A stretch of DNA of 64,000 nucleotides from Sabellastarte sp. h YS-2021 (Eukaryota > Annelida > Polychaeta > Sabellida > Sabellidae): positions 161,681,609 to 161,745,608 of the forward strand of contig OZ024929.1 in assembly GCA_964017235.1 (NCBI GenBank), in the 5' to 3' direction. Position numbers and translations under genes: made by a program. Below the pieces are notes generated by a model that saw only the letters and a list, made by a program, of their open reading frames with translations, had not been told where the DNA came from and did not search any database. Position 1 is the first letter of the stretch; each line of letters begins with the position of its first letter. This document shows, piece by piece, positions 1 to 64,000 of the stretch.

Positions 1-556
1 TTTTTTTTTTTGCGAGCGATCCTCTAGTTGATCCTAGAGGTTTGGGATGATAAACCAACCTGTAGGAAATCATGGGGTGGGAATCTTTTGGTGTGGTCAG
101 ATTTGACCTTCAATGACCCCTCCTTCAAGGTCAAACAAGGATAGCCAAACTTAAAAGTGCTTATAACTCGCTTATTATTGGTCCCAGAGGTTTGGTATGG
201 TAAACAGACAGGAAATCATGGGCTGTGAATCTGTTGATATGGTCCAATTTGACCTTGGAACCCTCCTTCAAGGTCAAATGAGGATAGCGAAAATTGAAAG
301 TGCCTACAACTCGCTTATTAATGGTGACAGAGATTTGGGATGGTAAACCATCCCATAGGAAATCATTGGCTCGGAATCTTTTGGTATGGTCAGATTTGAC
401 CTTTGGACCCCTCCTTCAAGGTCAAATGAGGACAGCCAAGCTTAAAAGGGCTTATAACTCATTTATAATTGGTCCTAGAGGTTTGGAATGGTAAACCGTA
501 GGAAATCATGGGCTGGGAATGTATTTGTGTGGTTAGATTTGACCTTGGACCCCTTC
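1..556 (-). repeat. A-type tandem repeat array (~147-bp unit), left copy
   Basis: At least four tandem units, spaced about 137-147 bp, each with the phrases 'gaccttggacccctccttcaaggtcaa', 'aacttaaaagtgc', 'ctagaggtttggga' and 'aaatcatgg'. It is the reverse complement of the array at 51170-53990. Each unit carries TTGACCTT and AAGGTCAAA, i.e. nuclear-receptor-type half-sites pointing outward. The array runs off the left edge, so its full length is unknown. Confidence 0.85.
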
Positions 557-846
557 TTCAAGGTCGAATGAGGATATTGCATTTGTAGTATTTCTTTAAA
601 TATGTTTTAACCTATTTTTTACACTTAAACAATTACCTTGTTATTTTCATTCATAATACCATTTACAGGGCACAACTTTTTTATCCTTTTCTTCTGTCAG
701 CTTCGGAATTTCTTTCGAACTTGCTGTTCAGTTACCATTTACTGTATTTCTGTACAGCCCTTTTCCTGATAATTATTCTGTCCTCCAATCACCTTCACAA
801 ATCAAAAACACTCAGTCAGCTGACACAGTGCCCGTTCACGGGCACT
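557..846 (-). mobile_element. terminal part of A-type element with end hairpin
   Basis: This single-copy stretch follows the A array and is the inverted counterpart of 50813-51060. Shared landmarks are 'aatatgttttaac', 'ccatttacagggcacaac', 'cttctgtcag' and 'cagtcagctgaca'. It finishes in a palindrome at 827-846 (AGTGCCCGT, 2-nt loop, ACGGGCACT). Similarity to the right-hand copy stops within a base or two of this hairpin, so the hairpin is probably the element end. No protein is encoded. Confidence 0.65.
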
Positions 847-964
847 CTCCTCTTGTTAATCTTATATGTTTGTAACGTCCTCGATGGCCAAACTTATTGC
901 CAAGTGTGGCATCCAATCACAGGTTGTCGCCTCTATGGGTTCAATGCCTCCAAGTGGCAATGCT

Positions 965-1200
965 GAGGGCCTGTCTGGGCCATGGTGATACAGTGGTAAC
1001 ACACTCGCCTCCCACCGCTTAGGCCTGTGGTTTAAATCCAAGACCATATATGGGAAAGTTGGTAGTTGCTTGCCGATGGTCGGAAGTTTACAGTACAGAA
1101 CCTTGGCCAACTGTATGTACTCACTGTACTGGTTTCCTGAGCCCTTAAAACTATATCGTGATATGACATATAAAGTGTTGAAAGTGACCCCAAATAAACT
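965..1200 (+). mobile_element. tRNA-derived SINE, family 2 (copy 1)
   Basis: It has a tRNA-like head with an A box (GTGATACAGTGGTAACAC, about 982-999) and a degenerate B box (TGTGGTTTAAATCC, about 1026-1039). The body shares 'gtagttgcttgccg', 'acagaaccttg', 'ccaactgtat', 'ggtttcct' and 'cgtgatatgac' with the inverted copy at 37631-37860, and the 3' part reads 'gtgttgaaagtgac…ccccaaataaa'. More diverged than the second copy. No target duplication found here. Confidence 0.7.
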
Positions 1201-1264
1201 AAATGTCCCAGTATGACCCTGACTTTTGGATGTAAATCCCCAAACTTTGACCTTTGGCTTATAT

Positions 1265-1440
1265 CTAGATGTTATACAAGTACATTATGTACCTGATACA
1301 GGTATGACATACAATTACATTATGGATCTTGTACATGTATGACAGATGATAACATTATGTACTTGATATAGGTAGTGTGATATGATTACATTATGTACCT
1401 TATATACATGTATACAAGTACTTTATGTACTTTACAGTTT
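1265..1440. repeat. degenerate ~50-bp tandem repeat
   Basis: Three to four imperfect units built around 'acattatgtac(c/t)tgata(c/t)aggtatgac'. The sequence is AT-rich and non-coding. From 1441 to 1611 I see nothing further. Confidence 0.5.
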
Positions 1441-2320
1441 ACACAGATTTTATTTTGTGTGACCCTGAAAAGTAAACATAATTACATGGGAAGATAATAT
1501 TACATTACTGTTACTGTTCTTATATTGTACTGTAAAAAATAAACAGTATTTTACAGACTAAACTTGTCTTTTTAGCTCTGTCATAAAATAGCATTTTCAA
1601 TGGCCTACTCTTATTATCTCCCGCCGGCACGCCAGGCAGGAGATTATAAAACACATTCCGTGCGTGCGTGTATGTGTCACGTTTTTAAAAAGGGCTGTAC
1701 ATCATACTGGTTGTTTCTCCTTGGCCTTTTCAATGTTTTATGACCTTATTGCTTATGTCGATCTTTTCATTTGATGCTGTTTTTTCAGACCTAGGTCCAT
1801 AGCTAAGTGAGTAATAGCAATGGTGGCTACTTTCAGTAAAGTGCTCATAACTCAAAAACGACTGCATTTAGAGCATTTCTGTAAAATATGTTGTTCAGCT
1901 ACTTTCTCCATGCCTAGAAGATGGTACCATTTTTAGGGGTTTATCTTGATAGCTAAGTGTGAGTAATAGCTATTTTCTGTTTTTAACAATGACCAAAATG
2001 AGTAAGTTGCTTTTATCTTTGTAACTGTAACTTACAATATTGGTCTCGAATATGTTGTTGAACAACTCCTTCATGTACTATATCATGGTGGGGTTTCCAA
2101 GGTGTAGCACCATAGATAGCTGAGTAATAGCTACACTAAGTTTAACATTTGACCATTGAGCAATTAATTATAACTCAAAAACTATTGAATATGCAGGATT
2201 TTTGTCAAATATGTTGTTCACCTACTTTTTGATGTACTGTGTCGTGGTGAATTTTCAGAGCTGTAAGTCCATAGCTAACTGAGTAATAGCTACTTTTAAA
2301 TTTCTTAATTTCAACATTCA

Positions 2321-5300
2321 ATACATCTTTTGTATTTAGTGCGCACCGCGGAGACGTCTTTTTTTGTAAATAACAAAAGAAACCCTGTTTGGTACATAAG
2401 TCTAGGCGAATATAAGAAGCTTTTAATATATATTGCAAGGAAACTAAATAATATCCACAATATGTGTAATCTGTGTTCCTATTACCAATGCTGTAGCTTG
2501 TATTTGCATGTTTATTGATAGTACGGGTATTATCGCCCATTTAGCGGGAATTATCGGCCCAGATTTATTGTGAGTTATTCCTATTTTACTGATATTTTAG
2601 TCCATTGTTGTTTTTCACTGTAGTGGCTGTCAATATCCCCTGAATATCATAGTCATTCTCCAGTTTCTGGTCATTCCAATTGTTGTTTTTTCACTGTTGT
2701 GAAATATCTACTGAATACAATTGACTATTTTGTTAGTCACTCCAATACTTTCCTTAAGCTTAAGGCCATCCCCTCTTCGATTCACTTTAGGGAAATTGTT
2801 TATTCTAGAGGCTCAGTGAGGAGTGTAGGGTGCCCGTGAGTCGCCCACGGGACGGAATTTAGAGTGGACAGACTGTGTCACATAGTAACTAACTAATTAG
2901 AATTAGGGCATACTGGTGTTACTCCTCACGGTCCTGTTCTTAGTTTAGGGAACTGGAGTGCAATGAGTACCATCCGCTGGTTGTTCCTCTTACTGTTGTT
3001 TTGGAGAAAGTCAGTAAGCAGTGATCCTAATGTGTTTATTCCGTTGTCTGCTCATGGTCTTACGTCATTACCACGCCCCTACAGACTCCACAGCTATGTC
3101 CTGAATACACATCTTTTCCCTTGTGTGGCTAAGCGTCATGGCCTTGCGACCTTATTGTTGCTTTGTGGTGACATCTCCCTTAATCCTGGACCAATCTCGT
3201 TTGGGGTGGTAAATTGCCGATCTGTAAGAAACAAGGGACCCTGCATCGATGATACTGTAACAGTACATTCTGTCGACATTCTTGCTGTCACTGAAACACA
3301 TATTCGCCAGGAGGAAACGGACAGCCTTCTACATTCCATCACCCCGACAGGCTTCAAATTCTGCCACAAACCCCGTATTCATGGCCGTGGTGGTGGTGTC
3401 GGATTTTTTATCAACAAAGCTATACAGTTTAGATCTGTGGACACACCTACTTTCAGTTCCTTTGAAAATGTTAGCATTGCAATTGGGTCGGCGGCTCAAC
3501 AGCCTGTGTTGACTTGTGTTTATCGTCCACCTGGCTCATGCTCTGAAAGTTTCCTGGACCAATTTCTCAATCTTTTAGAATATTTATCCTCTGTTTCTCC
3601 CTCTTTCCTAATTTGTGGGGATTTCAATATTCATGTGGATACTTCTTCAAATGATAGTATCAAATTCCAGAACTGTTTAGAATCATGCAATATAACACAA
3701 AATGTTCAAACGGCTACCCATCTACATGGTCATATCCTAGACCTTGTTCTTACTCCTACTGATGCCAGTGTCATCTCTAATGTACGAGTTGCTGAATTTA
3801 TTTCTGATCATGCTCTTGTCCTTGCTCAGCTTGACTCAGTTAATCCTCCTTCACATAAGGCAAAAGTTGTCACTTTCAGGAGGTATCATAAAATTGACAT
3901 GGACAGTTTTCGTAAGGATTTGGGAAATAGCGCATTCGTAAAATGCCCTGGTGATACAGTCAGTGGTTTGTGTGAACAATACTTAGATGATTTGAGCAAA
4001 TTGCTCAACAAGCATGCACCATTGGTTACTCGCACTTTTACTAAGCAAGCTACTGGTTGGCTATCTGACACCTACAGGCTGGCAAAAACCATCAGGCGAC
4101 AGCTGGAACGAATCTGGCGTAAAGATAAATCTGCCTATAATCGAGCTAGACTTCGAAGACAGATTGGTCGCTGCAATTCACTGGTCAACAAAGATAAGGC
4201 AAATTACTTCAGAAACCTGGTCAAAGAAAATACCAATGACTCCAAGAAGCTATGGCAGGTCTTGCGTTCCGCACTGCACTCTAGTCCTGAAGCAGTACTC
4301 CCTTCTCATGAATCTAAGAAAGGTCTTGCTGACCGGTTTGTCACTTTCTTCAGTGACAAAATAGATAAAATCAGAAACTCATTTTCCTCTAGTGACTCAT
4401 TCACTCTGCCTCCTCCACCTGATGTACCCAATTTCAGCTGCTTTAAACAAGTTTCTCAAGAGGAAATTAGAAAAATTATCATGAAGTCACCCACTAAATC
4501 TTGTTTGTTAGACCCATGGCCTACATTTCTTGTTAAGGAATGTATTGATATTTTACTGCCCTCTATCACCAGGCTTGTTAACTGCTCGTTGTCAGAAGGT
4601 GTTGTACCTGATGAATTCAAGAAGGCTATTGTAACCCCATTGATTAAAAAGTCATCACTACCACCCAATGACTTAAAAAACTACAGACCTGTTTCTGGGT
4701 TGGGCTTCATATCCAAACTGGTTGAACGTGTTGTTGCTTCTCAGTTGAATGACCATGTTAGTTTGAACGGACTGGAGAATGTCAGGCAATCTGCCTACAA
4801 ACTAGGTCACTCAACTGAATCTGCATTGCTTTCAATTAAGAATGATGTTCATTTGGCTTTTGCTAAAGGTGAGGCTACTGCTGTCGTTCTCTTGGATCAA
4901 TCAGCAGCGTTTGATACTATTGATCATGATACGCTACTTAATTCTCTTAGCTCCTGGTTTGGTGTGAGCGGGGTTGTCCTCGATTGGTTTAAGTCTTATC
5001 TCTCAGACCGTGTTCAGTGCATTAAGATTGGGTCAATTTTATCTGATGCCAAAAAGTTATTGTATGGTGTGCCTCAAGGCTCTGTCCTGGGGCCAATCCT
5101 TTTTTCACTCTATACTACTCCACTGAGTAAAGTCATACAGAATCATCCTGGTATTAGTTTCCAGTTCTACGCTGATGACACACAATTGTATGTACACCTC
5201 ACACATAAAAATGTTGCCTCGGCCCTTGATAAGCTGTCACACTGCCTTGAAGACGTAAAGAAATGGCTCTCTACAAATAAGCTCAAGCTAAATCCAGATA

Positions 5301-6191
5301 AGACCGAATTCATTGTGTTTGGCTCAAAGTCTCAGCGCGAAAAACTTAATCAGTCCTTCCCGGTCAACATACTTGGTAATCTCATATCACCAACAGATGC
5401 AGTTAGGAACCTTGGTGTCTGGTTTGATTCTGATTTCTCATTCTCTTGCCATGTTAGGAAGGTCTGCAAGGCTTGTTTTGCTCATGTCCGGGATCTTAAG
5501 CGACTCCGAGGACATCTGACACATGAAGCTACTCTTATGGCTGCCAATGCTCTGGTCGGAAGTCGACTAGATTACTGTAACTCTCTGTTCAGAGGTCTCT
5601 CAGCTCTAGATCTGCGCAAACTTCAATGTGTTCAAAATAGCCTGGCCAGAATTGTTGCCAACACCACCAAGTACTCACACATCACTCCAGTTAGAAAAGC
5701 ACTACATTGGTTGCCAATTAAGTACCGTTCTATCTTTAAGACTGCCATGTTGGTATATAAGTTCCTACACAGTGGTAACCCCAAATACTTTGAACTCTTC
5801 CTCATTCCCAGACATAGTGCATATAACACTCGTCGAAGTCAATCTGATGGCATATTTCTTGAGGTTCCCCACTTTGGTTCAATTTTCAAGTCTCGAAAAC
5901 ATTTTGGACTCAGTTTTGCGTATGACGCACCTATGATTTGGAATGACCTTCCTGATGAGGTCCGCTCTGCAAACTCACTTGCCTCTTTCAGGTCAAAGTT
6001 GAAGTCATACCTCTTTGGAAAAGCATACCCACCCTAAATTTCCAATCTCCTTTCTGCTTTCTCCGCGGTGCTGACCCCTGCAATGTCTCTGGTTTTTGAA
6101 TATTGAACAATGTTTTTGTGTGATGCGCCTTAGAGTCATTCTTTTGACAGAGATTAAGCGCTATAAAAGTGCTATTAGAATTAGAATTAGA
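2321..6191 (+). mobile_element. full-length-looking LINE (CR1/L2-like group)
   Basis: This non-LTR retrotransposon is inserted in a B-array unit. The unit breaks off after ATTCA (2316-2320) and resumes with ATTCA (6192-6196), giving a likely 5-bp target duplication. The 3' end has 'gagattaagcgctataaaagtgc' followed by an (ATTAGA)n tail, as in CR1/L2-type elements. About 640 bp precede the ORF and could be 5'UTR. One uninterrupted ORF is present, so the insertion is probably recent. Confidence 0.8.
2963..6037 (+). CDS. LINE ORF: 2A-like motif, APE endonuclease, reverse transcriptase
   Basis: The protein is 1024 aa and unbroken. Residues 1-20 are hydrophobic and signal-like (MSTIRWLFLLLLFWRKS). 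GDISLNPGP at residues 69-77 matches the 2A ribosome-skipping core D(V/I)ExNPGP except for Ser in place of Glu; skipping would fall between G76 and P77. An APE-type endonuclease follows (about 80-292) with VTETHI, YRPPGS, CGDFN and SDHALV. The reverse transcriptase (about 550-800) has LDQSAAFDTID, GVPQGSVLGP and FYADD at 735-739, so the catalytic Asp pair is kept. The C-terminal region has the HWLPIKYR and YAPMIWN-like blocks typical of CR1/L2-type LINEs. No gag-like ORF1 was found upstream. 2A-like sequences at this position are documented in some animal CR1/L2/Crack LINEs. Assignment to one clade is uncertain. Confidence 0.9.
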   Translation: MSTIRWLFLLLLFWRKSVSSDPNVFIPLSAHGLTSLPRPYRLHSYVLNTHLFPCVAKRHGLATLLLLCGDISLNPGPISFGVVNCRSVRNKGPCIDDTVTVHSVDILAVTETHIRQEETDSLLHSITPTGFKFCHKPRIHGRGGGVGFFINKAIQFRSVDTPTFSSFENVSIAIGSAAQQPVLTCVYRPPGSCSESFLDQFLNLLEYLSSVSPSFLICGDFNIHVDTSSNDSIKFQNCLESCNITQNVQTATHLHGHILDLVLTPTDASVISNVRVAEFISDHALVLAQLDSVNPPSHKAKVVTFRRYHKIDMDSFRKDLGNSAFVKCPGDTVSGLCEQYLDDLSKLLNKHAPLVTRTFTKQATGWLSDTYRLAKTIRRQLERIWRKDKSAYNRARLRRQIGRCNSLVNKDKANYFRNLVKENTNDSKKLWQVLRSALHSSPEAVLPSHESKKGLADRFVTFFSDKIDKIRNSFSSSDSFTLPPPPDVPNFSCFKQVSQEEIRKIIMKSPTKSCLLDPWPTFLVKECIDILLPSITRLVNCSLSEGVVPDEFKKAIVTPLIKKSSLPPNDLKNYRPVSGLGFISKLVERVVASQLNDHVSLNGLENVRQSAYKLGHSTESALLSIKNDVHLAFAKGEATAVVLLDQSAAFDTIDHDTLLNSLSSWFGVSGVVLDWFKSYLSDRVQCIKIGSILSDAKKLLYGVPQGSVLGPILFSLYTTPLSKVIQNHPGISFQFYADDTQLYVHLTHKNVASALDKLSHCLEDVKKWLSTNKLKLNPDKTEFIVFGSKSQREKLNQSFPVNILGNLISPTDAVRNLGVWFDSDFSFSCHVRKVCKACFAHVRDLKRLRGHLTHEATLMAANALVGSRLDYCNSLFRGLSALDLRKLQCVQNSLARIVANTTKYSHITPVRKALHWLPIKYRSIFKTAMLVYKFLHSGNPKYFELFLIPRHSAYNTRRSQSDGIFLEVPHFGSIFKSRKHFGLSFAYDAPMIWNDLPDEVRSANSLASFRSKLKSYLFGKAYPP

Positions 6192-6792
6192 ATTCAGTAA
6201 ATCACTTATACCTCCCAAACTATTGAATTTAGGGAATTATTGTCAGATATGTTAATCAGTTACTTTTTAATGTTCTGTGTCGTGGAAAAGTTTAGAGCTG
6301 TATCTCCATAGCTAACTCAGTAATGGCTACTTTGAATTTCAACATTGAGTAAAATCACTTATAACTCCAAAACTATTGAATTTAGAGAATTATTGTCAAA
6401 TATGTTGTTCACCTACTTTTTGATGTATTGTGTAATGGCAAATTTTGAGACCTGTAGGTCCATAGGTAACTGAGTAATAGCTACTTTGATCGTTCTCCAT
6501 TGAGTAAATCATTTATAACTGCAAAACTATTACATTTAGAGAATTTTGGTCAAATATGTTGTTCACCTACTTTTTAATGTTCTGTATTGTGGCAAAGTTT
6601 CAGAGCTGTAAGTCCATAGCTAACTGAGTAATAGCTACTTTGATTGTTTTCCTTTCAGTAAGTCACTTTTAACGGCAAAACTTTTGAATTTAGAGGATTC
6701 TTGTCAAGTATGTTCTTCACCTACTTTTTGATGTATAATTGTGTAATGGCAAATTTTGAGAGCTGTAGGTCCATAGCTAATTGAGTAATAGC

Positions 6793-7181
6793 TAGGGCTG
6801 TAATCATTAGTGATTTCTGTAGATCGAGGATCGACTGTTAGATGCGAGTTGAACTCAAGTTGAACTCGAGTAAATTACACAAATATAAATAAAATAACAA
6901 TGTCCAAATATTGTAATTAAGGGATCCGCCATTACGTACAGATCTATATGAGCACTTTATGGAACAGCCACGTAAATCAGGGAAATAAAAAAACGACCAT
7001 TGCTCATTGATTTTTACGTCTTTGTGGTTAAAAAAATTGCAAAAGTGGTAGTTTGTAACAAGATTAGTATATCATTATATATTTCTTAAAAACTCGAGTT
7101 TAAATTGCGTAAACCGATGTGATCCCCAAATATCGCCCATCGAGTTACGACTCGAGTTTCGGTCAACTCGTTACAGCACTA
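6793..7181. mobile_element. hAT-type MITE with 8-bp target duplication
   Basis: The termini are TAGGGCTGTAA and, inverted, TTACAGCACTA (10 of 11 match). The flanks are identical 8-mers GTAATAGC at 6785-6792 and 7182-7189, the length made by hAT transposases. The interior is 389 bp, non-coding, with several 'actcgagt' repeats. It sits in a B-array unit directly beside the DIRS insertion. Confidence 0.85.
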
Positions 7182-7583
7182 GTAATAGCTATTTTATTAC
7201 GCTACAATAGCTTACCATGTGGGACTTAATGCTGTTCTCGGGTTGCCACACCCGGGGCCAACGTCTTAGAAAAAAAGATCGTTCTTGTTAGCCACCGGAT
7301 ATACTGGTAGTTGTTGTCACGTGATAACTTCTGACCAATCGCCCTACTTTCTCGTTGGCCACGATTGACTGGTAGCAGTTTGTAAATATACAGACATTTT
7401 CATTTATTTCTCAGTCTTTAAGTATTGTTGGAGGCTAATATTTGAATATTTCATTTCATATATTTCATAGATTGTTCTGTAAAATTATTGATTTCACAAC
7501 TTAAGTATTTTCCTTACAATCCGCGTGTTTTGAGTTTTCTCGGTTCAGGCAATTTCAATTGTACGTCTTTTTATTGCGTTAAA

Positions 7584-8624
7584 ATGTCTCTCCATCAAGC
7601 AAACAAAGACAAACCGAGAGCTCAGAAATGCCGCCATTTTTGCTTCAGTTTTGATAATCATAACTACTGCCCTACCTGTAGGGAGGCTGGCAAGGGAGAT
7701 GACCCCTGTGTCACCTTTGAAGCACCCTGCCATATTTGCATGTCTCTCACTGATGAGCAATTGCAAAAAATTCAAAACAGGAAGCGGTACTTAAAAAAGC
7801 AAAAAGTGGAAACTAGTTCTAAAGATGAACTAGATCTCTTGGGTGAAGGCGATGGGGACTCTTTTACTGGTTCCAATGCAGACCTAGAGAGTGCTGCTGA
7901 TAACCTCTTTACCTCACCCCTGCCAGTTCTTAAGGAGCTGGAACATCAGGCTAGACAAAATATTTCAACCCTCAATTTCACCACTGCCTTTGCCAAAACC
8001 TCTTCTTCTTGCAATGCTTCCTTGGAAAAGTGCCAACATAGCATTAAGTCAACTGTCAAGAAGATAAAATCTCAGATCCAGAAAGGTGCCAATCGTGAGA
8101 AAGCAGCAAAGCGCGGATATGAGGAAGTTGCTGAGTACTTGGATTTTTGGAACAAGACGGTTCTTGTTCAACATAGAGCTCTTACCTGTCTCAGCAAATC
8201 TCTAGCCCATATTCTCCAGAGGGAATTATATTCCATGGCTAATACCGGCTTGCTTAGGCGTGAAGCCGAAATGACTCTATTACATCCCCAGCTAGGGGAA
8301 ACGAGACGCCAAGAACTTAGGAACTCGTCCTTCTGGGACTCCTCCTTGTGCGAGTCTCAACTCGTAAAGGAAGGTGAGGACTTCCTTCTCAAAAAAGGCA
8401 CCTCAAAAGATTCTCAGGGTTTCGCACCCTACCAGAATAAGCCCTTTCGTGGCCCCCACAAGAAAAGAGGCTCCTACAGGAAACACCCCTATGGGGGCAA
8501 TACCTCTCAAAGCAGTAACCAATCCTTTCCCTCGGGAAGAGGAAAATCCAACTTCAGAGGCTCCAGGGGTCGTTTTCGACCCCACAATAGGGGAAGGGGG
8601 CGTGGAAACCCCCCTTCTCAATGA
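7584..8624 (+). pseudogene. DIRS copy 1 gag-like region (fossil)
   Basis: This is the N-terminal cysteine/histidine-rich part (CRHFCFSF, YCPTCR, CHIC) followed by charged sequence and an Arg/Gly-rich tail (GRGRGN) that suggests nucleic-acid binding. It is shorter than the matching region of copy 2 at 59126-61285. The start is taken at the ATG that begins MSLHQANKDK, which both copies share. It is reported only as a fossil part of the element. Confidence 0.75.
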
Positions 8625-8690
8625 CTCCTCCAAAGCCTCACTCAGTCCACCAGTAGGAAGTCACCTCTTCAAGAGAGACTGGCTAATAAA

Positions 8691-9872
8691 TAGTGATCTC
8701 AACGGGTATCCGGATATCCGGGTACCCAAACCATGAATGTTTACCCGAATCCGAAATCACATACCCGAGTACCCGAATCTAATTAAGCTTTATTTCTGTC
8801 AATATCGCCCAAGTTGGCTGACCAAGTACAGACGTATCTGGACTTCATTAATTCACTTAAAAATGAAACTACCGTAGCCGCGCTCCGTAACGCTCATGCT
8901 TTTGAAAGCGCCCATCCACAATCTTACGTTATCGCTCATATGTCGTTTCGAGGTAAACTGTCTCCATATAAACCCAATAATCGGTGAAATATTATTAATT
9001 TATATCAATTTTCAACAACAGTTTCCTTATTTTAGCAGTTATGACAACTTTTATTGCATCGAGATTTGTTTACCAACTGCATATTTTACTTCCAGTCGGT
9101 GTGTGCTAAAACGCGGTTTCCCTAAATTCGGGTTATTTTTTTTCGAAACGCCCGGCTGGTTTTCATTGTTGTAAACGCCCATCCCCAACTTTCACAAATA
9201 TTTGGTCACATTGCCCATGGGCGTTACAGAGCGCGCCTACGGTATTCAATTAAAATGCAAAAGAATATTGTTTTCTCACCCTTGTTCACCACTTATAGTA
9301 TTTTATTTGTCTTTTATTTTGGTTGTTTATGCATTGTTAAATGCCGATACCCTTTGAAAATCGTCAGTATATTGACACAGTTATGTAATTCCGAGTACAT
9401 GAAACGTTGTATATATTGCCTATATAATGACATGCACACCTCAAATAAATGAAAGTACGATATTTTCAAACAGTAGTTCATAATTTAGCATCAATAAAAT
9501 TCACTTACCTGCCTGAAGAAAAAATAAAGTTTCAATTCTGAAACTACATTCGAGCAACAGTAAATGCTTTACTGATAGGTCATGTGACTCCACTTTTATG
9601 GACACTGCAATAAACAACCGTGTTTTGAATGTACAGAAATCTTTTCTTGGTTAACATTTCTTCTGTGTCGGACTGTTTTGAATGCAAAAAAGGTGGCTGA
9701 CGAGAAATAAAGCAAATGGTTGGATCCCATTATTTGTGTAAGTTTTAAGTTTGTAAATGTGGAGATTTTTGTACTATCACATATTATCGCCCATCGGCGC
9801 GAGTACCCAGGTACCCGCCCGCTGAAATCAATACCTACCCGGTCCCACCAAAAGGGTATTTTGAGAACACTA
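8691..9872. mobile_element. hAT-type non-autonomous element inside DIRS copy 1
   Basis: The flanks are identical 8-mers CTAATAAA at 8683-8690 and 9873-9880. The ends are TAGTGATCTCAA and, inverted, TTGAGAACACTA. Subterminal sequence is rich in GGGTACCCG/CCCGAATCCG-type motifs near both ends. Copy 2 of the DIRS element has the empty site, which confirms the insertion. No transposase is recognisable. It carries a further MITE at 8870-9244. Confidence 0.85.
8870..9244. mobile_element. MITE nested inside the hAT element
   Basis: The 24-bp terminal inverted repeats begin TACCGTAGCCGCGCTC at 8870-8893 and match 9221-9244 inverted with two mismatches. If the outer TA is the target duplication, the ends would be CCGTAG…CTACGG with TA flanks, which would suit a Tc1/mariner-type MITE. 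The family is not certain. The interior is about 330 bp and non-coding. Confidence 0.75.
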
Positions 9873-9889
9873 CTAATAAACAAATGTTC

Positions 9890-11864
9890 TCAAAACGTGT
9901 TAAACATTATCACCAATGGCTACGTTCTGCCATTCCGTTCAAAGCCAAACTTGATCAGATTTCCTCTGATTCTATCAGAGTACAAGGCCCAACAAAAAGA
10001 CCAAGCCTTGGCCACTTGTATCCAGTCTCTCTTGTCAAAGAACGCTATCGAAAGGGTGAAAAACGTAAAATCTCTCGGGTTTTACAGTCGCCTGTTCCTA
10101 GTACCCAAGCCTCACCAAAGGTGGAGGCCAGTCATAGACTTAAGCAGGCTCAACACTTTTCTACATGTAGAAAAGTTCAAAATGGAAACCCCGGAGTCCA
10201 TCAGGACTTCCCTGGTCCCAGGGGAGTGGGTATCGTCGATAGACCTGTCAGACGCATACCTTCACATCCCCATCCATCCAAACTCAAGGAAGTACCTAAG
10301 GTTTTGCTACAAGGCCCAGGCGTTCCAGTTCACCTCCCTACCTTTCGGACTGGCCACAGCCCCCCAGGTCTTTACGATGATCGTAAAGGAAGTGAAACTA
10401 ATGGCCCTCTCAAGAGGACTCAGAATTCACCAATACCTGGACGACTGGCTGATCAGGTCCCAGTCTCAGGAGGAATCCCAAAGGGACACACAGACAGTGG
10501 TAGACCTCACCCAATCCTTGGGTTGGATAATCAACCAAGAAAAATCAGAACTGAAACCTACTCAGGTGTTTTCGTTCGTGGGCTACAAATACCACCTAGA
10601 TTCAGCCCTTGTAAGACCCACTCACGAGAGATGTCTCAAACTTCAGGATTTGATCCTACAACTCAAGTCAAAACGTGTTTTGACTGCAAGATGTTTGATG
10701 TCTCTAATTGGGTTGCTAGCCTCAACGGAGAAAATGGTCCCGGAGGGACGCCTTCACATGAGGCCCTTTCAGTTTCATCTCAAGCAGCACTGGAGATATC
10801 CTCAGTCGCTGGACAACCTCCTTCCTTGGACAGAAGCCATTGTAGCCCACCTAGATTGGTGGCAAAACCCCTCAAATGTGATGAAAGGCGCAGACCTTCA
10901 TCCCAAGGACCACAGTATCCAACTCTTTACCGACGCCTCAAACGAAGGTTGGGGCGCTCACTTAGATCAAAATTCTACAAAAGGGCTGTGGTCAGAGCGG
11001 GAAAAAAGGCTACACATAAATGTCCTGGAATTGAAGGCGGTCTCCCTGGCCCTTCGGGACTTCAAGGACCAGTGCCAGAATCAAACAGTGTTAGTTGCGA
11101 CGGACAACTCAACAGTGGTAGCCTACATCAACAAGCAGGGGGGAACTCACTCAGCAGAGATGTGCGCTCTCCTGTGGAAAATCATGACCTGGTGCCATCA
11201 CTACCATATAACATTGAAAGCCAGGCACATTCCAGGGTGTCTGAATGTGATGGCCGACCTGCTATCCAGGTCCAACCAAGTGCAGTCAACAGAATGGTCT
11301 CTGCACCCACAGGTCTTCAAGCAAATCTGCCAGAAGTGGTTCACCCCTCATGTAGACTTATTCGCCACTCACCTAAACCACAAACTCCCTCTATATGTGT
11401 CTCCTATCCCAGACCCAAGGGCCTGGAACATAGATGCTCTGAACATAAACTGGACCAACCTCACGGCCTACGCCTACCCTCCTACGGCTCTCCTTCACAA
11501 GGTGATCCAAAAGATCAAGCAATGCCATTGCCTGATCATCGTGATAGCCCCAGGCTGGCCAGGGATGCCCTGGTTTTGGGACCTAGTGCAGCTCTCAACA
11601 GAGATCCCACTACAACTCCCAGTGTCAATGACCCTACTCAAACAGTCCCACAAGTATGTGTTCCACAACAACCCACAACAGCTGAACCTCCACGCCTGGT
11701 GTCTAGGAGCAGACAACTCCAAGAACAAGGCTTCTCTGTGGAGGTGGCAGAGAGAATTGCTGCCCCTCAGCGGTCATCAACAAGGACCATCTACAGGTCA
11801 AAGTGGGCCCTATTTGAAAAATGGTGCAGAGAAAATTCGGTGGATTTCTCCACTCCATCTGTGA
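9890..11864 (+). pseudogene. DIRS copy 1 reverse transcriptase-RNase H region (fossil)
   Basis: The RT motifs seen are SSIDLSDAYLHIPI, LPFGLATAPQVF and QYLDDW (the YxDD box). They are followed by RNase H (LFTDASNEGWGAHL, LELKAVSLAL, ATDNSTVVAYINKQGG) and a C-terminal stretch ending in APGWPGMPWFW, found after RNase H in DIRS-type pol. The region overlaps, in another frame, the frame that continues into the recombinase. Overlap of these two genes is known in DIRS elements. Confidence 0.85.
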
Positions 11865-13093
11865 AACAAATCTCAGATTTTTTCATGTACCTGTACCAAG
11901 ACTTAAACAGGCGCCCCTCGACCATTGATGGTTACAGGACTGCAATCGTTGACACTTTGGGCCCAACGGCCCAACACATTGCACACAATGCAGACCTTCA
12001 TAGGTTACTCTCCAGTTTTCACAGGGATCGTCCTAAAAGTTCCAGAAATTTACCCAAGTGGAACCTTTCTGTTGTCCTTAACGAGCTCACCAAAGCACCA
12101 TTTGAGCCCATGAAAGACTCAGACCTCAAACATCTTACTCTCAAAACTGCTTTCTTGCTAGCCTTGGCCTCCGGCAAGCGCCGCAGCGAAATCCATACCT
12201 GGGTCGCGAACAAAGTATCTAATTTAGGCCAATGGGAAAAGGTGGCCTTGTTCCCTTCTTCTGATTTCATAGCCAAAAACCAACTAGCAAGAGAAGGTTC
12301 TCAAAGTGTGTCACCAGTGACTATCCCTGCTTTGACTACCATTGTAGATAGACAGTTTAAGGAAGACAGGACCCTGTGTCCCGTGCGGGCCCTGAGGTTT
12401 TATTTGGACCGAACTAAAGACCTGAGAGGGTCTCGTTCTCTCCTTTTCATCTCCTTTAAGAAAGGACATACCTCAGACATCAGTCAAAGTCAAAGTCAAA
12501 GTTGGGGTTTAACGTCCCGTTCAACAGCCAGGGTCATATTGGGACAGGTCCTCAGCATTGCCACTTGTGGGACTCGAACCCACAGAGGTGACAGCCTATG
12601 ATTAGATGCCAAACTTGCTAACCACTAGGCCACTGAGGACCACCTCAGACATCAGACCCGCTACACTCTCTTCATGGTTGAAACAAACCATCCTACTTTG
12701 TTACAAACAAGCAGATCAACAAGGCTTGGACTTGATCCAAGTCAAAGCGCATGACATCCGGGCCTTCGCGGCCTCTAAGGCCTTTTACGGTGGAGTATCG
12801 GTGGACCAAATCATGCAAGCCTGTCACTGGAAAGCTCACAACATATTCACAAATTTTTACCTAAAAGACCTTACTTGGTCGGACACCGACAACAATATGT
12901 ATCTGGGACCCGTGGTGGCGGCACAACAAGTCCTAGATCCTTCCCCTCAGACCAGTTGTCCCCGGAAAGAAAAAAGGGGGGGGGGGCACATCCGCTACAA
13001 CCAAGTCTTCAGGAGTCTCTCCCAGGATCTAGGTATTCCTTTACCTTCAAGATGTTACGGGTAAGGTCATTTTATTTTTTAATTATCAGGTAA
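11730..13093 (+). pseudogene. DIRS copy 1 tyrosine recombinase region (fossil)
   Basis: It carries an N-terminal SAM-like part (FEKWCRENSVDFSTPSVKQ, DLNRRPSTIDGYRTAI) and the catalytic core of a phage-integrase-type recombinase: the first Arg in ASGKRRSE, then the H-x-x-R box in VKAHDIRAF and the downstream HWKAHN…FYLKDL. It is interrupted by a SINE at 12484-12641. Confidence 0.8.
12484..12641 (-). mobile_element. tRNA-derived SINE, family 1, inside DIRS copy 1
   Basis: It is flanked by a perfect 14-bp target duplication ACCTCAGACATCAG (12470-12483 and 12642-12655). On the minus strand it reads as a tRNA-like head (A box TGGCCTAGTGGTTAG, B box GGGTTCGAGTCCC), then 'tggcaatgctgagga', 'gttgaacgggacg', 'ttaaacccc' and a (TTTGAC)n tail. 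Copy 2 of the DIRS element lacks it. The target duplication is unchanged, so it is recent. Confidence 0.9.
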
Positions 13094-14127
13094 TTTCTAT
13101 TAAGGACTTATTCAGTTGTCGTTCATCTCATATTTCAGGTTAAAAATTTCATGAGATGCCCAACCACTGGGTTGGTCAGTCACACGTGAAGGTCTACTAG
13201 GGACCCTTAGACCTCGAAGTGAGCACCGCTGCACTTCCATCCTACTACCAAACATCTGGACAGTTTTAGCACTGTCCCTCTTTTACTTAGGTTTTTTGGC
13301 TCGTTACAGGCCCGATCTTCGGGATCGGGGCACTGTAAAAGGGACTCAGACTGGTATTTCTGGCACTATTCTGTATATACTAATTCAAATCTTAGAAAAA
13401 ATGACATATCTTCCAGTCTCAGCTGTAATCCCGCCACCGGGCGGTTGAATTCAGCATTAAGTCCCACATGGTAAGCTATTGTAGCGTAATAAAATTGAAA
13501 ATTTTAATTACTTAAATGTAGCTTTTATAAGCTACAAGCTTACCATGTGGGACTTAGGAGAGTCCCACCCTGCCTCCCCGCTGTTTACAGCTGAGGGGTA
13601 GGTTTAATAAAAAATTTCAACGAGAAAGTAGGGCGATTGGTCAGAAGTTATCACGTGACGACAACTACCAGTATATCCGGTGGCTAACAAGAACGATCTT
13701 TTTTTCTAAGACGTTGGCCCCGGGTGTGGCAACCCGAGAACAGCATTAAGTCCCACATGGTAAGCTTGTAGCTTATAAAAGCTACATTTAAGTAATTAAA
13801 ATTTTCAACTTTGATGGTTCTCCATTGAGTAAATCATTTATAACAGCAAAACTGTTGAATTTAAAGGATTTTTGTCAAATATGTTCTTCACCTACTATTT
13901 GATGTACTGTGTAATGGCAAATTTTGAGAGCTGTAGGTCCATAGCTAACCGAGTAATAGCTACTTTGATGGTTCTCCATTGAGGAAATCACTTATAACAG
14001 CAAAACTGTTGAATTTAAAGGATTTTTCTAAAAAATATGTTGTTTAGGTACTTTTTTATGTACTGTGTAATGGCAAATTTGAGAGCTGTAAGTCCATAAA
14101 TAACTGAGTAATAGCTATTTTGATGGT

Positions 14128-14404
14128 TATGAAAATAAGTAAAGCGCTTTTTAAGTTCTCATTTGGACAAACCCACCCCTTTCAAAAAATGGTTTTAGTC
14201 ATGTGACTTCTCCGATTGGTCAAACTGTCATGACACTATATTCAGAATTTTTTTCCAGGGCTGCTGCATACATATGTTAAATTTGAAGGAAATCTGACAA
14301 GTGGTTGAGCTATAGCCAATTGAAAATGCATGATAGAGCAATTTCCAGTGAAAATTTGGCCCATTACTAATTCTGTCGGTAATTTAAAAATACTACTTTT
14401 CTTA
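14128..14404. other. unassigned spacer
   Basis: AT-rich sequence between the last B unit and the Harbinger element. I see no coding potential or inverted repeat. It includes 'tgaaggaaatctgacaagtggttgagctatagcc', whose wording resembles dispersed repeats but which has no second copy here. Confidence 0.3.
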
Positions 14405-14444
14405 TGCCCCTGTTCCACCAAAGGACTAAGGCTCGATCCTGTCG

Positions 14445-14687
14445 GTGACCCTTAATCGTGGACAGTCGGTTCTGCACAACTTACTGAGAAGCCAGTATCA
14501 AGGTCAACATGGTGGTGAAGAGCCTGGAGATGATGATGATGTGGCTGGTGATTGTCGACTGATTGGTGGTGCTGCTAGTGGTGGTCCAGACAGAAACCCT
14601 GCTAGAGAAGCCAAAAGACAGAGGGATCACCTCAGGGACTACTTCAATAATGAGGGAGCAGTGGCCTGGCAAGATGGTAGAATATAA
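14445..14687 (+). pseudogene. C-terminal remnant of Harbinger transposase
   Basis: The remnant ends REAKRQRDHLRDYFNNEG and then AVAWQDGRI before the stop; this resembles the usual C-terminus of HARBI1-like transposases (…R..L..YF…G.V.WQ…I). An acidic spacer (EEPGDDDDV) precedes it. Only about 80 codons are left and the terminal inverted repeat lies directly upstream, so the DDE catalytic domain is absent from this copy. The first codon read is GTG and is not claimed as a start. Confidence 0.7.
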
Positions 14688-15643
14688 CTCCTGCTGCAGT
14701 AACCAGTCCTTTTCAGGACTACCAAATATTCCAAAAACAATTATTCAGCTGTGCTTGTTGAAAATATCACAACCATTTCTCACCATAATTCACCCACCCA
14801 ACAAACAGACAAACCCAATGCCCACCATAAGTCACCCACCTAACAAACAGACAAACCCAATTCCTGACACAAGTCACGCAACCAACAAACAGACAGAAAT
14901 AAATGCCTTACAGAAGTCGCCCAACTAACAAACAAACCCAGTGCTAAACATAATTCTCAAAAGAAACACACAAAGCCAAACATAACTTTCTAAATGGAAT
15001 AAAGATTTCATATATTTTGAAAGCTACATCCTAATTTTACTTCATTTGGCTTTTTTGGGGGGAAAAATATTTGAAGTAAACGTTTTCCTGGAAATCTTAA
15101 AATTAAAATCTTTTACTCCAGGTCACAAATCTTTAGGAAATATAACCACCAAACAGGTTTTCTTTACAATGATGGGTGGGGGGGGGGTTAGGTTGGCAAA
15201 ATAGTTTGTCAGTTCTTTGGTTTGGGTTCTGTTTGCTAGTGGGTTTGTCTGTTTCTTGGTTGGTGGTTATGTTTGGTATTTGGTTTGTGTGTTTGTTAGT
15301 TGGGGGTTAGGTTTGGTATTGGGTTTGTGTGTTTGTGGGTTGTTAAGTATGTGATAATGCCTTTTAACTATAGGGATGGTGTAAGTGTTGGACTTTTTTA
15401 TTAAAGATTTTAACCAATCCCATGGATTTTAAGCTAAAAATGGGCTGATTATTGGCCATATTGGGAGTTTATTTATTTTAATTTTTTTTTCTATGTGGCC
15501 TTTTTTTTATGTGTGGTACCATGGGTTATTTGTTTCATGTTTGGGGTGGTGTAGGTGTTGGACTTTTTTTTTTTTGTGATAAATATTTGTACTGAACTGT
15601 TATGTTTTGGGAGGGGAATTGAAATAAATTGCAGCTTGAATAA

Positions 15644-16714
15644 TTATTTTTGGAATATTTGGGTGGCCCTGGCCTGGCAGGTCAAAGACCCAACCTGACT
15701 GCTGCTAGCTGCTGCTTGGGTGGAAGTAGACGCCTGTTGAGTGGTTGTTGGCAGTATCCCGACCCTCTGGGACTCCATGGTAATAGTGGCTGTTCTTCTT
15801 GGTAGTGCTTGACGTCTACGGTTGTTTTTAATGCTTTCAATATCTCTAAAAATTCTGCCCTTGAGGTCCTCAAACTCCTCTTGGGTCATCTTTTCAGCCT
15901 CTGATGCCACGTAGTCAAAGAAGGGCTGCCTGTCTGACTTCTGCTGCAGGAAACCTGAGATTAATGTCCTCATCTGGTCAAAGTGCTCGAGTATCTTGGA
16001 GTCTGTTGAAACTGGGGTAGATGTGAACATAGGTTGACTCCTACTCTCTCTGAGGACACTGGACTCAAGGTATTCTGTATCGGTAGTAGACCCACGAGAT
16101 TCGTCCTGCTTGCTGGTATTTGGACTGGCCTCGAACCCTGAACTTCTGCTGGCCCCCTTTCGTCTGATATGGGTCTTAAGGAAACCCATCTGCTGGTAGA
16201 CCCAGGACTGTCTCTTGGTCATCTCCCTTGGGGCTTGGCCAGATTGTAGTTTTGACAGCTTGCCATAATGCGTTCGCTGAGATTCGAACCATCTTCTGAC
16301 ATCAAAGGGCTGGAGCTTCAGTTCTGCAGATATTTCTGCCCAGAGAGCCTCCTTCTTCTGTCTGTCGTGGAAACGTGCATGCTCCTTGTCATAGAGCTCT
16401 GGATGCTCCTTCACAAACTCCACAATTGCAGTTTCTTGGCTGTCAGTGAAAGTTGAACAGACCCTGGCTCTCTTGGCTGCCAAATGACTCTCTAAATCCT
16501 CCTCACACCTCTCTTCTTCCTCGCAAGCTTCCTCAGTAAGTTCTAATCGCTCCTCAGTCTCTTGTGTACCCTCCTCTGTACCCTCCTCTGTCCTTTCCGC
16601 AATCCTTTCATCCACCTCTCCACTTTCCTTCTCCCTCTCCTCTTGCCTCTCATCCATCTTCTTCTTTCCTCCCTTCCCTCCTTTCTCTTTCCTCATAACT
16701 CCAGTCAATAGCAA
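15644..16714 (-). CDS. MADF/BESS-type DNA-binding protein of Harbinger element
   Basis: The 356-aa ORF is unbroken. Residues 1-75 are very rich in Lys, Glu and Arg (KEKGGKGGKKK, EERCEEDLE) and may form a coiled coil. Residues about 95-156 form a MADF (Myb/SANT-like) domain: TAIVEFVKEHPELYDKEH, then LWAEISAELKL, DVRRWFESQRTHYGKL. Residues about 263-292 (PFFDYVASEAEKMTQEEFED…) look like a BESS protein-interaction motif. In PIF/Harbinger elements a second, Myb-like protein helps the transposase bind the ends and enter the nucleus; that is the likely role here. It may be able to act in trans for other copies, although this copy's transposase is truncated. Several ATGs lie near the N-terminus, so the true start is uncertain. 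Confidence 0.75.
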   Translation of the reverse strand: MLLTGVMRKEKGGKGGKKKMDERQEEREKESGEVDERIAERTEEGTEEGTQETEERLELTEEACEEEERCEEDLESHLAAKRARVCSTFTDSQETAIVEFVKEHPELYDKEHARFHDRQKKEALWAEISAELKLQPFDVRRWFESQRTHYGKLSKLQSGQAPREMTKRQSWVYQQMGFLKTHIRRKGASRSSGFEASPNTSKQDESRGSTTDTEYLESSVLRESRSQPMFTSTPVSTDSKILEHFDQMRTLISGFLQQKSDRQPFFDYVASEAEKMTQEEFEDLKGRIFRDIESIKNNRRRQALPRRTATITMESQRVGILPTTTQQASTSTQAAASSSQVGSLTCQARATQIFQK

Positions 16715-17207
16715 AAAAAAAGTAAAATGTGTCTCCTAACTGTAAAATTTGCCTTAAGCTCAAGTATTATATGATATTTAAAAAAATGAAAACCCTGAGG
16801 AAGCCTGGGACTGGACATTTTGTTGTCGGCGGGAAATGAGAATCGGTTTGAGTCGTCAGAAATATCAAACATGTTCGATTTCTCTCACGGCCACAACCGA
16901 CAACTACCAACCCTTACAGGACGTCTGGGACTAAGCAAATATTTGAAACCGACTCCCAAAAACCCTTAATCGGGAAGCTTAGTCATGTGGTGGAACACCC
17001 ACATTAAGTTTTGGTGACCACCTTGGATTTATGTGAGATATATAAGATCACTTTTATCTCCTAATTAGTTCAAAACTTCAAGGTTTTTGCCTGAAAAGTG
17101 ATACATGTAGAACCTATATATTTCATTTCGTCAAGTTTTGGCAGCAATATTGGATTTTTGTAGGAAGCACCGATAGTACCAGAACCTCCATCAGGGTGTG
17201 TTTCCGA

Positions 17208-17510
17208 AAATTCAGTATTTTTTTGTATTCAGATTATGACCTAGATTTTTCTCCAAATGTAGTCACATTTTCCTTTGGCCAGGCCCTACCCACATTAAAA
17301 ATTAATGAATATCTGCTCATTACTTTTGGAGTAATATCAATCAAAAAGCCAAAGTCAATGAAAATGGGACCTTTGAAAATTCCGGATTTTATTTGCATGC
17401 AGAATACAATCATCCATCTTTTACAAAATTTAAATAATTCCTCCTTTGGCCTGGCCCTATCTGCAAGAAAATTTTCAAAAACAGTCATTCATTACTTTTG
17501 GGGTTATTAC
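17208..17510. repeat. two-unit tandem repeat (~174 bp)
   Basis: Two diverged units share 'cctttggcc(a/t)ggccctа'-type wording (about 17273 and 17449) and 'cattacttttgg(a/g)gt(a/t)at' (about 17319 and 17490). It is non-coding and probably the edge of another dispersed repeat. Confidence 0.45.
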
Positions 17511-17599
17511 AAACAACACAAGAGGCAGATGGATAAACAGAAAGACAAAAGAATGCACCCAATAACATAACCTGGTAGGAGTAATCAATAAAATTCACA

Positions 17600-17790
17600 T
17601 ACTTGTTCTTTAACCTATCTATTTGACTGGGCTTTTCTATCAAAATATCTCTGGTGTCTCCTTTGGGTACCAACTCGAGGCAAGAAGCAACTCCAGTCAT
17701 TTTTTTCAAGGTGTACTGCCACATCTCGAGTGAGCGTTGTACCAACTTTACCAACAATTGAATCTAATATAGATCCAACCTGATCATACT
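17600..17790 (-). pseudogene. exon-like or decayed coding segment, unidentified
   Basis: Two minus-strand frames look protein-like across an A-rich run: DSIVGKVGTTLTRDVAVHLE in one and MTGVASCLELVPKGDTRDIL followed by IEKPSQIDRLKNK in the other. A donor-like GTATGT follows …RLKNK. I do not recognise the family. It could be a decayed exon, a retrocopy fragment or part of an unidentified repeat. Confidence 0.25.
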
Positions 17791-17962
17791 TTTACAGAAC
17801 TTAATCTCTGTGGAAGCAAATTTTATATGGATGAACAAAAGTAGGGATTTTGAAGTGCTTTGTGTAGTTTTTCAATCTGACTTATGTTTTTTCATTGCAT
17901 TTTAAGGATCTTTGAGACTTCGTTGTTGTGAATCTTTGTTTGACATTAAAAGGGGAAATCTA

Positions 17963-19088
17963 ATGGGCTGTCAGGGTATTGTTTTCACCCAATTGAGGTG
18001 TCTGGTTGGCTGGCAGATGGGTAGCAGGAAACTGTCTGCCCGGGCTATATCTTGGGAACCATAAGGTGTTAGAAGTTGATACTTGATAGGGACATTGATT
18101 GGGGGTGTAGATGTACATCATGGTGTGACCTTGATTTGACTTTTGAACTTGACGTACTGCCCTTGACCTATAACATCTTGTCTGGGTTATATCTTGGAAA
18201 CTGTAAGGTGGAGGAAGTTGATACTTGAGACATTGGTTGGGGGTTGTAGGTGTGCAATGTAATGCTGTGACCTTGATTTTACATGTCTGGGCTATATCTA
18301 AGAAACTGTAAGGTGTAGGAAGTTCATGGTATGACCTTGATTTGACCTTTGATCATGCCGTAGTGATCTTGACCTTTAAAAATTTTGTCCAGGCAATAAC
18401 TTGGAAACCATAAAGTGTAGGTAGTTGATAATTGGTAGTGACATTCATTAGCGGTTAAAGGTGTACATCACGGGGTGATCTTGATTTGACTTTTGATCTT
18501 GTCATACTGACCATGCATTTTAAAATTTTGTGCGGGCTATATCTTAGATTCCCGAAGTATCACCTATTTTGTATAGAAGGTCGACACTTGGTAGTAACAT
18601 TGGTTAGTGGGTGTAGGTGTGCATCATGGTCTGACCTTTAACTTTGACTCTGCCAAAGTGTGTTCACCTGCCATATTTGAGATATGTTCCTCTTTTGACA
18701 AAGATACATGGATTGCTGCAACTGATTATTTACATAATTGTGCTATTTCCATTGAGAGCTATTCTCCAATTAATAAATGTTACAGCTTCATAATTTTTAG
18801 TTTACGGAATACTGCTGCCATCTTGCTATTGAATTGTCTTGCTTTAAAACTTTATCTTTATATACATTTTCTTTCTCTTAAACATAATTATGTCATCTTG
18901 CTATTGAATTGTCTAGGTTTAATACTTTATCTTTACATACATTTTCTTTTTCTTAGACATTGTTTTCTCTACTAAACATTTTTTGGACCTTTACATAACT
19001 GACACTGCTCTGAATGTATGATCTTTGTACTGTTTCACTACTTCTATATCTCATGGTGGTGAAAACTATTTCCCCAGGCTGTGGGGTA
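17963..19088 (-). mobile_element. D-type tandem-repeat element, copy 1 (inverted)
   Basis: On the minus strand it starts with TACCCCACAGCC (19077-19088). It continues with about 200 bp matching 24450-24650, then four to five units of a ~146-bp repeat (about 17995-18660: 'ggtgtacatcatggtgtgacc', 'cttgatttgacctttga', 'gggctatatcttggaaac'). It ends with sequence matching the end of copy 2 (GGGCTGTCAGGGTATTG…). The terminal hairpin is incomplete here. A ~75-bp direct duplication lies at about 18790-18960. Confidence 0.75.
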
Positions 19089-22000
19089 CAAGTATCTCTG
19101 ATGCTATTTTAGTTGTAAGATTTAATAAGAACAAGTCATTATTCCTTGTCTTTTGATAGCTATTAGGTCTAAGTTTGTTATTGCAAAATGATTTTCACTT
19201 GGAACTCAAAAGCTTTTTATATCTTTATTTTCACATTTGTAAATCTACACACAAATATGAAATGCATTTTATTATGTTAAACTCCACCAAAGAATTTTGT
19301 ATGATGTGACACTATTTTGGAAGAATGACAATAATTCTAAAATATTGCCCAGGTATATTTTAGTTTAAACCACTAGCATTGCCCTTTTTGTTTCAAAAAT
19401 GAAAATTTTTGTCAATACTAGTTAATATCTGCAGGTCAAAATAGTAAAGAATATAATATACCCTGTCTCGATAGGGATTTTCACAGACAACCACTGGAGA
19501 GGAATATGAACTGGGTGTAGTATGTAACTAACTCGCAATTAGAAATTTGCCTTGTATGCTTAACTACTTTAAGCCAAAAATGAAGCCGCAGCCACATCTT
19601 AAGAAATCACAAAAATGGTCAATAATAAACCACCTGTACTCTGCATTAAGGGATTAAGTTGAAGCAGGGAAAATTAACTCAAGATGGTGAACGTATCTCA
19701 AGATGTTTTGCCACAACTTCATCCTGTGAGTTAGCCCACAGAACAATTTAAGGTATTCCCCCCCCCCACTTCTCTATGGTGAAGGTGGGGAAATTTTGCA
19801 ACAGTTATTTATACTTAAAATGTGGCTTCTCGCCAAAAGATTATACGTAAAGCCGTCACCAGTAAAATCTTGGCAAAAACTTGTGGAAAAATGTTTCAAC
19901 GGGACACAAAGCCTGAGGAAATTTGATAAGGATCAGTCAAGTATAGTTACGCGAGAGGACACTAATTTCGGACAGACATATATGGGCAGATTCTGACCAT
20001 TCCTATATTGCCCTCAATTTTTGTTGTAGGGGGATAAAAATACTTTATCATCCACTGGATGTACTTTATCTCAAACAGAAAGATCATTTGTGCAGTGTGA
20101 AACTACATGCTTAATGTTGCGCTGAAACAATAATTAGCAGAGGGAGTTACATGAAAATGGTGTCAATGCCTCTGTAGCACTGGTCACATAAATTTGGTCA
20201 ATAAATCACAATGTAGACACACAGCACTTTTATGCCTTGGAGCAGCACATGCATTTTACTGTAAAGTGCAGAAAATGTACCAGAAATAATTTTACTTCCT
20301 ACAGTTCCCTGATATAACAAGATATTAAAGGACATAATATCTATCGGTCTGCTTAAAATGTCATTAAGTTTTCAACTGATCCAGTGTTTTTCTTTTCAAA
20401 ACAGAAGACAATACTGAAAAAGGCTAGAGTGCAAGATATTCACAACAGCAAAATTAGGTCATGAGAAACACTTTTGTGTGAATGGACAACAAAAATTCCA
20501 TGTAAATCAAGAGACAATGGTATCTAGTAGTCTGTGTTCTAATGACTTCATGATTGCTGAAATTTTGATTGTTTAACATAGAAGTTTTGAGAAATTCCAG
20601 TCTATAGGTGTAAACTGTGGACCTTCAAATCAAGCACACACAAAAGGTCATTTTAATTGTGCAAATACCATGACATTTGTTAAGAATAATTTCATCTTTG
20701 GGTTATACTCTCTATTATCTCATTTCCCTTTCAGTGAATCTGTTACCACATGGCCAATATTGTGAAGTAATGTCCTTCACTGTGTATGTTTCATCCTAAT
20801 GACCTAGCATTACAATAACTGAAAGGAGTTATTATTATTGGGAATTAAGGTTCTATTCTGAAATACTATATAACAAAGAGACTTGGCTCTGAAATCATTT
20901 CGCAGTTATGTTTGGATGTCCACAAAAGACTTAATCAAATCAACAGAGGCCTCACAACACAATGAGGATGTCTTGCTGCAATTAATTTAGAGTCCAATTC
21001 TTTTACAAAACTAAGGGTCAATTAAGGTAGTAGGTAAAGATTCATATATTAATGAAATATTTGAAATCAGTGTTCAAGATCAGCAAAACTATACATTAAT
21101 GCATGAACTTGTGAGAAAGGTCACAGCTATATAGTGTAAATCTCTGCTGAACAAAAGAGAAAACAAAACTTGGCAATATTTTTTATTTTGTATTTAATAA
21201 AAAATAAAGAGTAATATAAATCTCAAAGAATATAATACACCTGTACAAATGTGTGTTTATGTGAATACAAATTCTGTTTTATACACTATAACCATAACAA
21301 ATACACATTCCAGCACATAATATTTGGCAGATTTGTCTGATGATTAAATTCGCCAAAAATCTTGTAGGATGTCAAAATTAAGTTCCAATTATTCTTGCTT
21401 GTTATACAGAGTATAATTAGTTGCAATCTTATATATGTAAATAGTGCTAGGAAATTGTTTAGATTTTTTAGTTTGATGTTTGGTCTCTCAACAAGCTAGC
21501 AAACTTCAATCTAGTTCGATCATCAAGCCAAGGTTTTCAAAACCAGTAAAATAGAGAAATGTGCCATAAAATCTGATCACCTTGTTGAAAGCAGTTAAAA
21601 ATATTTTAACCATATTGTCAAAAAAATGCAAGTTTTATAGATGGGCGAAAATAGTATACTTTGTGATGTTGAGGATTTCAAAATGCTTTGTGGAGTCAGA
21701 ATTTCAGACATTTGAACTGAACTGGCAGTCAACATGTGAATTATCAAACTTCTAAACACATTGTCACAGCACTATATATATATATATTCATTAATTATAG
21801 CTGTATAAATAAAACCAGTATAAGTCAAATTATTATACAAGTAGAATCGGTTTTCAGGTAGCAGTGCGAGAAAACACAGTTTTTGTAATTAAAAGAATCA
21901 AATACATAAATTAGATATAGTTGTTCAATGAAGTTGAACCAAGATTTTATCAGTGATATGGGCCAAAGTTAGGAATTTACATACCCATTAACATCCAGAG

Positions 22001-24437
22001 TGATATTTTGACAAGCCCACATCATTGCCACTTGTGGGAGTCATATCCAGTCAGAGAGGCGACAGCCTGTGATTACCACTGCTTACATGGTAAAACCTGT
22101 TGACCATTGGCCATTGAGGACCTATCAGAGATATGGGGCCAGTACTACCAATATGTCTGTGTGGTAAGATCACCACTGACCATGAAATGTTTCATCAAAA
22201 GAATGAGAACACCTGGTTTTACTGAAGAAATGTTTCAAAGTATATGGAGTTGGCTCAAATCCTACGGAAAGGATCTCACTGTATGGAACTACAAATTGGA
22301 TTGAGAAATTCTAATAAAACTAAAACTTGGTGACACGCGAAAACAACAAAGAGTATCTTTAAGCTACAACAGAAATACTGAGTGGAATTTAAATTTGGCT
22401 TTCCAATACTTGTACTTATGTTTACACACTTGTATCTATTGCAAATACTTAACTATCAAAGAAGTCTTAATAAAAAGTTCAAGTGCATAAACTGAACTGA
22501 ACATGGAAATATAAGAATTAGTGTATTTCTGTCAATAGGACTGAATGAATACACTCAATACTCATCAACAGTCTCAGTCCTTTGAACTTTATACTCTGGC
22601 ATTGAACATCTGTAAATGTGTGATCAATACTACAATGATTTGTATCAATTACAATGGTCTTTATAATATTTGCACACTCTTACCAAGTAAGCTCCTCAAT
22701 ACTTATTTACACTGTTCACACAGAAATGAACTCGTATTAGATGGCAACTCAATCTTTTCAAACAATGTGAAGTTTCATATTGCTCTTTCTGCACATTATT
22801 TTCTTATTCTGACAAGTCAAACTGGGTGGCTGTAGTAAAACAGCTTTCTGATTCTTCTCTGATGCTGTTATACCTCTGATGTTTTACACGTAATATCATT
22901 GTTCAACAAAAATCAAAATACCATAACAATAGATAGACAGTGCCATTTAGATAGACCTCAAGATACATTAAAATACTACCATAAATATAGGCAGGTCCAC
23001 CAGATAGGCAGTGCCATTTAGACAGGCATCAAAATACTATAGGCAGTGTCATAAAGTCAAAATAATTGTAAGTTATGTAAAAGTCTAATCTAGTTACAAA
23101 ACAAAAAAACAAACACTTAAAACGATCGTACAAAGAATACCTTATTTGCTATTATATTTTCTATTCCTACAAAACCAATGCATAGTACTTCCAAAGATCA
23201 TATTCTTTCCAAAATATGGCCACAGAAATAATTACTTTAAAAACACCCGTGGGCAAGGTGTTAACTTGAAAGTAAGGGTTTATTTTGAATGTAAAAATAC
23301 AGTGACAGAATTACATATACCGTTCTGCAAGGGGTGTTTATTTTATACCTCTGTTCCACTGTTGTGAGTTTGCTTCGTTATTGCCCTGATAATATAGTTC
23401 CAAGCATAATCTTATTGGTCACATGACTTTGCTTTCAACTCATGAAGGATGGGGAAATTGAGGCAATTGATGAGAAAACATTTTTAAAAACCTTCACGAA
23501 TGAGCATTGTAGGCACTTTTAAAATCTTTTGCAAGTGAGCATTGTTGAAAACATTTTTAAAAATTTTACAGGAGAATTTTTGTCCTAAGTTCTCATAACA
23601 AATCTTTTCAGTTATTAAGCAGTTTATCTCTAGTGCACTACAATTAATCTTTAGTGTGTTAAAACTTACAATTTGCCTGTACAACCTACCACCTGTACAC
23701 ACTTCTGTAAAAATGTAGCCGGGGGATCTTGTCCCAAGAGAATATTAGTCATAGGAGTCGCCTGGTAACTGCACAACAGTGGTCCGGGTTTAAGTGTAAA
23801 GAGTGTTTTTATGAATCACGCCACCGGGTTATAAGGCTCCCTTTTCAGCTGTTTGACTTATCTTTTCACTGGGGACATATAACTTGGTTTGTGTCATCTT
23901 CCCCCTCCTCTTTCAACAGCATCAATTGTAGTAGCATCTCAAATGTAACCCAGCTAGGTCTTACGATAAGTCACAAACATAGAACAGTTGCAAAAACCAG
24001 ATGTTGATTTGAACCTGAACACCATTCCAGAAATGAGGGCACAGCATAGCTCCTAGATAAACCCATCAAAATCTAACAATTAGCCTTTTTCACAAAAATA
24101 CTTTTATTTCTGTCAATTATTGAAAGCATTCTTAAAGATCTGTCATTTGGGCTTAACAAAAAATTGTGTCCTTAACACATTGTATTAATCAATCATCTCT
24201 TATCAGACACAAGAAATACATCTGAGTAAAATAAAATGAAGCAACTGATCCTTACTATATTGCGAAACCCTGTAATCATGCAAATAACAGCTATATAAAT
24301 GTACATGTCTATATCACAAATACTTCAACTCAATTAGAAATGGAATGAACAAAGTCTACCAAATTAATCTGCCCAGGATTATCAGGCCCACAGTACACAC
24401 AGAAAGTTATAAACAAAAATAGCATCAGAGATGCCCG
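19089..24437. other. gene-free AT-rich stretch
   Basis: I find no convincing coding exon in this 5.3 kb. Small features: a short (TA)n run near 21775-21790, a ~70-bp direct duplication at about 22930-23050 ('ggcagtgccatttaga'), a SINE remnant at about 22020, and a segment at 23716-23800 ('agccgggggatcttgtc') with a diverged partner at 50449-50530. Short ORFs here show no recognisable family. Confidence 0.5.
22020..22125 (-). mobile_element. tRNA-derived SINE, family 1, old remnant
   Basis: The remnant reads 'cattgccacttgtggga', 'gcgacagcctgtgatta', 'ccattgaggacc' and so is a diverged head of the SINE at 12484-12641 in the same orientation. The A and B boxes are damaged, so the copy is old. 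Confidence 0.65.
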
Positions 24438-24819
24438 TACCCCACAGCCTGGGGAAATATTTTTCAACACCATGAGATATAGAAGTAGTACAACAGTACA
24501 AAGTTCAAGATACTTTCAGAGCAGTGTAAGTTATATTAAGGTCTAAATAATGCTTAAGTAGAGAAAATAATATCCAAGGAAAAGAAATGTATGTAAAGAA
24601 GAAGTATTAAAACAAAACAATTCAATAATAAAATGAAAGCACTTATCAGTAAACCAAAAATGGCCGAATTATGGTTTGGATGTTTTGAATATTACCCATG
24701 CATACAGAAGTGGCAATACATTCAATGAATGCTTATGTGTGGTGTTGGAGAAAAGCCTGTGGCTCACTTGATGAAATTCCATCTGTTACAATGGGAACTT
24801 GCAAAAGGAAATTCTTAAT

Positions 24820-26500
24820 GAACTAGAAATAGGACGCCCTGTTGATAGTAGATGCGAATAGAAACAGGATAGCATAGAAGAACACACATTATCATGTGTA
24901 ATGTCCACCCCATGAACCTTTTGCCAAAATTGTACAGTAGTCTTACAAGACCCTGTTTCATTTGTAAAATATATCAATGATGCTTAAATATTTATTAGTG
25001 TAGATGTAAATTATTTCAGCTTCATGCCTTTTTGCATTGGTTGGGTCGAAAATTTTGATGAAATCACTCTATCTTGCATGGTTAAGAAGATAGAAGCAAA
25101 TTTGTGTTTTCTATTTTTGGCAAAAATTTGAAAATTCAAAATGGCCGCCATTTTTGGGAAAAGGAAAATTTTTTGAAAATTGGCAAGAGTACATTTGTTA
25201 GATACCCTATGGGTCGAAAATTTCGACGAAATCGCTCTATCTCGCACGGTTAAGGAGATAGAAGCAAATTTGTGTTTTGCCCTTTTTTGGTGAAAATTCA
25301 AAATGGCCGCCATTTTTGGGGAGGGGAAAATTTTTTGAAAATTGCAAAGATTACATTCCTTAGATACCCTGTGGGTCGAAAATTTCGACGAAATCGCTCT
25401 ATCTCGCACGGTTAAGGAGATAGAAGCAAATTTGTGTTTTGCCATTTTTGGCAAAAATTCGAAAATTCAAAACGGCCGCCATTTTTGAGGAGGGGAAAAT
25501 TTTTTGAAAATTGCAAAGATTACATTCCTTAGATACCCTGTGGGTCGAAAATTTCGACGAAATCGCTCTATCTCGCACGGTTAAGGAGATAGAAGCAAAT
25601 TTGTGTTTTGCCATTTTTGGCAAAAATTCGAAAATTCAAAATGGCCGCCATTTTTGGGAAAAGGAAAATTTTTTGAAAATTGGCAAGAGTACATTTGTTA
25701 GATACCCTATGGGTCGAAAATTTCGACGAAATCGCTCTATCTCGCACGGTTAAGGAGATAGAAGCAAATTTGTGTTTTGCCCTTTTTTGGTGAAAATTCA
25801 AAATGGCCGCCATTTTTGGGGAGGGGAAAATTTTTTGAAAATTGCAAAGATTACATTCCTTAGATACCCTGTGGGTCGAAAATTTCGACGAAATCGCTCT
25901 ATCTCGCACGGTTAAGGAGATAGAAGCAAATTTGTGTTTTGCCATTTTTGGCAAAAATTCGAAAATTCAAAACGGCCGCCATTTTTGAGGAGGGGAAAAT
26001 TTTTTGAAAATTGCGAAGAGTACATTCCTTAGATACCCTGTGGGTCGAAAATTTCGACGAAATCGCTCTATCTCGCACGGTTTAGGAGATATGAGCACAT
26101 TTGCCTTTTTCAGTATTCAAAATAGCTAATTACTCATTTATTTAATTAATTACTCACTCATCTATGAAGCAATTCCCCCCAAAAGCAATCCCATACAAGC
26201 TATTAACCCAATGAACCTCCATACCAAATTTCAGAAAGCTAGGCTTAATAGCATTCCTTAAAATGTCTGGAAACCAAAGAGCTACTCAAAAGTAGCAAAG
26301 TAGCTATTACTCAGTTAGCTATAGAGCTATCATCACCAAAAGCAATCCCATACAAGCTATTAACCCAATAAACCTGCATGCCAAATTTGGTAAAGATAGG
26401 ATAAGAACTGTTGCCTAAAATGTCTGGAAACCAAGTGGGACGCCGGACGGCGGAAAAAGCAAAAATAATATGTCCACCCCCCAGTGGGGTGGACATAATT
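24820..26500 (+). mobile_element. C-type satellite element, small copy (~6 monomers)
   Basis: It shares both flanks with the large copy at 42024-48995: 'aactagaaatagg(a/c)cgccctg' on the left and 'agcaaaaataatat' plus hairpin on the right. ATGTCCACCCC occurs near the left end (24901-24911) and as the stem of an 11-bp-arm hairpin at the right end (26470-26496). The array at about 25030-26100 has 169-bp monomers arranged as a ~501-bp trimer repeat. The right flank of the array (26100-26460) is a B-like 'gagctattactca' region. Confidence 0.8.
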
Positions 26501-26504
26501 CTAA

Positions 26505-27430
26505 TATGACTTTAACAGTGCTTAATCTGCATCAACAGACAGAACCAAAGGTGCAACAAGATTTTAAAGGTCGATACAGCAAGGTCAAAGGTCAATCAGT
26601 GTCACACCATGACATGGCACACCTAAAACCCTCAACCAATGTCCCTACCAAGTATAAACTTCCTACACCTTACAGTCTCTGAGATATAGACTGGACAAGA
26701 TTTTATAGGTCAAGGTCACTACAGCAAGGTCAAATTAAGGTCACACTATGACGTAGCACACCTACACCCCCTAACCAATGTCCCCACCAAGTATCAACTT
26801 CCTACACCTTACGGTTTCCAAGATATAGCCAGGACCAGGTTTTATAGGTCAAGTTCACTACGGCAAGGTCAAAGGTCAAATCAGGGTCACACCATGATGT
26901 TGCACACCTACTACCACCAACCAATGTCCTCACCAAGTATCAGCTTCCTACACCTTACAGTTGCTGAGATATAGCCTGGACAAGGTTTTATAGGTCAAGG
27001 TCACTACGGCAAAATCAAAGGTCAAATCAAGGTCACACTATGACGTTGCACATCTACACCCCCTAACCAATGTCCCTACCAAGTATCAACTTCCTACAGC
27101 TTACAGTTGCTGAGATATAGCTCGGACAAGGTTTTATAGGTCAAGGTCACTACGGCAAGGTCAAAGGTCAAATCAAGGTCAGACCATGACGTTGCACACC
27201 TACACTCCCTAACCAATGTTCCTACCAAGTATCAACTTCCCACACCTTACGGTTTCCGAGATATAGGCCAGACAAGATTTTATAGGTTAAGGTCACTACG
27301 GCAAGGTCAAAGGTCAAATCAAGGTCAGACCATGACGTTGCACACCTACACCCCCCAACCAATGTTCCTGCCAAGTATGAACTTCCTACACCTTACGGTT
27401 TCTGAGATATAGCCCGGACAAACTATTTCC
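26505..27430 (+). repeat. D array: 146-bp units with DR1-type AGGTCA repeats
   Basis: About six units. Perfect AGGTCAAAGGTCA sites occur at 26582, 26866, 27158 and 27304, and most units also contain 'taggtcaaggtcac' and 'atcaaggtca'. The regular spacing of the last sites (292 then 146) gives the unit length. Other constant phrases are 'gttgcacacctacacc', 'aaccaatgtccctaccaag' and 'gagatatagcc(c/t)ggac'. Confidence 0.85.
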
Positions 27431-27770
27431 CGCCGCCCGCCCGCCTGCCCATCCGGACACCATGGGTGAAAACAATACCCCGACAGCCCTTAAGGGCTGT
27501 GGGGTAAAAACTGCAAAAACAGATGTTCAAATGATAATGTCTTTATGGAGAGACAATTTGAACATGTTAAGGCTCAAAATAAAACTCGTGTTACAGGAAT
27601 ATCTTGACGGTCTCATTATAGAAAATCTCTATATTCCGTAAATTATTGTTCAATCTTGGAGAAACAAGTTTTGTTTGATGAAGACTAAATGTAAACAACT
27701 TGAAACTATTCACTTGTTTGGTCAGTTAAGTTTACTGAGTGGTGAGGTTTATAGAGCTAAGTCAGGCAAA

Positions 27771-27990
27771 TTAGAGTTTTACATCCCCTTTACAGCCAGG
27801 GTCATATTGGAACAAAATCTAAGCAGAATCTAAGTTGGCTAGGGTCATATTGGGACAGATCCTCAGCATTACCACTTATAGGACTCAAACCAACACAGAG
27901 ATGACTGCCTGTGATTAGATGCCAAACTTGCTAACCACTAGGCCAGTAATTAGGGGCTAAACGTCCCAATCACTTGGCCACTGGTGGCCT
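27771..27990 (-). mobile_element. tRNA-derived SINE, family 1, rearranged copy
   Basis: It contains 'tttacagccagggtcatattgg', 'gacagatcctcagcattacc', 'ttagatgccaaacttgctaa' and 'ccactaggcca', with partial internal duplication of the tail motif and of the 'ggccactggtggcc' head. It has the same orientation as the SINE at 12484-12641. Confidence 0.65.
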
Positions 27991-29234
27991 GTTTGTAAAT
28001 GCAGAGTCAACAGAGAAAAAATAAGGACTTCTCAACAAAATAGCATCTGATGACTTATCAAACAACTGATTACAATGTTATGTGCCATATCTATTAACGA
28101 AAATATTCCCATTCTGAATCTAGCTATCGTTGTATTCAGGTAATGTTATTCATGCAAATAAACCCCCAACTTCTTAGATGATAATGTGGTATTCATGACA
28201 ATATATACAAGCAACAATTTTCCAAAATCTGAAGTTAGAAATTAATCTTAGGTAAAATCGTAAGTCTTCATTGTCAAAGTTACATGTTGAAATTTTAACT
28301 AGGTTATGTCTCACCTTTACTAAATTCTTGTTGTTACGGTACCCCACACCATCTTCAACATCTTACGCCCAACAGTGTGAATTTACATGCATATTATGAA
28401 TGATTAGCACCATATATATAAACTGCCCTCCAAGTTCTAACGTAATGACAAAGAGCATTGATGACAATACAAAGGCTGAAACAATGCCAGGTTATTGCAG
28501 CTCCCCATATTTGTGTATGAATTTTTTACTTATTACACAGACTGAAATTCTATTACTTTATCACTAATGATACACCAATTATTGCAGGTTATGTTAGTAA
28601 ACATATAATTCTAGTTCCTACGCAAATACATGTACCAGTATAAATATGTACAGGTGGCTTCAACAGATTATTTTATGACACAATTGTACAGTCTGTAAAT
28701 GTAAAACAAATCTTACACAAAAATAAAAACTGAAACATTGCTGCAGAGATTTGCAAACGCTTGAAGTTTTCAAATATCATTAATCTTCAATTAACAGAAA
28801 ATATATTCCAAGAGATAAACCCTATTGTAACAGACAATCATACACACTTAACTTAGTTATCAGTAACATATTATATACTGTATACATGTCAGTTTTAACC
28901 ATATTTTTAAAAAAAATATCAATCTGTGATAAGATTGTAACTAATTACCAATATCTATAAACAAAAATTATTTCTCAAATTATTTATATACTATATTTCC
29001 ATTTTCACTAAGGTTTCCTATAATTACAAAACAATCATGTTATTCAAATATATGACACAATCTTTCATAGATTATCAATGACACAGTCTCACATCCTGCA
29101 TAAAGAGATACAAGACATAAAAGAAGGCCATCATGTCTCCATCTAACAAAAAATAGAAAAAGAAAGCCTTGGCAACATACTTAACACAAATGTAGAGCTC
29201 TACAAATACAGGCAAAACAGCATACAAAAACTAG
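27991..29234 (-). other. probable 3'UTR / downstream region of the KY-like gene
   Basis: AT-rich, free of recognised repeats, directly after the stop codon of the gene on the minus strand. I could not fix a polyadenylation site: no canonical AATAAA on the minus strand stood out near the stop, so the end is unknown. Confidence 0.4.
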
Positions 29235-30497
29235 TTACTTCTTTGAGCCAAAGAGGCTCTTCTTTTTCTTCTTCATGGTATTAGTCTCTTCTACTGACGG
29301 ATAGTACTTGATGTGGTAGTTGTAGACATTGACCAGATTGGGATCGGCAAGGTCTTTCTTTTTCTTGGCATACACGGCAAACATGTAGTGTCCCTGCTTC
29401 TCAAAATTGATGGTAAATTTAACTTTCTTGCCACTTTCTTTCATCACTACTTTTTCCCTACAATCCTCGTCAGGTTCTCGGATCAGTCGGTATGACAGTT
29501 TCAGATTGTCGTGGTGACCAATTTCAATAACCAAGGGTGCCGGGTCAGTTCTCTCAAACTTGGGCTCACTGTGCGATATTGTCTTCATACCAAACTCTTG
29601 GAATTGTGGGGCTGGTCCCCACCGTTCTTGGCTCATGGCCGAGGCCTTATCAACTTTTGATACTGGGAGGTCAATAACCTCCTCTACCCGAGTGCAATTC
29701 AACAGGTACTTGCAGGCATGAGCCAAGGTGTGGTTATCCGCAGCCTCTTCAGGTCTCGCATAAATATCCAGGCCATACTGGCCAGGCTGAGGAGGCCGTA
29801 TGCGTACAGTGAGCTGATTGTCATGTACATTGTGTGCGATGAATCTCTCCAGGATGTGGTCTTCTACCCCATTCATCCTCAGCTTACACAGGAAATGAAG
29901 GGCTCGTGGCAACTTGAATCGCACCTCTGCGTCATTATCCACATTCACCACTCCAGTTGCATGGGTGAGTGGCACTAATCCAAAATGCCTGCGGCCTTTG
30001 CTGGGGCCCCATTCACCAGAGGCACAGTTTGGCAGTGGGTGCATCTTGCCTACAAGTTCGTCACAGACAATCTTGAACTTACAGGCGCACTTGAGGCGGA
30101 ACGGCATCATAGTGGCATTGGGGTCATCTCCGATGCGATTGGTCTCATCGATCTTGTTGGCAAAGATTTCAAGGAAATAAGAGGCAGGAGTGGGCACATG
30201 TACACTGAAGAGTGCCATCCCATCAACCAACGAGTGGAAGACAAACCGTTCCAGCTTGGCCCCTCGGAATTCGGTGTCATTTCTCCGGTCGCGGTCGGCA
30301 AAGCGAATCTGGTAGTGGAACACAATATCCTGAGAGTATTCAAACGGTACCCTGATCTTCACTTCAGCTCCCCCTTTGTTGTCACTGTAGATTACTGATT
30401 TCATTGACTGTTCAAACTCCAAACCATAATGGAAGAAAACAGAGCGTACAAAAGGCATAGCTTCAAATTCCTCCAGACTGACTGGCTTGTCTAATAG
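29235..30497 (-). CDS. KY: KY/hillarin-like protein, terminal exon (KY-type Ig-like domains)
   Basis: This is the last coding exon, 420 codons plus the TAA at 29235-29237. It begins in phase 0 after an AG acceptor with LLDKPVSLEEFEAMPFVRS, the conserved link between the transglutaminase-like core and the C-terminal domains in hillarin/KY proteins. It then holds three KY-type Ig-like repeats. The pattern recurs as 'VKIRVPF…YFLEIFA…CACKFKIVC', 'VRFKLPR…YGLDIYA…ACKYLLNC' and 'LVIEIGH…YMFAVYA…NYHIKYYP', and the second and third follow a GEWGP/ERWGP lead. The tail is basic (KKKKKSLFGSKK). KY family proteins are cytoplasmic and linked to cytoskeleton: muscle Z-disc and filamin partners in vertebrates, cytokinesis in flies. 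The upstream in-frame ATG at 30542 is intronic, because the 31197-31347 exon joins exactly at LLDKP. Confidence 0.92.
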   Translation of the reverse strand, partial: LLDKPVSLEEFEAMPFVRSVFFHYGLEFEQSMKSVIYSDNKGGAEVKIRVPFEYSQDIVFHYQIRFADRDRRNDTEFRGAKLERFVFHSLVDGMALFSVHVPTPASYFLEIFANKIDETNRIGDDPNATMMPFRLKCACKFKIVCDELVGKMHPLPNCASGEWGPSKGRRHFGLVPLTHATGVVNVDNDAEVRFKLPRALHFLCKLRMNGVEDHILERFIAHNVHDNQLTVRIRPPQPGQYGLDIYARPEEAADNHTLAHACKYLLNCTRVEEVIDLPVSKVDKASAMSQERWGPAPQFQEFGMKTISHSEPKFERTDPAPLVIEIGHHDNLKLSYRLIREPDEDCREKVVMKESGKKVKFTINFEKQGHYMFAVYAKKKKDLADPNLVNVYNYHIKYYPSVEETNTMKKKKKSLFGSKK

Positions 30498-31196
30498 CTG
30501 AAAATAAAAAGCGTTACCAAGCAGAGTGCCAAAAAGAAGCAAAATTCATTGTAAAATTCTGCAGTAGATAAATGACCTTAAAACTTTGGCAAGAGTGTTC
30601 AAAGGTCAAAGTTAGTGTTTTACGTCCCGTTCAATAGCCAGGATAAAAGTGTTCAGCAATGCATTGTAAAATAAGGGAAAATTGTTCTTTCAGTGTGAAA
30701 TATTTATGTACTCCTCCAGACTGACAGTGCAGTAAGAAATATTATAAACACTTATGTGGGAATCTGATGCACATTAAGTGAAATAAAAAAAATCAGTGAA
30801 ATTCAAAGACATTAATGACTATTTTTAGGTAGAGTGCATGTTTTATGAATAACCGAAATTATTACCCAATTTAATCAATACTTGTATTTGTAAACACAAT
30901 ACAGCTTTAACACTTATTCAAATCAACACCTGACTCAATGAGATCCCATTACTTTTACACAAAATCTAAATTTAAATTCCTACACCAGCTGGGTATTAAT
31001 GCAATTGTATTCATAATAGTTAAGTGGCATAAGCCAAAGATAAGCAAAAACTGGGTCAAACATATAGCTTTTGATCCTAAACTTGACTTGAATTTTGGCT
31101 CATCTTTTCCAAATTGATCCATGGGACTTCAGCAATCGATAACACCCTGTGACAAATTTGGACGAAGAAGAATTATGGCACTAAAGTATCTCCTAC
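30498..31196 (-). other. last intron of the KY-like gene
   Basis: The 699-bp intron has donor GTAGGA after …PDWQ and acceptor TTTTCAG before LLDKP. It contains a SINE family 1 tail fragment at about 30601-30650 ('tttacgtcccgttcaatagccagg'). Nothing else stands out. Confidence 0.85.
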
Positions 31197-31347
31197 CTGC
31201 CAGTCTGGTTCCTGTGCCCAGAACTCCTGGATGAACTCATCTGGATCTGTGAGGAAGTAATGCTCGTCATACTGGTAGCGGATTTTGTCCTGTTTCTTGC
31301 TTTTATTCACTGTCTTCTCTTGGACATCTTTGTTCAGAACCAAATGC
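31197..31347 (-). CDS. KY: KY/hillarin-like protein, internal exon
   Basis: The 151-bp exon encodes (R)HLVLNKDVQEKTVNKSKK followed by QDKIRYQYDEHYFLTDPDEF and IQEFWAQEPDWQ. The block YDEHYFLTDPDEFI is a hallmark of the region just after the transglutaminase-like core in hillarin/KY proteins. The acceptor is CTCTTACAG; the first base G completes the Arg codon begun in exon 62817-62972. The donor CAG|GTAGGA ends in phase 0 and joins the 30497 exon. The antisense strand carries unrelated short ORFs that are not genes. A LINE fragment begins roughly a dozen bases upstream of the acceptor. Confidence 0.93.
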
Positions 31348-31359
31348 CTGTAAGAGAAA

Positions 31360-32095
31360 AGTTTAAACTTCTTAGTTTGACATTAGCTTTGAGATTTAAC
31401 TCACTGCTTTATAACACAAAAGGGCAAAAACTGGCAGACTACAAAGAGTTCAAGATGCCTTATGTCGTACTGTGTGCAAACTACATAAATTTAGTCATGT
31501 CACACCCTTCCTGCACAAACTACACTGGCTCCCTATTCATTACCGTATATTGTTTAACTATAATCTCATTACTTATAAAGCAATACATTTCAGCCAACCT
31601 CCATATCTGTCCTCTCTAATTAGGTGGAGTGATCTCACACAGGGCAATCGCCTATCAATTTCCTCATCTAAACAGAATAAACGCTCAGTGTTGCGCAGCT
31701 TCATAGCAGCTGCTCCCACAGAGTGGAACAAGCTTCCTCAAGCCATTAGAACCATTGGAAGCATTTCTGGGTTCAGAAAACTGTTGAAAACATATCTTTT
31801 CAGATTAGCCTATCCTCCACCATAGCCTATCGGATGCTAATATGGACACTGACCTCTTTTTGGAACTGGACTATCCCTTTTTGGATATCAGCACCTTTAG
31901 AGGATGTCTCAAATTTATTCCTCTATTTACAGAAATAATTCTTACAATATATATGTCTCAATATACCATACGCACATGAATTAATTTTTTGTAATTTTGT
32001 GCTTTCTATGTCACAAAATAAGTTTCTTTTCACTTCCAAAGGAAAGGTCCTGGATTTGCCGGACAGAAAAATAGCATACTAATAAAAAACAAGCA
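31360..32095 (+). pseudogene. 3' fragment of a CR1/L2-like LINE
   Basis: The frame reads LHKFSHVTPFLHKLHWLPIH…YKAIHFSQPPYLSSLI, then AAPTEWNKLPQAIRTI and FRKLLKTYLFRLAYPPP with a stop near 31826. This is the same C-terminal block as HWLPIKYRSIF…FRSKLKSYLFGKAYPP in the LINE at 2963-6037, but a different family. Only the end of the ORF and the 3'UTR survive (5' truncation). It is antisense to the host gene. Confidence 0.75.
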
Positions 32096-32370
32096 TTCTG
32101 ACGCATGCATTTATCTCCCGCCATATAAACTAGCTGTACTAAAGATAACATATTTTAACAAGGTGCTCTAAATGTAATACTTTTCAAGTTATAATTGATT
32201 TAGTGCATGATTTCATGAATTTTAATGCATTAAAAATTATTTAAAAAATTCATTAAAAAAATTTAGCATGTGAAAGCTCTCCAAAATGTAGGTGAATGAG
32301 TTATTTGAGAAATATTGGCTATCTGCAATACTTTTAGTGATAATTCACATTTACTCATTTTGATTAGGTG

Positions 32371-33510
32371 AGTAATTAGCTACAGGTCTGGAACTTCACC
32401 ATGTGAAAGCTCTCCCAAAAGTAGATGAATGAGTAATTTGATAAAAATTGGATACCCGCAATACTTTTACAGATAATTAGCATTTACTCATTTTGAGTAG
32501 GTGAATAATTAGCTACGGGTCTGAAACTTCAAGTGAAAGCTCTTCCAAAAGTAGGTGAATGAGTTATTTAAGAAAAATTGGATATCCCCAATACTTTTAG
32601 GGATAATTCACATTTACTCATTTTGAGTAGGTGAGTAATTAGCTACGGGTCTGGAACTTCACCATGTGAAAGCTCTCCCAAAAGTAGATGAACGAGTAAT
32701 TTGATAAAAATTGGATACCCGCAATACTTTTACAGATAATTAGCATTTACTCATTTTGAGGAGGTGAATAATTAGCTACGGCTCTGAAAATTCACCAAGT
32801 GAAAGCTCTCCCAAAAGTAGGTGAATGAGTTATTTGAGAAAAATTGGCTATCTGCAATACTTTTAGAGATAATTCACATTTACTCATTTTCAGTAGGTGA
32901 GTAAATAGCTACGGGTCTGGAACTTCACCATGTGAAAGCCCTCCCAAAAGTAGATGAATGAGTTATTTGATAAAAATTGGATATCCGCAATACTTTTATA
33001 GATAATTCACATTTACTCATTTTGAGTAGGTGAATAATTAGCTACGGGTCTGAAACCTCACCAAGTGAAAGCTCTCCCAAAAGTAGGTGAATGAGTTATT
33101 TGAGAAAAATTGGATATCTGCAATACTTTTACAGATAATTCACATTTACTCATTTTGAGTAGGTGAGTAATTAGCTACGGGTCTGGAACTTCACCATGTG
33201 AAAGCTCTCTCAAAAGTAGATGAACGAGTAATTTGATAAAAATTGGATATCCACAATAATTTTAGAGATAATTAGCATTTACTCATTTTGAGTAGGTGAA
33301 TAATTAGCTACGGGTCTGAAACTTCACCAAGTGAAAGCTCTTCCAAAAGTAGGTGAATGAGTTATTTAAGAAAAATTGGATATCCGCAATACTTTTAGAG
33401 ATAATGATCATTTACTCATTTTGAGTAGGTGAATAATTAGCTACGGGTCTGAAACTTCACCATGTGAAAGCTCTCCCAAAAGTAGATGAAGCAGTTATTT
33501 GACAAAAATT
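32371..33510. repeat. B array, alternating-dimer higher-order repeat (2 x ~131 bp)
   Basis: Nine units of about 131 bp. Odd units read 'gtgagtaattagctac…ctggaacttcaccatg…agtagatgaa', and even units read 'gtgaataattagctac…ctgaaacttcaccaag…agtaggtgaatgagttatt'. The alternation holds for eight units in a row and breaks only at the last, so the amplified unit is a ~262-bp dimer. Confidence 0.85.
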
Positions 33511-35530
33511 ATGTCATTATTTTGCCACAAATAAGAAAATAGCTATTACTCACTTATGGCATGCAATAGAACCCCAAACTATATGCATTTACCCTACAGT
33601 CACAATTTCAAAGTAGGTATTACTCGGCTATCCAATGTGCAACAGGTCTGAAACTTTACTATGTGATAGGTTATCAAAAACTAGATGAATAACATATTTG
33701 AAAATATTTCCCTAACTTTAATACTTTTGAAGATATTTGACATTTACTTATGTTGTTATTTTGCTACAAATAAGAAAATAGCTATTACTCACTTATGACA
33801 TGCAATACAACCCCAAAATATATACCATCTTATAGTTAAGGACAAAGTAGCTGAACAACATATTTGAAGAAAAAGCTGTAACTGCAATAGTTTTGGAGTT
33901 ACAATGGATTTACTCAACAGTCACAATTTCAAAGTAGCTATTACTTAGCTATGCAATGTGCAACAGGTCTGAAACTTTACTATGTGATAGCTTACAAAAA
34001 ACTAGATGAATAACATATTTGAAAAGAATTCCGTAACTTTAATACTTCTGAAGATATTGGACATTTACTTATGTCATTATTTTGCTACTAATAAGAAAAT
34101 AGCTATTACTCACTTATGGCATGCAATACAACCCCAAACTACATGCCAGCTTATAGCTAAGGGCAAAGTAGCTGAACAACATATTTGAAGAAAAAGCTGT
34201 AACTGCAATAGTTTTGGAGTTACAATGGATTTACTCAACAGTCACAATTTCAAAGTAGCTATTACTTAGCTATGCAATGTGCAACAGGTCTGAAACTTTA
34301 CTATGTGATAGCTTACTAAAAAGTAGATGAATGACATATTTGAAAAGAATTCCGTAACTTTAATACTTCTGAAGATATTTGACATTTACTTATGTCATTA
34401 TTTTGCTACTAATAAGAAAATAGCTATTACTCACTTATGGCATGAAATAGAACCCCAAACTACATGCCAGCTTATAGCTAAGGACAAAGTAGGTGAACAA
34501 CATATTTTATGAAAATATTGTAACTGCAATAGTTTTGGAGTTACAATGGATTTACTCAACTGTAGAATTTCAAAGTAGCTATTACTCAGCTATCCAAGGT
34601 GCAACAGATCTGAAACTTTACTATGTGCTAGCTTATGAAAAAGTAGATGGATAACATATTTGAAAAGAATTCCCTAACTTTAATACTTTTGAAGATATTT
34701 GACATTTACTTCTTCTGTTATTTAGCTACAAATGAGGAAATAGCTATTTCTCACTTATGGCAAGCAATAGAACCCCAAACTATGTACCATCTTATAGCTA
34801 AGAACAAAGTAGCTGAACAACATATTTTAGGAAAACACTCTAACTGCAATACTTTTTTAGTTACAATAGCTTTACTCAACAGTCAGAATTTCAAAGTAGC
34901 TATTACTCAGCTATCCAAGGTGCAACAGGTCTGAAACTTTACTATGTCATAGCTTACCAAAAAGTAGATGGACAACATATTTGAAAAGATTTCCCCAACT
35001 TTAATACTTTTGAAGATATTTGACATTTACTTCTTCTGTTATTTAGCTACAAATGAGAAAATAGCTATTACTCACTTATGGCATGCAATAGAACCCCAAA
35101 CTATGTACCATCTTATAGCTAAGGACAAAGTAGCTGAACAACATATTTTAGGAAAATACTCTAACTGCAATAGTTTTGGAGTTACAATCGCTTTACTCAC
35201 CAGTCAGAATTTCAAAGTAGCTATTACTCAGCAATCCAAGGTGCAACAGGTCTGAAACTTTGGTATGTGATAGCTTACCAAAAAGAAGATGGACAACATA
35301 TTTGAAAAGATTTCCCCAACTTCAATACTTTTGAAGATATGTGACATTTACTTCTTCTGTTATTTAGCTACAAATGAGAAAATAGCTATTACTCACTTAT
35401 GGCATGCAATGGGACCCCAAACTATGTACCATCTTATAGCTAAGGACAAAGTAGCTGAACAACATATTTGAAGAAAAAGTTGTTACTGCAATAGTTTTTG
35501 AGTTATGAGCCCTTTACTCAAAGTAGCTAA
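33511..35530. repeat. B array, 321-bp dimer units
   Basis: Six repeats of a 321-bp unit, each made of two related ~160-bp halves. Anchors are 'gatgaataacatatttgaaa', 'tgacatttacttatgt', 'agctattactcacttatgg' and 'gtagctgaacaacat'. Short ORFs beginning M(D/N)NIFEKNS recur every 321 bp simply because 321 divides by three; they are not taken as genes. Confidence 0.85.
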
Positions 35531-35770
35531 GATTGCTATTACTCACTTATCTTTAGGCCTAAGTCAATAAAACCAAAAAAATTTTCAAGGGCATGAAAAT
35601 TCATTGGGACAATTAATTTACAAAAAATCTGTAGCTTTAGTCGTTTTGGAGAAATCTGCGTGACTAACTAACGCACACAAGCACGCACGCACGCACGCAC
35701 ACACGCACGCACACACGCACAGACATCATTTCATAATCTCCCTCCCAGGCTAAAGCCCGGCGGGAGATAA

Positions 35771-36621
35771 TAAAACGGTTTCAAATACAATGAAGCACTG
35801 TTCTTTAAGTAAAGACATTTACATGACATTATACACTGACCCATATGAGGCACCATGCTGTTGTGTAATTCTTAGGAGCAGTTGCAATAAAATCCCACAA
35901 ATCAAAATCATTTCAACATTTGGAGAAGAAAGTGTGGTGGGGTGAGTTGGGGGGTGGGAAATTTATATATGGGAATACAGTTCACCATGTTAACTTATTT
36001 CACACTTTCGTTAGCACCTCAAACTTGTAAACTGATTTCACTCACAGATGTTAAGCTGATTCATCATCTAAAAATTTAAAACTAAATACCATCAAACATT
36101 GTATTTATTAAAGTTCCGCTGAGTGGGTTTAATTACTCACAACACATAAAACAGTGTGGGCTTTGGTGTACAAAACAAACTTTATACATCATGACTCATT
36201 GTCATTAGTCACTTCAATGATTTTCATTGCTGAAAAAAACTTTCATCAATATTCTGCCACTTAATGCTACATCAGTCAAATTAGCCCAATTCAATGACAA
36301 GGTTGATCAAAACAACAATTCACATGACAACTGGAATGACTCAGGTGGTCTGAAGCTCTTCTTTATTACTCAAATTTAAAGTCCTTGGGCCTGTTAAAGA
36401 TATAATGTTTTGAAAACAAATGAAAACTTGGCTGTATGTGTATCTCCATTCCATTTCAACCGTTTCACACCAGATTCCTCTGACATAAACAAGTTAGTGA
36501 CACAATATGTGTACCTGTATAATACTAAAGTGAATGAAAGGGAAATCTGCCACAGCATGTACAGTGACCATCTGGGGCATCAGCCCAGCTGCCAATTTTT
36601 GTATTTCTTGCCCCAACCCAA
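35771..36621. other. intronic spacer, no feature seen
   Basis: AT-rich, non-repetitive within this window; no ORF of recognisable family, no inverted repeats. Confidence 0.4.
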
Positions 36622-36905
36622 GACAAAATGGCCGTGAACAAAATACTGGTCAAAATTGAAAAGGGTAGACAAAATACTGGCCCATTTTGAAGCAGGGCGG
36701 ATAAAATGCTGGACTTGTCAAAACCCATTAGTCTTGAGGTCTGTGATCCAATGAGGATTGATGCCGCACATCAGCACCAGTTGTTATTTCGTGTTGTAAT
36801 AAAATTGATTTCAATGTCCTATAACTATTATCAGTTTTGATAAGACCAGAATTTTATCTACCCTGTCCAAAACTCAACCAGCATTTTGTTTACAGGCATT
36901 TTGTC
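36622..36905. mobile_element. foldback MITE-like element
   Basis: The left arm from 36622 (GACAAAATGG, CAAAATACTGGTC, GGGTAGACAAAATACTGG) is matched in inverted order by the right arm ending 36905 (CCAGAATTTTATCTACCC, AACCAGCATTTTG, GGCATTTTGTC). Arms are about 64 bp, imperfect, around a ~155-bp centre. Target duplication not identified. Confidence 0.6.
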
Positions 36906-37630
36906 CCATGCACCTTTTAACTCTGTGCCTGTGATATCACTTAAAAGGAAAGTGGTGAGACAGTGAGGAGGGGGGCAGAGATAGCAAACCAGTGACTTAA
37001 AGAATAACTGAAGCAGAAAACTATGCATTTCTTATATGGACATACCCGGCGCTGGTACTGACACTTATTTATGTTCTTCTATAGCCTTTTTTTGGTTTGT
37101 TCACCTGCATGTAGTGTTTGTTTATGTACCAAGTGAGTTTAAGTTCTAATGATGTTGTCAAACATTTGTTACACTAGCATAGAGATTGATTGCCAGAAAA
37201 GTGGGGTCAGAAAAGATAATATTAGATCAGATTAGACTAGATAATAATTTCTCTTCCATAACTCCAACCTTTCAGATTTCTTTGCATTAAATACTTCAGG
37301 ACAGCTTATGTTGCACTATAACTGATCTATCCAATCTTGTTGATATACAAGAAAACGGAACTATACTGTTCAACGTTTTATTTCAATTGCTACCTCAGGT
37401 ACCAGGACACAAAATCTTTAACAACTGTTTATTAGTTATTACAGATAAGCCAAATCAATCTAAAGCCTCACCTATGTCTAACAGAATACAACTAACTTAA
37501 ACTAACCTTTAAATTTATAGATACCATAGGTAGACTGTGTTTATGTGGCAACAGTACAAGTCTGACATGAGAAAATTTGACCAATATATTATAGGCAAAA
37601 GTTAACCACTGACAAAGACCAAACCTTGTA

Positions 37631-37860
37631 TTTATTTATTTATTTGGGGCTTTACGTCACTTTCAACACTGTACAGGTCATATCACGACGGGTAGTTAGA
37701 AGGGCAGAGGAAACCAGTATATACAGTTGGTCAAGGTTCTGTAAACTGTAAACCAACGGCAAGCAACTACCAGCTTTCCCACTTGAGGTCAGGCTGGGAA
37801 CCGAACCCCGATCTCAGAGGTGGAAGGCGAGAGTGTTACCACTCTGCCACCGTGGCACCT
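37631..37860 (-). mobile_element. tRNA-derived SINE, family 2 (copy 2)
   Basis: A perfect 13-bp target duplication ACCAAACCTTGTA flanks it (37618-37630 and 37861-37873). On the minus strand: A box GTGGCAGAGTGGTAACAC, B box GGGGTTCGGTTCCC, body 'gtagttgcttgccg', 'ttctaactacccg', and an (AAAT)n tail. It is younger than the copy at 965-1200. Confidence 0.9.
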
Positions 37861-37873
37861 ACCAAACCTTGTA

Positions 37874-39140
37874 GATTTTGTAGATATTGTAGAATCTAGC
37901 AATACAGTCTACATATTTCTGCACATATTATTTTTGGCATATTGGTAAGAAGTAGACTACACTCATAAACAGCTTTGAAACAATATCTGCAGCTATTTGA
38001 CACATAATATAGTTTCAGAGCACCTGACAACTAATAGTGGCCTGGGTCTTTTTTATAGACTTTTATGCAAACAAAAAAAAAGAAAAAAAACTCTGCTGAG
38101 TGAAAATTTGTAAAGCATATTGGTGAAAATGAAACATGACCCAGAGGCAGTGACTCTAAGTTACAATGGCAGAGGAATGTACAAGATCATTCTGGCAAGT
38201 TCTTATGATTTACGAATACATCCTCAAATATAAAACAACAGTCTATACTGTGTACGACACATAATGCAACTCCTCACCTCCCACATGACAGAAACATATA
38301 AAAAAATGGTCAGTTAAGATTATTCTCTTGAGACAAACCACCCATGTTAGTTACTTAGTGTGGACATGTCTACAGATATATAAAAGCAGAGATATCTTAT
38401 ATCTTTAAAAAATAATAAAAAGACTGCATTTTTGTGCCTTTAAACTATGCCCACTGTTAATTAAATTTGATTTACAATATTTTTACAAAGACAGAGTATA
38501 CTTATTGAAAAAGGTCCTAAAATGTAAAATTACTAAACATATTAGTTATTATCTACATACTTCAGTTTTAATACTTCATAACTCTATGGAAACACTGGGC
38601 TACATACATATGAATGATAAATTACATATATTGCCCAAATTGAGTTACAGTATTGTTCATAGATATGTGCTTATATCTTTCAAAACATTTACTTTCATCT
38701 CAAAGTGCTGAATAGGATACATCATGCATGCAAAACAAGTATTATTAATGAGGTATTCAACGACACTACAGATATACTTAAGATACTACAAAGAAACAGA
38801 AAAATATTCTCTAAGAAGGCTACAAGGGCCATACTAAAATTACATATAATTTCCCTTGCAGTGAATTCACACCTGGAAAATACTACATTTCTTTGCATTT
38901 TGAACAAGAGTGTACTTCAATAACTTTTATATTAAATCAGTGTAAAAATTGTAGCACATAATACCAGTAATTCTTCTGGTCAAAAATTCATTGCAATTTT
39001 GGCAACTACATATTGTAATATGTTCAAACTAAGAATTGGACTGGCATGATGAGTATAAACAAAATGACTGTAGAATGTTACACAGAAAATCTGTCCTTTG
39101 TCAACACAAACGATGTTATTTCACCTCTGTTGGATTGGAA
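37874..39140. other. intronic spacer, no feature seen
   Basis: AT-rich sequence with an A-rich run near 38070. Small ORFs show no family resemblance. I see no repeats shared with the rest of the window. Confidence 0.4.
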
Positions 39141-39369
39141 TAGAGTAAGAAATCTAAAATTCGCCAGGAATCTAAAATTCGCCACCTCTAAAACCTTAGT
39201 TAATTTTATGAAGAAAATGATGTTTCTGTCTAAAAATTGGTATTCTTCAGTTCAAAAAGCCTTAATTTACTATACAGTCAACAAATCTCACCACAATTCA
39301 TTTATTTTATTAGTATTTTGACATGTGGCGAATTTCAGATATGTGGCGAATTTTAGATTTCTTACTCTA
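39141..39369. mobile_element. short MITE with 26-bp perfect inverted repeats
   Basis: TAGAGTAAGAAATCTAAA… at 39141-39166 is repeated perfectly inverted at 39344-39369. Each arm continues with a second copy of 'aatctaaaattcgcca'-type sequence (39168-39183; imperfect at 39322-39343). If the outermost TA is the target duplication, this is a 225-bp element with GAGTAAG…CTTACTC ends, as in Tc1/mariner-type MITEs. Confidence 0.8.
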
Positions 39370-41249
39370 ACAGACGGTCAGATAACAGAGGTGTCACTGG
39401 ATCTCTAGTTATTTCTTTGATAAATAAAACTATAAAGGTAAAGTTAAGTTATTTCATACAATGTCTGATATCTAATTCTACTAACTGCCAACCACCAACA
39501 ATATACAAAATGTAGGCATAGTTTATGGCAGTCACAAAACCCTCATCTCAGACTCTAGCCATAAAAACATCAAGTCATTGTTGGGAGATAATAATAACCC
39601 ACGAGTGAGAGAAGGCCATTTATGTCCTAACAAGTGTATACAGATTCCTTACGGCTATCTTTATATTTATGGAATATTTCATGTACTGGGGTTGTAAATA
39701 CCACTTCCTGACATTGGTATCAATGGTCTGACCATATTTAATACTAAATGCTGTGGGCTTTCAAGATTAGTCACTTTTAAAGGGTGATGTTCCTTAAAAA
39801 TCTGAGATTCCTTGCATTCCAGAGGAATATCTGACAATGGCAACTTACCTGAGTTTCACCTAGCCATTTTGTTAATATTTTGATATTAGTACATTACACA
39901 CGGTTTGTTTAATTTAAAGTACATTTCTGCCCTCGATCTGCAAGTTAAATTTCCAGGTGCCAGAAATAAACCTCTCAACCAGGCTGATCTCTACTTCACC
40001 CACAAGTTTGGGAATCTTATCCAAAGGCCATTTTTGTCATTCCTGGTCAGTCTGGAGCAAAATTATAGAACTGTACAGCAAGAGTCCAATATCCCCTATG
40101 TCTGTGAATTAATCCCAATAATATCCCGAAACACTCTGGAACTCAAAAAAAAATCTTTATCAAAAGTGACACATGTGTCTCCAACTGACCAGTGATAACA
40201 AGGAATGACATAGGAATTGAAGTGATTTTGTGACATTTGGACGAGATTCCAAACAATCAGTTGCTCAGTATTTAACTATTGGATGAAAGCCACACAAATT
40301 TGCTGTGGAGCACTAAAAGAGCACTTTACACTCACAAAGATCGACAAAAAAATGACTTACAAATGTGTTAAGAACATTCCTGAACCTTCCAAAATGATAT
40401 AATGAACCCTAGAAAATACAGCTAAAATAACAGTATTCAGGAATCGTTCAACATAATTTTGGGTAAGAAACAAGAACACAGGAATTGTTCCCAGTAGAGA
40501 ACTCTTGTCGACCATCCCTTAACCCTCTTTTTTCCCAGCCCAAATCATTTGAAAGTGCCATTCAAGGTGGTGGAACAGGGGTAAAACCAGCTATCCTACT
40601 TACAGGAGAAATTACAATAGAAAAATATCTCTTGGGAGATGGAATTCATTTCTATTTAAAGGAAAATCTACTTAACATAGCTCAGCTTAAGTAATTCAGA
40701 TATTTCAGCATATCTGATAATTTCCTTATGCAGTATTACTTGTACTGTTTCTTCCACAGTAAAACAATTTATCACAATGTGCAAGCTTCCCATCACAAGA
40801 GAAAATCTATCACATGTATCTGTACTGTACTAGATTTCAGCTTTCTGGAGAATTAAAATTGGAAATCAATGCAGAAATGACATTGAAAATAACTCGACAG
40901 AACATTTATTTCAAGGGAATGGTGCCTTCTGGGTGCATTGTAAGCCACAGATGCTGCATACAAATGGCAAAATTAAAGAGTTTACACATACAATGCCATA
41001 TTTACTCAGTAAACTGCCTCAAAATATCTGTTCTTCTAACACACTTTTCCAAACTTAGGGGGTCACATTATTGCCAGATTCATCTTGCAACAAATTTGTA
41101 ATTATTCCAAAATGTATCATAATAATTGGGTATTTTGCAAAGAATTTTTTATATTTAACTACCTGGATGAATAACTTTTTATTTGGTGCAATGTGAGCCA
41201 ACATGTTGATTTAAGAACCTACAAATCTGTAATTGAAGATTCAGGACAT
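39370..41249. other. intronic spacer with minor repeat traces
   Basis: Mostly unassigned. 'gggagataataataaccca(c/t)gagtga' at about 39584-39609 recurs at about 41325-41349 and resembles a B-element end joined to foreign sequence. A 96-codon ORF at 39905-40195 has no recognisable family. Confidence 0.4.
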
Positions 41250-42012
41250 GTGTGTTAAGAGGATCCAGGAGAAAAGCCCTCACTTGAAAAGCTCTGTGGA
41301 GATTGGAGAAAAGCCCCCAGGAGGGAGATAATAATAACCCATGAGTGATATAGTCCGGACAAGATGTTATAGGTCAAGGTCACTACGGCAAGGTCAAAGG
41401 TCAAATCAAGGTCAGACCATGACGTTGCACACCTACACCCCCTAACCAATGTCCCTATCAAGTATCAACTTCCTACACCTTACAGTTTCCAAGATATAGC
41501 CCGGACAAGATTTTATAGGTCAAGGTCACTATGGCAAGGTCAAAGGTCAAATCAAGGTCAGACCATGACGTTGCACAGCTACACCCCCTAACCAATGTCC
41601 CTACCAAGTATCAACTTCCTACAGCTTACGGTTTCTGAGATACAGCCCGGACAAACTATTTCCCACCAACCGCCCGCCCACCCGCCCGGACGCCCGCCCG
41701 CCCGACCATCCGGACACCATGGGTGAAAACAATACCCCAACAGCCATTAAGGGCTGTGGGGTAAAAACGGCAATTATAAAGAATAATAAAGAAGGGGTTA
41801 TGATTTGTCATTTGGGATACATGTACAGTAGGAAAGCTACAAGAAAAAGTAAAATTCAGTACGAGTGCTCTCAAAGAAAAACTGAATCTTAATCTCTACT
41901 TATTTGAGGGCTTTTTAGAAAATTGAGGTCTTTTCTCCACATGCCCCTAAAAAGGGTGAGGACTTTTCTCCATAGAGTGATTCTGGTGGGGGCTTTTCTC
42001 CGTCTCCCGTGT
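41250..42012. mobile_element. region bounded by inverted GGAGAAAAG motifs
   Basis: 'aggagaaaagccctcac' and 'ggagaaaagcccccagg' (41250-41320) are answered in inverted order by 'gggggcttttctccg' and 'gtgaggacttttctcc' (41955-42005). Between them lies a D fragment. It may be one composite element, but this is tentative. Confidence 0.4.
41345..41763 (+). mobile_element. D-type element, 3' fragment with hairpin
   Basis: Two D units (AGGTCAAAGGTCA at 41391 and 41537, exactly 146 bp apart) are followed by the CCGCCC-rich stretch and the terminal hairpin at 41733-41763 (TACCCCAACAGCC … GGGCTGTGGGGTA). It matches 27130-27506; the left half of the element is absent. Confidence 0.8.
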
Positions 42013-42023
42013 TAAGATACATA

Positions 42024-45000
42024 AACTAGAAATAGGCCGCCCTGTTGATAGTAGATGCGAATAGAAACAGGATAGCATAGAAGAACACACATTATCATGT
42101 GTAATGTCCACCCATGAACCTTTTGCCCAAATTGTACAGTAGTCTTACAAGACCCTGTTTCATTTGTAAAATATATCAATGATGCTTAAATATTTGATAG
42201 TGTAGATGTAATTTATTTCAGCTTCATGCCTTTTTGCATTGGTTGGGTTGAAAATTTTGACGAAATCACTCTATCTTGCACGGTTAAGAAGATAGAAGCC
42301 AATTCCTGTTTTTCTATTTTTGGCAAAAATTTGAAAATTCAAAATGGCCGCCATTATTGGGAAAAGGAAATTTTTTTGAAAATTGCCAAGAGTACATTTC
42401 TTAGATACCCTATGGGTCGAAAATTTCAACAAAATAACTCTATTTTGCACGGTTAAGGCCAGTTTGTGTTTTTCCATTTTGGGCAAAAATTCGAAAATTC
42501 AAAATGGCTGCCATTTTTGGGGAGGGGAAAATTTTTTGAAAATTGCAAAGATTACATTCCTTAGATACCCTGTGGGTTGAAAATTTCGACGAAATCGCTC
42601 TATCTCGGATGGTTAAGGAGATAGAAGCAAATTTGTGTTTTGCCATTTTTGGCAAAAATTTGAAAATTCAAAATGGCCGCCATTTTAGGGGAGGGGAAAA
42701 TTTTTTAGAAATTACCAAGAGTACAATGCTCAGATACCCTGTGGGTCGAAAATTTTGACGAAATCACTCTATCTGGCACGGTTAAGGAGATAGAAGCAAA
42801 TTTGTGTTTTGCCATTTTTGGCAAAAATTCGAAAATTCAAAATGGCCGCCATTTTTGGGGAGGGGAAAATTTTTGGAAAATTGCAAAGATTGCATTCCTT
42901 AGATACCCTGTGGGTCGAAAATTTCGACGAAATCGCTCTATCTCGCACGGTTAAGGAGATAGAAGCAAATTTGTGTTTTGCCATTTTTGGCAAAAATTCG
43001 AAAATTCAAAATGGCCGCCATTTTTGGGGAGGGGAAAATTTTTTGAAAATTGCAAATATTACATTCCTTAGATACCCTGTGGGTCGAAAATTTCGATGAA
43101 ATCGCTCTATCTCGCACGGTTAAGGAGATAGAAGCAAATTTGTGTTTTGCCATTTTTGGCAAAAATTCGAAAATTCAAAATGGCCGCCATTTTTGGGGAG
43201 GGGAAAATTTTTGGAAAATTGCAAAGATTGCATTCCTTAGATACCCTGTGGGTCGAAAATTTCGACGAAATCGCTCTATCTCGCACGGTTAAGGAGATAG
43301 AAGCAAATTTGTGTTTTGCAATTTTTGGCAAAAATTCGAAAATTCAAAATGGCCGCCATTTTTGGGGAGGGGAAAATTTTTTGAAAATTGCAAAGATTAC
43401 ATTCCTTAGATACCCTGTGGGTCGAAAATTTCGACGAAATCGCTCTATCTCGCACGGTTAAGGAGATAGAAGCAAATTTGTGTTTTGCCATTTTTGGCAA
43501 AAATTCGAAAATTCAAAATGGCCGCCATTTTTGGGGAGGGGAAAATATTTTGAAAATTGCAAAGATTGCATTGCTTAGATACCCTGTGCGTCGAAAATTT
43601 TGCCGAAATCGCTCTATCTCGCACGGTTAAGGAGATAGAAGCAAATTTGTGTTTTGCCATTTTTGGCAAAAATTCGAAAATTCAAAATGGCCGCCATTTT
43701 TGGGGAGGGGAAAATTTTTGGAAAATTGCAAAGATTGCATTCCTTAGATCCCCTGTGGGTCGAAAATTTTGCCGAAATCGCTCTATCTCGCACGGTTAAG
43801 GAGATAGAAGCAAATTTGTGTTTTGCCATTTTTGGCAAAAATTCGAAAATTCAAAATGGCCGCCATTTTTGGGGAGGGGAAATTTTTTTGAAAATTGCAA
43901 ATATTACATTTCTTAGATACCCTGTGGGTCGAAAATTTCGACGAAATCGCTCTATCTCGCACGGTTAAGGAGATAGAAGCAAATTTGTGTTTTGCCATTT
44001 TTGGCAAAAATTCGAAAATTCAAAATGGCCGCCATTTTTGGGGAGGGGAAAATTTTTGGAAAATTGCAAAGATTGCATTCCTTAGATACCCTGTGGGTCG
44101 AAAATTTCGACGAAATCGCTCTATCTCGCACGGTTAAGGAGATAGAAGCAAATTTGTGTTTTGCCATTTTTGGCAAAAATTCGAAAATTCAAAATGGCCG
44201 CCATTTTTGGGGAGGGGAAAATTTTTGGAAAATTGCAAAGATTGCATTCCTTAGATACCCTGTGGGTCGAAAATTTCGACGAAATCGCTCTATCTCGCAC
44301 GGTTAAGGAGATAGAAGCAAATTTGTGTTTTGCAATTTTTGGCAAAAATTCGAAAATTCAAAATGGCCGCCATTTTTGGGGAGGGGAAAATTTTTTGAAA
44401 ATTGCAAAGATTACATTCCTTAGATACCCTGTGGGTCGAAAATTTCGACGAAATCGCTCTATCTCGCACGGTTAAGGAGATAGAAGCAAATTTGTGTTTT
44501 GCCATTTTTGGCAAAAATTCGAAAATTCAAAATGGCCGCCATTTTTGGGGAGGGGAAAATATTTTGAAAATTGCAAAGATTGCATTGCTTAGATACCCTG
44601 TGCGTCGAAAATTTTGCCGAAATCGCTCTATCTCGCACGGTTAAGGAGATAGAAGCAAATTTGTGTTTTGCCATTTTTGGCAAAAATTCGAAAATTCAAA
44701 ATGGCCGCCATTTTTGGGGAGGGGAAAATTTTTGGAAAATTGCAAAGATTGCATTCCTTAGATACCCTGTGGGTCGAAAATTTCGACGAAATCGCTCTAT
44801 CTCGCACGGTTAAGGAGATAGAAGCAAATTTGTGTTTTGCAATTTTTGGCAAAAATTCGAAAATTCAAAATGGCCGCCATTTTTGGGGAGGGGAAAATTT
44901 TTTGAAAATTGCAAAGATTACATTCCTTAGATACCCTGTGGGTCGAAAATTTCGACGAAATCGCTCTATCTCGCACGGTTAAGGAGATAGAAGCAAATTT

Positions 45001-48000
45001 GTGTTTTGCCATTTTTGGCAAAAATTCGAAAATTCAAAATGGCCGCCATTTTTGGGGAGGGGAAAATATTTTGAAAATTGCAAAGATTGCATTGCTTAGA
45101 TACCCTGTGCGTCGAAAATTTTGCCGAAATCGCTCTATCTCGCACGGTTAAGGAGATAGAAGCAAATTTGTGTTTTGCCATTTTTGGCAAAAATTCGAAA
45201 ATTCAAAATGGCCGCCATTTTTGGGGAGGGGAAAATTTTTGGAAAATTGCAAAGATTGCATTCCTTAGATCCCCTGTGGGTCGAAAATTTTGCCGAAATC
45301 GCTCTATCTCGCACGGTTAAGGAGATAGAAGCAAATTTGTGTTTTGCCATTTTTGGCAAAAATTCGAAAATTCAAAATGGCCGCCATTTTTGGGGAGGGG
45401 AAATTTTTTTGAAAATTGCAAATATTACATTTCTTAGATACCCTGTGGGTCGAAAATTTCGACGAAATCGCTCTATCTCGCACGGTTAAGGAGATAGAAG
45501 CAAATTTGTGTTTTGCCATTTTTGGCAAAAATTCGAAAATTCAAAATGGCCGCCATTTTTGGGGAGGGGAAAATTTTTGGAAAATTGCAAAGATTGCATT
45601 CCTTAGATACCCTGTGGGTCGAAAATTTCGACGAAATCGCTCTATCTCGCACGGTTAAGGAGATAGAAGCAAATTTGTGTTTTGCCATTTTTGGCAAAAA
45701 TTCGAAAATTCAAAATGGCCGCCATTTTTGGGGAGGGGAAAATTTTTGGAAAATTGCAAAGATTGCATTCCTTAGATACCCTGTGGGTCGAAAATTTCGA
45801 CGAAATCGCTCTATCTCGCACGGTTAAGGAGATAGAAGCAAATTTGTGTTTTGCAATTTTTGGCAAAAATTCGAAAATTCAAAATGGCCGCCATTTTTGG
45901 GGAGGGGAAAATTTTTTGAAAATTGCAAAGATTACATTCCTTAGATACCCTGTGGGTCGAAAATTTCGACGAAATCGCTCTATCTCGCACGGTTAAGGAG
46001 ATAGAAGCAAATTTGTGTTTTGCCATTTTTGGCAAAAATTCGAAAATTCAAAATGGCCGCCATTTTTGGGGAGGGGAAAATATTTTGAAAATTGCAAAGA
46101 TTGCATTGCTTAGATACCCTGTGCGTCGAAAATTTTGCCGAAATCGCTCTATCTCGCACGGTTAAGGAGATAGAAGCAAATTTGTGTTTTGCCATTTTTG
46201 GCAAAAATTCGAAAATTCAAAATGGCCGCCATTTTTGGGGAGGGGAAAATTTTTGGAAAATTGCAAAGATTGCATTCCTTAGATCCCCTGTGGGTCGAAA
46301 ATTTTGCCGAAATCGCTCTATCTCGCACGGTTAAGGAGATAGAAGCAAATTTGTGTTTTGCCATTTTTGGCAAAAATTCGAAAATTCAAAATGGCCGCCA
46401 TTTTTGGGGAGGGGAAATTTTTTTGAAAATTGCAAATATTACATTCCTTAGATACCCTGTGGGTCGAAAATTTCGACGAAATCGCTCTATCTCGCACGGT
46501 TAAGGAGATAGAAGCAAATTTGTGTTTTGCCATTTTTGGCAAAAATTCGAAAATTCAAAATGGCCGCCATTTTTGGGGAGGGGAAAATTTTTGGAAAATT
46601 GCAAAGATTGCATTCCTTAGATACCCTGTGGGTCGAAAATTTCGACGAAATCGCTCTATCTCGCACGGTTAAGGAGATAGAAGCAAATTTGTGTTTTGCC
46701 ATTTTTGGCAAAAATTCGAAAATTCAAAATGGCCGCCATTTTTGGGGAGGGGAAAATTTTTTTGAAAATTGCAAATATTACATTCCTTAGATACCCTGTG
46801 GGTCGAAAATTTCGACGAAATCGCTCTATCTCGCACGGTTAAGGAGATAGAAGCAAATTTGTGTTTTGCCATTTTTGGCAAAAATTCAAAAATTCAAAAT
46901 GGCCGCCATTTTTGGGGAGGGGAAAATATTTTGAAAATTGCAAAGATTGCATTGGTTAGATACCCTGTGTGTCGAAAATTTTGCCGAAATCGCTCTATCT
47001 CGCACGGTTAAGGAGATAGAAGCAAATTTGTGTTTTGCCATTTTTGGCAAAAATTCGAAAATTCAAAATGGCCGCCATTTTTGGGGAGGGGAAATTTTTT
47101 TGAAAATTGCAAATATTACATTCCTTAGATACCCTGTGGGTCGAAAATTTCGATGAAATCGCTCTATCTCGCACGGTTAAGGAGATAGAAGCAAATTTGT
47201 GTTTTGCCATTTTTGGCAAAAATTCGAAAATTCAAAATGGCCGCCATTTTTGGGGAGGGGAAAATTTGTGGAAAATTGCAAATATTACATTCCTTAGAAA
47301 CCCTGTGGGTCGAAAATTTCGACGAAATCGCTCTATCTCGCACGGTTAAGGAGATAGAAGCAAATTTGTGTTTTGCCATTTTTGGCAAAAATTCGAAAAT
47401 TCAAAATGGCCGCCATTTTTGGGGAGGGGAAAATTTTTGGAAAATTGCAAAGATTGCATTCCTTAGATACCCTGTGGGTCGAAAATTTCGACGAAATCGC
47501 TCTATCTCGCACGGTTAAGGAGATAGAAGCAAATTTGTGTTTTGCCATTTTTGGCAAAAATTCGAAAATTCAAAATGGCCGCCATTTTTGGGGAGGGGAA
47601 AATTTTTTGAAAATTGCAAATATTACATTCCTTAGATACCCTGTGGGTCGAAAATTTCGACGAAATCGCTCTATCTCGCACGGTTAAGGAGATAGAAGCA
47701 AATTTGTGTTTTGCCATTTTTGGCAAAAATTCAAAACGGCCGCCATTTTTGGGGAGGGGAAAATATTTTGAAAATTGCAAAGATTGCATTGCTTAGATAC
47801 CCTGTGTGTCGAAAATTTTGCCGAAATCGCTCTATCTCGCACGGTTAAGGAGATAGAAGCAAATTAGTGTTTTGCCATTTTTGGCAAAAATTCGAAAATT
47901 CAAAATGGCCGCCATTTTTGGGGAGGGGAAAATTTTTGGAAAATTGCAAAGATTGCATTCCTTAGATCCCCTGTGGGTCGAAAATTTTGCCGAAATCGCT

Positions 48001-48995
48001 CTATCTCGCACGGTTAAGGAGATAGAAGCAAATTTGTGTTTTGCCATTTTTGGCAAAAATTCGAAAATTCAAAATGGCCGCCATTTTTGGGGAGGGGAAA
48101 TTTTTTTGAAAATTGCAAATATTACATTCCTTAGATACCCTGTGGGTCGAAAATTTCGACGAAATCGCTCTATCTCGCACGGTTAAGGAGATAGAAGCAA
48201 ATTTGTGTTTTGCCATTTTTGGCAAAAATTCGAAAATTCAAAATGGCCGCCATTTTTGGGGAGGGGAAAATTTTTGGAAAATTGCAAATATTACATTCCT
48301 TAGATACCCTGTGGGTCGAAAATTTCGACGAAATCGCTCTATCTCGCACGGTTAAGGAGATAGAAGCAAATTTGTGTTTTGCCATTTTTGGCAAAAATTC
48401 GAAAATTCAAAATGGCCGCCATTTTTGGGGAGGGGAAAATTTTTTGAAAATTGCAAAGAGTACACTCGTCAGATACCCTGCGGGTCGAAAATTTTGCCGA
48501 AATCGCTCTATCTCGCACGGTTAAGGAGATAGAAGCAAATTACTCAAAAGTAGTACTGAAAATACACAATGAAGTACCTAAATGGCTATTACTCATGTAC
48601 TGACAAAGCTATCAGTCCCAAATGCAATACCAAGCGAGCTATGGACATAACAATCTTGTATTCAAAATTGTAGTAAAATATCTTTAATTATTTTGGCTTA
48701 AATGCACGGAAACCAATGGGTACTGAAAATAGCTGTACTTAAGTATTACTCAGTAAGCAAAAGAGGTACAACAGCCAAAAGCAATCCCAAGCAAGCTACT
48801 GACCCAATAAGCCTGCATACCAAATTTGGTGACAATAGCTCTAATACTTTTCCTTTAAATGAGCGGAAACCATGCGTGACGCCGGACATCGGACGCCGGA
48901 CGCCGGACGCCGGACATCGGACATCGGACATCGGACATCGGACGGCGAAAAAAGCAAAAATAATATATCCACCCCCCAGGGGGGTGGACATAATT
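42024..48995 (+). mobile_element. C-type satellite element, large copy (~37 monomers)
   Basis: It has the same flanks as 24820-26500: the left region with ATGTCCACCC at 42104-42113, and at the right a hairpin at about 48966-48991 (TCCACCCCCC / GGGGGGTGGA). The only large difference is the length of the array: ~6.3 kb here against ~1.1 kb in the small copy. Next to the right end is a 7-bp microsatellite of CGGACAT/CGGACGC (about 48886-48945). Confidence 0.8.
42240..48540 (+). repeat. C satellite, 169-bp monomers with higher-order repeats
   Basis: About 37 monomers, very alike in the centre and more diverged at the left edge (42240-42780). Each contains three perfect short palindromes (GTCGAAA-A-TTTCGAC; TTTTGCCA-TTT-TGGCAAAA; near-palindrome AAAATGGCCGCCATTTT) and a G-rich GGGGAGGGG. 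Marker variants recur at fixed steps. 'ttgcttagataccctgtgcg' lies near 43569, 44583, 45090 and 46104, and 'ttgcaatttttggc' near 43317, 44331, 44838 and 45852. The steps are 1014, 507 and 1014 bp, i.e. six- and three-monomer blocks. Confidence 0.92.
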
Positions 48996-50812
48996 AATAT
49001 AGACTACAACTGACAAGACTAAGTTGGTCTGGATTAACTACAACTTCCAATATCCATTGGACTTGGTTCCCATTGTTACAAGTTCTACTTCTACCTACAA
49101 AAACATTCTCATTTCTGATACTGAGACCTTATATTAGTTCCACATACATATATCTCGAAGTTTGACTTAAAGGGAGTGCAGTTCTAGTCATAAAGTGTCT
49201 CCTGTAAAGGAATTTGTATGTATAATGCACATTAAAAGACACATACACTAAAGGTGTGTATAAAAACCTTGTGTCTTGCATTAAAACAGGTTTCACTTTT
49301 TCAGATTTAGTCCCACATATCCATTCATCCAAAACACTGGTACACTCCTACAAAAGGTGTGTAAAATGTGGAACTTTTTATTGTAAATGTTTCAAATTGC
49401 AAACAGAACAGGTATACTAATTGATGTAACTGTGTAATTTAATTTCAAAGAGTATTGGGATATATTACATCTGAACGGACTCCAAACAAGTGACATTGTT
49501 TTCTTCCTCAAGTAGTTTCTGAAAAGAAATTCAACGATAATGAGTCAATAATTCTTATGATGAAAAACCCCAAAGAAAAGAAAATTACAATGCTTTACTT
49601 GTGATAATATTGTACCTGGTCATATGTAATAAGACTGCACCAAAATAACCAATATTCAATAAAAATTACTGACAGGTGTTTGGCCAGCAGATAGGATGAT
49701 TTCTGGGAGCATATACATAACTATACAGTGACTGAATGAAGCTATGACTCCATGGCATTATCACAACAACCCAGAGTGCTTGTTTTGACCTGCCTGCATC
49801 ACTGCACAGCAAAACAATGGCCTCAGCCTCCATACAGCTTTGTCAGTCTCTCACGTTCTAGCATCCGCACCATGTGTGTTTCATTATTAATTGCATGAAT
49901 GGTGATATTTCACAGCACAATTAACACGTGTATGAAAACTCTACATGGCTTGAATACTGATTGAAAGCTGGCCTATAGAGATATGTATTGTTCATCAAGA
50001 TGGTGGTAAAATGTTCACAAATATTGGCATCATTTGCGTCATTGTTTATGTTGTTTTAGTTTCATACTTATATTGTGAACAAAATACATATTTATCTTGT
50101 TTTATTCTGTATTCCTGCATCTAAAGGTCTTCAAACAATATTTGTTCACAATGATACAATGCTCTACATATTCACTTTCAGATTTCCTGTTGTATAACTA
50201 CACCTGTATTAATCACTGGAGTGTACTTGTGGACTTTCACTTAACATACAAAGATCCCGAGAACAGTCAAGAAGAACTTTTGTACTTCCATTTTGCTCAC
50301 TTGTTGGATTTTTACATCCAGTTGAACCCCACATCACTAAGACCCAACTAACTAAAACTTCAGGCTGCTGCGACATAACTTTCAGGTGTTACTAATTATT
50401 TTTATGTTGTTACAAGTAATCTTGTAAACATTTCTATTAAAATGAAGCCGAGGGATTTTGTCTAAAGAGAAGATATGTCTTACAGGTCTATTGGGTACTG
50501 CACACAATTTATCAGGGTTTATTATTGTGAATTGTTTAATTGAGTTGTAGTAGTTTCAAGCAGATCATAATACTTATCTTTTCGGTCGTAAGACTTATCT
50601 TATTGCTAATACAACTTAACTTTTGCCCCAGGATAACTCATGTTTGCCAGTTTCCCACCCTTTTCCAATAGTAGGTGTCATGGTAGTCTAATACCTGAGT
50701 TATAAATTGGCTAGCTTTTACAATAGCTCACGAAAGTAAAACTATTATAAAATGGCAATATCTCATGAGGGCATAGAACTGAGGAAGGATTCCAAATACA
50801 AAACAAGCAATC
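48996..50812. other. intronic spacer
   Basis: AT-rich, no recognised gene. A segment at 50449-50530 ('agccgagggattttgtc…cagggttta') is a diverged partner of 23716-23800. Otherwise nothing seen. Confidence 0.4.
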
Positions 50813-51835
50813 AGTGCCCGTGAACGGGCTCTGTGTCAGCTGACTGTGTGTTTTGAGTTTCAGAGTAGAAGTGACAGAAGAAAAAAACACAAAAGTTGTG
50901 CCCTGGAAATGGTGTTTGGAAGAAAACTAAGAAGGTAACTGTTAAGGTGTAAAAAGTAAGTTAAAAACATATTTAAAGAAAATATTGCAAATGCAATAGT
51001 TTTAATTTTACTATGTTATAGCTGACCCCAAAATATGTGAATAACACACTGAAACTAGACCTATAGCATCGGAGAACTGATGCAAATTGTATCCACCAGA
51101 AAACTCACAAAAGCCATTAAAACATGCTTAACCTTGGAGCTCAAGGTGAAATCTGACCATGTCAAAAGATTCTTAGCCCATGATTCCTATGGGTTGGTGT
51201 GACATTGCAAACCTTTAGGAACACAAATAAGCGAGATATAAGCACTGTTAATTTTGGCTTTCCTCATTTGACCTTCAAAGAGGGGCCAAAGGTCAAATCT
51301 GATCACATCAAAAGATTCCTAGCCCATTATTTCCTATAGGTTGGTTTTCCGTTCCAAACCTCTAGAACTAATAATAAGCGAGCTATAAGCACTTTTAAGT
51401 TTAGCTATCCTCGTTTGACCTTGAAGGAGGGTTTCAAGGTGAAATCCAACCACACCAAAAGATTCTCAGCCCATGATTTCCTAGAGGTTGGTTTTCCATC
51501 CCAAACCTCTAGGACCAATAATAAGCAAGTTATAAGCACTTTTAAGTTTGGCTATTTTTGTTTGACCTTGAAGGAGGGGTCCAAGGTCAAATCCGACCAC
51601 ACCAAAAGAATCCAGGCCCATGATTTCCTATAGGTTGGTTTACCATCCCAAATCTCTAGGACCAATAATAAGCGAGCTATAAGCACTTTTAAGTTTGGCT
51701 ACCCTCTTTTGACCTTGAAAGAGGGGTCCACGGTCAAATCCGACTACACCAAAAGAATCCAGGCCCATGATTTCCTATAGGTTGGTTTACCATCCCAAAT
51801 CTCTAGGACCAATAATAAGCAAGTTATAACCACTT

Positions 51836-53231
51836 AACCAAGATATGGGACACAGAAGACATACCAATTAGTTGGAAGAAAGGACTTATCGTGAAACTAC
51901 CAAAGAAAGGAGACCTATCTGATAGCAACAACTGGAGAGGCATTACATTACTCTCCATCACCAGCAAGGTATTCTCACGCATTATCCTCAGCCGAATATC
52001 AGAAGCAATAGATGAAATTCTACGCCAAGAACAAGCTGGTTTTCGCAAAGGGAAATCTTGTATTGATCAAATCTTTGTGCTACGCCAAATTCTAGAACAG
52101 TCGTATGAATGGAGCACCCCGCTATACAACACTTTCATAGACTTTGAAAAAGCATTTGACAGGCTACACCGTCCCACACTATGGAAAATTTTAAGACACT
52201 ATGGGATCCCAGAGAAGATTGTGAACATCATCAGATGCCTATACGAAAATTTTGAATGCAAAGTCATACACAATAACCTTTTGACAGACTCATTCACCAT
52301 AGACACAGGAGTCAAACAAGGATGCCTACTCTCACCAATACTGTTCTCTCTCGCAATAGATTGGATAATGCACAGAGTCACCGATGGAAAACGTACTGGC
52401 CTACAGTGGACCCTCACAAAAACTCTTGAGGACCTAGACTATGCTGATGACCTGGACCTACTATCAAATAGTCATCAGGATATACAAGCTAAATCTGACT
52501 TACTCGTGACAACAGCAAGCAAAATCGGTCTCAAAGTCAACACCAAAAAGACCAAATTACTGCGCATAAATTCGGGGAACAACACACCAGTTACCATCAA
52601 TGGTAAACAAATAGAAGAAGTAGAGGAATTTTCATACCTAGGGAGCATGATCACATCAGATGCCGATATTGGAAAGGAAATCAACACCAGAATTAATAAG
52701 GCCACACAAGCTTTTGCAATGCTAAAGACCATATGGAGATCCTCAACAATAAACAACAAGACCAAAATAAAGATCTTCAAAAGCAATGTCCTCAGTGTAC
52801 TTTTATATGGTGCTGAATGTTGGAAGACCACCGAAACAGTCCAACATAAACTAGATGTCTTTCAAAATAAGTGCCTGCGCAGGATACTCAAAATATTTTG
52901 GCCAAATAGAATATCAAACACTGACCTCATGAATCTGACTGGCTTGCAACCAATCGCAGAAGTCATACAGAGAAAAAGATGGCATTGGATTGGTCACATC
53001 CTCAGGAGGCCCCCAAACTCGCTTATAAAAACTGCCCTGAGATGGACACCACAAGACAGGAGGAAAAGAGGCCGCCCTAAAGAAACATGGAGACGCACAA
53101 CAGAAAAAGACCTGAAAGCCAGAGGACTAACAATTAATACAGCCCACCCAGTAGCGGCAGACAGAGCGAAATGGAAATCCCTTGCCATCGCCTCACGTGC
53201 CAAACGGCACAGAGAGGATTAAGTAAGTAAG
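51836..53231 (+). mobile_element. 5'-truncated RTE-clade LINE
   Basis: A perfect 11-bp target duplication TATAACCACTT flanks it (51825-51835 and 53232-53242). The 3' end is a (TAAG)n tail, as in RTE-type elements. The 5' part (endonuclease and start of RT) is missing. The unbroken remaining frame and exact duplication point to a recent insertion into the A array. Confidence 0.92.
51840..53222 (+). pseudogene. RTE-type reverse transcriptase, N-terminally truncated
   Basis: The frame is open from the insertion point (KIWDTEDIPISWKKG…) to a stop at 53220-53222; there is no genuine start codon because the 5' end was lost on insertion. RT blocks are NNWRGITLLS, QAGFRKGKSCIDQI, FIDFEKAFDR, GVKQGCLLSPILF and DLDYADDLDLL with the catalytic YADD intact. 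After the palm come the RTE-typical YLGSMITSD, VLLYGAECWKTT, KCLRRIL and KRWHWIGHILRR blocks. Without the endonuclease it could not move on its own. Its closest relatives should be RTE-X/BovB-like families; I cannot place it more finely. Confidence 0.85.
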
Positions 53232-54069
53232 TATAACCACTTTTAAGTTTGGCTATTTTTGTTTGACCTTGAAAGAGAGGTCCAAGGTCAAATCCAACCA
53301 CACCAAAAGAATCCAGGCCCATGATTTCCTATAGGTTGGTTCACCATCCCAAACCTCTAGAACCAATAATAAGCGACTTAAAAACACTTTTCAGTTTGGC
53401 TATCCTCGTTTGACCTTGTAGGAGGGGTCCAAGGTCAAATCCAACAATACCAAAAGATTCCCAGCCCATGATTTCCTTTAGGTTGGTTTACCATCCCAAA
53501 CCTCTAGGACCAATAATAGGCGTGTTATAAGCACTTTTAAGTTTGGGTATCCTCATTTGACCTTGAAGGAGGGGTCCAAGGTCATATCTGACCACACCAA
53601 AAGATACCCAGCCGTGATTTCCTATAGGTTGTTCTATCATCCCAACCCTCTAGAACCAATAATAAGTGAGCTATAAGCACATTTAAGTGTGGCTATCCTC
53701 GTTTGACCTTGAAAGAGGGGTCCAAGGTCAAATCCGACCACACCAAAAGAATCCAGGCCCATGATTTCCTATATGTTGGTTTACCATCCCAAACCTGTAG
53801 GACCAATAATAAGCGAGTTAGAAGCACTTTTAAGTTTGGCTATCCTCGTTTGACCTTGAAGGAGGGGTCCAAGGTCAAATCCGACCACACCAAAAGATTC
53901 CCGGCCCATGATTTCCTATATGTTGGTTTACCATCCCAAACCTCTAGGACCGATAATAAGCGACCTATAACCACTTTTCATGACTGATAAAGAAACACCT
54001 GTGGCGGCCATGTTGTTTTGTTTTTTTTTTCAAAATGAGGACCCAAATATTTGCAGTCAAGATTTTATA

Positions 54070-55368
54070 ATGAGGAACATATCCTGCTGTCCGGTGGATA
54101 CAACTAAATACTCTAAATGCAATACTTTTGAAGTTATAAGTGATTTACTCAACAGTGATAACCTGAAAGTAGCTATTACTCAGCTATGCCATGAGCTACA
54201 GGTCTAAAATTTTACTATGTTATAGCTGACCCAAAAGTAGCTGAATAACATATACAAACAAATTACTGTAAATGCAATAGTTTTCAAGTTATAAGTGACT
54301 TACTCAACAGTGATGACCTGAAAGTAGCTAATTCTCAGCTATGCCATGAGCTACAGGTCTGAAATTTTACTATGTTATAGCTGACCCAAAAGTAGCTGAA
54401 TAACATATTTACACAAAATGCTCTAAATACAATACTTTTCAAGTTATAGATGATTTAGTGTTGAGTAAAAACCTCAAAGTAGCTATTACTCAGCTATGCA
54501 ATGAGCCACTGCTCTGGAATTTTACTATGTTATAGCTGACCCCAAAATAGGTGAATAACATGTGAAAGTAAATACTCTAAATGCAATACTTTTCAAGTTA
54601 TAAGTGATTTACTCAACAGTGATAACCTAAAAGTAGCTATTACTCAGCTATGCCATGAGCTACAGGTCTGAAATTTTACTATGTTATAGCTGACCCAAAA
54701 GTAGCTGAATAACATATTTACACAAAATTCTCTAAATGCAATAGTTTTCAAGTTACAAGTGATTTTACTCATGATGTAAGTTACTGAAAAGTCCAAAAGT
54801 AGCTATTACTCGCTTAGCTATTGAGATAGACACCCAAGTTACTCACCATGTTGTAGCTATGGAAAAAGTAGCTGAATAACATATTTAAATAAAATGCTCT
54901 AAATGCAATACTTTTCAAGTTATAAATGATTTAGTGTTGAGTAAGAACCTCAAAGTAGCTATTACTCAGCTAAGCAATGAGCCATTGGTCTGGAATTTTA
55001 CCATGGTATAGCTTACCCCAAAATAGGTGAATAACATATGAAACTAAATTCTCTAAATACAATACTTTTCAAATTATAAGTGATTTACTCAACAGTGATA
55101 ACCTAAAAGTAGCTATTACTCAGCTATGCCATGAGCTACAGGTCTGAAATTTTACTATGTTATAGCTGGCCCAAAAGTAGCTGAATAACATATACAAACA
55201 AATTACTGTGAATGCAATAGTTTTCAAGTTATAAGTGATTTACTCAACAGTGATAACCTGAAAGTAGCTATTACTCAGCTATGCCATGAGCAACAGGTCT
55301 GAAATTTTACTATGTTATAGCTGACCCAAAAGTAGCTGAATAACATATACAAACAAATTACTGTAAAT
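54070..55368. repeat. B array (~158-bp units), left of DIRS copy 2
   Basis: Units share 'aatgcaata(c/g)ttttcaagtt', 'ataagtgatttactcaacag', 'agtagctattactcagctat' and 'ccatgagctacaggtctgaa'. The array continues at 61677 after the DIRS insertion. Two variant unit types alternate irregularly ('gagccactgctctgg' against 'gagctacaggtctga'). Confidence 0.85.
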
Positions 55369-56056
55369 TTGAAAATTTTAATTACTTAAATGTAGCTTTT
55401 ATAAGCTACAAGCCTACCATGTGGGACTTAATGCTGTTCTCGGGTTGCCACACCCGGGGCCAACGTCTTAGAAAAAAAGATCGTTCTTGTTAGCCACCGG
55501 ATATACTGGTAGTTGTCGTCACGTGATAACTTCTGACCAATCGCCCTACTTTCTCGTTGAAATTTTTTATTAAACCTACCCCTCAGCTGTAAACAGCGGG
55601 GAGGCAGGGTGGGACTCTTATAAAAGCTACATTTAAGTAATTAAAATTTTCAATTTTATTACGCTACAATAGCTTACCATGTGGGACTTAATGCTGAATT
55701 CAACCGCCCGGTGGCGGGATTACAGCTGAGACTGGAAGATATGTAATTTTTTTTTTCTAAGATTTGAATTAATATATACAGAATAGTGCCAGAAATGCCA
55801 GTCTGAGTCCCTTTTACAGAGCCCCGAACCCGAAGATCGGGCCTGTAATGAGCCAAAAACCTAAGTAAAAAGGGACAGTGCTAAAACTGTCCAGATGTTT
55901 GGTAGTAGGACGGAAGTGCAGCGGTGCTCACTTCGAGGTCTAAGGGTCCCTATTAGACCTTCACGTGTGACTGACCAACCCAGTGGTTGGGTATCTCATG
56001 AAATTTTTAACCTGAAATATGAGATTAATGACAACTGACTAAGTCCTTAATAGAAA

Positions 56057-59050
56057 TTACCTGATAATTAAAAAATAAAATGACCTTACCCGTAACATCT
56101 TGAAGGTAAAGGAATACCTAGATCCTGGGAGAGACTCCTGAAGACTTGGTTGTAGCGGATGTGCCCCCCCCCTTTTTTCTTTCCGAGGACAACTGGTCTG
56201 AGGGGAAGGATCTAGGACTTGTTGTGCCGCCACTACGGGTCCCAGATACATATTGTTGTCGGTGTCCGACCAAGTAAGGTCTTTTAGGTAAAAATTTGTG
56301 AATGTGTTGTGAGCTTTCCAGTGACAGGCTTGCATGATTTGGTCCACCGATACTCCACCGTAAAAGGCCTTAGAGGCCGTGAAGGCCCGGATGTCATGCG
56401 CTTTGACTTGGACCAAGTCCAAGGCTTGTTGATCTGCTTGTTTGTAACAAAGTAGAATGGTTTGTTTTAACCATGAAGAGAGTGTAGCGGGTCTGATGTC
56501 TGAGGTATGTCCTTTCTTAAAGGAGATGAAAAAGAGAGAACGAGACCCTCTCAGGTCTTTAGTTCGGTCCAAATAGAACCTCAGGGCCCGCACGGGACAC
56601 AGGGTCCTGTCTTCCTTAAACTGTCTATCTACAATGGTAGTCAAAGCAGGGATAGTCACTGGTGACACACTTTGAGAACCTTCTCTTGCTAGTTGGTTTT
56701 TGGCTATGAAATCAGAAGAAGGGAACAAGGCTACCTTTTCCCATTGGCCTAAATTAGCTACTTTGTTAGCGACCCAGGCATGGATTTCGCTGCGGCGCTT
56801 GCCAGAGGCCAAGGCTAGCAAGAAAGCAGTTTTGAGGGTAAGATGTTTGAGGTCTGAGTCTTTCATGGGCTCAAATGGTGCTTTGGTGAGCTCGTTAAGG
56901 ACAACAGAAAGGTGCCACTTGGGTAAATTTCTGGAACTTTTAGGACGATCCCTGTGAAAACTGGAGAGTAACCTATGAAGGTCTGCATTGTGCGCAATGT
57001 GTTGGGCCGTTGGGCCCAAAGTGTCAACGATAGCAGTCCTGTAACCATCAATGGTCGAGGGGCGCCTGTTTAGGTCTTGGTATAGGTACATGAAAAAATC
57101 TGAGATTTGTTTCACAGATGGAGTGGAGAAATCCACCGAATTTTCTCTGCACCATTTTTCAAATAGGGCCCACTTTGACCTGTAGATGGTCCTTGTTGAT
57201 GACCGCTGAGGGGCAGCAATTCTCTCTGCCACCTCCACAGAGAAGCCTTGTTCTTGGAGTTGTCCGCTCCTAGACACCAGGCGTGGAGGTTCAGCTGTTG
57301 TGGGTTGTTGTGGAACACATAGTTGTGGGACTGTTTGAGTAGGGTCGTTGACACTGGGAGTTGTAGTGGGATCTCTGTTGAGAGCTGCACTAGGTCCCAA
57401 AACCAGGGCATCCCTGGCCAGCCTGGGGCTATCACGATGATCAGGCAATGGCATTGCTTGATCTTTTGGATCACCTTGTGAAGGAGAGCCGTAGGAGGGT
57501 AGGCGTAGGCCGTGAGGTTGGTCCAGTTTATATTCAGAGCATCTATGTTCCAGGCCCTTGGGTCTGGGATAGGAGACACATATAGAGGGAGTTTGTGATT
57601 CAGGTGAGTGGCGAATAAGTCTACATGAGGGGTGAACCACTTTCGGCAGATCTGCTTGAAGACCTGAGGGTGCAGAGACCATTCTGTTGACTGCACTTGG
57701 TTTGACCTGGATAGGTGGTCGGCCATCACATTCAGACACCCTGGAATGTGCCTGGCTTTCAATGTTATATGGTAGTGATGGCACCAGGTCATGATTTTCC
57801 ACAGGAGAGCGCACATCTCTGCTGAGTGAGTTCCCCCTTGCTTGTTGATGTAGGCTACCACTGTTGAGTTGTCCGTCGCAACTAACACTGTTTGATTCTG
57901 GCACTGGTCCTTGAAGTCTCGAAGGGCCAGGGAGACCGCCTTCAATTCCAGGACATTTATGTGTAGCCTTTTTTCCCGCTCTGACCACAGCCCTTTTGTA
58001 GAATTTTGATCTAAGTGAGCGCCCCAACCTTCGTTTGAGGCGTCGGTAAAGAGTTGGATACTGTGGTCCTTGGGATGAAGGTCTGCGCCTTTCATCACAT
58101 TTGAGGGATTTTGCCACCAATCTAGGTGGGCTACAATGGCTTCTGTCCAAGGAAGGAGGTTGTCCAGCGACTGAGGATATCTCCAGTGCTCCTTGAGATG
58201 AAACTGAAAGGGCCTCATGTGAAGGCGTCCCTCCGGGACCATTTTCTCCGTTGAGGCTAGCAACCCAATTAGAGACATCAAACATCTTGCAGTCAAAACA
58301 CGTTTTGACTTGAGTGGTAGGATCAAATCCTGAAGTTTGAGCCATCTCTCGTGAGTGGGTCTTACAAGGGCTGAATCTAGGTGGTATTCGTAGCCCACGA
58401 ACGAAAACACCTGAGTAGGTTTCAGTTCTGATTTTTCCTGGTTGATTATCCAACCCAAGGATTGGGTTAGGTCTACCACTGCCTGTGTGTCCCTTTGGGA
58501 TTCCTCCTGGGACTGGGACCTGATCAGCCAGTCGTCCAGGTATTGGTGAATTCACTTCCTTTACGATCATCGTAAAGACCTGGGGGGCTGTGGCCAGTCC
58601 GAAAGGTAGGGAGGTGAACTGGAACACCTGGGCCTTGTAGCAAAACCTTAGGTACTTCCTTGAGTTTGGATGGATGGGGATGTGAAGGTATGCGTCCGAC
58701 AGGTCTATCGACGATACCCACTCCCCTGGAACCAGGGAAGTCCGGATGGACTCCGGGGTTTCCATTTTGAACTTTTCTACATGTAGAAAAGTGTTGAGCC
58801 TGCTTAAGTCTATGACTGGTCTCCACCTTTGGTGAGGCTTGGGTACTAGGAACAGGCGACTGTAAAACCCGAGAGATTTTACGTTTTCCACCCTTTTGAC
58901 AAGAGAGACTGGATACAAGTGGCCAAGGCTTGGTCTTTTTGTTGGGCCTTGTACTCTGATAGAATCAGGGGAAATCTGATCAAGTTTGGCTTTGAACGGA
59001 ATGGCAGAACGTAGCCATTGGTGATAATGTTTAACACGTTTTGAGAACAT
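56057..59050 (-). pseudogene. DIRS copy 2 RT-RNase H and recombinase region (fossil)
   Basis: It contains the same parts as copy 1 in the same order: RT blocks (SSIDLSDAYLHIPI, LPFGLATAPQVF), RNase H (LFTDASNEGWGAHL, DNSTVVAYINKQGG) and the tyrosine recombinase (ASGKRRSE, VKAHDIRAF, HWKAHN). RT-RNase H and recombinase frames overlap, as known for DIRS elements. Confidence 0.85.
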
Positions 59051-59125
59051 TTGTTTGTTAGCCAGTCTCTCTTGAAAGAACGGAGGCGACTTCCTACTGG
59101 TGGACTGAGCGAGGCTTTGGAGGAG

Positions 59126-61285
59126 TCATTGGGAAGGGGGGTTTCCACGTCCCCTTCCCCTATTGTGGGGTCGAAAACGACCCCTGGAGCCTCTGAAGTT
59201 GGATTTTCCTCTTCCCGAGGGAAAGGATTGGTTACTGCTTTGAGAGGTATTGCCCCCATAGGGGCGTTTCCTGTAGGAGCCTCTTTTTTTGTGGGGGCCA
59301 CGAAAGGGCTTATTCTGGTAGGGTACAAAACCCGGAGAATCTTTTGAGGTGTCTTTTTTGAGAAGGAAGTCCTCACCTTCCTTTACAAGTTGAGACTCGA
59401 ACAAGGAGGAGTCCCAGAAGGACGAGTTCCTAAGTTCTTGGCGTCTCGTTTCCCCTAGCTGGGGATGTAATAGAGTCATTTCGGCTTCGCGCCTGAGCAA
59501 GCCGGTATTAGCCATGGAATATAATTCCCTCTGAAGAATATGGGCTAGCGATTTGCTGAGACAGGTAAGAGCTCTATGTTGGACAAGAACCGTCTTGTTC
59601 CAAAAATCCAAGTACTCAGCAACTTCCTCATATCTGCGCTTTGCTGCTTTCTCAGGATTGGCACCTTTCTGGATCTGAGACTTTATCTTCTTGACAGTCG
59701 ACTTGATGCTATGTTGGCACTTTTCCAAGGAAGAATTGCAAGAAGAAGAGGTTTTGGCAAAGGCAGCGGTGAAATTGAGGGTTGAAATATTTTGTCTAGC
59801 CTGATGTTCCAGCTCCTTGAGGACTGGCAGAGGGACTTTGGCTACTGGTGTCCCAGGAGGTCTAGGAGTAATACAGATCTTGGCAAAGTCCGTATTCAAC
59901 TCCTGGATTTTGTCTTGAAAAGTGGGCTGTCCAACCTTATACCACTTAGAAGTGGATGGAGGAGGCTTGACATATTTTCCCTCAGATAAATTGGCAGCTT
60001 TGAAATCATGTTGAAATTTATCAAAGGCGTCCTTGATAACTGAGCTAAGTGGTAGGATAGAGGAAGGACCTCTAGGTCTGAGCTCTTGACGGCCTTTTTC
60101 GTCATCCAGACCCAACACTGAAGTTGACGACCTAGGCATAGAGTCCCTGGGGTCAGGGAGAGAAAGAATGCGCCTGAAGGTGTCTACCTCTTCAGAGTAT
60201 TGGGAGGGAATGTCAGACAGGGCTACTTCCCTATAATAAGGGGGATCTGGATCATGTTGTGGGAGGTCTTGATCTGAAGCTGCACCTGAGGGCTGAGCCC
60301 TAGAGGGCTTAGAAGACCTGTGTCTGGCCACAGGGGAGTGATCTTCCTCTGAAGATGACACATATCTGGACCTAGATTTATGCTTGCTCTTGTCAGAGTG
60401 TTTCTTAGGTCTAGGATGGATCCGAGGTTCTTCGGAATCCTCATCCAGTTGATCCGAGGCAGAGCTCGGTGCTACTGTTTGCCTGTGGCTTTGTTTTTTG
60501 TGTGAGTACGAGGAATCCTTCGGTATAGCTTCAGAAGGGGCAACGTACTGATCCGAGGAAGTTTGATTAAGTACTAGTCGAGGAGGGAGTGCTGGACCAA
60601 CGTCCACATCCATTGCCTCGGACTGTGCATTAGTACTAGACCTCGGAGGGGGTAAGTCCAGATGAGCAGCAGATTTGCTGGATGGACCAGCTTTTGAATC
60701 ATGAGGCGAGGGATCAACCTCGGCAGGCTTTTTAACTGCCAACTCCTCTCGGAGTGATTGAAATGCTTCTAACATGGATGCCTGAAAGGAACCCATTTGC
60801 TGCTGGATATGTATATTTAAGGAATCACCCAGGGATTTCTCTAGATTTCTTTGAATTTTGTTTTGTAAAACAGTACCTGGGGTGGGAGGGACAGCTTTAG
60901 CTGGGGTCTTTAGTGATAAAGAACTGAAGGCGAGAGGTTGAGGACGGGGGGGTGAGGTAAAGAGGTTATCGGCAGCACTCTCAAGGTCTGCATTAGAACC
61001 AGTAAAAGAGTCCCCATCGCCTTCACCCAAGAGATCTAGTTCATCTTTGGAACTAGTTTCCGCTTTTTGCTTTTTTAAGTACCGCTTCCTGTTTTGAATT
61101 TTTTGCAATTGTTTATCAGAGAGAGACGTGCAAATATGGCAGGGTGCTTCAAAAGTGACACAGGGGTCATCTCCCTTGCCAGCCTCCCTACAGGTAGGGC
61201 AGAAATTATGAGTATCAAAACTAAAGCAAAAATGGCGGCATTTCTGAGCTCTCGGTTTGTCTTTGTTTGCTTGATGAAGCGACAT
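59126..61285 (-). CDS. DIRS copy 2 gag-like protein (fossil element, ORF looks whole)
   Basis: About 719 aa from the ATG giving MSLHQANKDK, shared with copy 1. An N-terminal Cys/His-rich segment (CRHFCFSF, FCPTCR, CHIC) is followed by a long Ser/Pro/Asp-rich charged region (HSDKSKHKSRSRYVSSSEED) and a conserved helical block (LEHQARQNISTLNFTAAFAK). It ends with an Arg/Gly-rich tail (FRGSRGRFRPHNRGRGRG). It probably packages element RNA, by analogy with other DIRS ORF1 proteins. The open frame continues a little upstream of the ATG. Confidence 0.75.
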   Translation of the reverse strand: MSLHQANKDKPRAQKCRHFCFSFDTHNFCPTCREAGKGDDPCVTFEAPCHICTSLSDKQLQKIQNRKRYLKKQKAETSSKDELDLLGEGDGDSFTGSNADLESAADNLFTSPPRPQPLAFSSLSLKTPAKAVPPTPGTVLQNKIQRNLEKSLGDSLNIHIQQQMGSFQASMLEAFQSLREELAVKKPAEVDPSPHDSKAGPSSKSAAHLDLPPPRSSTNAQSEAMDVDVGPALPPRLVLNQTSSDQYVAPSEAIPKDSSYSHKKQSHRQTVAPSSASDQLDEDSEEPRIHPRPKKHSDKSKHKSRSRYVSSSEEDHSPVARHRSSKPSRAQPSGAASDQDLPQHDPDPPYYREVALSDIPSQYSEEVDTFRRILSLPDPRDSMPRSSTSVLGLDDEKGRQELRPRGPSSILPLSSVIKDAFDKFQHDFKAANLSEGKYVKPPPSTSKWYKVGQPTFQDKIQELNTDFAKICITPRPPGTPVAKVPLPVLKELEHQARQNISTLNFTAAFAKTSSSCNSSLEKCQHSIKSTVKKIKSQIQKGANPEKAAKRRYEEVAEYLDFWNKTVLVQHRALTCLSKSLAHILQRELYSMANTGLLRREAEMTLLHPQLGETRRQELRNSSFWDSSLFESQLVKEGEDFLLKKDTSKDSPGFVPYQNKPFRGPHKKRGSYRKRPYGGNTSQSSNQSFPSGRGKSNFRGSRGRFRPHNRGRGRGNPPSQ

Positions 61286-61676
61286 TTTAACGCAATAAAA
61301 AGACGTACAATTGAAATTGCCTGAACCGAGGAAACTCAAAACACGCGGATTGTAAGGAAAATACTTAAGCTGTGAAATTAAAAATTTTACAGTATAATCT
61401 ATGAAATATATTTAAAGAAATATCCAAATATTAGCCTCCAACAATACGTGAATACTGAGAAATAAATGAAAATGTCTGTATATTTACAAACTGCTACCAG
61501 TCATCGTGGCCAACGAGAAAGTAGGGCGATTGGTCAGAAGTTATCACGTGACGACAACTACCAGTATATCCGGTGGCTAACAAGAACGATCTTTTTTTCT
61601 AAGACGTTGGCCCCGGGTGTGGCAACCCGAGAACAGCATTAAGTCCCACATGGTAAGCTATTGTAGCGTAATAAAA

Positions 61677-62390
61677 GCAATAGTTTTCAAGTTAGAAGTG
61701 ATTTACTCAACAGTGATAACCTGAAAGTAGCTATTACTCAGCTATGCCATGAACTACAGGTCTGAAATTTTACTATGTTATAGCTGACCCAAAAGTAGCT
61801 GAATAACATATACAAACAAATTACTGTAAATGCAATAGTTTTCAAGTTATAAGTGATTTACTCAACAGTGATAACCTGAAAGTAGCTATTACTCAGCTAT
61901 GCCATGAGCTACAGGTCTGAAATTTTACTATGTTATAGCTGACCCAAAAGTAGGTGAATAACATATGAAACTAAATACTCTAAATACAATACTTTTCAAG
62001 TTATAAGTGATTTACGCTACAGTGATAACCTAAAAGTAGCTATTACTCAGCTATGCCATGAGCTACAGGTCTGAAATTTTACTATGTTATACCTGACCCA
62101 AAAGTAGCTGAATAACATACACAAAATTCTCTACATGCAATAGTTTTCAAGTTACAAGTGATTTTACTCATGATGGAAGTTACTGAAAAGTCCAAAAGTA
62201 GCTATTACTCACTTAGCTATTGAGATAGACACCCAAGTTACTCACCATGTTGTAGCTATGGAAAAAGTAGCTGAATAACATATTTTAATAAAATGCTCTA
62301 AATGCAATACTTTTCAAGTTATAATTGATTTAGCGCATGATTTCATGAATTTTATTGCATTAAAAATTATTTTAAAAATTAATAAAAAAA
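61677..62390. repeat. B array continued, right of DIRS copy 2, with AT-rich end block
   Basis: It starts mid-unit with 'gcaatagttttcaag', exactly completing the unit cut at 55368. Four more units follow, then the AT-rich block 'gcatgatttcatgaatttta' also seen at 32208. From 62390 to 62724 the sequence is unassigned. Confidence 0.8.
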
Positions 62391-62816
62391 AAATTAAGAC
62401 AGATCCAGGTCTTATATTCACACAAGGTACTCTACTAGTGGCCTATTACATCTATGCAAGATATGAGAAAAATCCCCGCAATAGTGAATGAGAAAATTGT
62501 GATCAAGTGTTGAAATTTTCACACTTTGGGTGGGGGTACCTCACTTGTAATGGCTCTGGCAAACAGACGAACAGACAGATCTGCATGAATTTTACGATTT
62601 ATCATCCTCGATAGTTAAGGTATCTTTTAAAAAAAACAGCATGTCTCTGGGTCTTGTAGTTTTGGAGAAGAAGTTTGTCACGCGGACGCGTACACAGATG
62701 CGGATGCCGCAGAGTGATGCCATAATGTCAGCTGACTGACAAGTCAGCTGACATAAAAACAGGAGTATTGGACACTTCAATCACTATCTACTACTAGAAA
62801 TTAGCCTATGCCTCAC

Positions 62817-62972
62817 CTTGCTCCCCAGTTACACTGCACTGGCCACCAGTCTCCTTCTATCACCACTGCATTCCAGGTGTTCTGGAAGGACTCTTCCCTG
62901 ATCTTCATGCCTGGCTCATAGCCCACACTCTTAGAATGCCCCTTCACTTCAACACATGCCATACCCGCATAG
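62817..62972 (-). CDS. KY: KY/hillarin-like protein, transglutaminase-like core exon
   Basis: The 156-bp exon encodes YAGMACVEVKGHSKSVGYEP, then GMKIREESFQNTWNAV, VIEGDWWPVQCNWGA(R). This is the second half of the transglutaminase-like (TGc) core of KY/hillarin proteins, where …GYSKGxGY…, WNAV…W and WG are the conserved blocks. The acceptor is TTCCCTCATTCAG; the donor AAG|GTGAGG splits the Arg codon that the 31347 exon completes. The residue before WNAV, His in active KY peptidases, is Thr here. The position usually Asp (LxDxxWG) is Gln (VQCNWG). The catalytic Cys would be in an upstream exon not visible here. It may be a non-catalytic scaffold. Confidence 0.9.
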
Positions 62973-64000
62973 CTGAATGAGGGAAAATACAGGGATTTCA
63001 AAAAACATTTGTTGATGGAGTTGCAACTCTGCATAGTTGAAGGAATGAAAATATACTGTGAAATAGATATCACCAATTTCTGCAACAAACACTCGCCTTA
63101 TATAGTTGAAAACAAGAAAACTGTAAAAGAAAAATGTAAAATTGAAAAGAGTAAGAAATTCGCCAAAGTGCATGAAATCTGCTGGTGAGGAGGACCCCCC
63201 CCCCCCCCCCCCCACCCCCACCCCCACTTCTATACTCTTGACAAATGGGAATTTTTTTTTTTACACATTTGTGATTCTTGTGACTGACTACCTTAGGCTT
63301 CTGCACTCTACTGATACAAAATCAGCACAAAGTTTTTGTTATTCTGCATACTTTTGAAGGCTGTTCTTCAATGGTAAATTTTACACACTGGGGTGAATTT
63401 CACAGTCCTCACTCCTAGCTTAGGTCACATCAGGACCAATCCTCAATACATCAGAAGCTGGATTTCAATCCCATGACCACAGAGATTAGAATTATGTGAT
63501 TAAATACCAAACTTGTTAACCACTCGGCCACTGAGGTCCATACTGACCAACAGGAATATTTATACACGGGTGGTCACAAAGATAAACAGTCATAGAGATA
63601 AATGGTCTTCAGAAATTATGACACAAAAACAGTCATAGGGTTTAAATAACAATATAACACAAACCAAATGTTATGGTAAGCATTGTTCAAGAATATGTTG
63701 TTAATAAGTTTGTGCGATTTAGTTATTTACACAACTTAAAATTGAAAGCTTTGAAGACCGTTTATCTCTACGACCGTTTATCTTTGTGACCACCCGTGTA
63801 CATTGGTATAAGAGGTTACCCTCCATAACTGCATGCAGAATATGTCTGCATAATAGTTTCATTACCTCAGCAAAGGAGGTAGTATTTTCATGACTGCTCG
63901 TTTGTCTGTTGTTTGTATTAGCAGGATTACACAAATACTACTGGCTGGGGCTTCCTCAAAAAATCAGCAGATGGGTCTTGGTCGAACTAAGATCTTATAT
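62973..64000 (-). other. upstream intron of the KY-like gene
   Basis: No further exon recognised up to the window edge. It holds a run of 19 C (63195-63213) continuing as CCCCCA repeats, a T run at 63251, and a SINE remnant at 63420-63540. Confidence 0.5.
63420..63540 (-). mobile_element. tRNA-derived SINE, family 1, old copy
   Basis: It has 'gaccaatcctcaatac', 'gattaaataccaaacttgtt' and 'aaccactcggccactgagg', a diverged version of the head at 12560-12641 in the same orientation. The B box is eroded (GGATTTCAATCCC region). No target duplication found. Confidence 0.7.

Follow-up and report, generated by a model that had tools for sequence, protein, structure and literature searches.

The closest described relatives of the elements treated here are the HINEs of the oyster Crassostrea gigas, of which eleven have been published together with 13 satellite clusters (PMC7492417). 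The order of parts given in that account is a 5' subterminal inverted repeat (subTIR), a complementary inverted repeat, a microsatellite, a tandem array, a 3' subTIR and a palindrome (PMC7492417). Recombined ends and arrays are described in the oyster too (PMC7492417; PMC12628747). The same oyster account relates none of its ten autonomous elements to the HINEs (PMC7492417), and the oyster elements have been called likely inactive, with the autonomous element undetected (PMC7992393). Helentron partners of HINEs are described in mite, Culex and Drosophila, and the Helentron signature is given as a Rep motif 2 with Y/F..R and with S between G and P (PMC4067079). A search of the literature by title and abstract opening, with most subscription journals outside its scope, returned no report of a satellite-bearing autonomous Helentron in a bivalve.

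The window, a stretch of 64,000 nucleotides from Sabellastarte sp. (G000:C3:161681609-161745608), holds about eight elements of this kind, whole or partial, with one nested inside another. They resemble the Crassostrea gigas HINEs in having a 5' subTIR, a complementary inverted repeat, a microsatellite, an array of 140-180-bp units and a 3' subTIR, followed by a palindrome that is clear in families D and A. Like the oyster elements, they also insert at a T-rich or TT target and leave no duplication, keep a single array orientation within an element, have unrelated families next to one another, and may share an array between elements or combine two within one (PMC7492417). They differ in the sequences of the subTIRs and monomers, as far as these are printed, and in array length, one array here (42244-48541) having 37 copies while the longest in the oyster has 29 (PMC7492417). 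They also differ in their partners, which are unlinked in the oyster account, whereas here one Helentron (type 1) shares the terminal bases of family A and another (type 3) has an array and a hairpin (PMC7492417).

The Helentrons, HINEs and DINE-1 elements of mite, Culex and Drosophila share with those found here a Rep-PIF1 helicase-endonuclease gene, the Rep motif 2 signature (in type 1), subTIRs, a 3' stem-loop (clear here in D and A), insertion at TT, and tandem repeats in some HINEs. In that account too, non-autonomous copies far outnumber autonomous ones and one Helentron gene lies in minus orientation, but the tandem repeats are described for HINEs, while here an array adjoins the Helentron endonuclease (PMC4067079). 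Helitron2 likewise has inverted repeats that are asymmetrical, with a palindrome at either end (the 3' one being clear here in D and A), but its Rep/helicase is described without an endonuclease, and both Helentron types here have endonuclease sequence (PMC4067079). The bivalve elements pearl, DTC84 and MgE, with short arrays of central repeats of about 160 bp, are alike by description only and are now classed as HINE-like (PMC7492417); an earlier note on this DNA was right to mention pearl and HINE types. That note had also suggested an undescribed system. The plan instead matches that of published HINEs, including the eleven satellite-carrying ones of Crassostrea gigas (PMC7492417), and the window elements belong to a known kind.

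Satellite monomers, hairpins and end motifs

Four families of satellite were delimited in the window with Tandem Repeats Finder. The monomer period is about 147 bp in A, 169 bp in C and 146 bp in D, while B has monomers of 133 bp and of about 155-166 bp and a double unit of 321 bp. When one monomer of each family was aligned in all pairs, no score exceeded the best of 60 shuffles, so that A, B, C and D are mutually unrelated, as had been claimed. Shared descent of the A and D monomers, suggested by one 10-mer that both contain, was rejected because their score also lies within the shuffles. The 133-bp and 155-bp monomers of B are 72.5% identical over 120 bp, exceeding 60 of 60 shuffles. As a correction to the earlier note, family B is a compound of two mutually related monomer types of 133 bp and about 155 bp.

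The hairpins were folded as single-stranded DNA and compared with 200 dinucleotide shuffles each. All four beat 200 of 200 shuffles, with z of -4.2 for D (27476-27506), -6.2 for C (26470-26496), -4.1 for B (35734-35770) and -6.2 for A/B (62725-62754). The motif partner of the D hairpin is at 24438, that of C at 24901 and that of B at 32111, and the A motif stands at 50834 and at 815. Each motif was counted as an exact word on both strands of the whole genome (1.786 Gb), with the word read backwards as control. The counts are 33,027 against 78 for D, 12,611 against 27 for B, 17,459 against 682 for C, and 21,383 against 134 for A, where a single site may count twice because the word is nearly palindromic. 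The excess over the reversed word is thus about 26- to 467-fold across the four motifs. Subterminal inverted repeats of 11-15 bp, as in HINEs, are found in all four families. The hairpins and recurring motifs therefore lie where the earlier note had put them, and the genome-wide excess confirms them; the element with the hairpin at 62725-62754 needs correction, since it carries both B-type and A arrays.

Anatomy, termini and target sites

The families have a common plan. Read from the hairpin, it consists of a T-rich target, the 5' subTIR with its complementary repeat, a microsatellite and the tandem array, followed on the far side by a second subTIR, a 3' tail and again a T-rich target. The complementary repeat beside the 5' subTIR accounts for the four hairpins (z -4.1 to -6.2). 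In D the order is a T-run, TACCCCACAGCC-CTTAAG-GGCTGT(C)GGGGTA, a G+C-rich repeat, the D array, GGCTGTGGGGTA, a tail with GCATCTCTGATGC, and a T-run. C has TT, the ATGTCCACCCC hairpin, a GGCGTCC-like repeat, the array, GGGGTGGACAT, a tail with ACACATGATAATGTGT, and the end CTATTTCTAGTT. B has the TTATCTCCCGCC hairpin, a GTGC microsatellite, the ~155-type array, the 133 array, GGCGGGAGATAA and the end GAATGCTTGTT, and a second B subfamily (3 of 14 rows) ends in GGCCTTGTT. A has the ATGTCAGCTGAC hairpin, one or more arrays, GTCAGCTGACA and GTGCCCGTTCACGGGCAC; its 3' end is CTCTTGTT in three of four ends and ATTGCTTGTT in the A/B element. The microsatellite inside the 5' end is clear in B (35671-35720), takes the form of short G+C-rich repeats in C and D, and is weak in A. 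Between the 3' subTIR and the terminus, the palindrome beats the shuffles in D (z -3.0) and A (z -3.6) and is within their range in B (z -0.01), C (-1.6) and the type 1 Helentron (-0.4).

Oyster HINEs have the same order of parts in their published description (PMC7492417), which makes the hairpin the 5' end and identifies the lone motif as the 3' subTIR. By this convention the polarity of the earlier note is reversed. The lone motif had also been taken as a terminus; it is subterminal, and the 3' end lies 22-80 bp farther out across the families, 80 bp in C. Array orientation relative to the 5' end is the same in all 31 testable ends, and eight more have no array in reach. Of the motif neighbours within 5 kb at the first 100 listed places, 25 of the 35 D pairs run plus then minus, as do 11 of the 22 B pairs.

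Borders of B, C and D were aligned over a few dozen motif loci from the first megabases of C1. The 5' motif is directly preceded by TT in all 6 D ends, in 9 of the 10 C ends and in all 3 A ends, and in B a T is found at -3 in 16 of 17 flanks and at -2 in 16 of 17. The 5' ends are TACC, TTATC and ATGTC; at the 3' end, A and B have CTTG(TT) and D has CTATTT, and CTAG is confined to C. The A border was searched with a 400-base query reaching 46 bases beyond the hairpin, which matched 39 other copies at 97-100%. Matches stop at query 359-363 (the hairpin ends at 354 and is followed by an A-run) in 36 of the 39 copies and continue to 365-377 in three. Homology running past the hairpins had been named as evidence against such elements, and for A it stops there in those 36 copies; for B, C and D the stop is seen in the alignments of a few dozen C1 loci. 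The C insertion at 24821-26496 has an empty site, since in the paralogous D copies L001 and L004 the sequence continues across this point uninterrupted. Filled and empty sites differ by the element, with TT at both edges and no longer target duplication. For A, L028 is a related Rep-relic site that lacks the A element of L029, and its empty site, seen on the 3' side only, is a T-run.

Two groups of evenly spaced motifs were observed. Four B motifs lie in one orientation at steps of about 3.05 kb (G000:C1:16988579-16997704), and two copies of a further end type, E, lie 3,017 bp apart in one orientation (C1:33036939-33041486). They look like head-to-tail tandem elements, which partial rolling-circle rounds or unequal crossing-over could leave.

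The window begins with the 3' part of a HINE-A on the plus strand (1-857), whose 5' end lies before the window. It has an array at 28-576, a 3' subTIR at 815-825, a palindrome at about 828-845 and the end CTCTTGTT at 850-857, and locus L029 has an identical 3' end. A B-type 5' subTIR with its complementary repeat follows at 1614, leading into a B-like array at 1782-2302 (1614-2302, plus strand). The B-like arrays at 6192-6794 and 13808-14130 may be part of the same element; no B-type 3' subTIR with up to three mismatches was found at 2300-14130. A HINE-D on the plus strand (17945-19110) has a degraded 5' end near 17945-17990, an array at about 18037-18660, a 3' subTIR at 19077-19088 and a 3' tail to about 19110.

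The remaining elements are on the minus strand. A HINE-D at 24416-27506 has its 5' hairpin at 27476-27506, its array at 26567-27421, its 3' subTIR at 24438-24449 and its 3' end at about 24416. Inserted in it is a HINE-C (24821-26496) with a 5' hairpin at 26470-26496, an array at 25042-26103, a 3' subTIR at 24901-24911 and the 3' end CTATTTCTAGTT at 24821-24832; this array has a 500-bp three-unit period with 97% matches. HINE-B (32088-35770) has the 5' hairpin at 35734-35770, the microsatellite at 35671-35720, the ~155-type array at 33583-35505, the 133-bp array at 32267-33510, the 3' subTIR at 32111-32122 and the 3' end GAATGCTTGTT at about 32088. Only the 5' part of another HINE-D is present (41347-41763), with a hairpin extending to 41763, two D monomers, and truncation at about 41347. 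The second HINE-C (42024-48991) has its 5' hairpin at 48965-48991, its 37-copy array at 42244-48541, a 3' subTIR with one mismatch at 42104-42114 and its 3' end at 42024-42035. The A/B element (50802-62754) has an A-type 5' hairpin (62725-62754), B155 arrays (61672-62170 and 54098-55368), A arrays (53232-53978 and 51142-51835), an A-type 3' subTIR (about 50835-50845) and the 3' end GCTTGTT at about 50802. It is split by a reverse-transcriptase element with inverted ends (about 55398-61677) and a reverse-transcriptase fragment (about 51836-53231), and its two A-type ends and single orientation suggest that it is one element.

Other sequences of the window include an element of about 6.4 kb in two copies that are 95-97% identical (7178-13800, plus strand; about 55398-61677, minus strand). 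It encodes reverse transcriptase/RNase H, has inverted end repeats of about 166 bp, and is presumably DIRS-like. Each copy touches B-type satellite on at least one side; site-specific landing in array B was rejected, because the left side of copy 2 is array and the left flank of copy 1 is not. Open frames match an endonuclease-reverse transcriptase LINE (2897-6034, plus strand), a MADF/Myb DNA-binding domain (15647-16735, minus strand) and a KY-like immunoglobulin domain (29238-30545, minus strand).

Helentrons in the same genome

The Rep profile PF14214 matched at least 24 places among 36 candidates scored, and the PIF1 helicase profile PF05970 matched 65. DNA searches scored the 40 best candidates and therefore favour young copies. 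In the type 1 Helentron (L015 and L093) a single open frame of 2245 codons, 1897 of which were read, encodes Rep, PIF1 helicase and endonuclease. Its domains are PF14214 and PF05970, with PF03372 just below the cut-off, and its Rep motif 2, YYIRVEFQHRGSPHLH, carries the Helentron signature. The 3' part of type 1 recurs at 31 other places at 98-100% identity among the 40 candidates scored, making at least 32 near-identical places and suggesting that type 1 probably moved recently. Matches stop at query 1322-1326 in 25 cases and at 1322-1331 in 29; position 1323 is the last T of CTCTTGTT. A listed helicase lies within 6 kb of 29 of the 32 places and a listed Rep within 12 kb of four, so many copies may be 5'-truncated, or the Rep may lie outside the matches listed. 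A search with the last 174 bases of type 1 brought up 1526 first-look candidates, of which 40 were scored, all of them 100% identical. Ten of these 40 are near a listed type 1 part or helicase; the other 30, with neither listed nearby, are probably non-autonomous copies.

The type 1 3' end, CTCTTGTT, equals the last 8 bases of A in three of four ends. No autonomous partner with C or D ends was found among the Rep/helicase matches listed. In the search proposed for an autonomous relative with the same ends, Rep/helicase Helentrons were found that share the last 8 bases of A or carry satellite B, and the full D, C, B or A ends were not seen in the loci read. Several Rep loci were rejected as partners. 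In the relics L025 and L013 a HINE adjoins Rep and does not enclose it, in L029 an A element is inserted in the relic (L028 being the relic without A), and L030 and L031 hold a truncated A/B fragment. The start of the type 1 protein (L015, L012, L014 and L085) has many tandem, lysine/arginine-rich units of about 35 residues (KTKRQRAEYRQAERTKDCERR...), coded by tandem DNA repeats, and at L085 a piece of this region lies about 400 bp from a C element.

The type 3 Helentron was seen in two copies, L010 and L016, which are 98.9% alike over 3 kb and have Rep and helicase. Its agreement with the Helentron signature is partial: Rep motif 2 has W in place of S, and the endonuclease tail matches PF14529 just over the cut-off. 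Satellite B lies behind the endonuclease in both copies, and a hairpin follows the array in one. In L094, which adjoins L016 downstream, the endonuclease is split by a LINE (about 860-1975) and stops at about 2372, and satellite B begins 330 bp on. The order there is a partial ~155 unit, a 133-bp array (2942-3900), a ~155-bp array to about 5050 and two 157-bp units, then a GCGGAC repeat and the HINE-type hairpin E, GTATCCCCGCTTTGCGTCGGGGATAC, at 5422-5447. The array is 89% identical to window B over 1080 bp, and over 832 bp it is 90% identical to the A/B element. In the genome the 13-base E word has 1,915 occurrences against 0 for the control. Matches of 36 of 38 further copies (95-98%) end at query 3490-3495, so that the hairpin appears to be a shared terminus, though the test is weaker than that of A because the query reached only 13 bases past the hairpin. 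The L010 copy matches at 99% from the endonuclease tail onward and through 1.7 kb of the array, up to a MITE-like insert. This insert, which interrupts the B array of that copy at C1:175354435-175354754, is a short repeat with 61-bp inverted ends (L095, L067 and L006).

The E element probably, though far from certainly, spans the type 3 genes, with the gene antisense; either that is so or the E 3' end is lost or lies beyond the sequence read. There is somewhat less than an even chance that array and hairpin belong instead to a HINE which inserted next to a Helentron and was later copied jointly with it. In favour of such a landing, array and hairpin run antisense to the Rep gene when the hairpin is taken as a 5' end, and only two copies were seen, both damaged: a LINE interrupts one endonuclease, and the other copy has stops in its helicase stretch. 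The second copy's match also ends within the array, before any hairpin. Against it, with up to two mismatches neither an E-type 3' end nor a B subTIR occurs between genes and array in L094, nor an E-type 3' end in L016 or L010, the search covering all but 3,024 bases between L016 and L094. Moreover, two loci away from any listed helicase have 81 bp of Helentron tail joined to the array at 98-99%, as expected of deletion derivatives, and antisense genes have a precedent in Helentron-Da-40, described with its gene in minus orientation (PMC4067079). A bolder proposal, tentative and on balance unlikely, is that the Helentron is itself a satellite carrier. Its Rep/helicase/endonuclease gene would be antisense to a 5' end of hairpin, microsatellite and compound 157 + 155 + 133 bp array; at least three unrelated end types (B, A and E) would have that array at about 89-90%. 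The machinery would then depend more on structure (hairpin, T-T) than on sequence, and end modules would exchange satellites.

Probable mobilization of the satellites and its significance

Families A, B, C and D are, with a probability of about 0.93, HINEs, non-coding elements that depend for their movement on Helentron Rep/helicase/endonuclease proteins acting in trans. The agreement of the plan with published HINEs, the strong hairpins, the T-rich flanks and the empty site of C at TT point to this, as do the shared stop point of the A ends, the fixed array orientation and the presence of Rep and PIF1 helicase in the genome. The last 8 bases of A in type 1 and satellite B in type 3 argue for it as well. 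Several observations stand against it. The 3' palindromes of B, C and type 1 are no better than shuffles allow, and the C 3' subTIR is 80 bp from the end, compared with 38-60 bp in the mite HINEs as described (PMC4067079). The B motif order is plus then minus in only half of cases (11 of 22), C ends in CTAG like Helitrons rather than CTTG, and full D, C, B or A ends were not seen in the Helentron loci read.

Tandem-repeat-bearing MITEs, moved by cut and paste with a DDE transposase, would likewise be short non-coding elements with inverted end motifs, and similar clam elements were first named MITEs, to judge from a reference title. Here, however, the inverted motifs are not both terminal, the 3' end being 22-80 bp beyond, one end has a hairpin and the other none, and the C empty site shows a TT repeat at most. 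The asymmetric ends and the lack of target duplication beyond TT, at one full empty site, make cut and paste very improbable, and it was rejected. Satellite arrays often contain palindromes, and ordinary satellites might have chance hairpins at their edges; the motif counts against controls, the shared stop points and the C empty site oppose this, and the counts and stop points leave it scarcely credible. A canonical Helitron, which would begin with 5'-TC, end with 3'-CTRR and insert between A and T, was rejected, since the empty site is TT and only C ends in CTAG. One kind of element packages all four satellites, as had been proposed, and they are best read as sharing one rolling-circle mechanism, in which Helentron proteins would act at hairpin end, 3' tail and TT target.

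If the elements behave like others of the family, Rep would nick at T-T, and one strand would be displaced, starting at the hairpin end and finishing at the 3' end, then copied via a circle and pasted at another TT. Arrays would lengthen through slippage or partial rolling-circle rounds and would have moved from one element to another even where the ends differ. Satellite B is found with three end types (B, A and E), suggesting that ends and arrays have recombined.

Packaging in HINEs explains the scatter of unrelated satellites through one genome, by the thousand. Helentrons that share terminal bases or an array with satellite HINEs in the same genome are lacking in the oyster work, and with them the link between rolling-circle transposons and the spread of satellites becomes testable.
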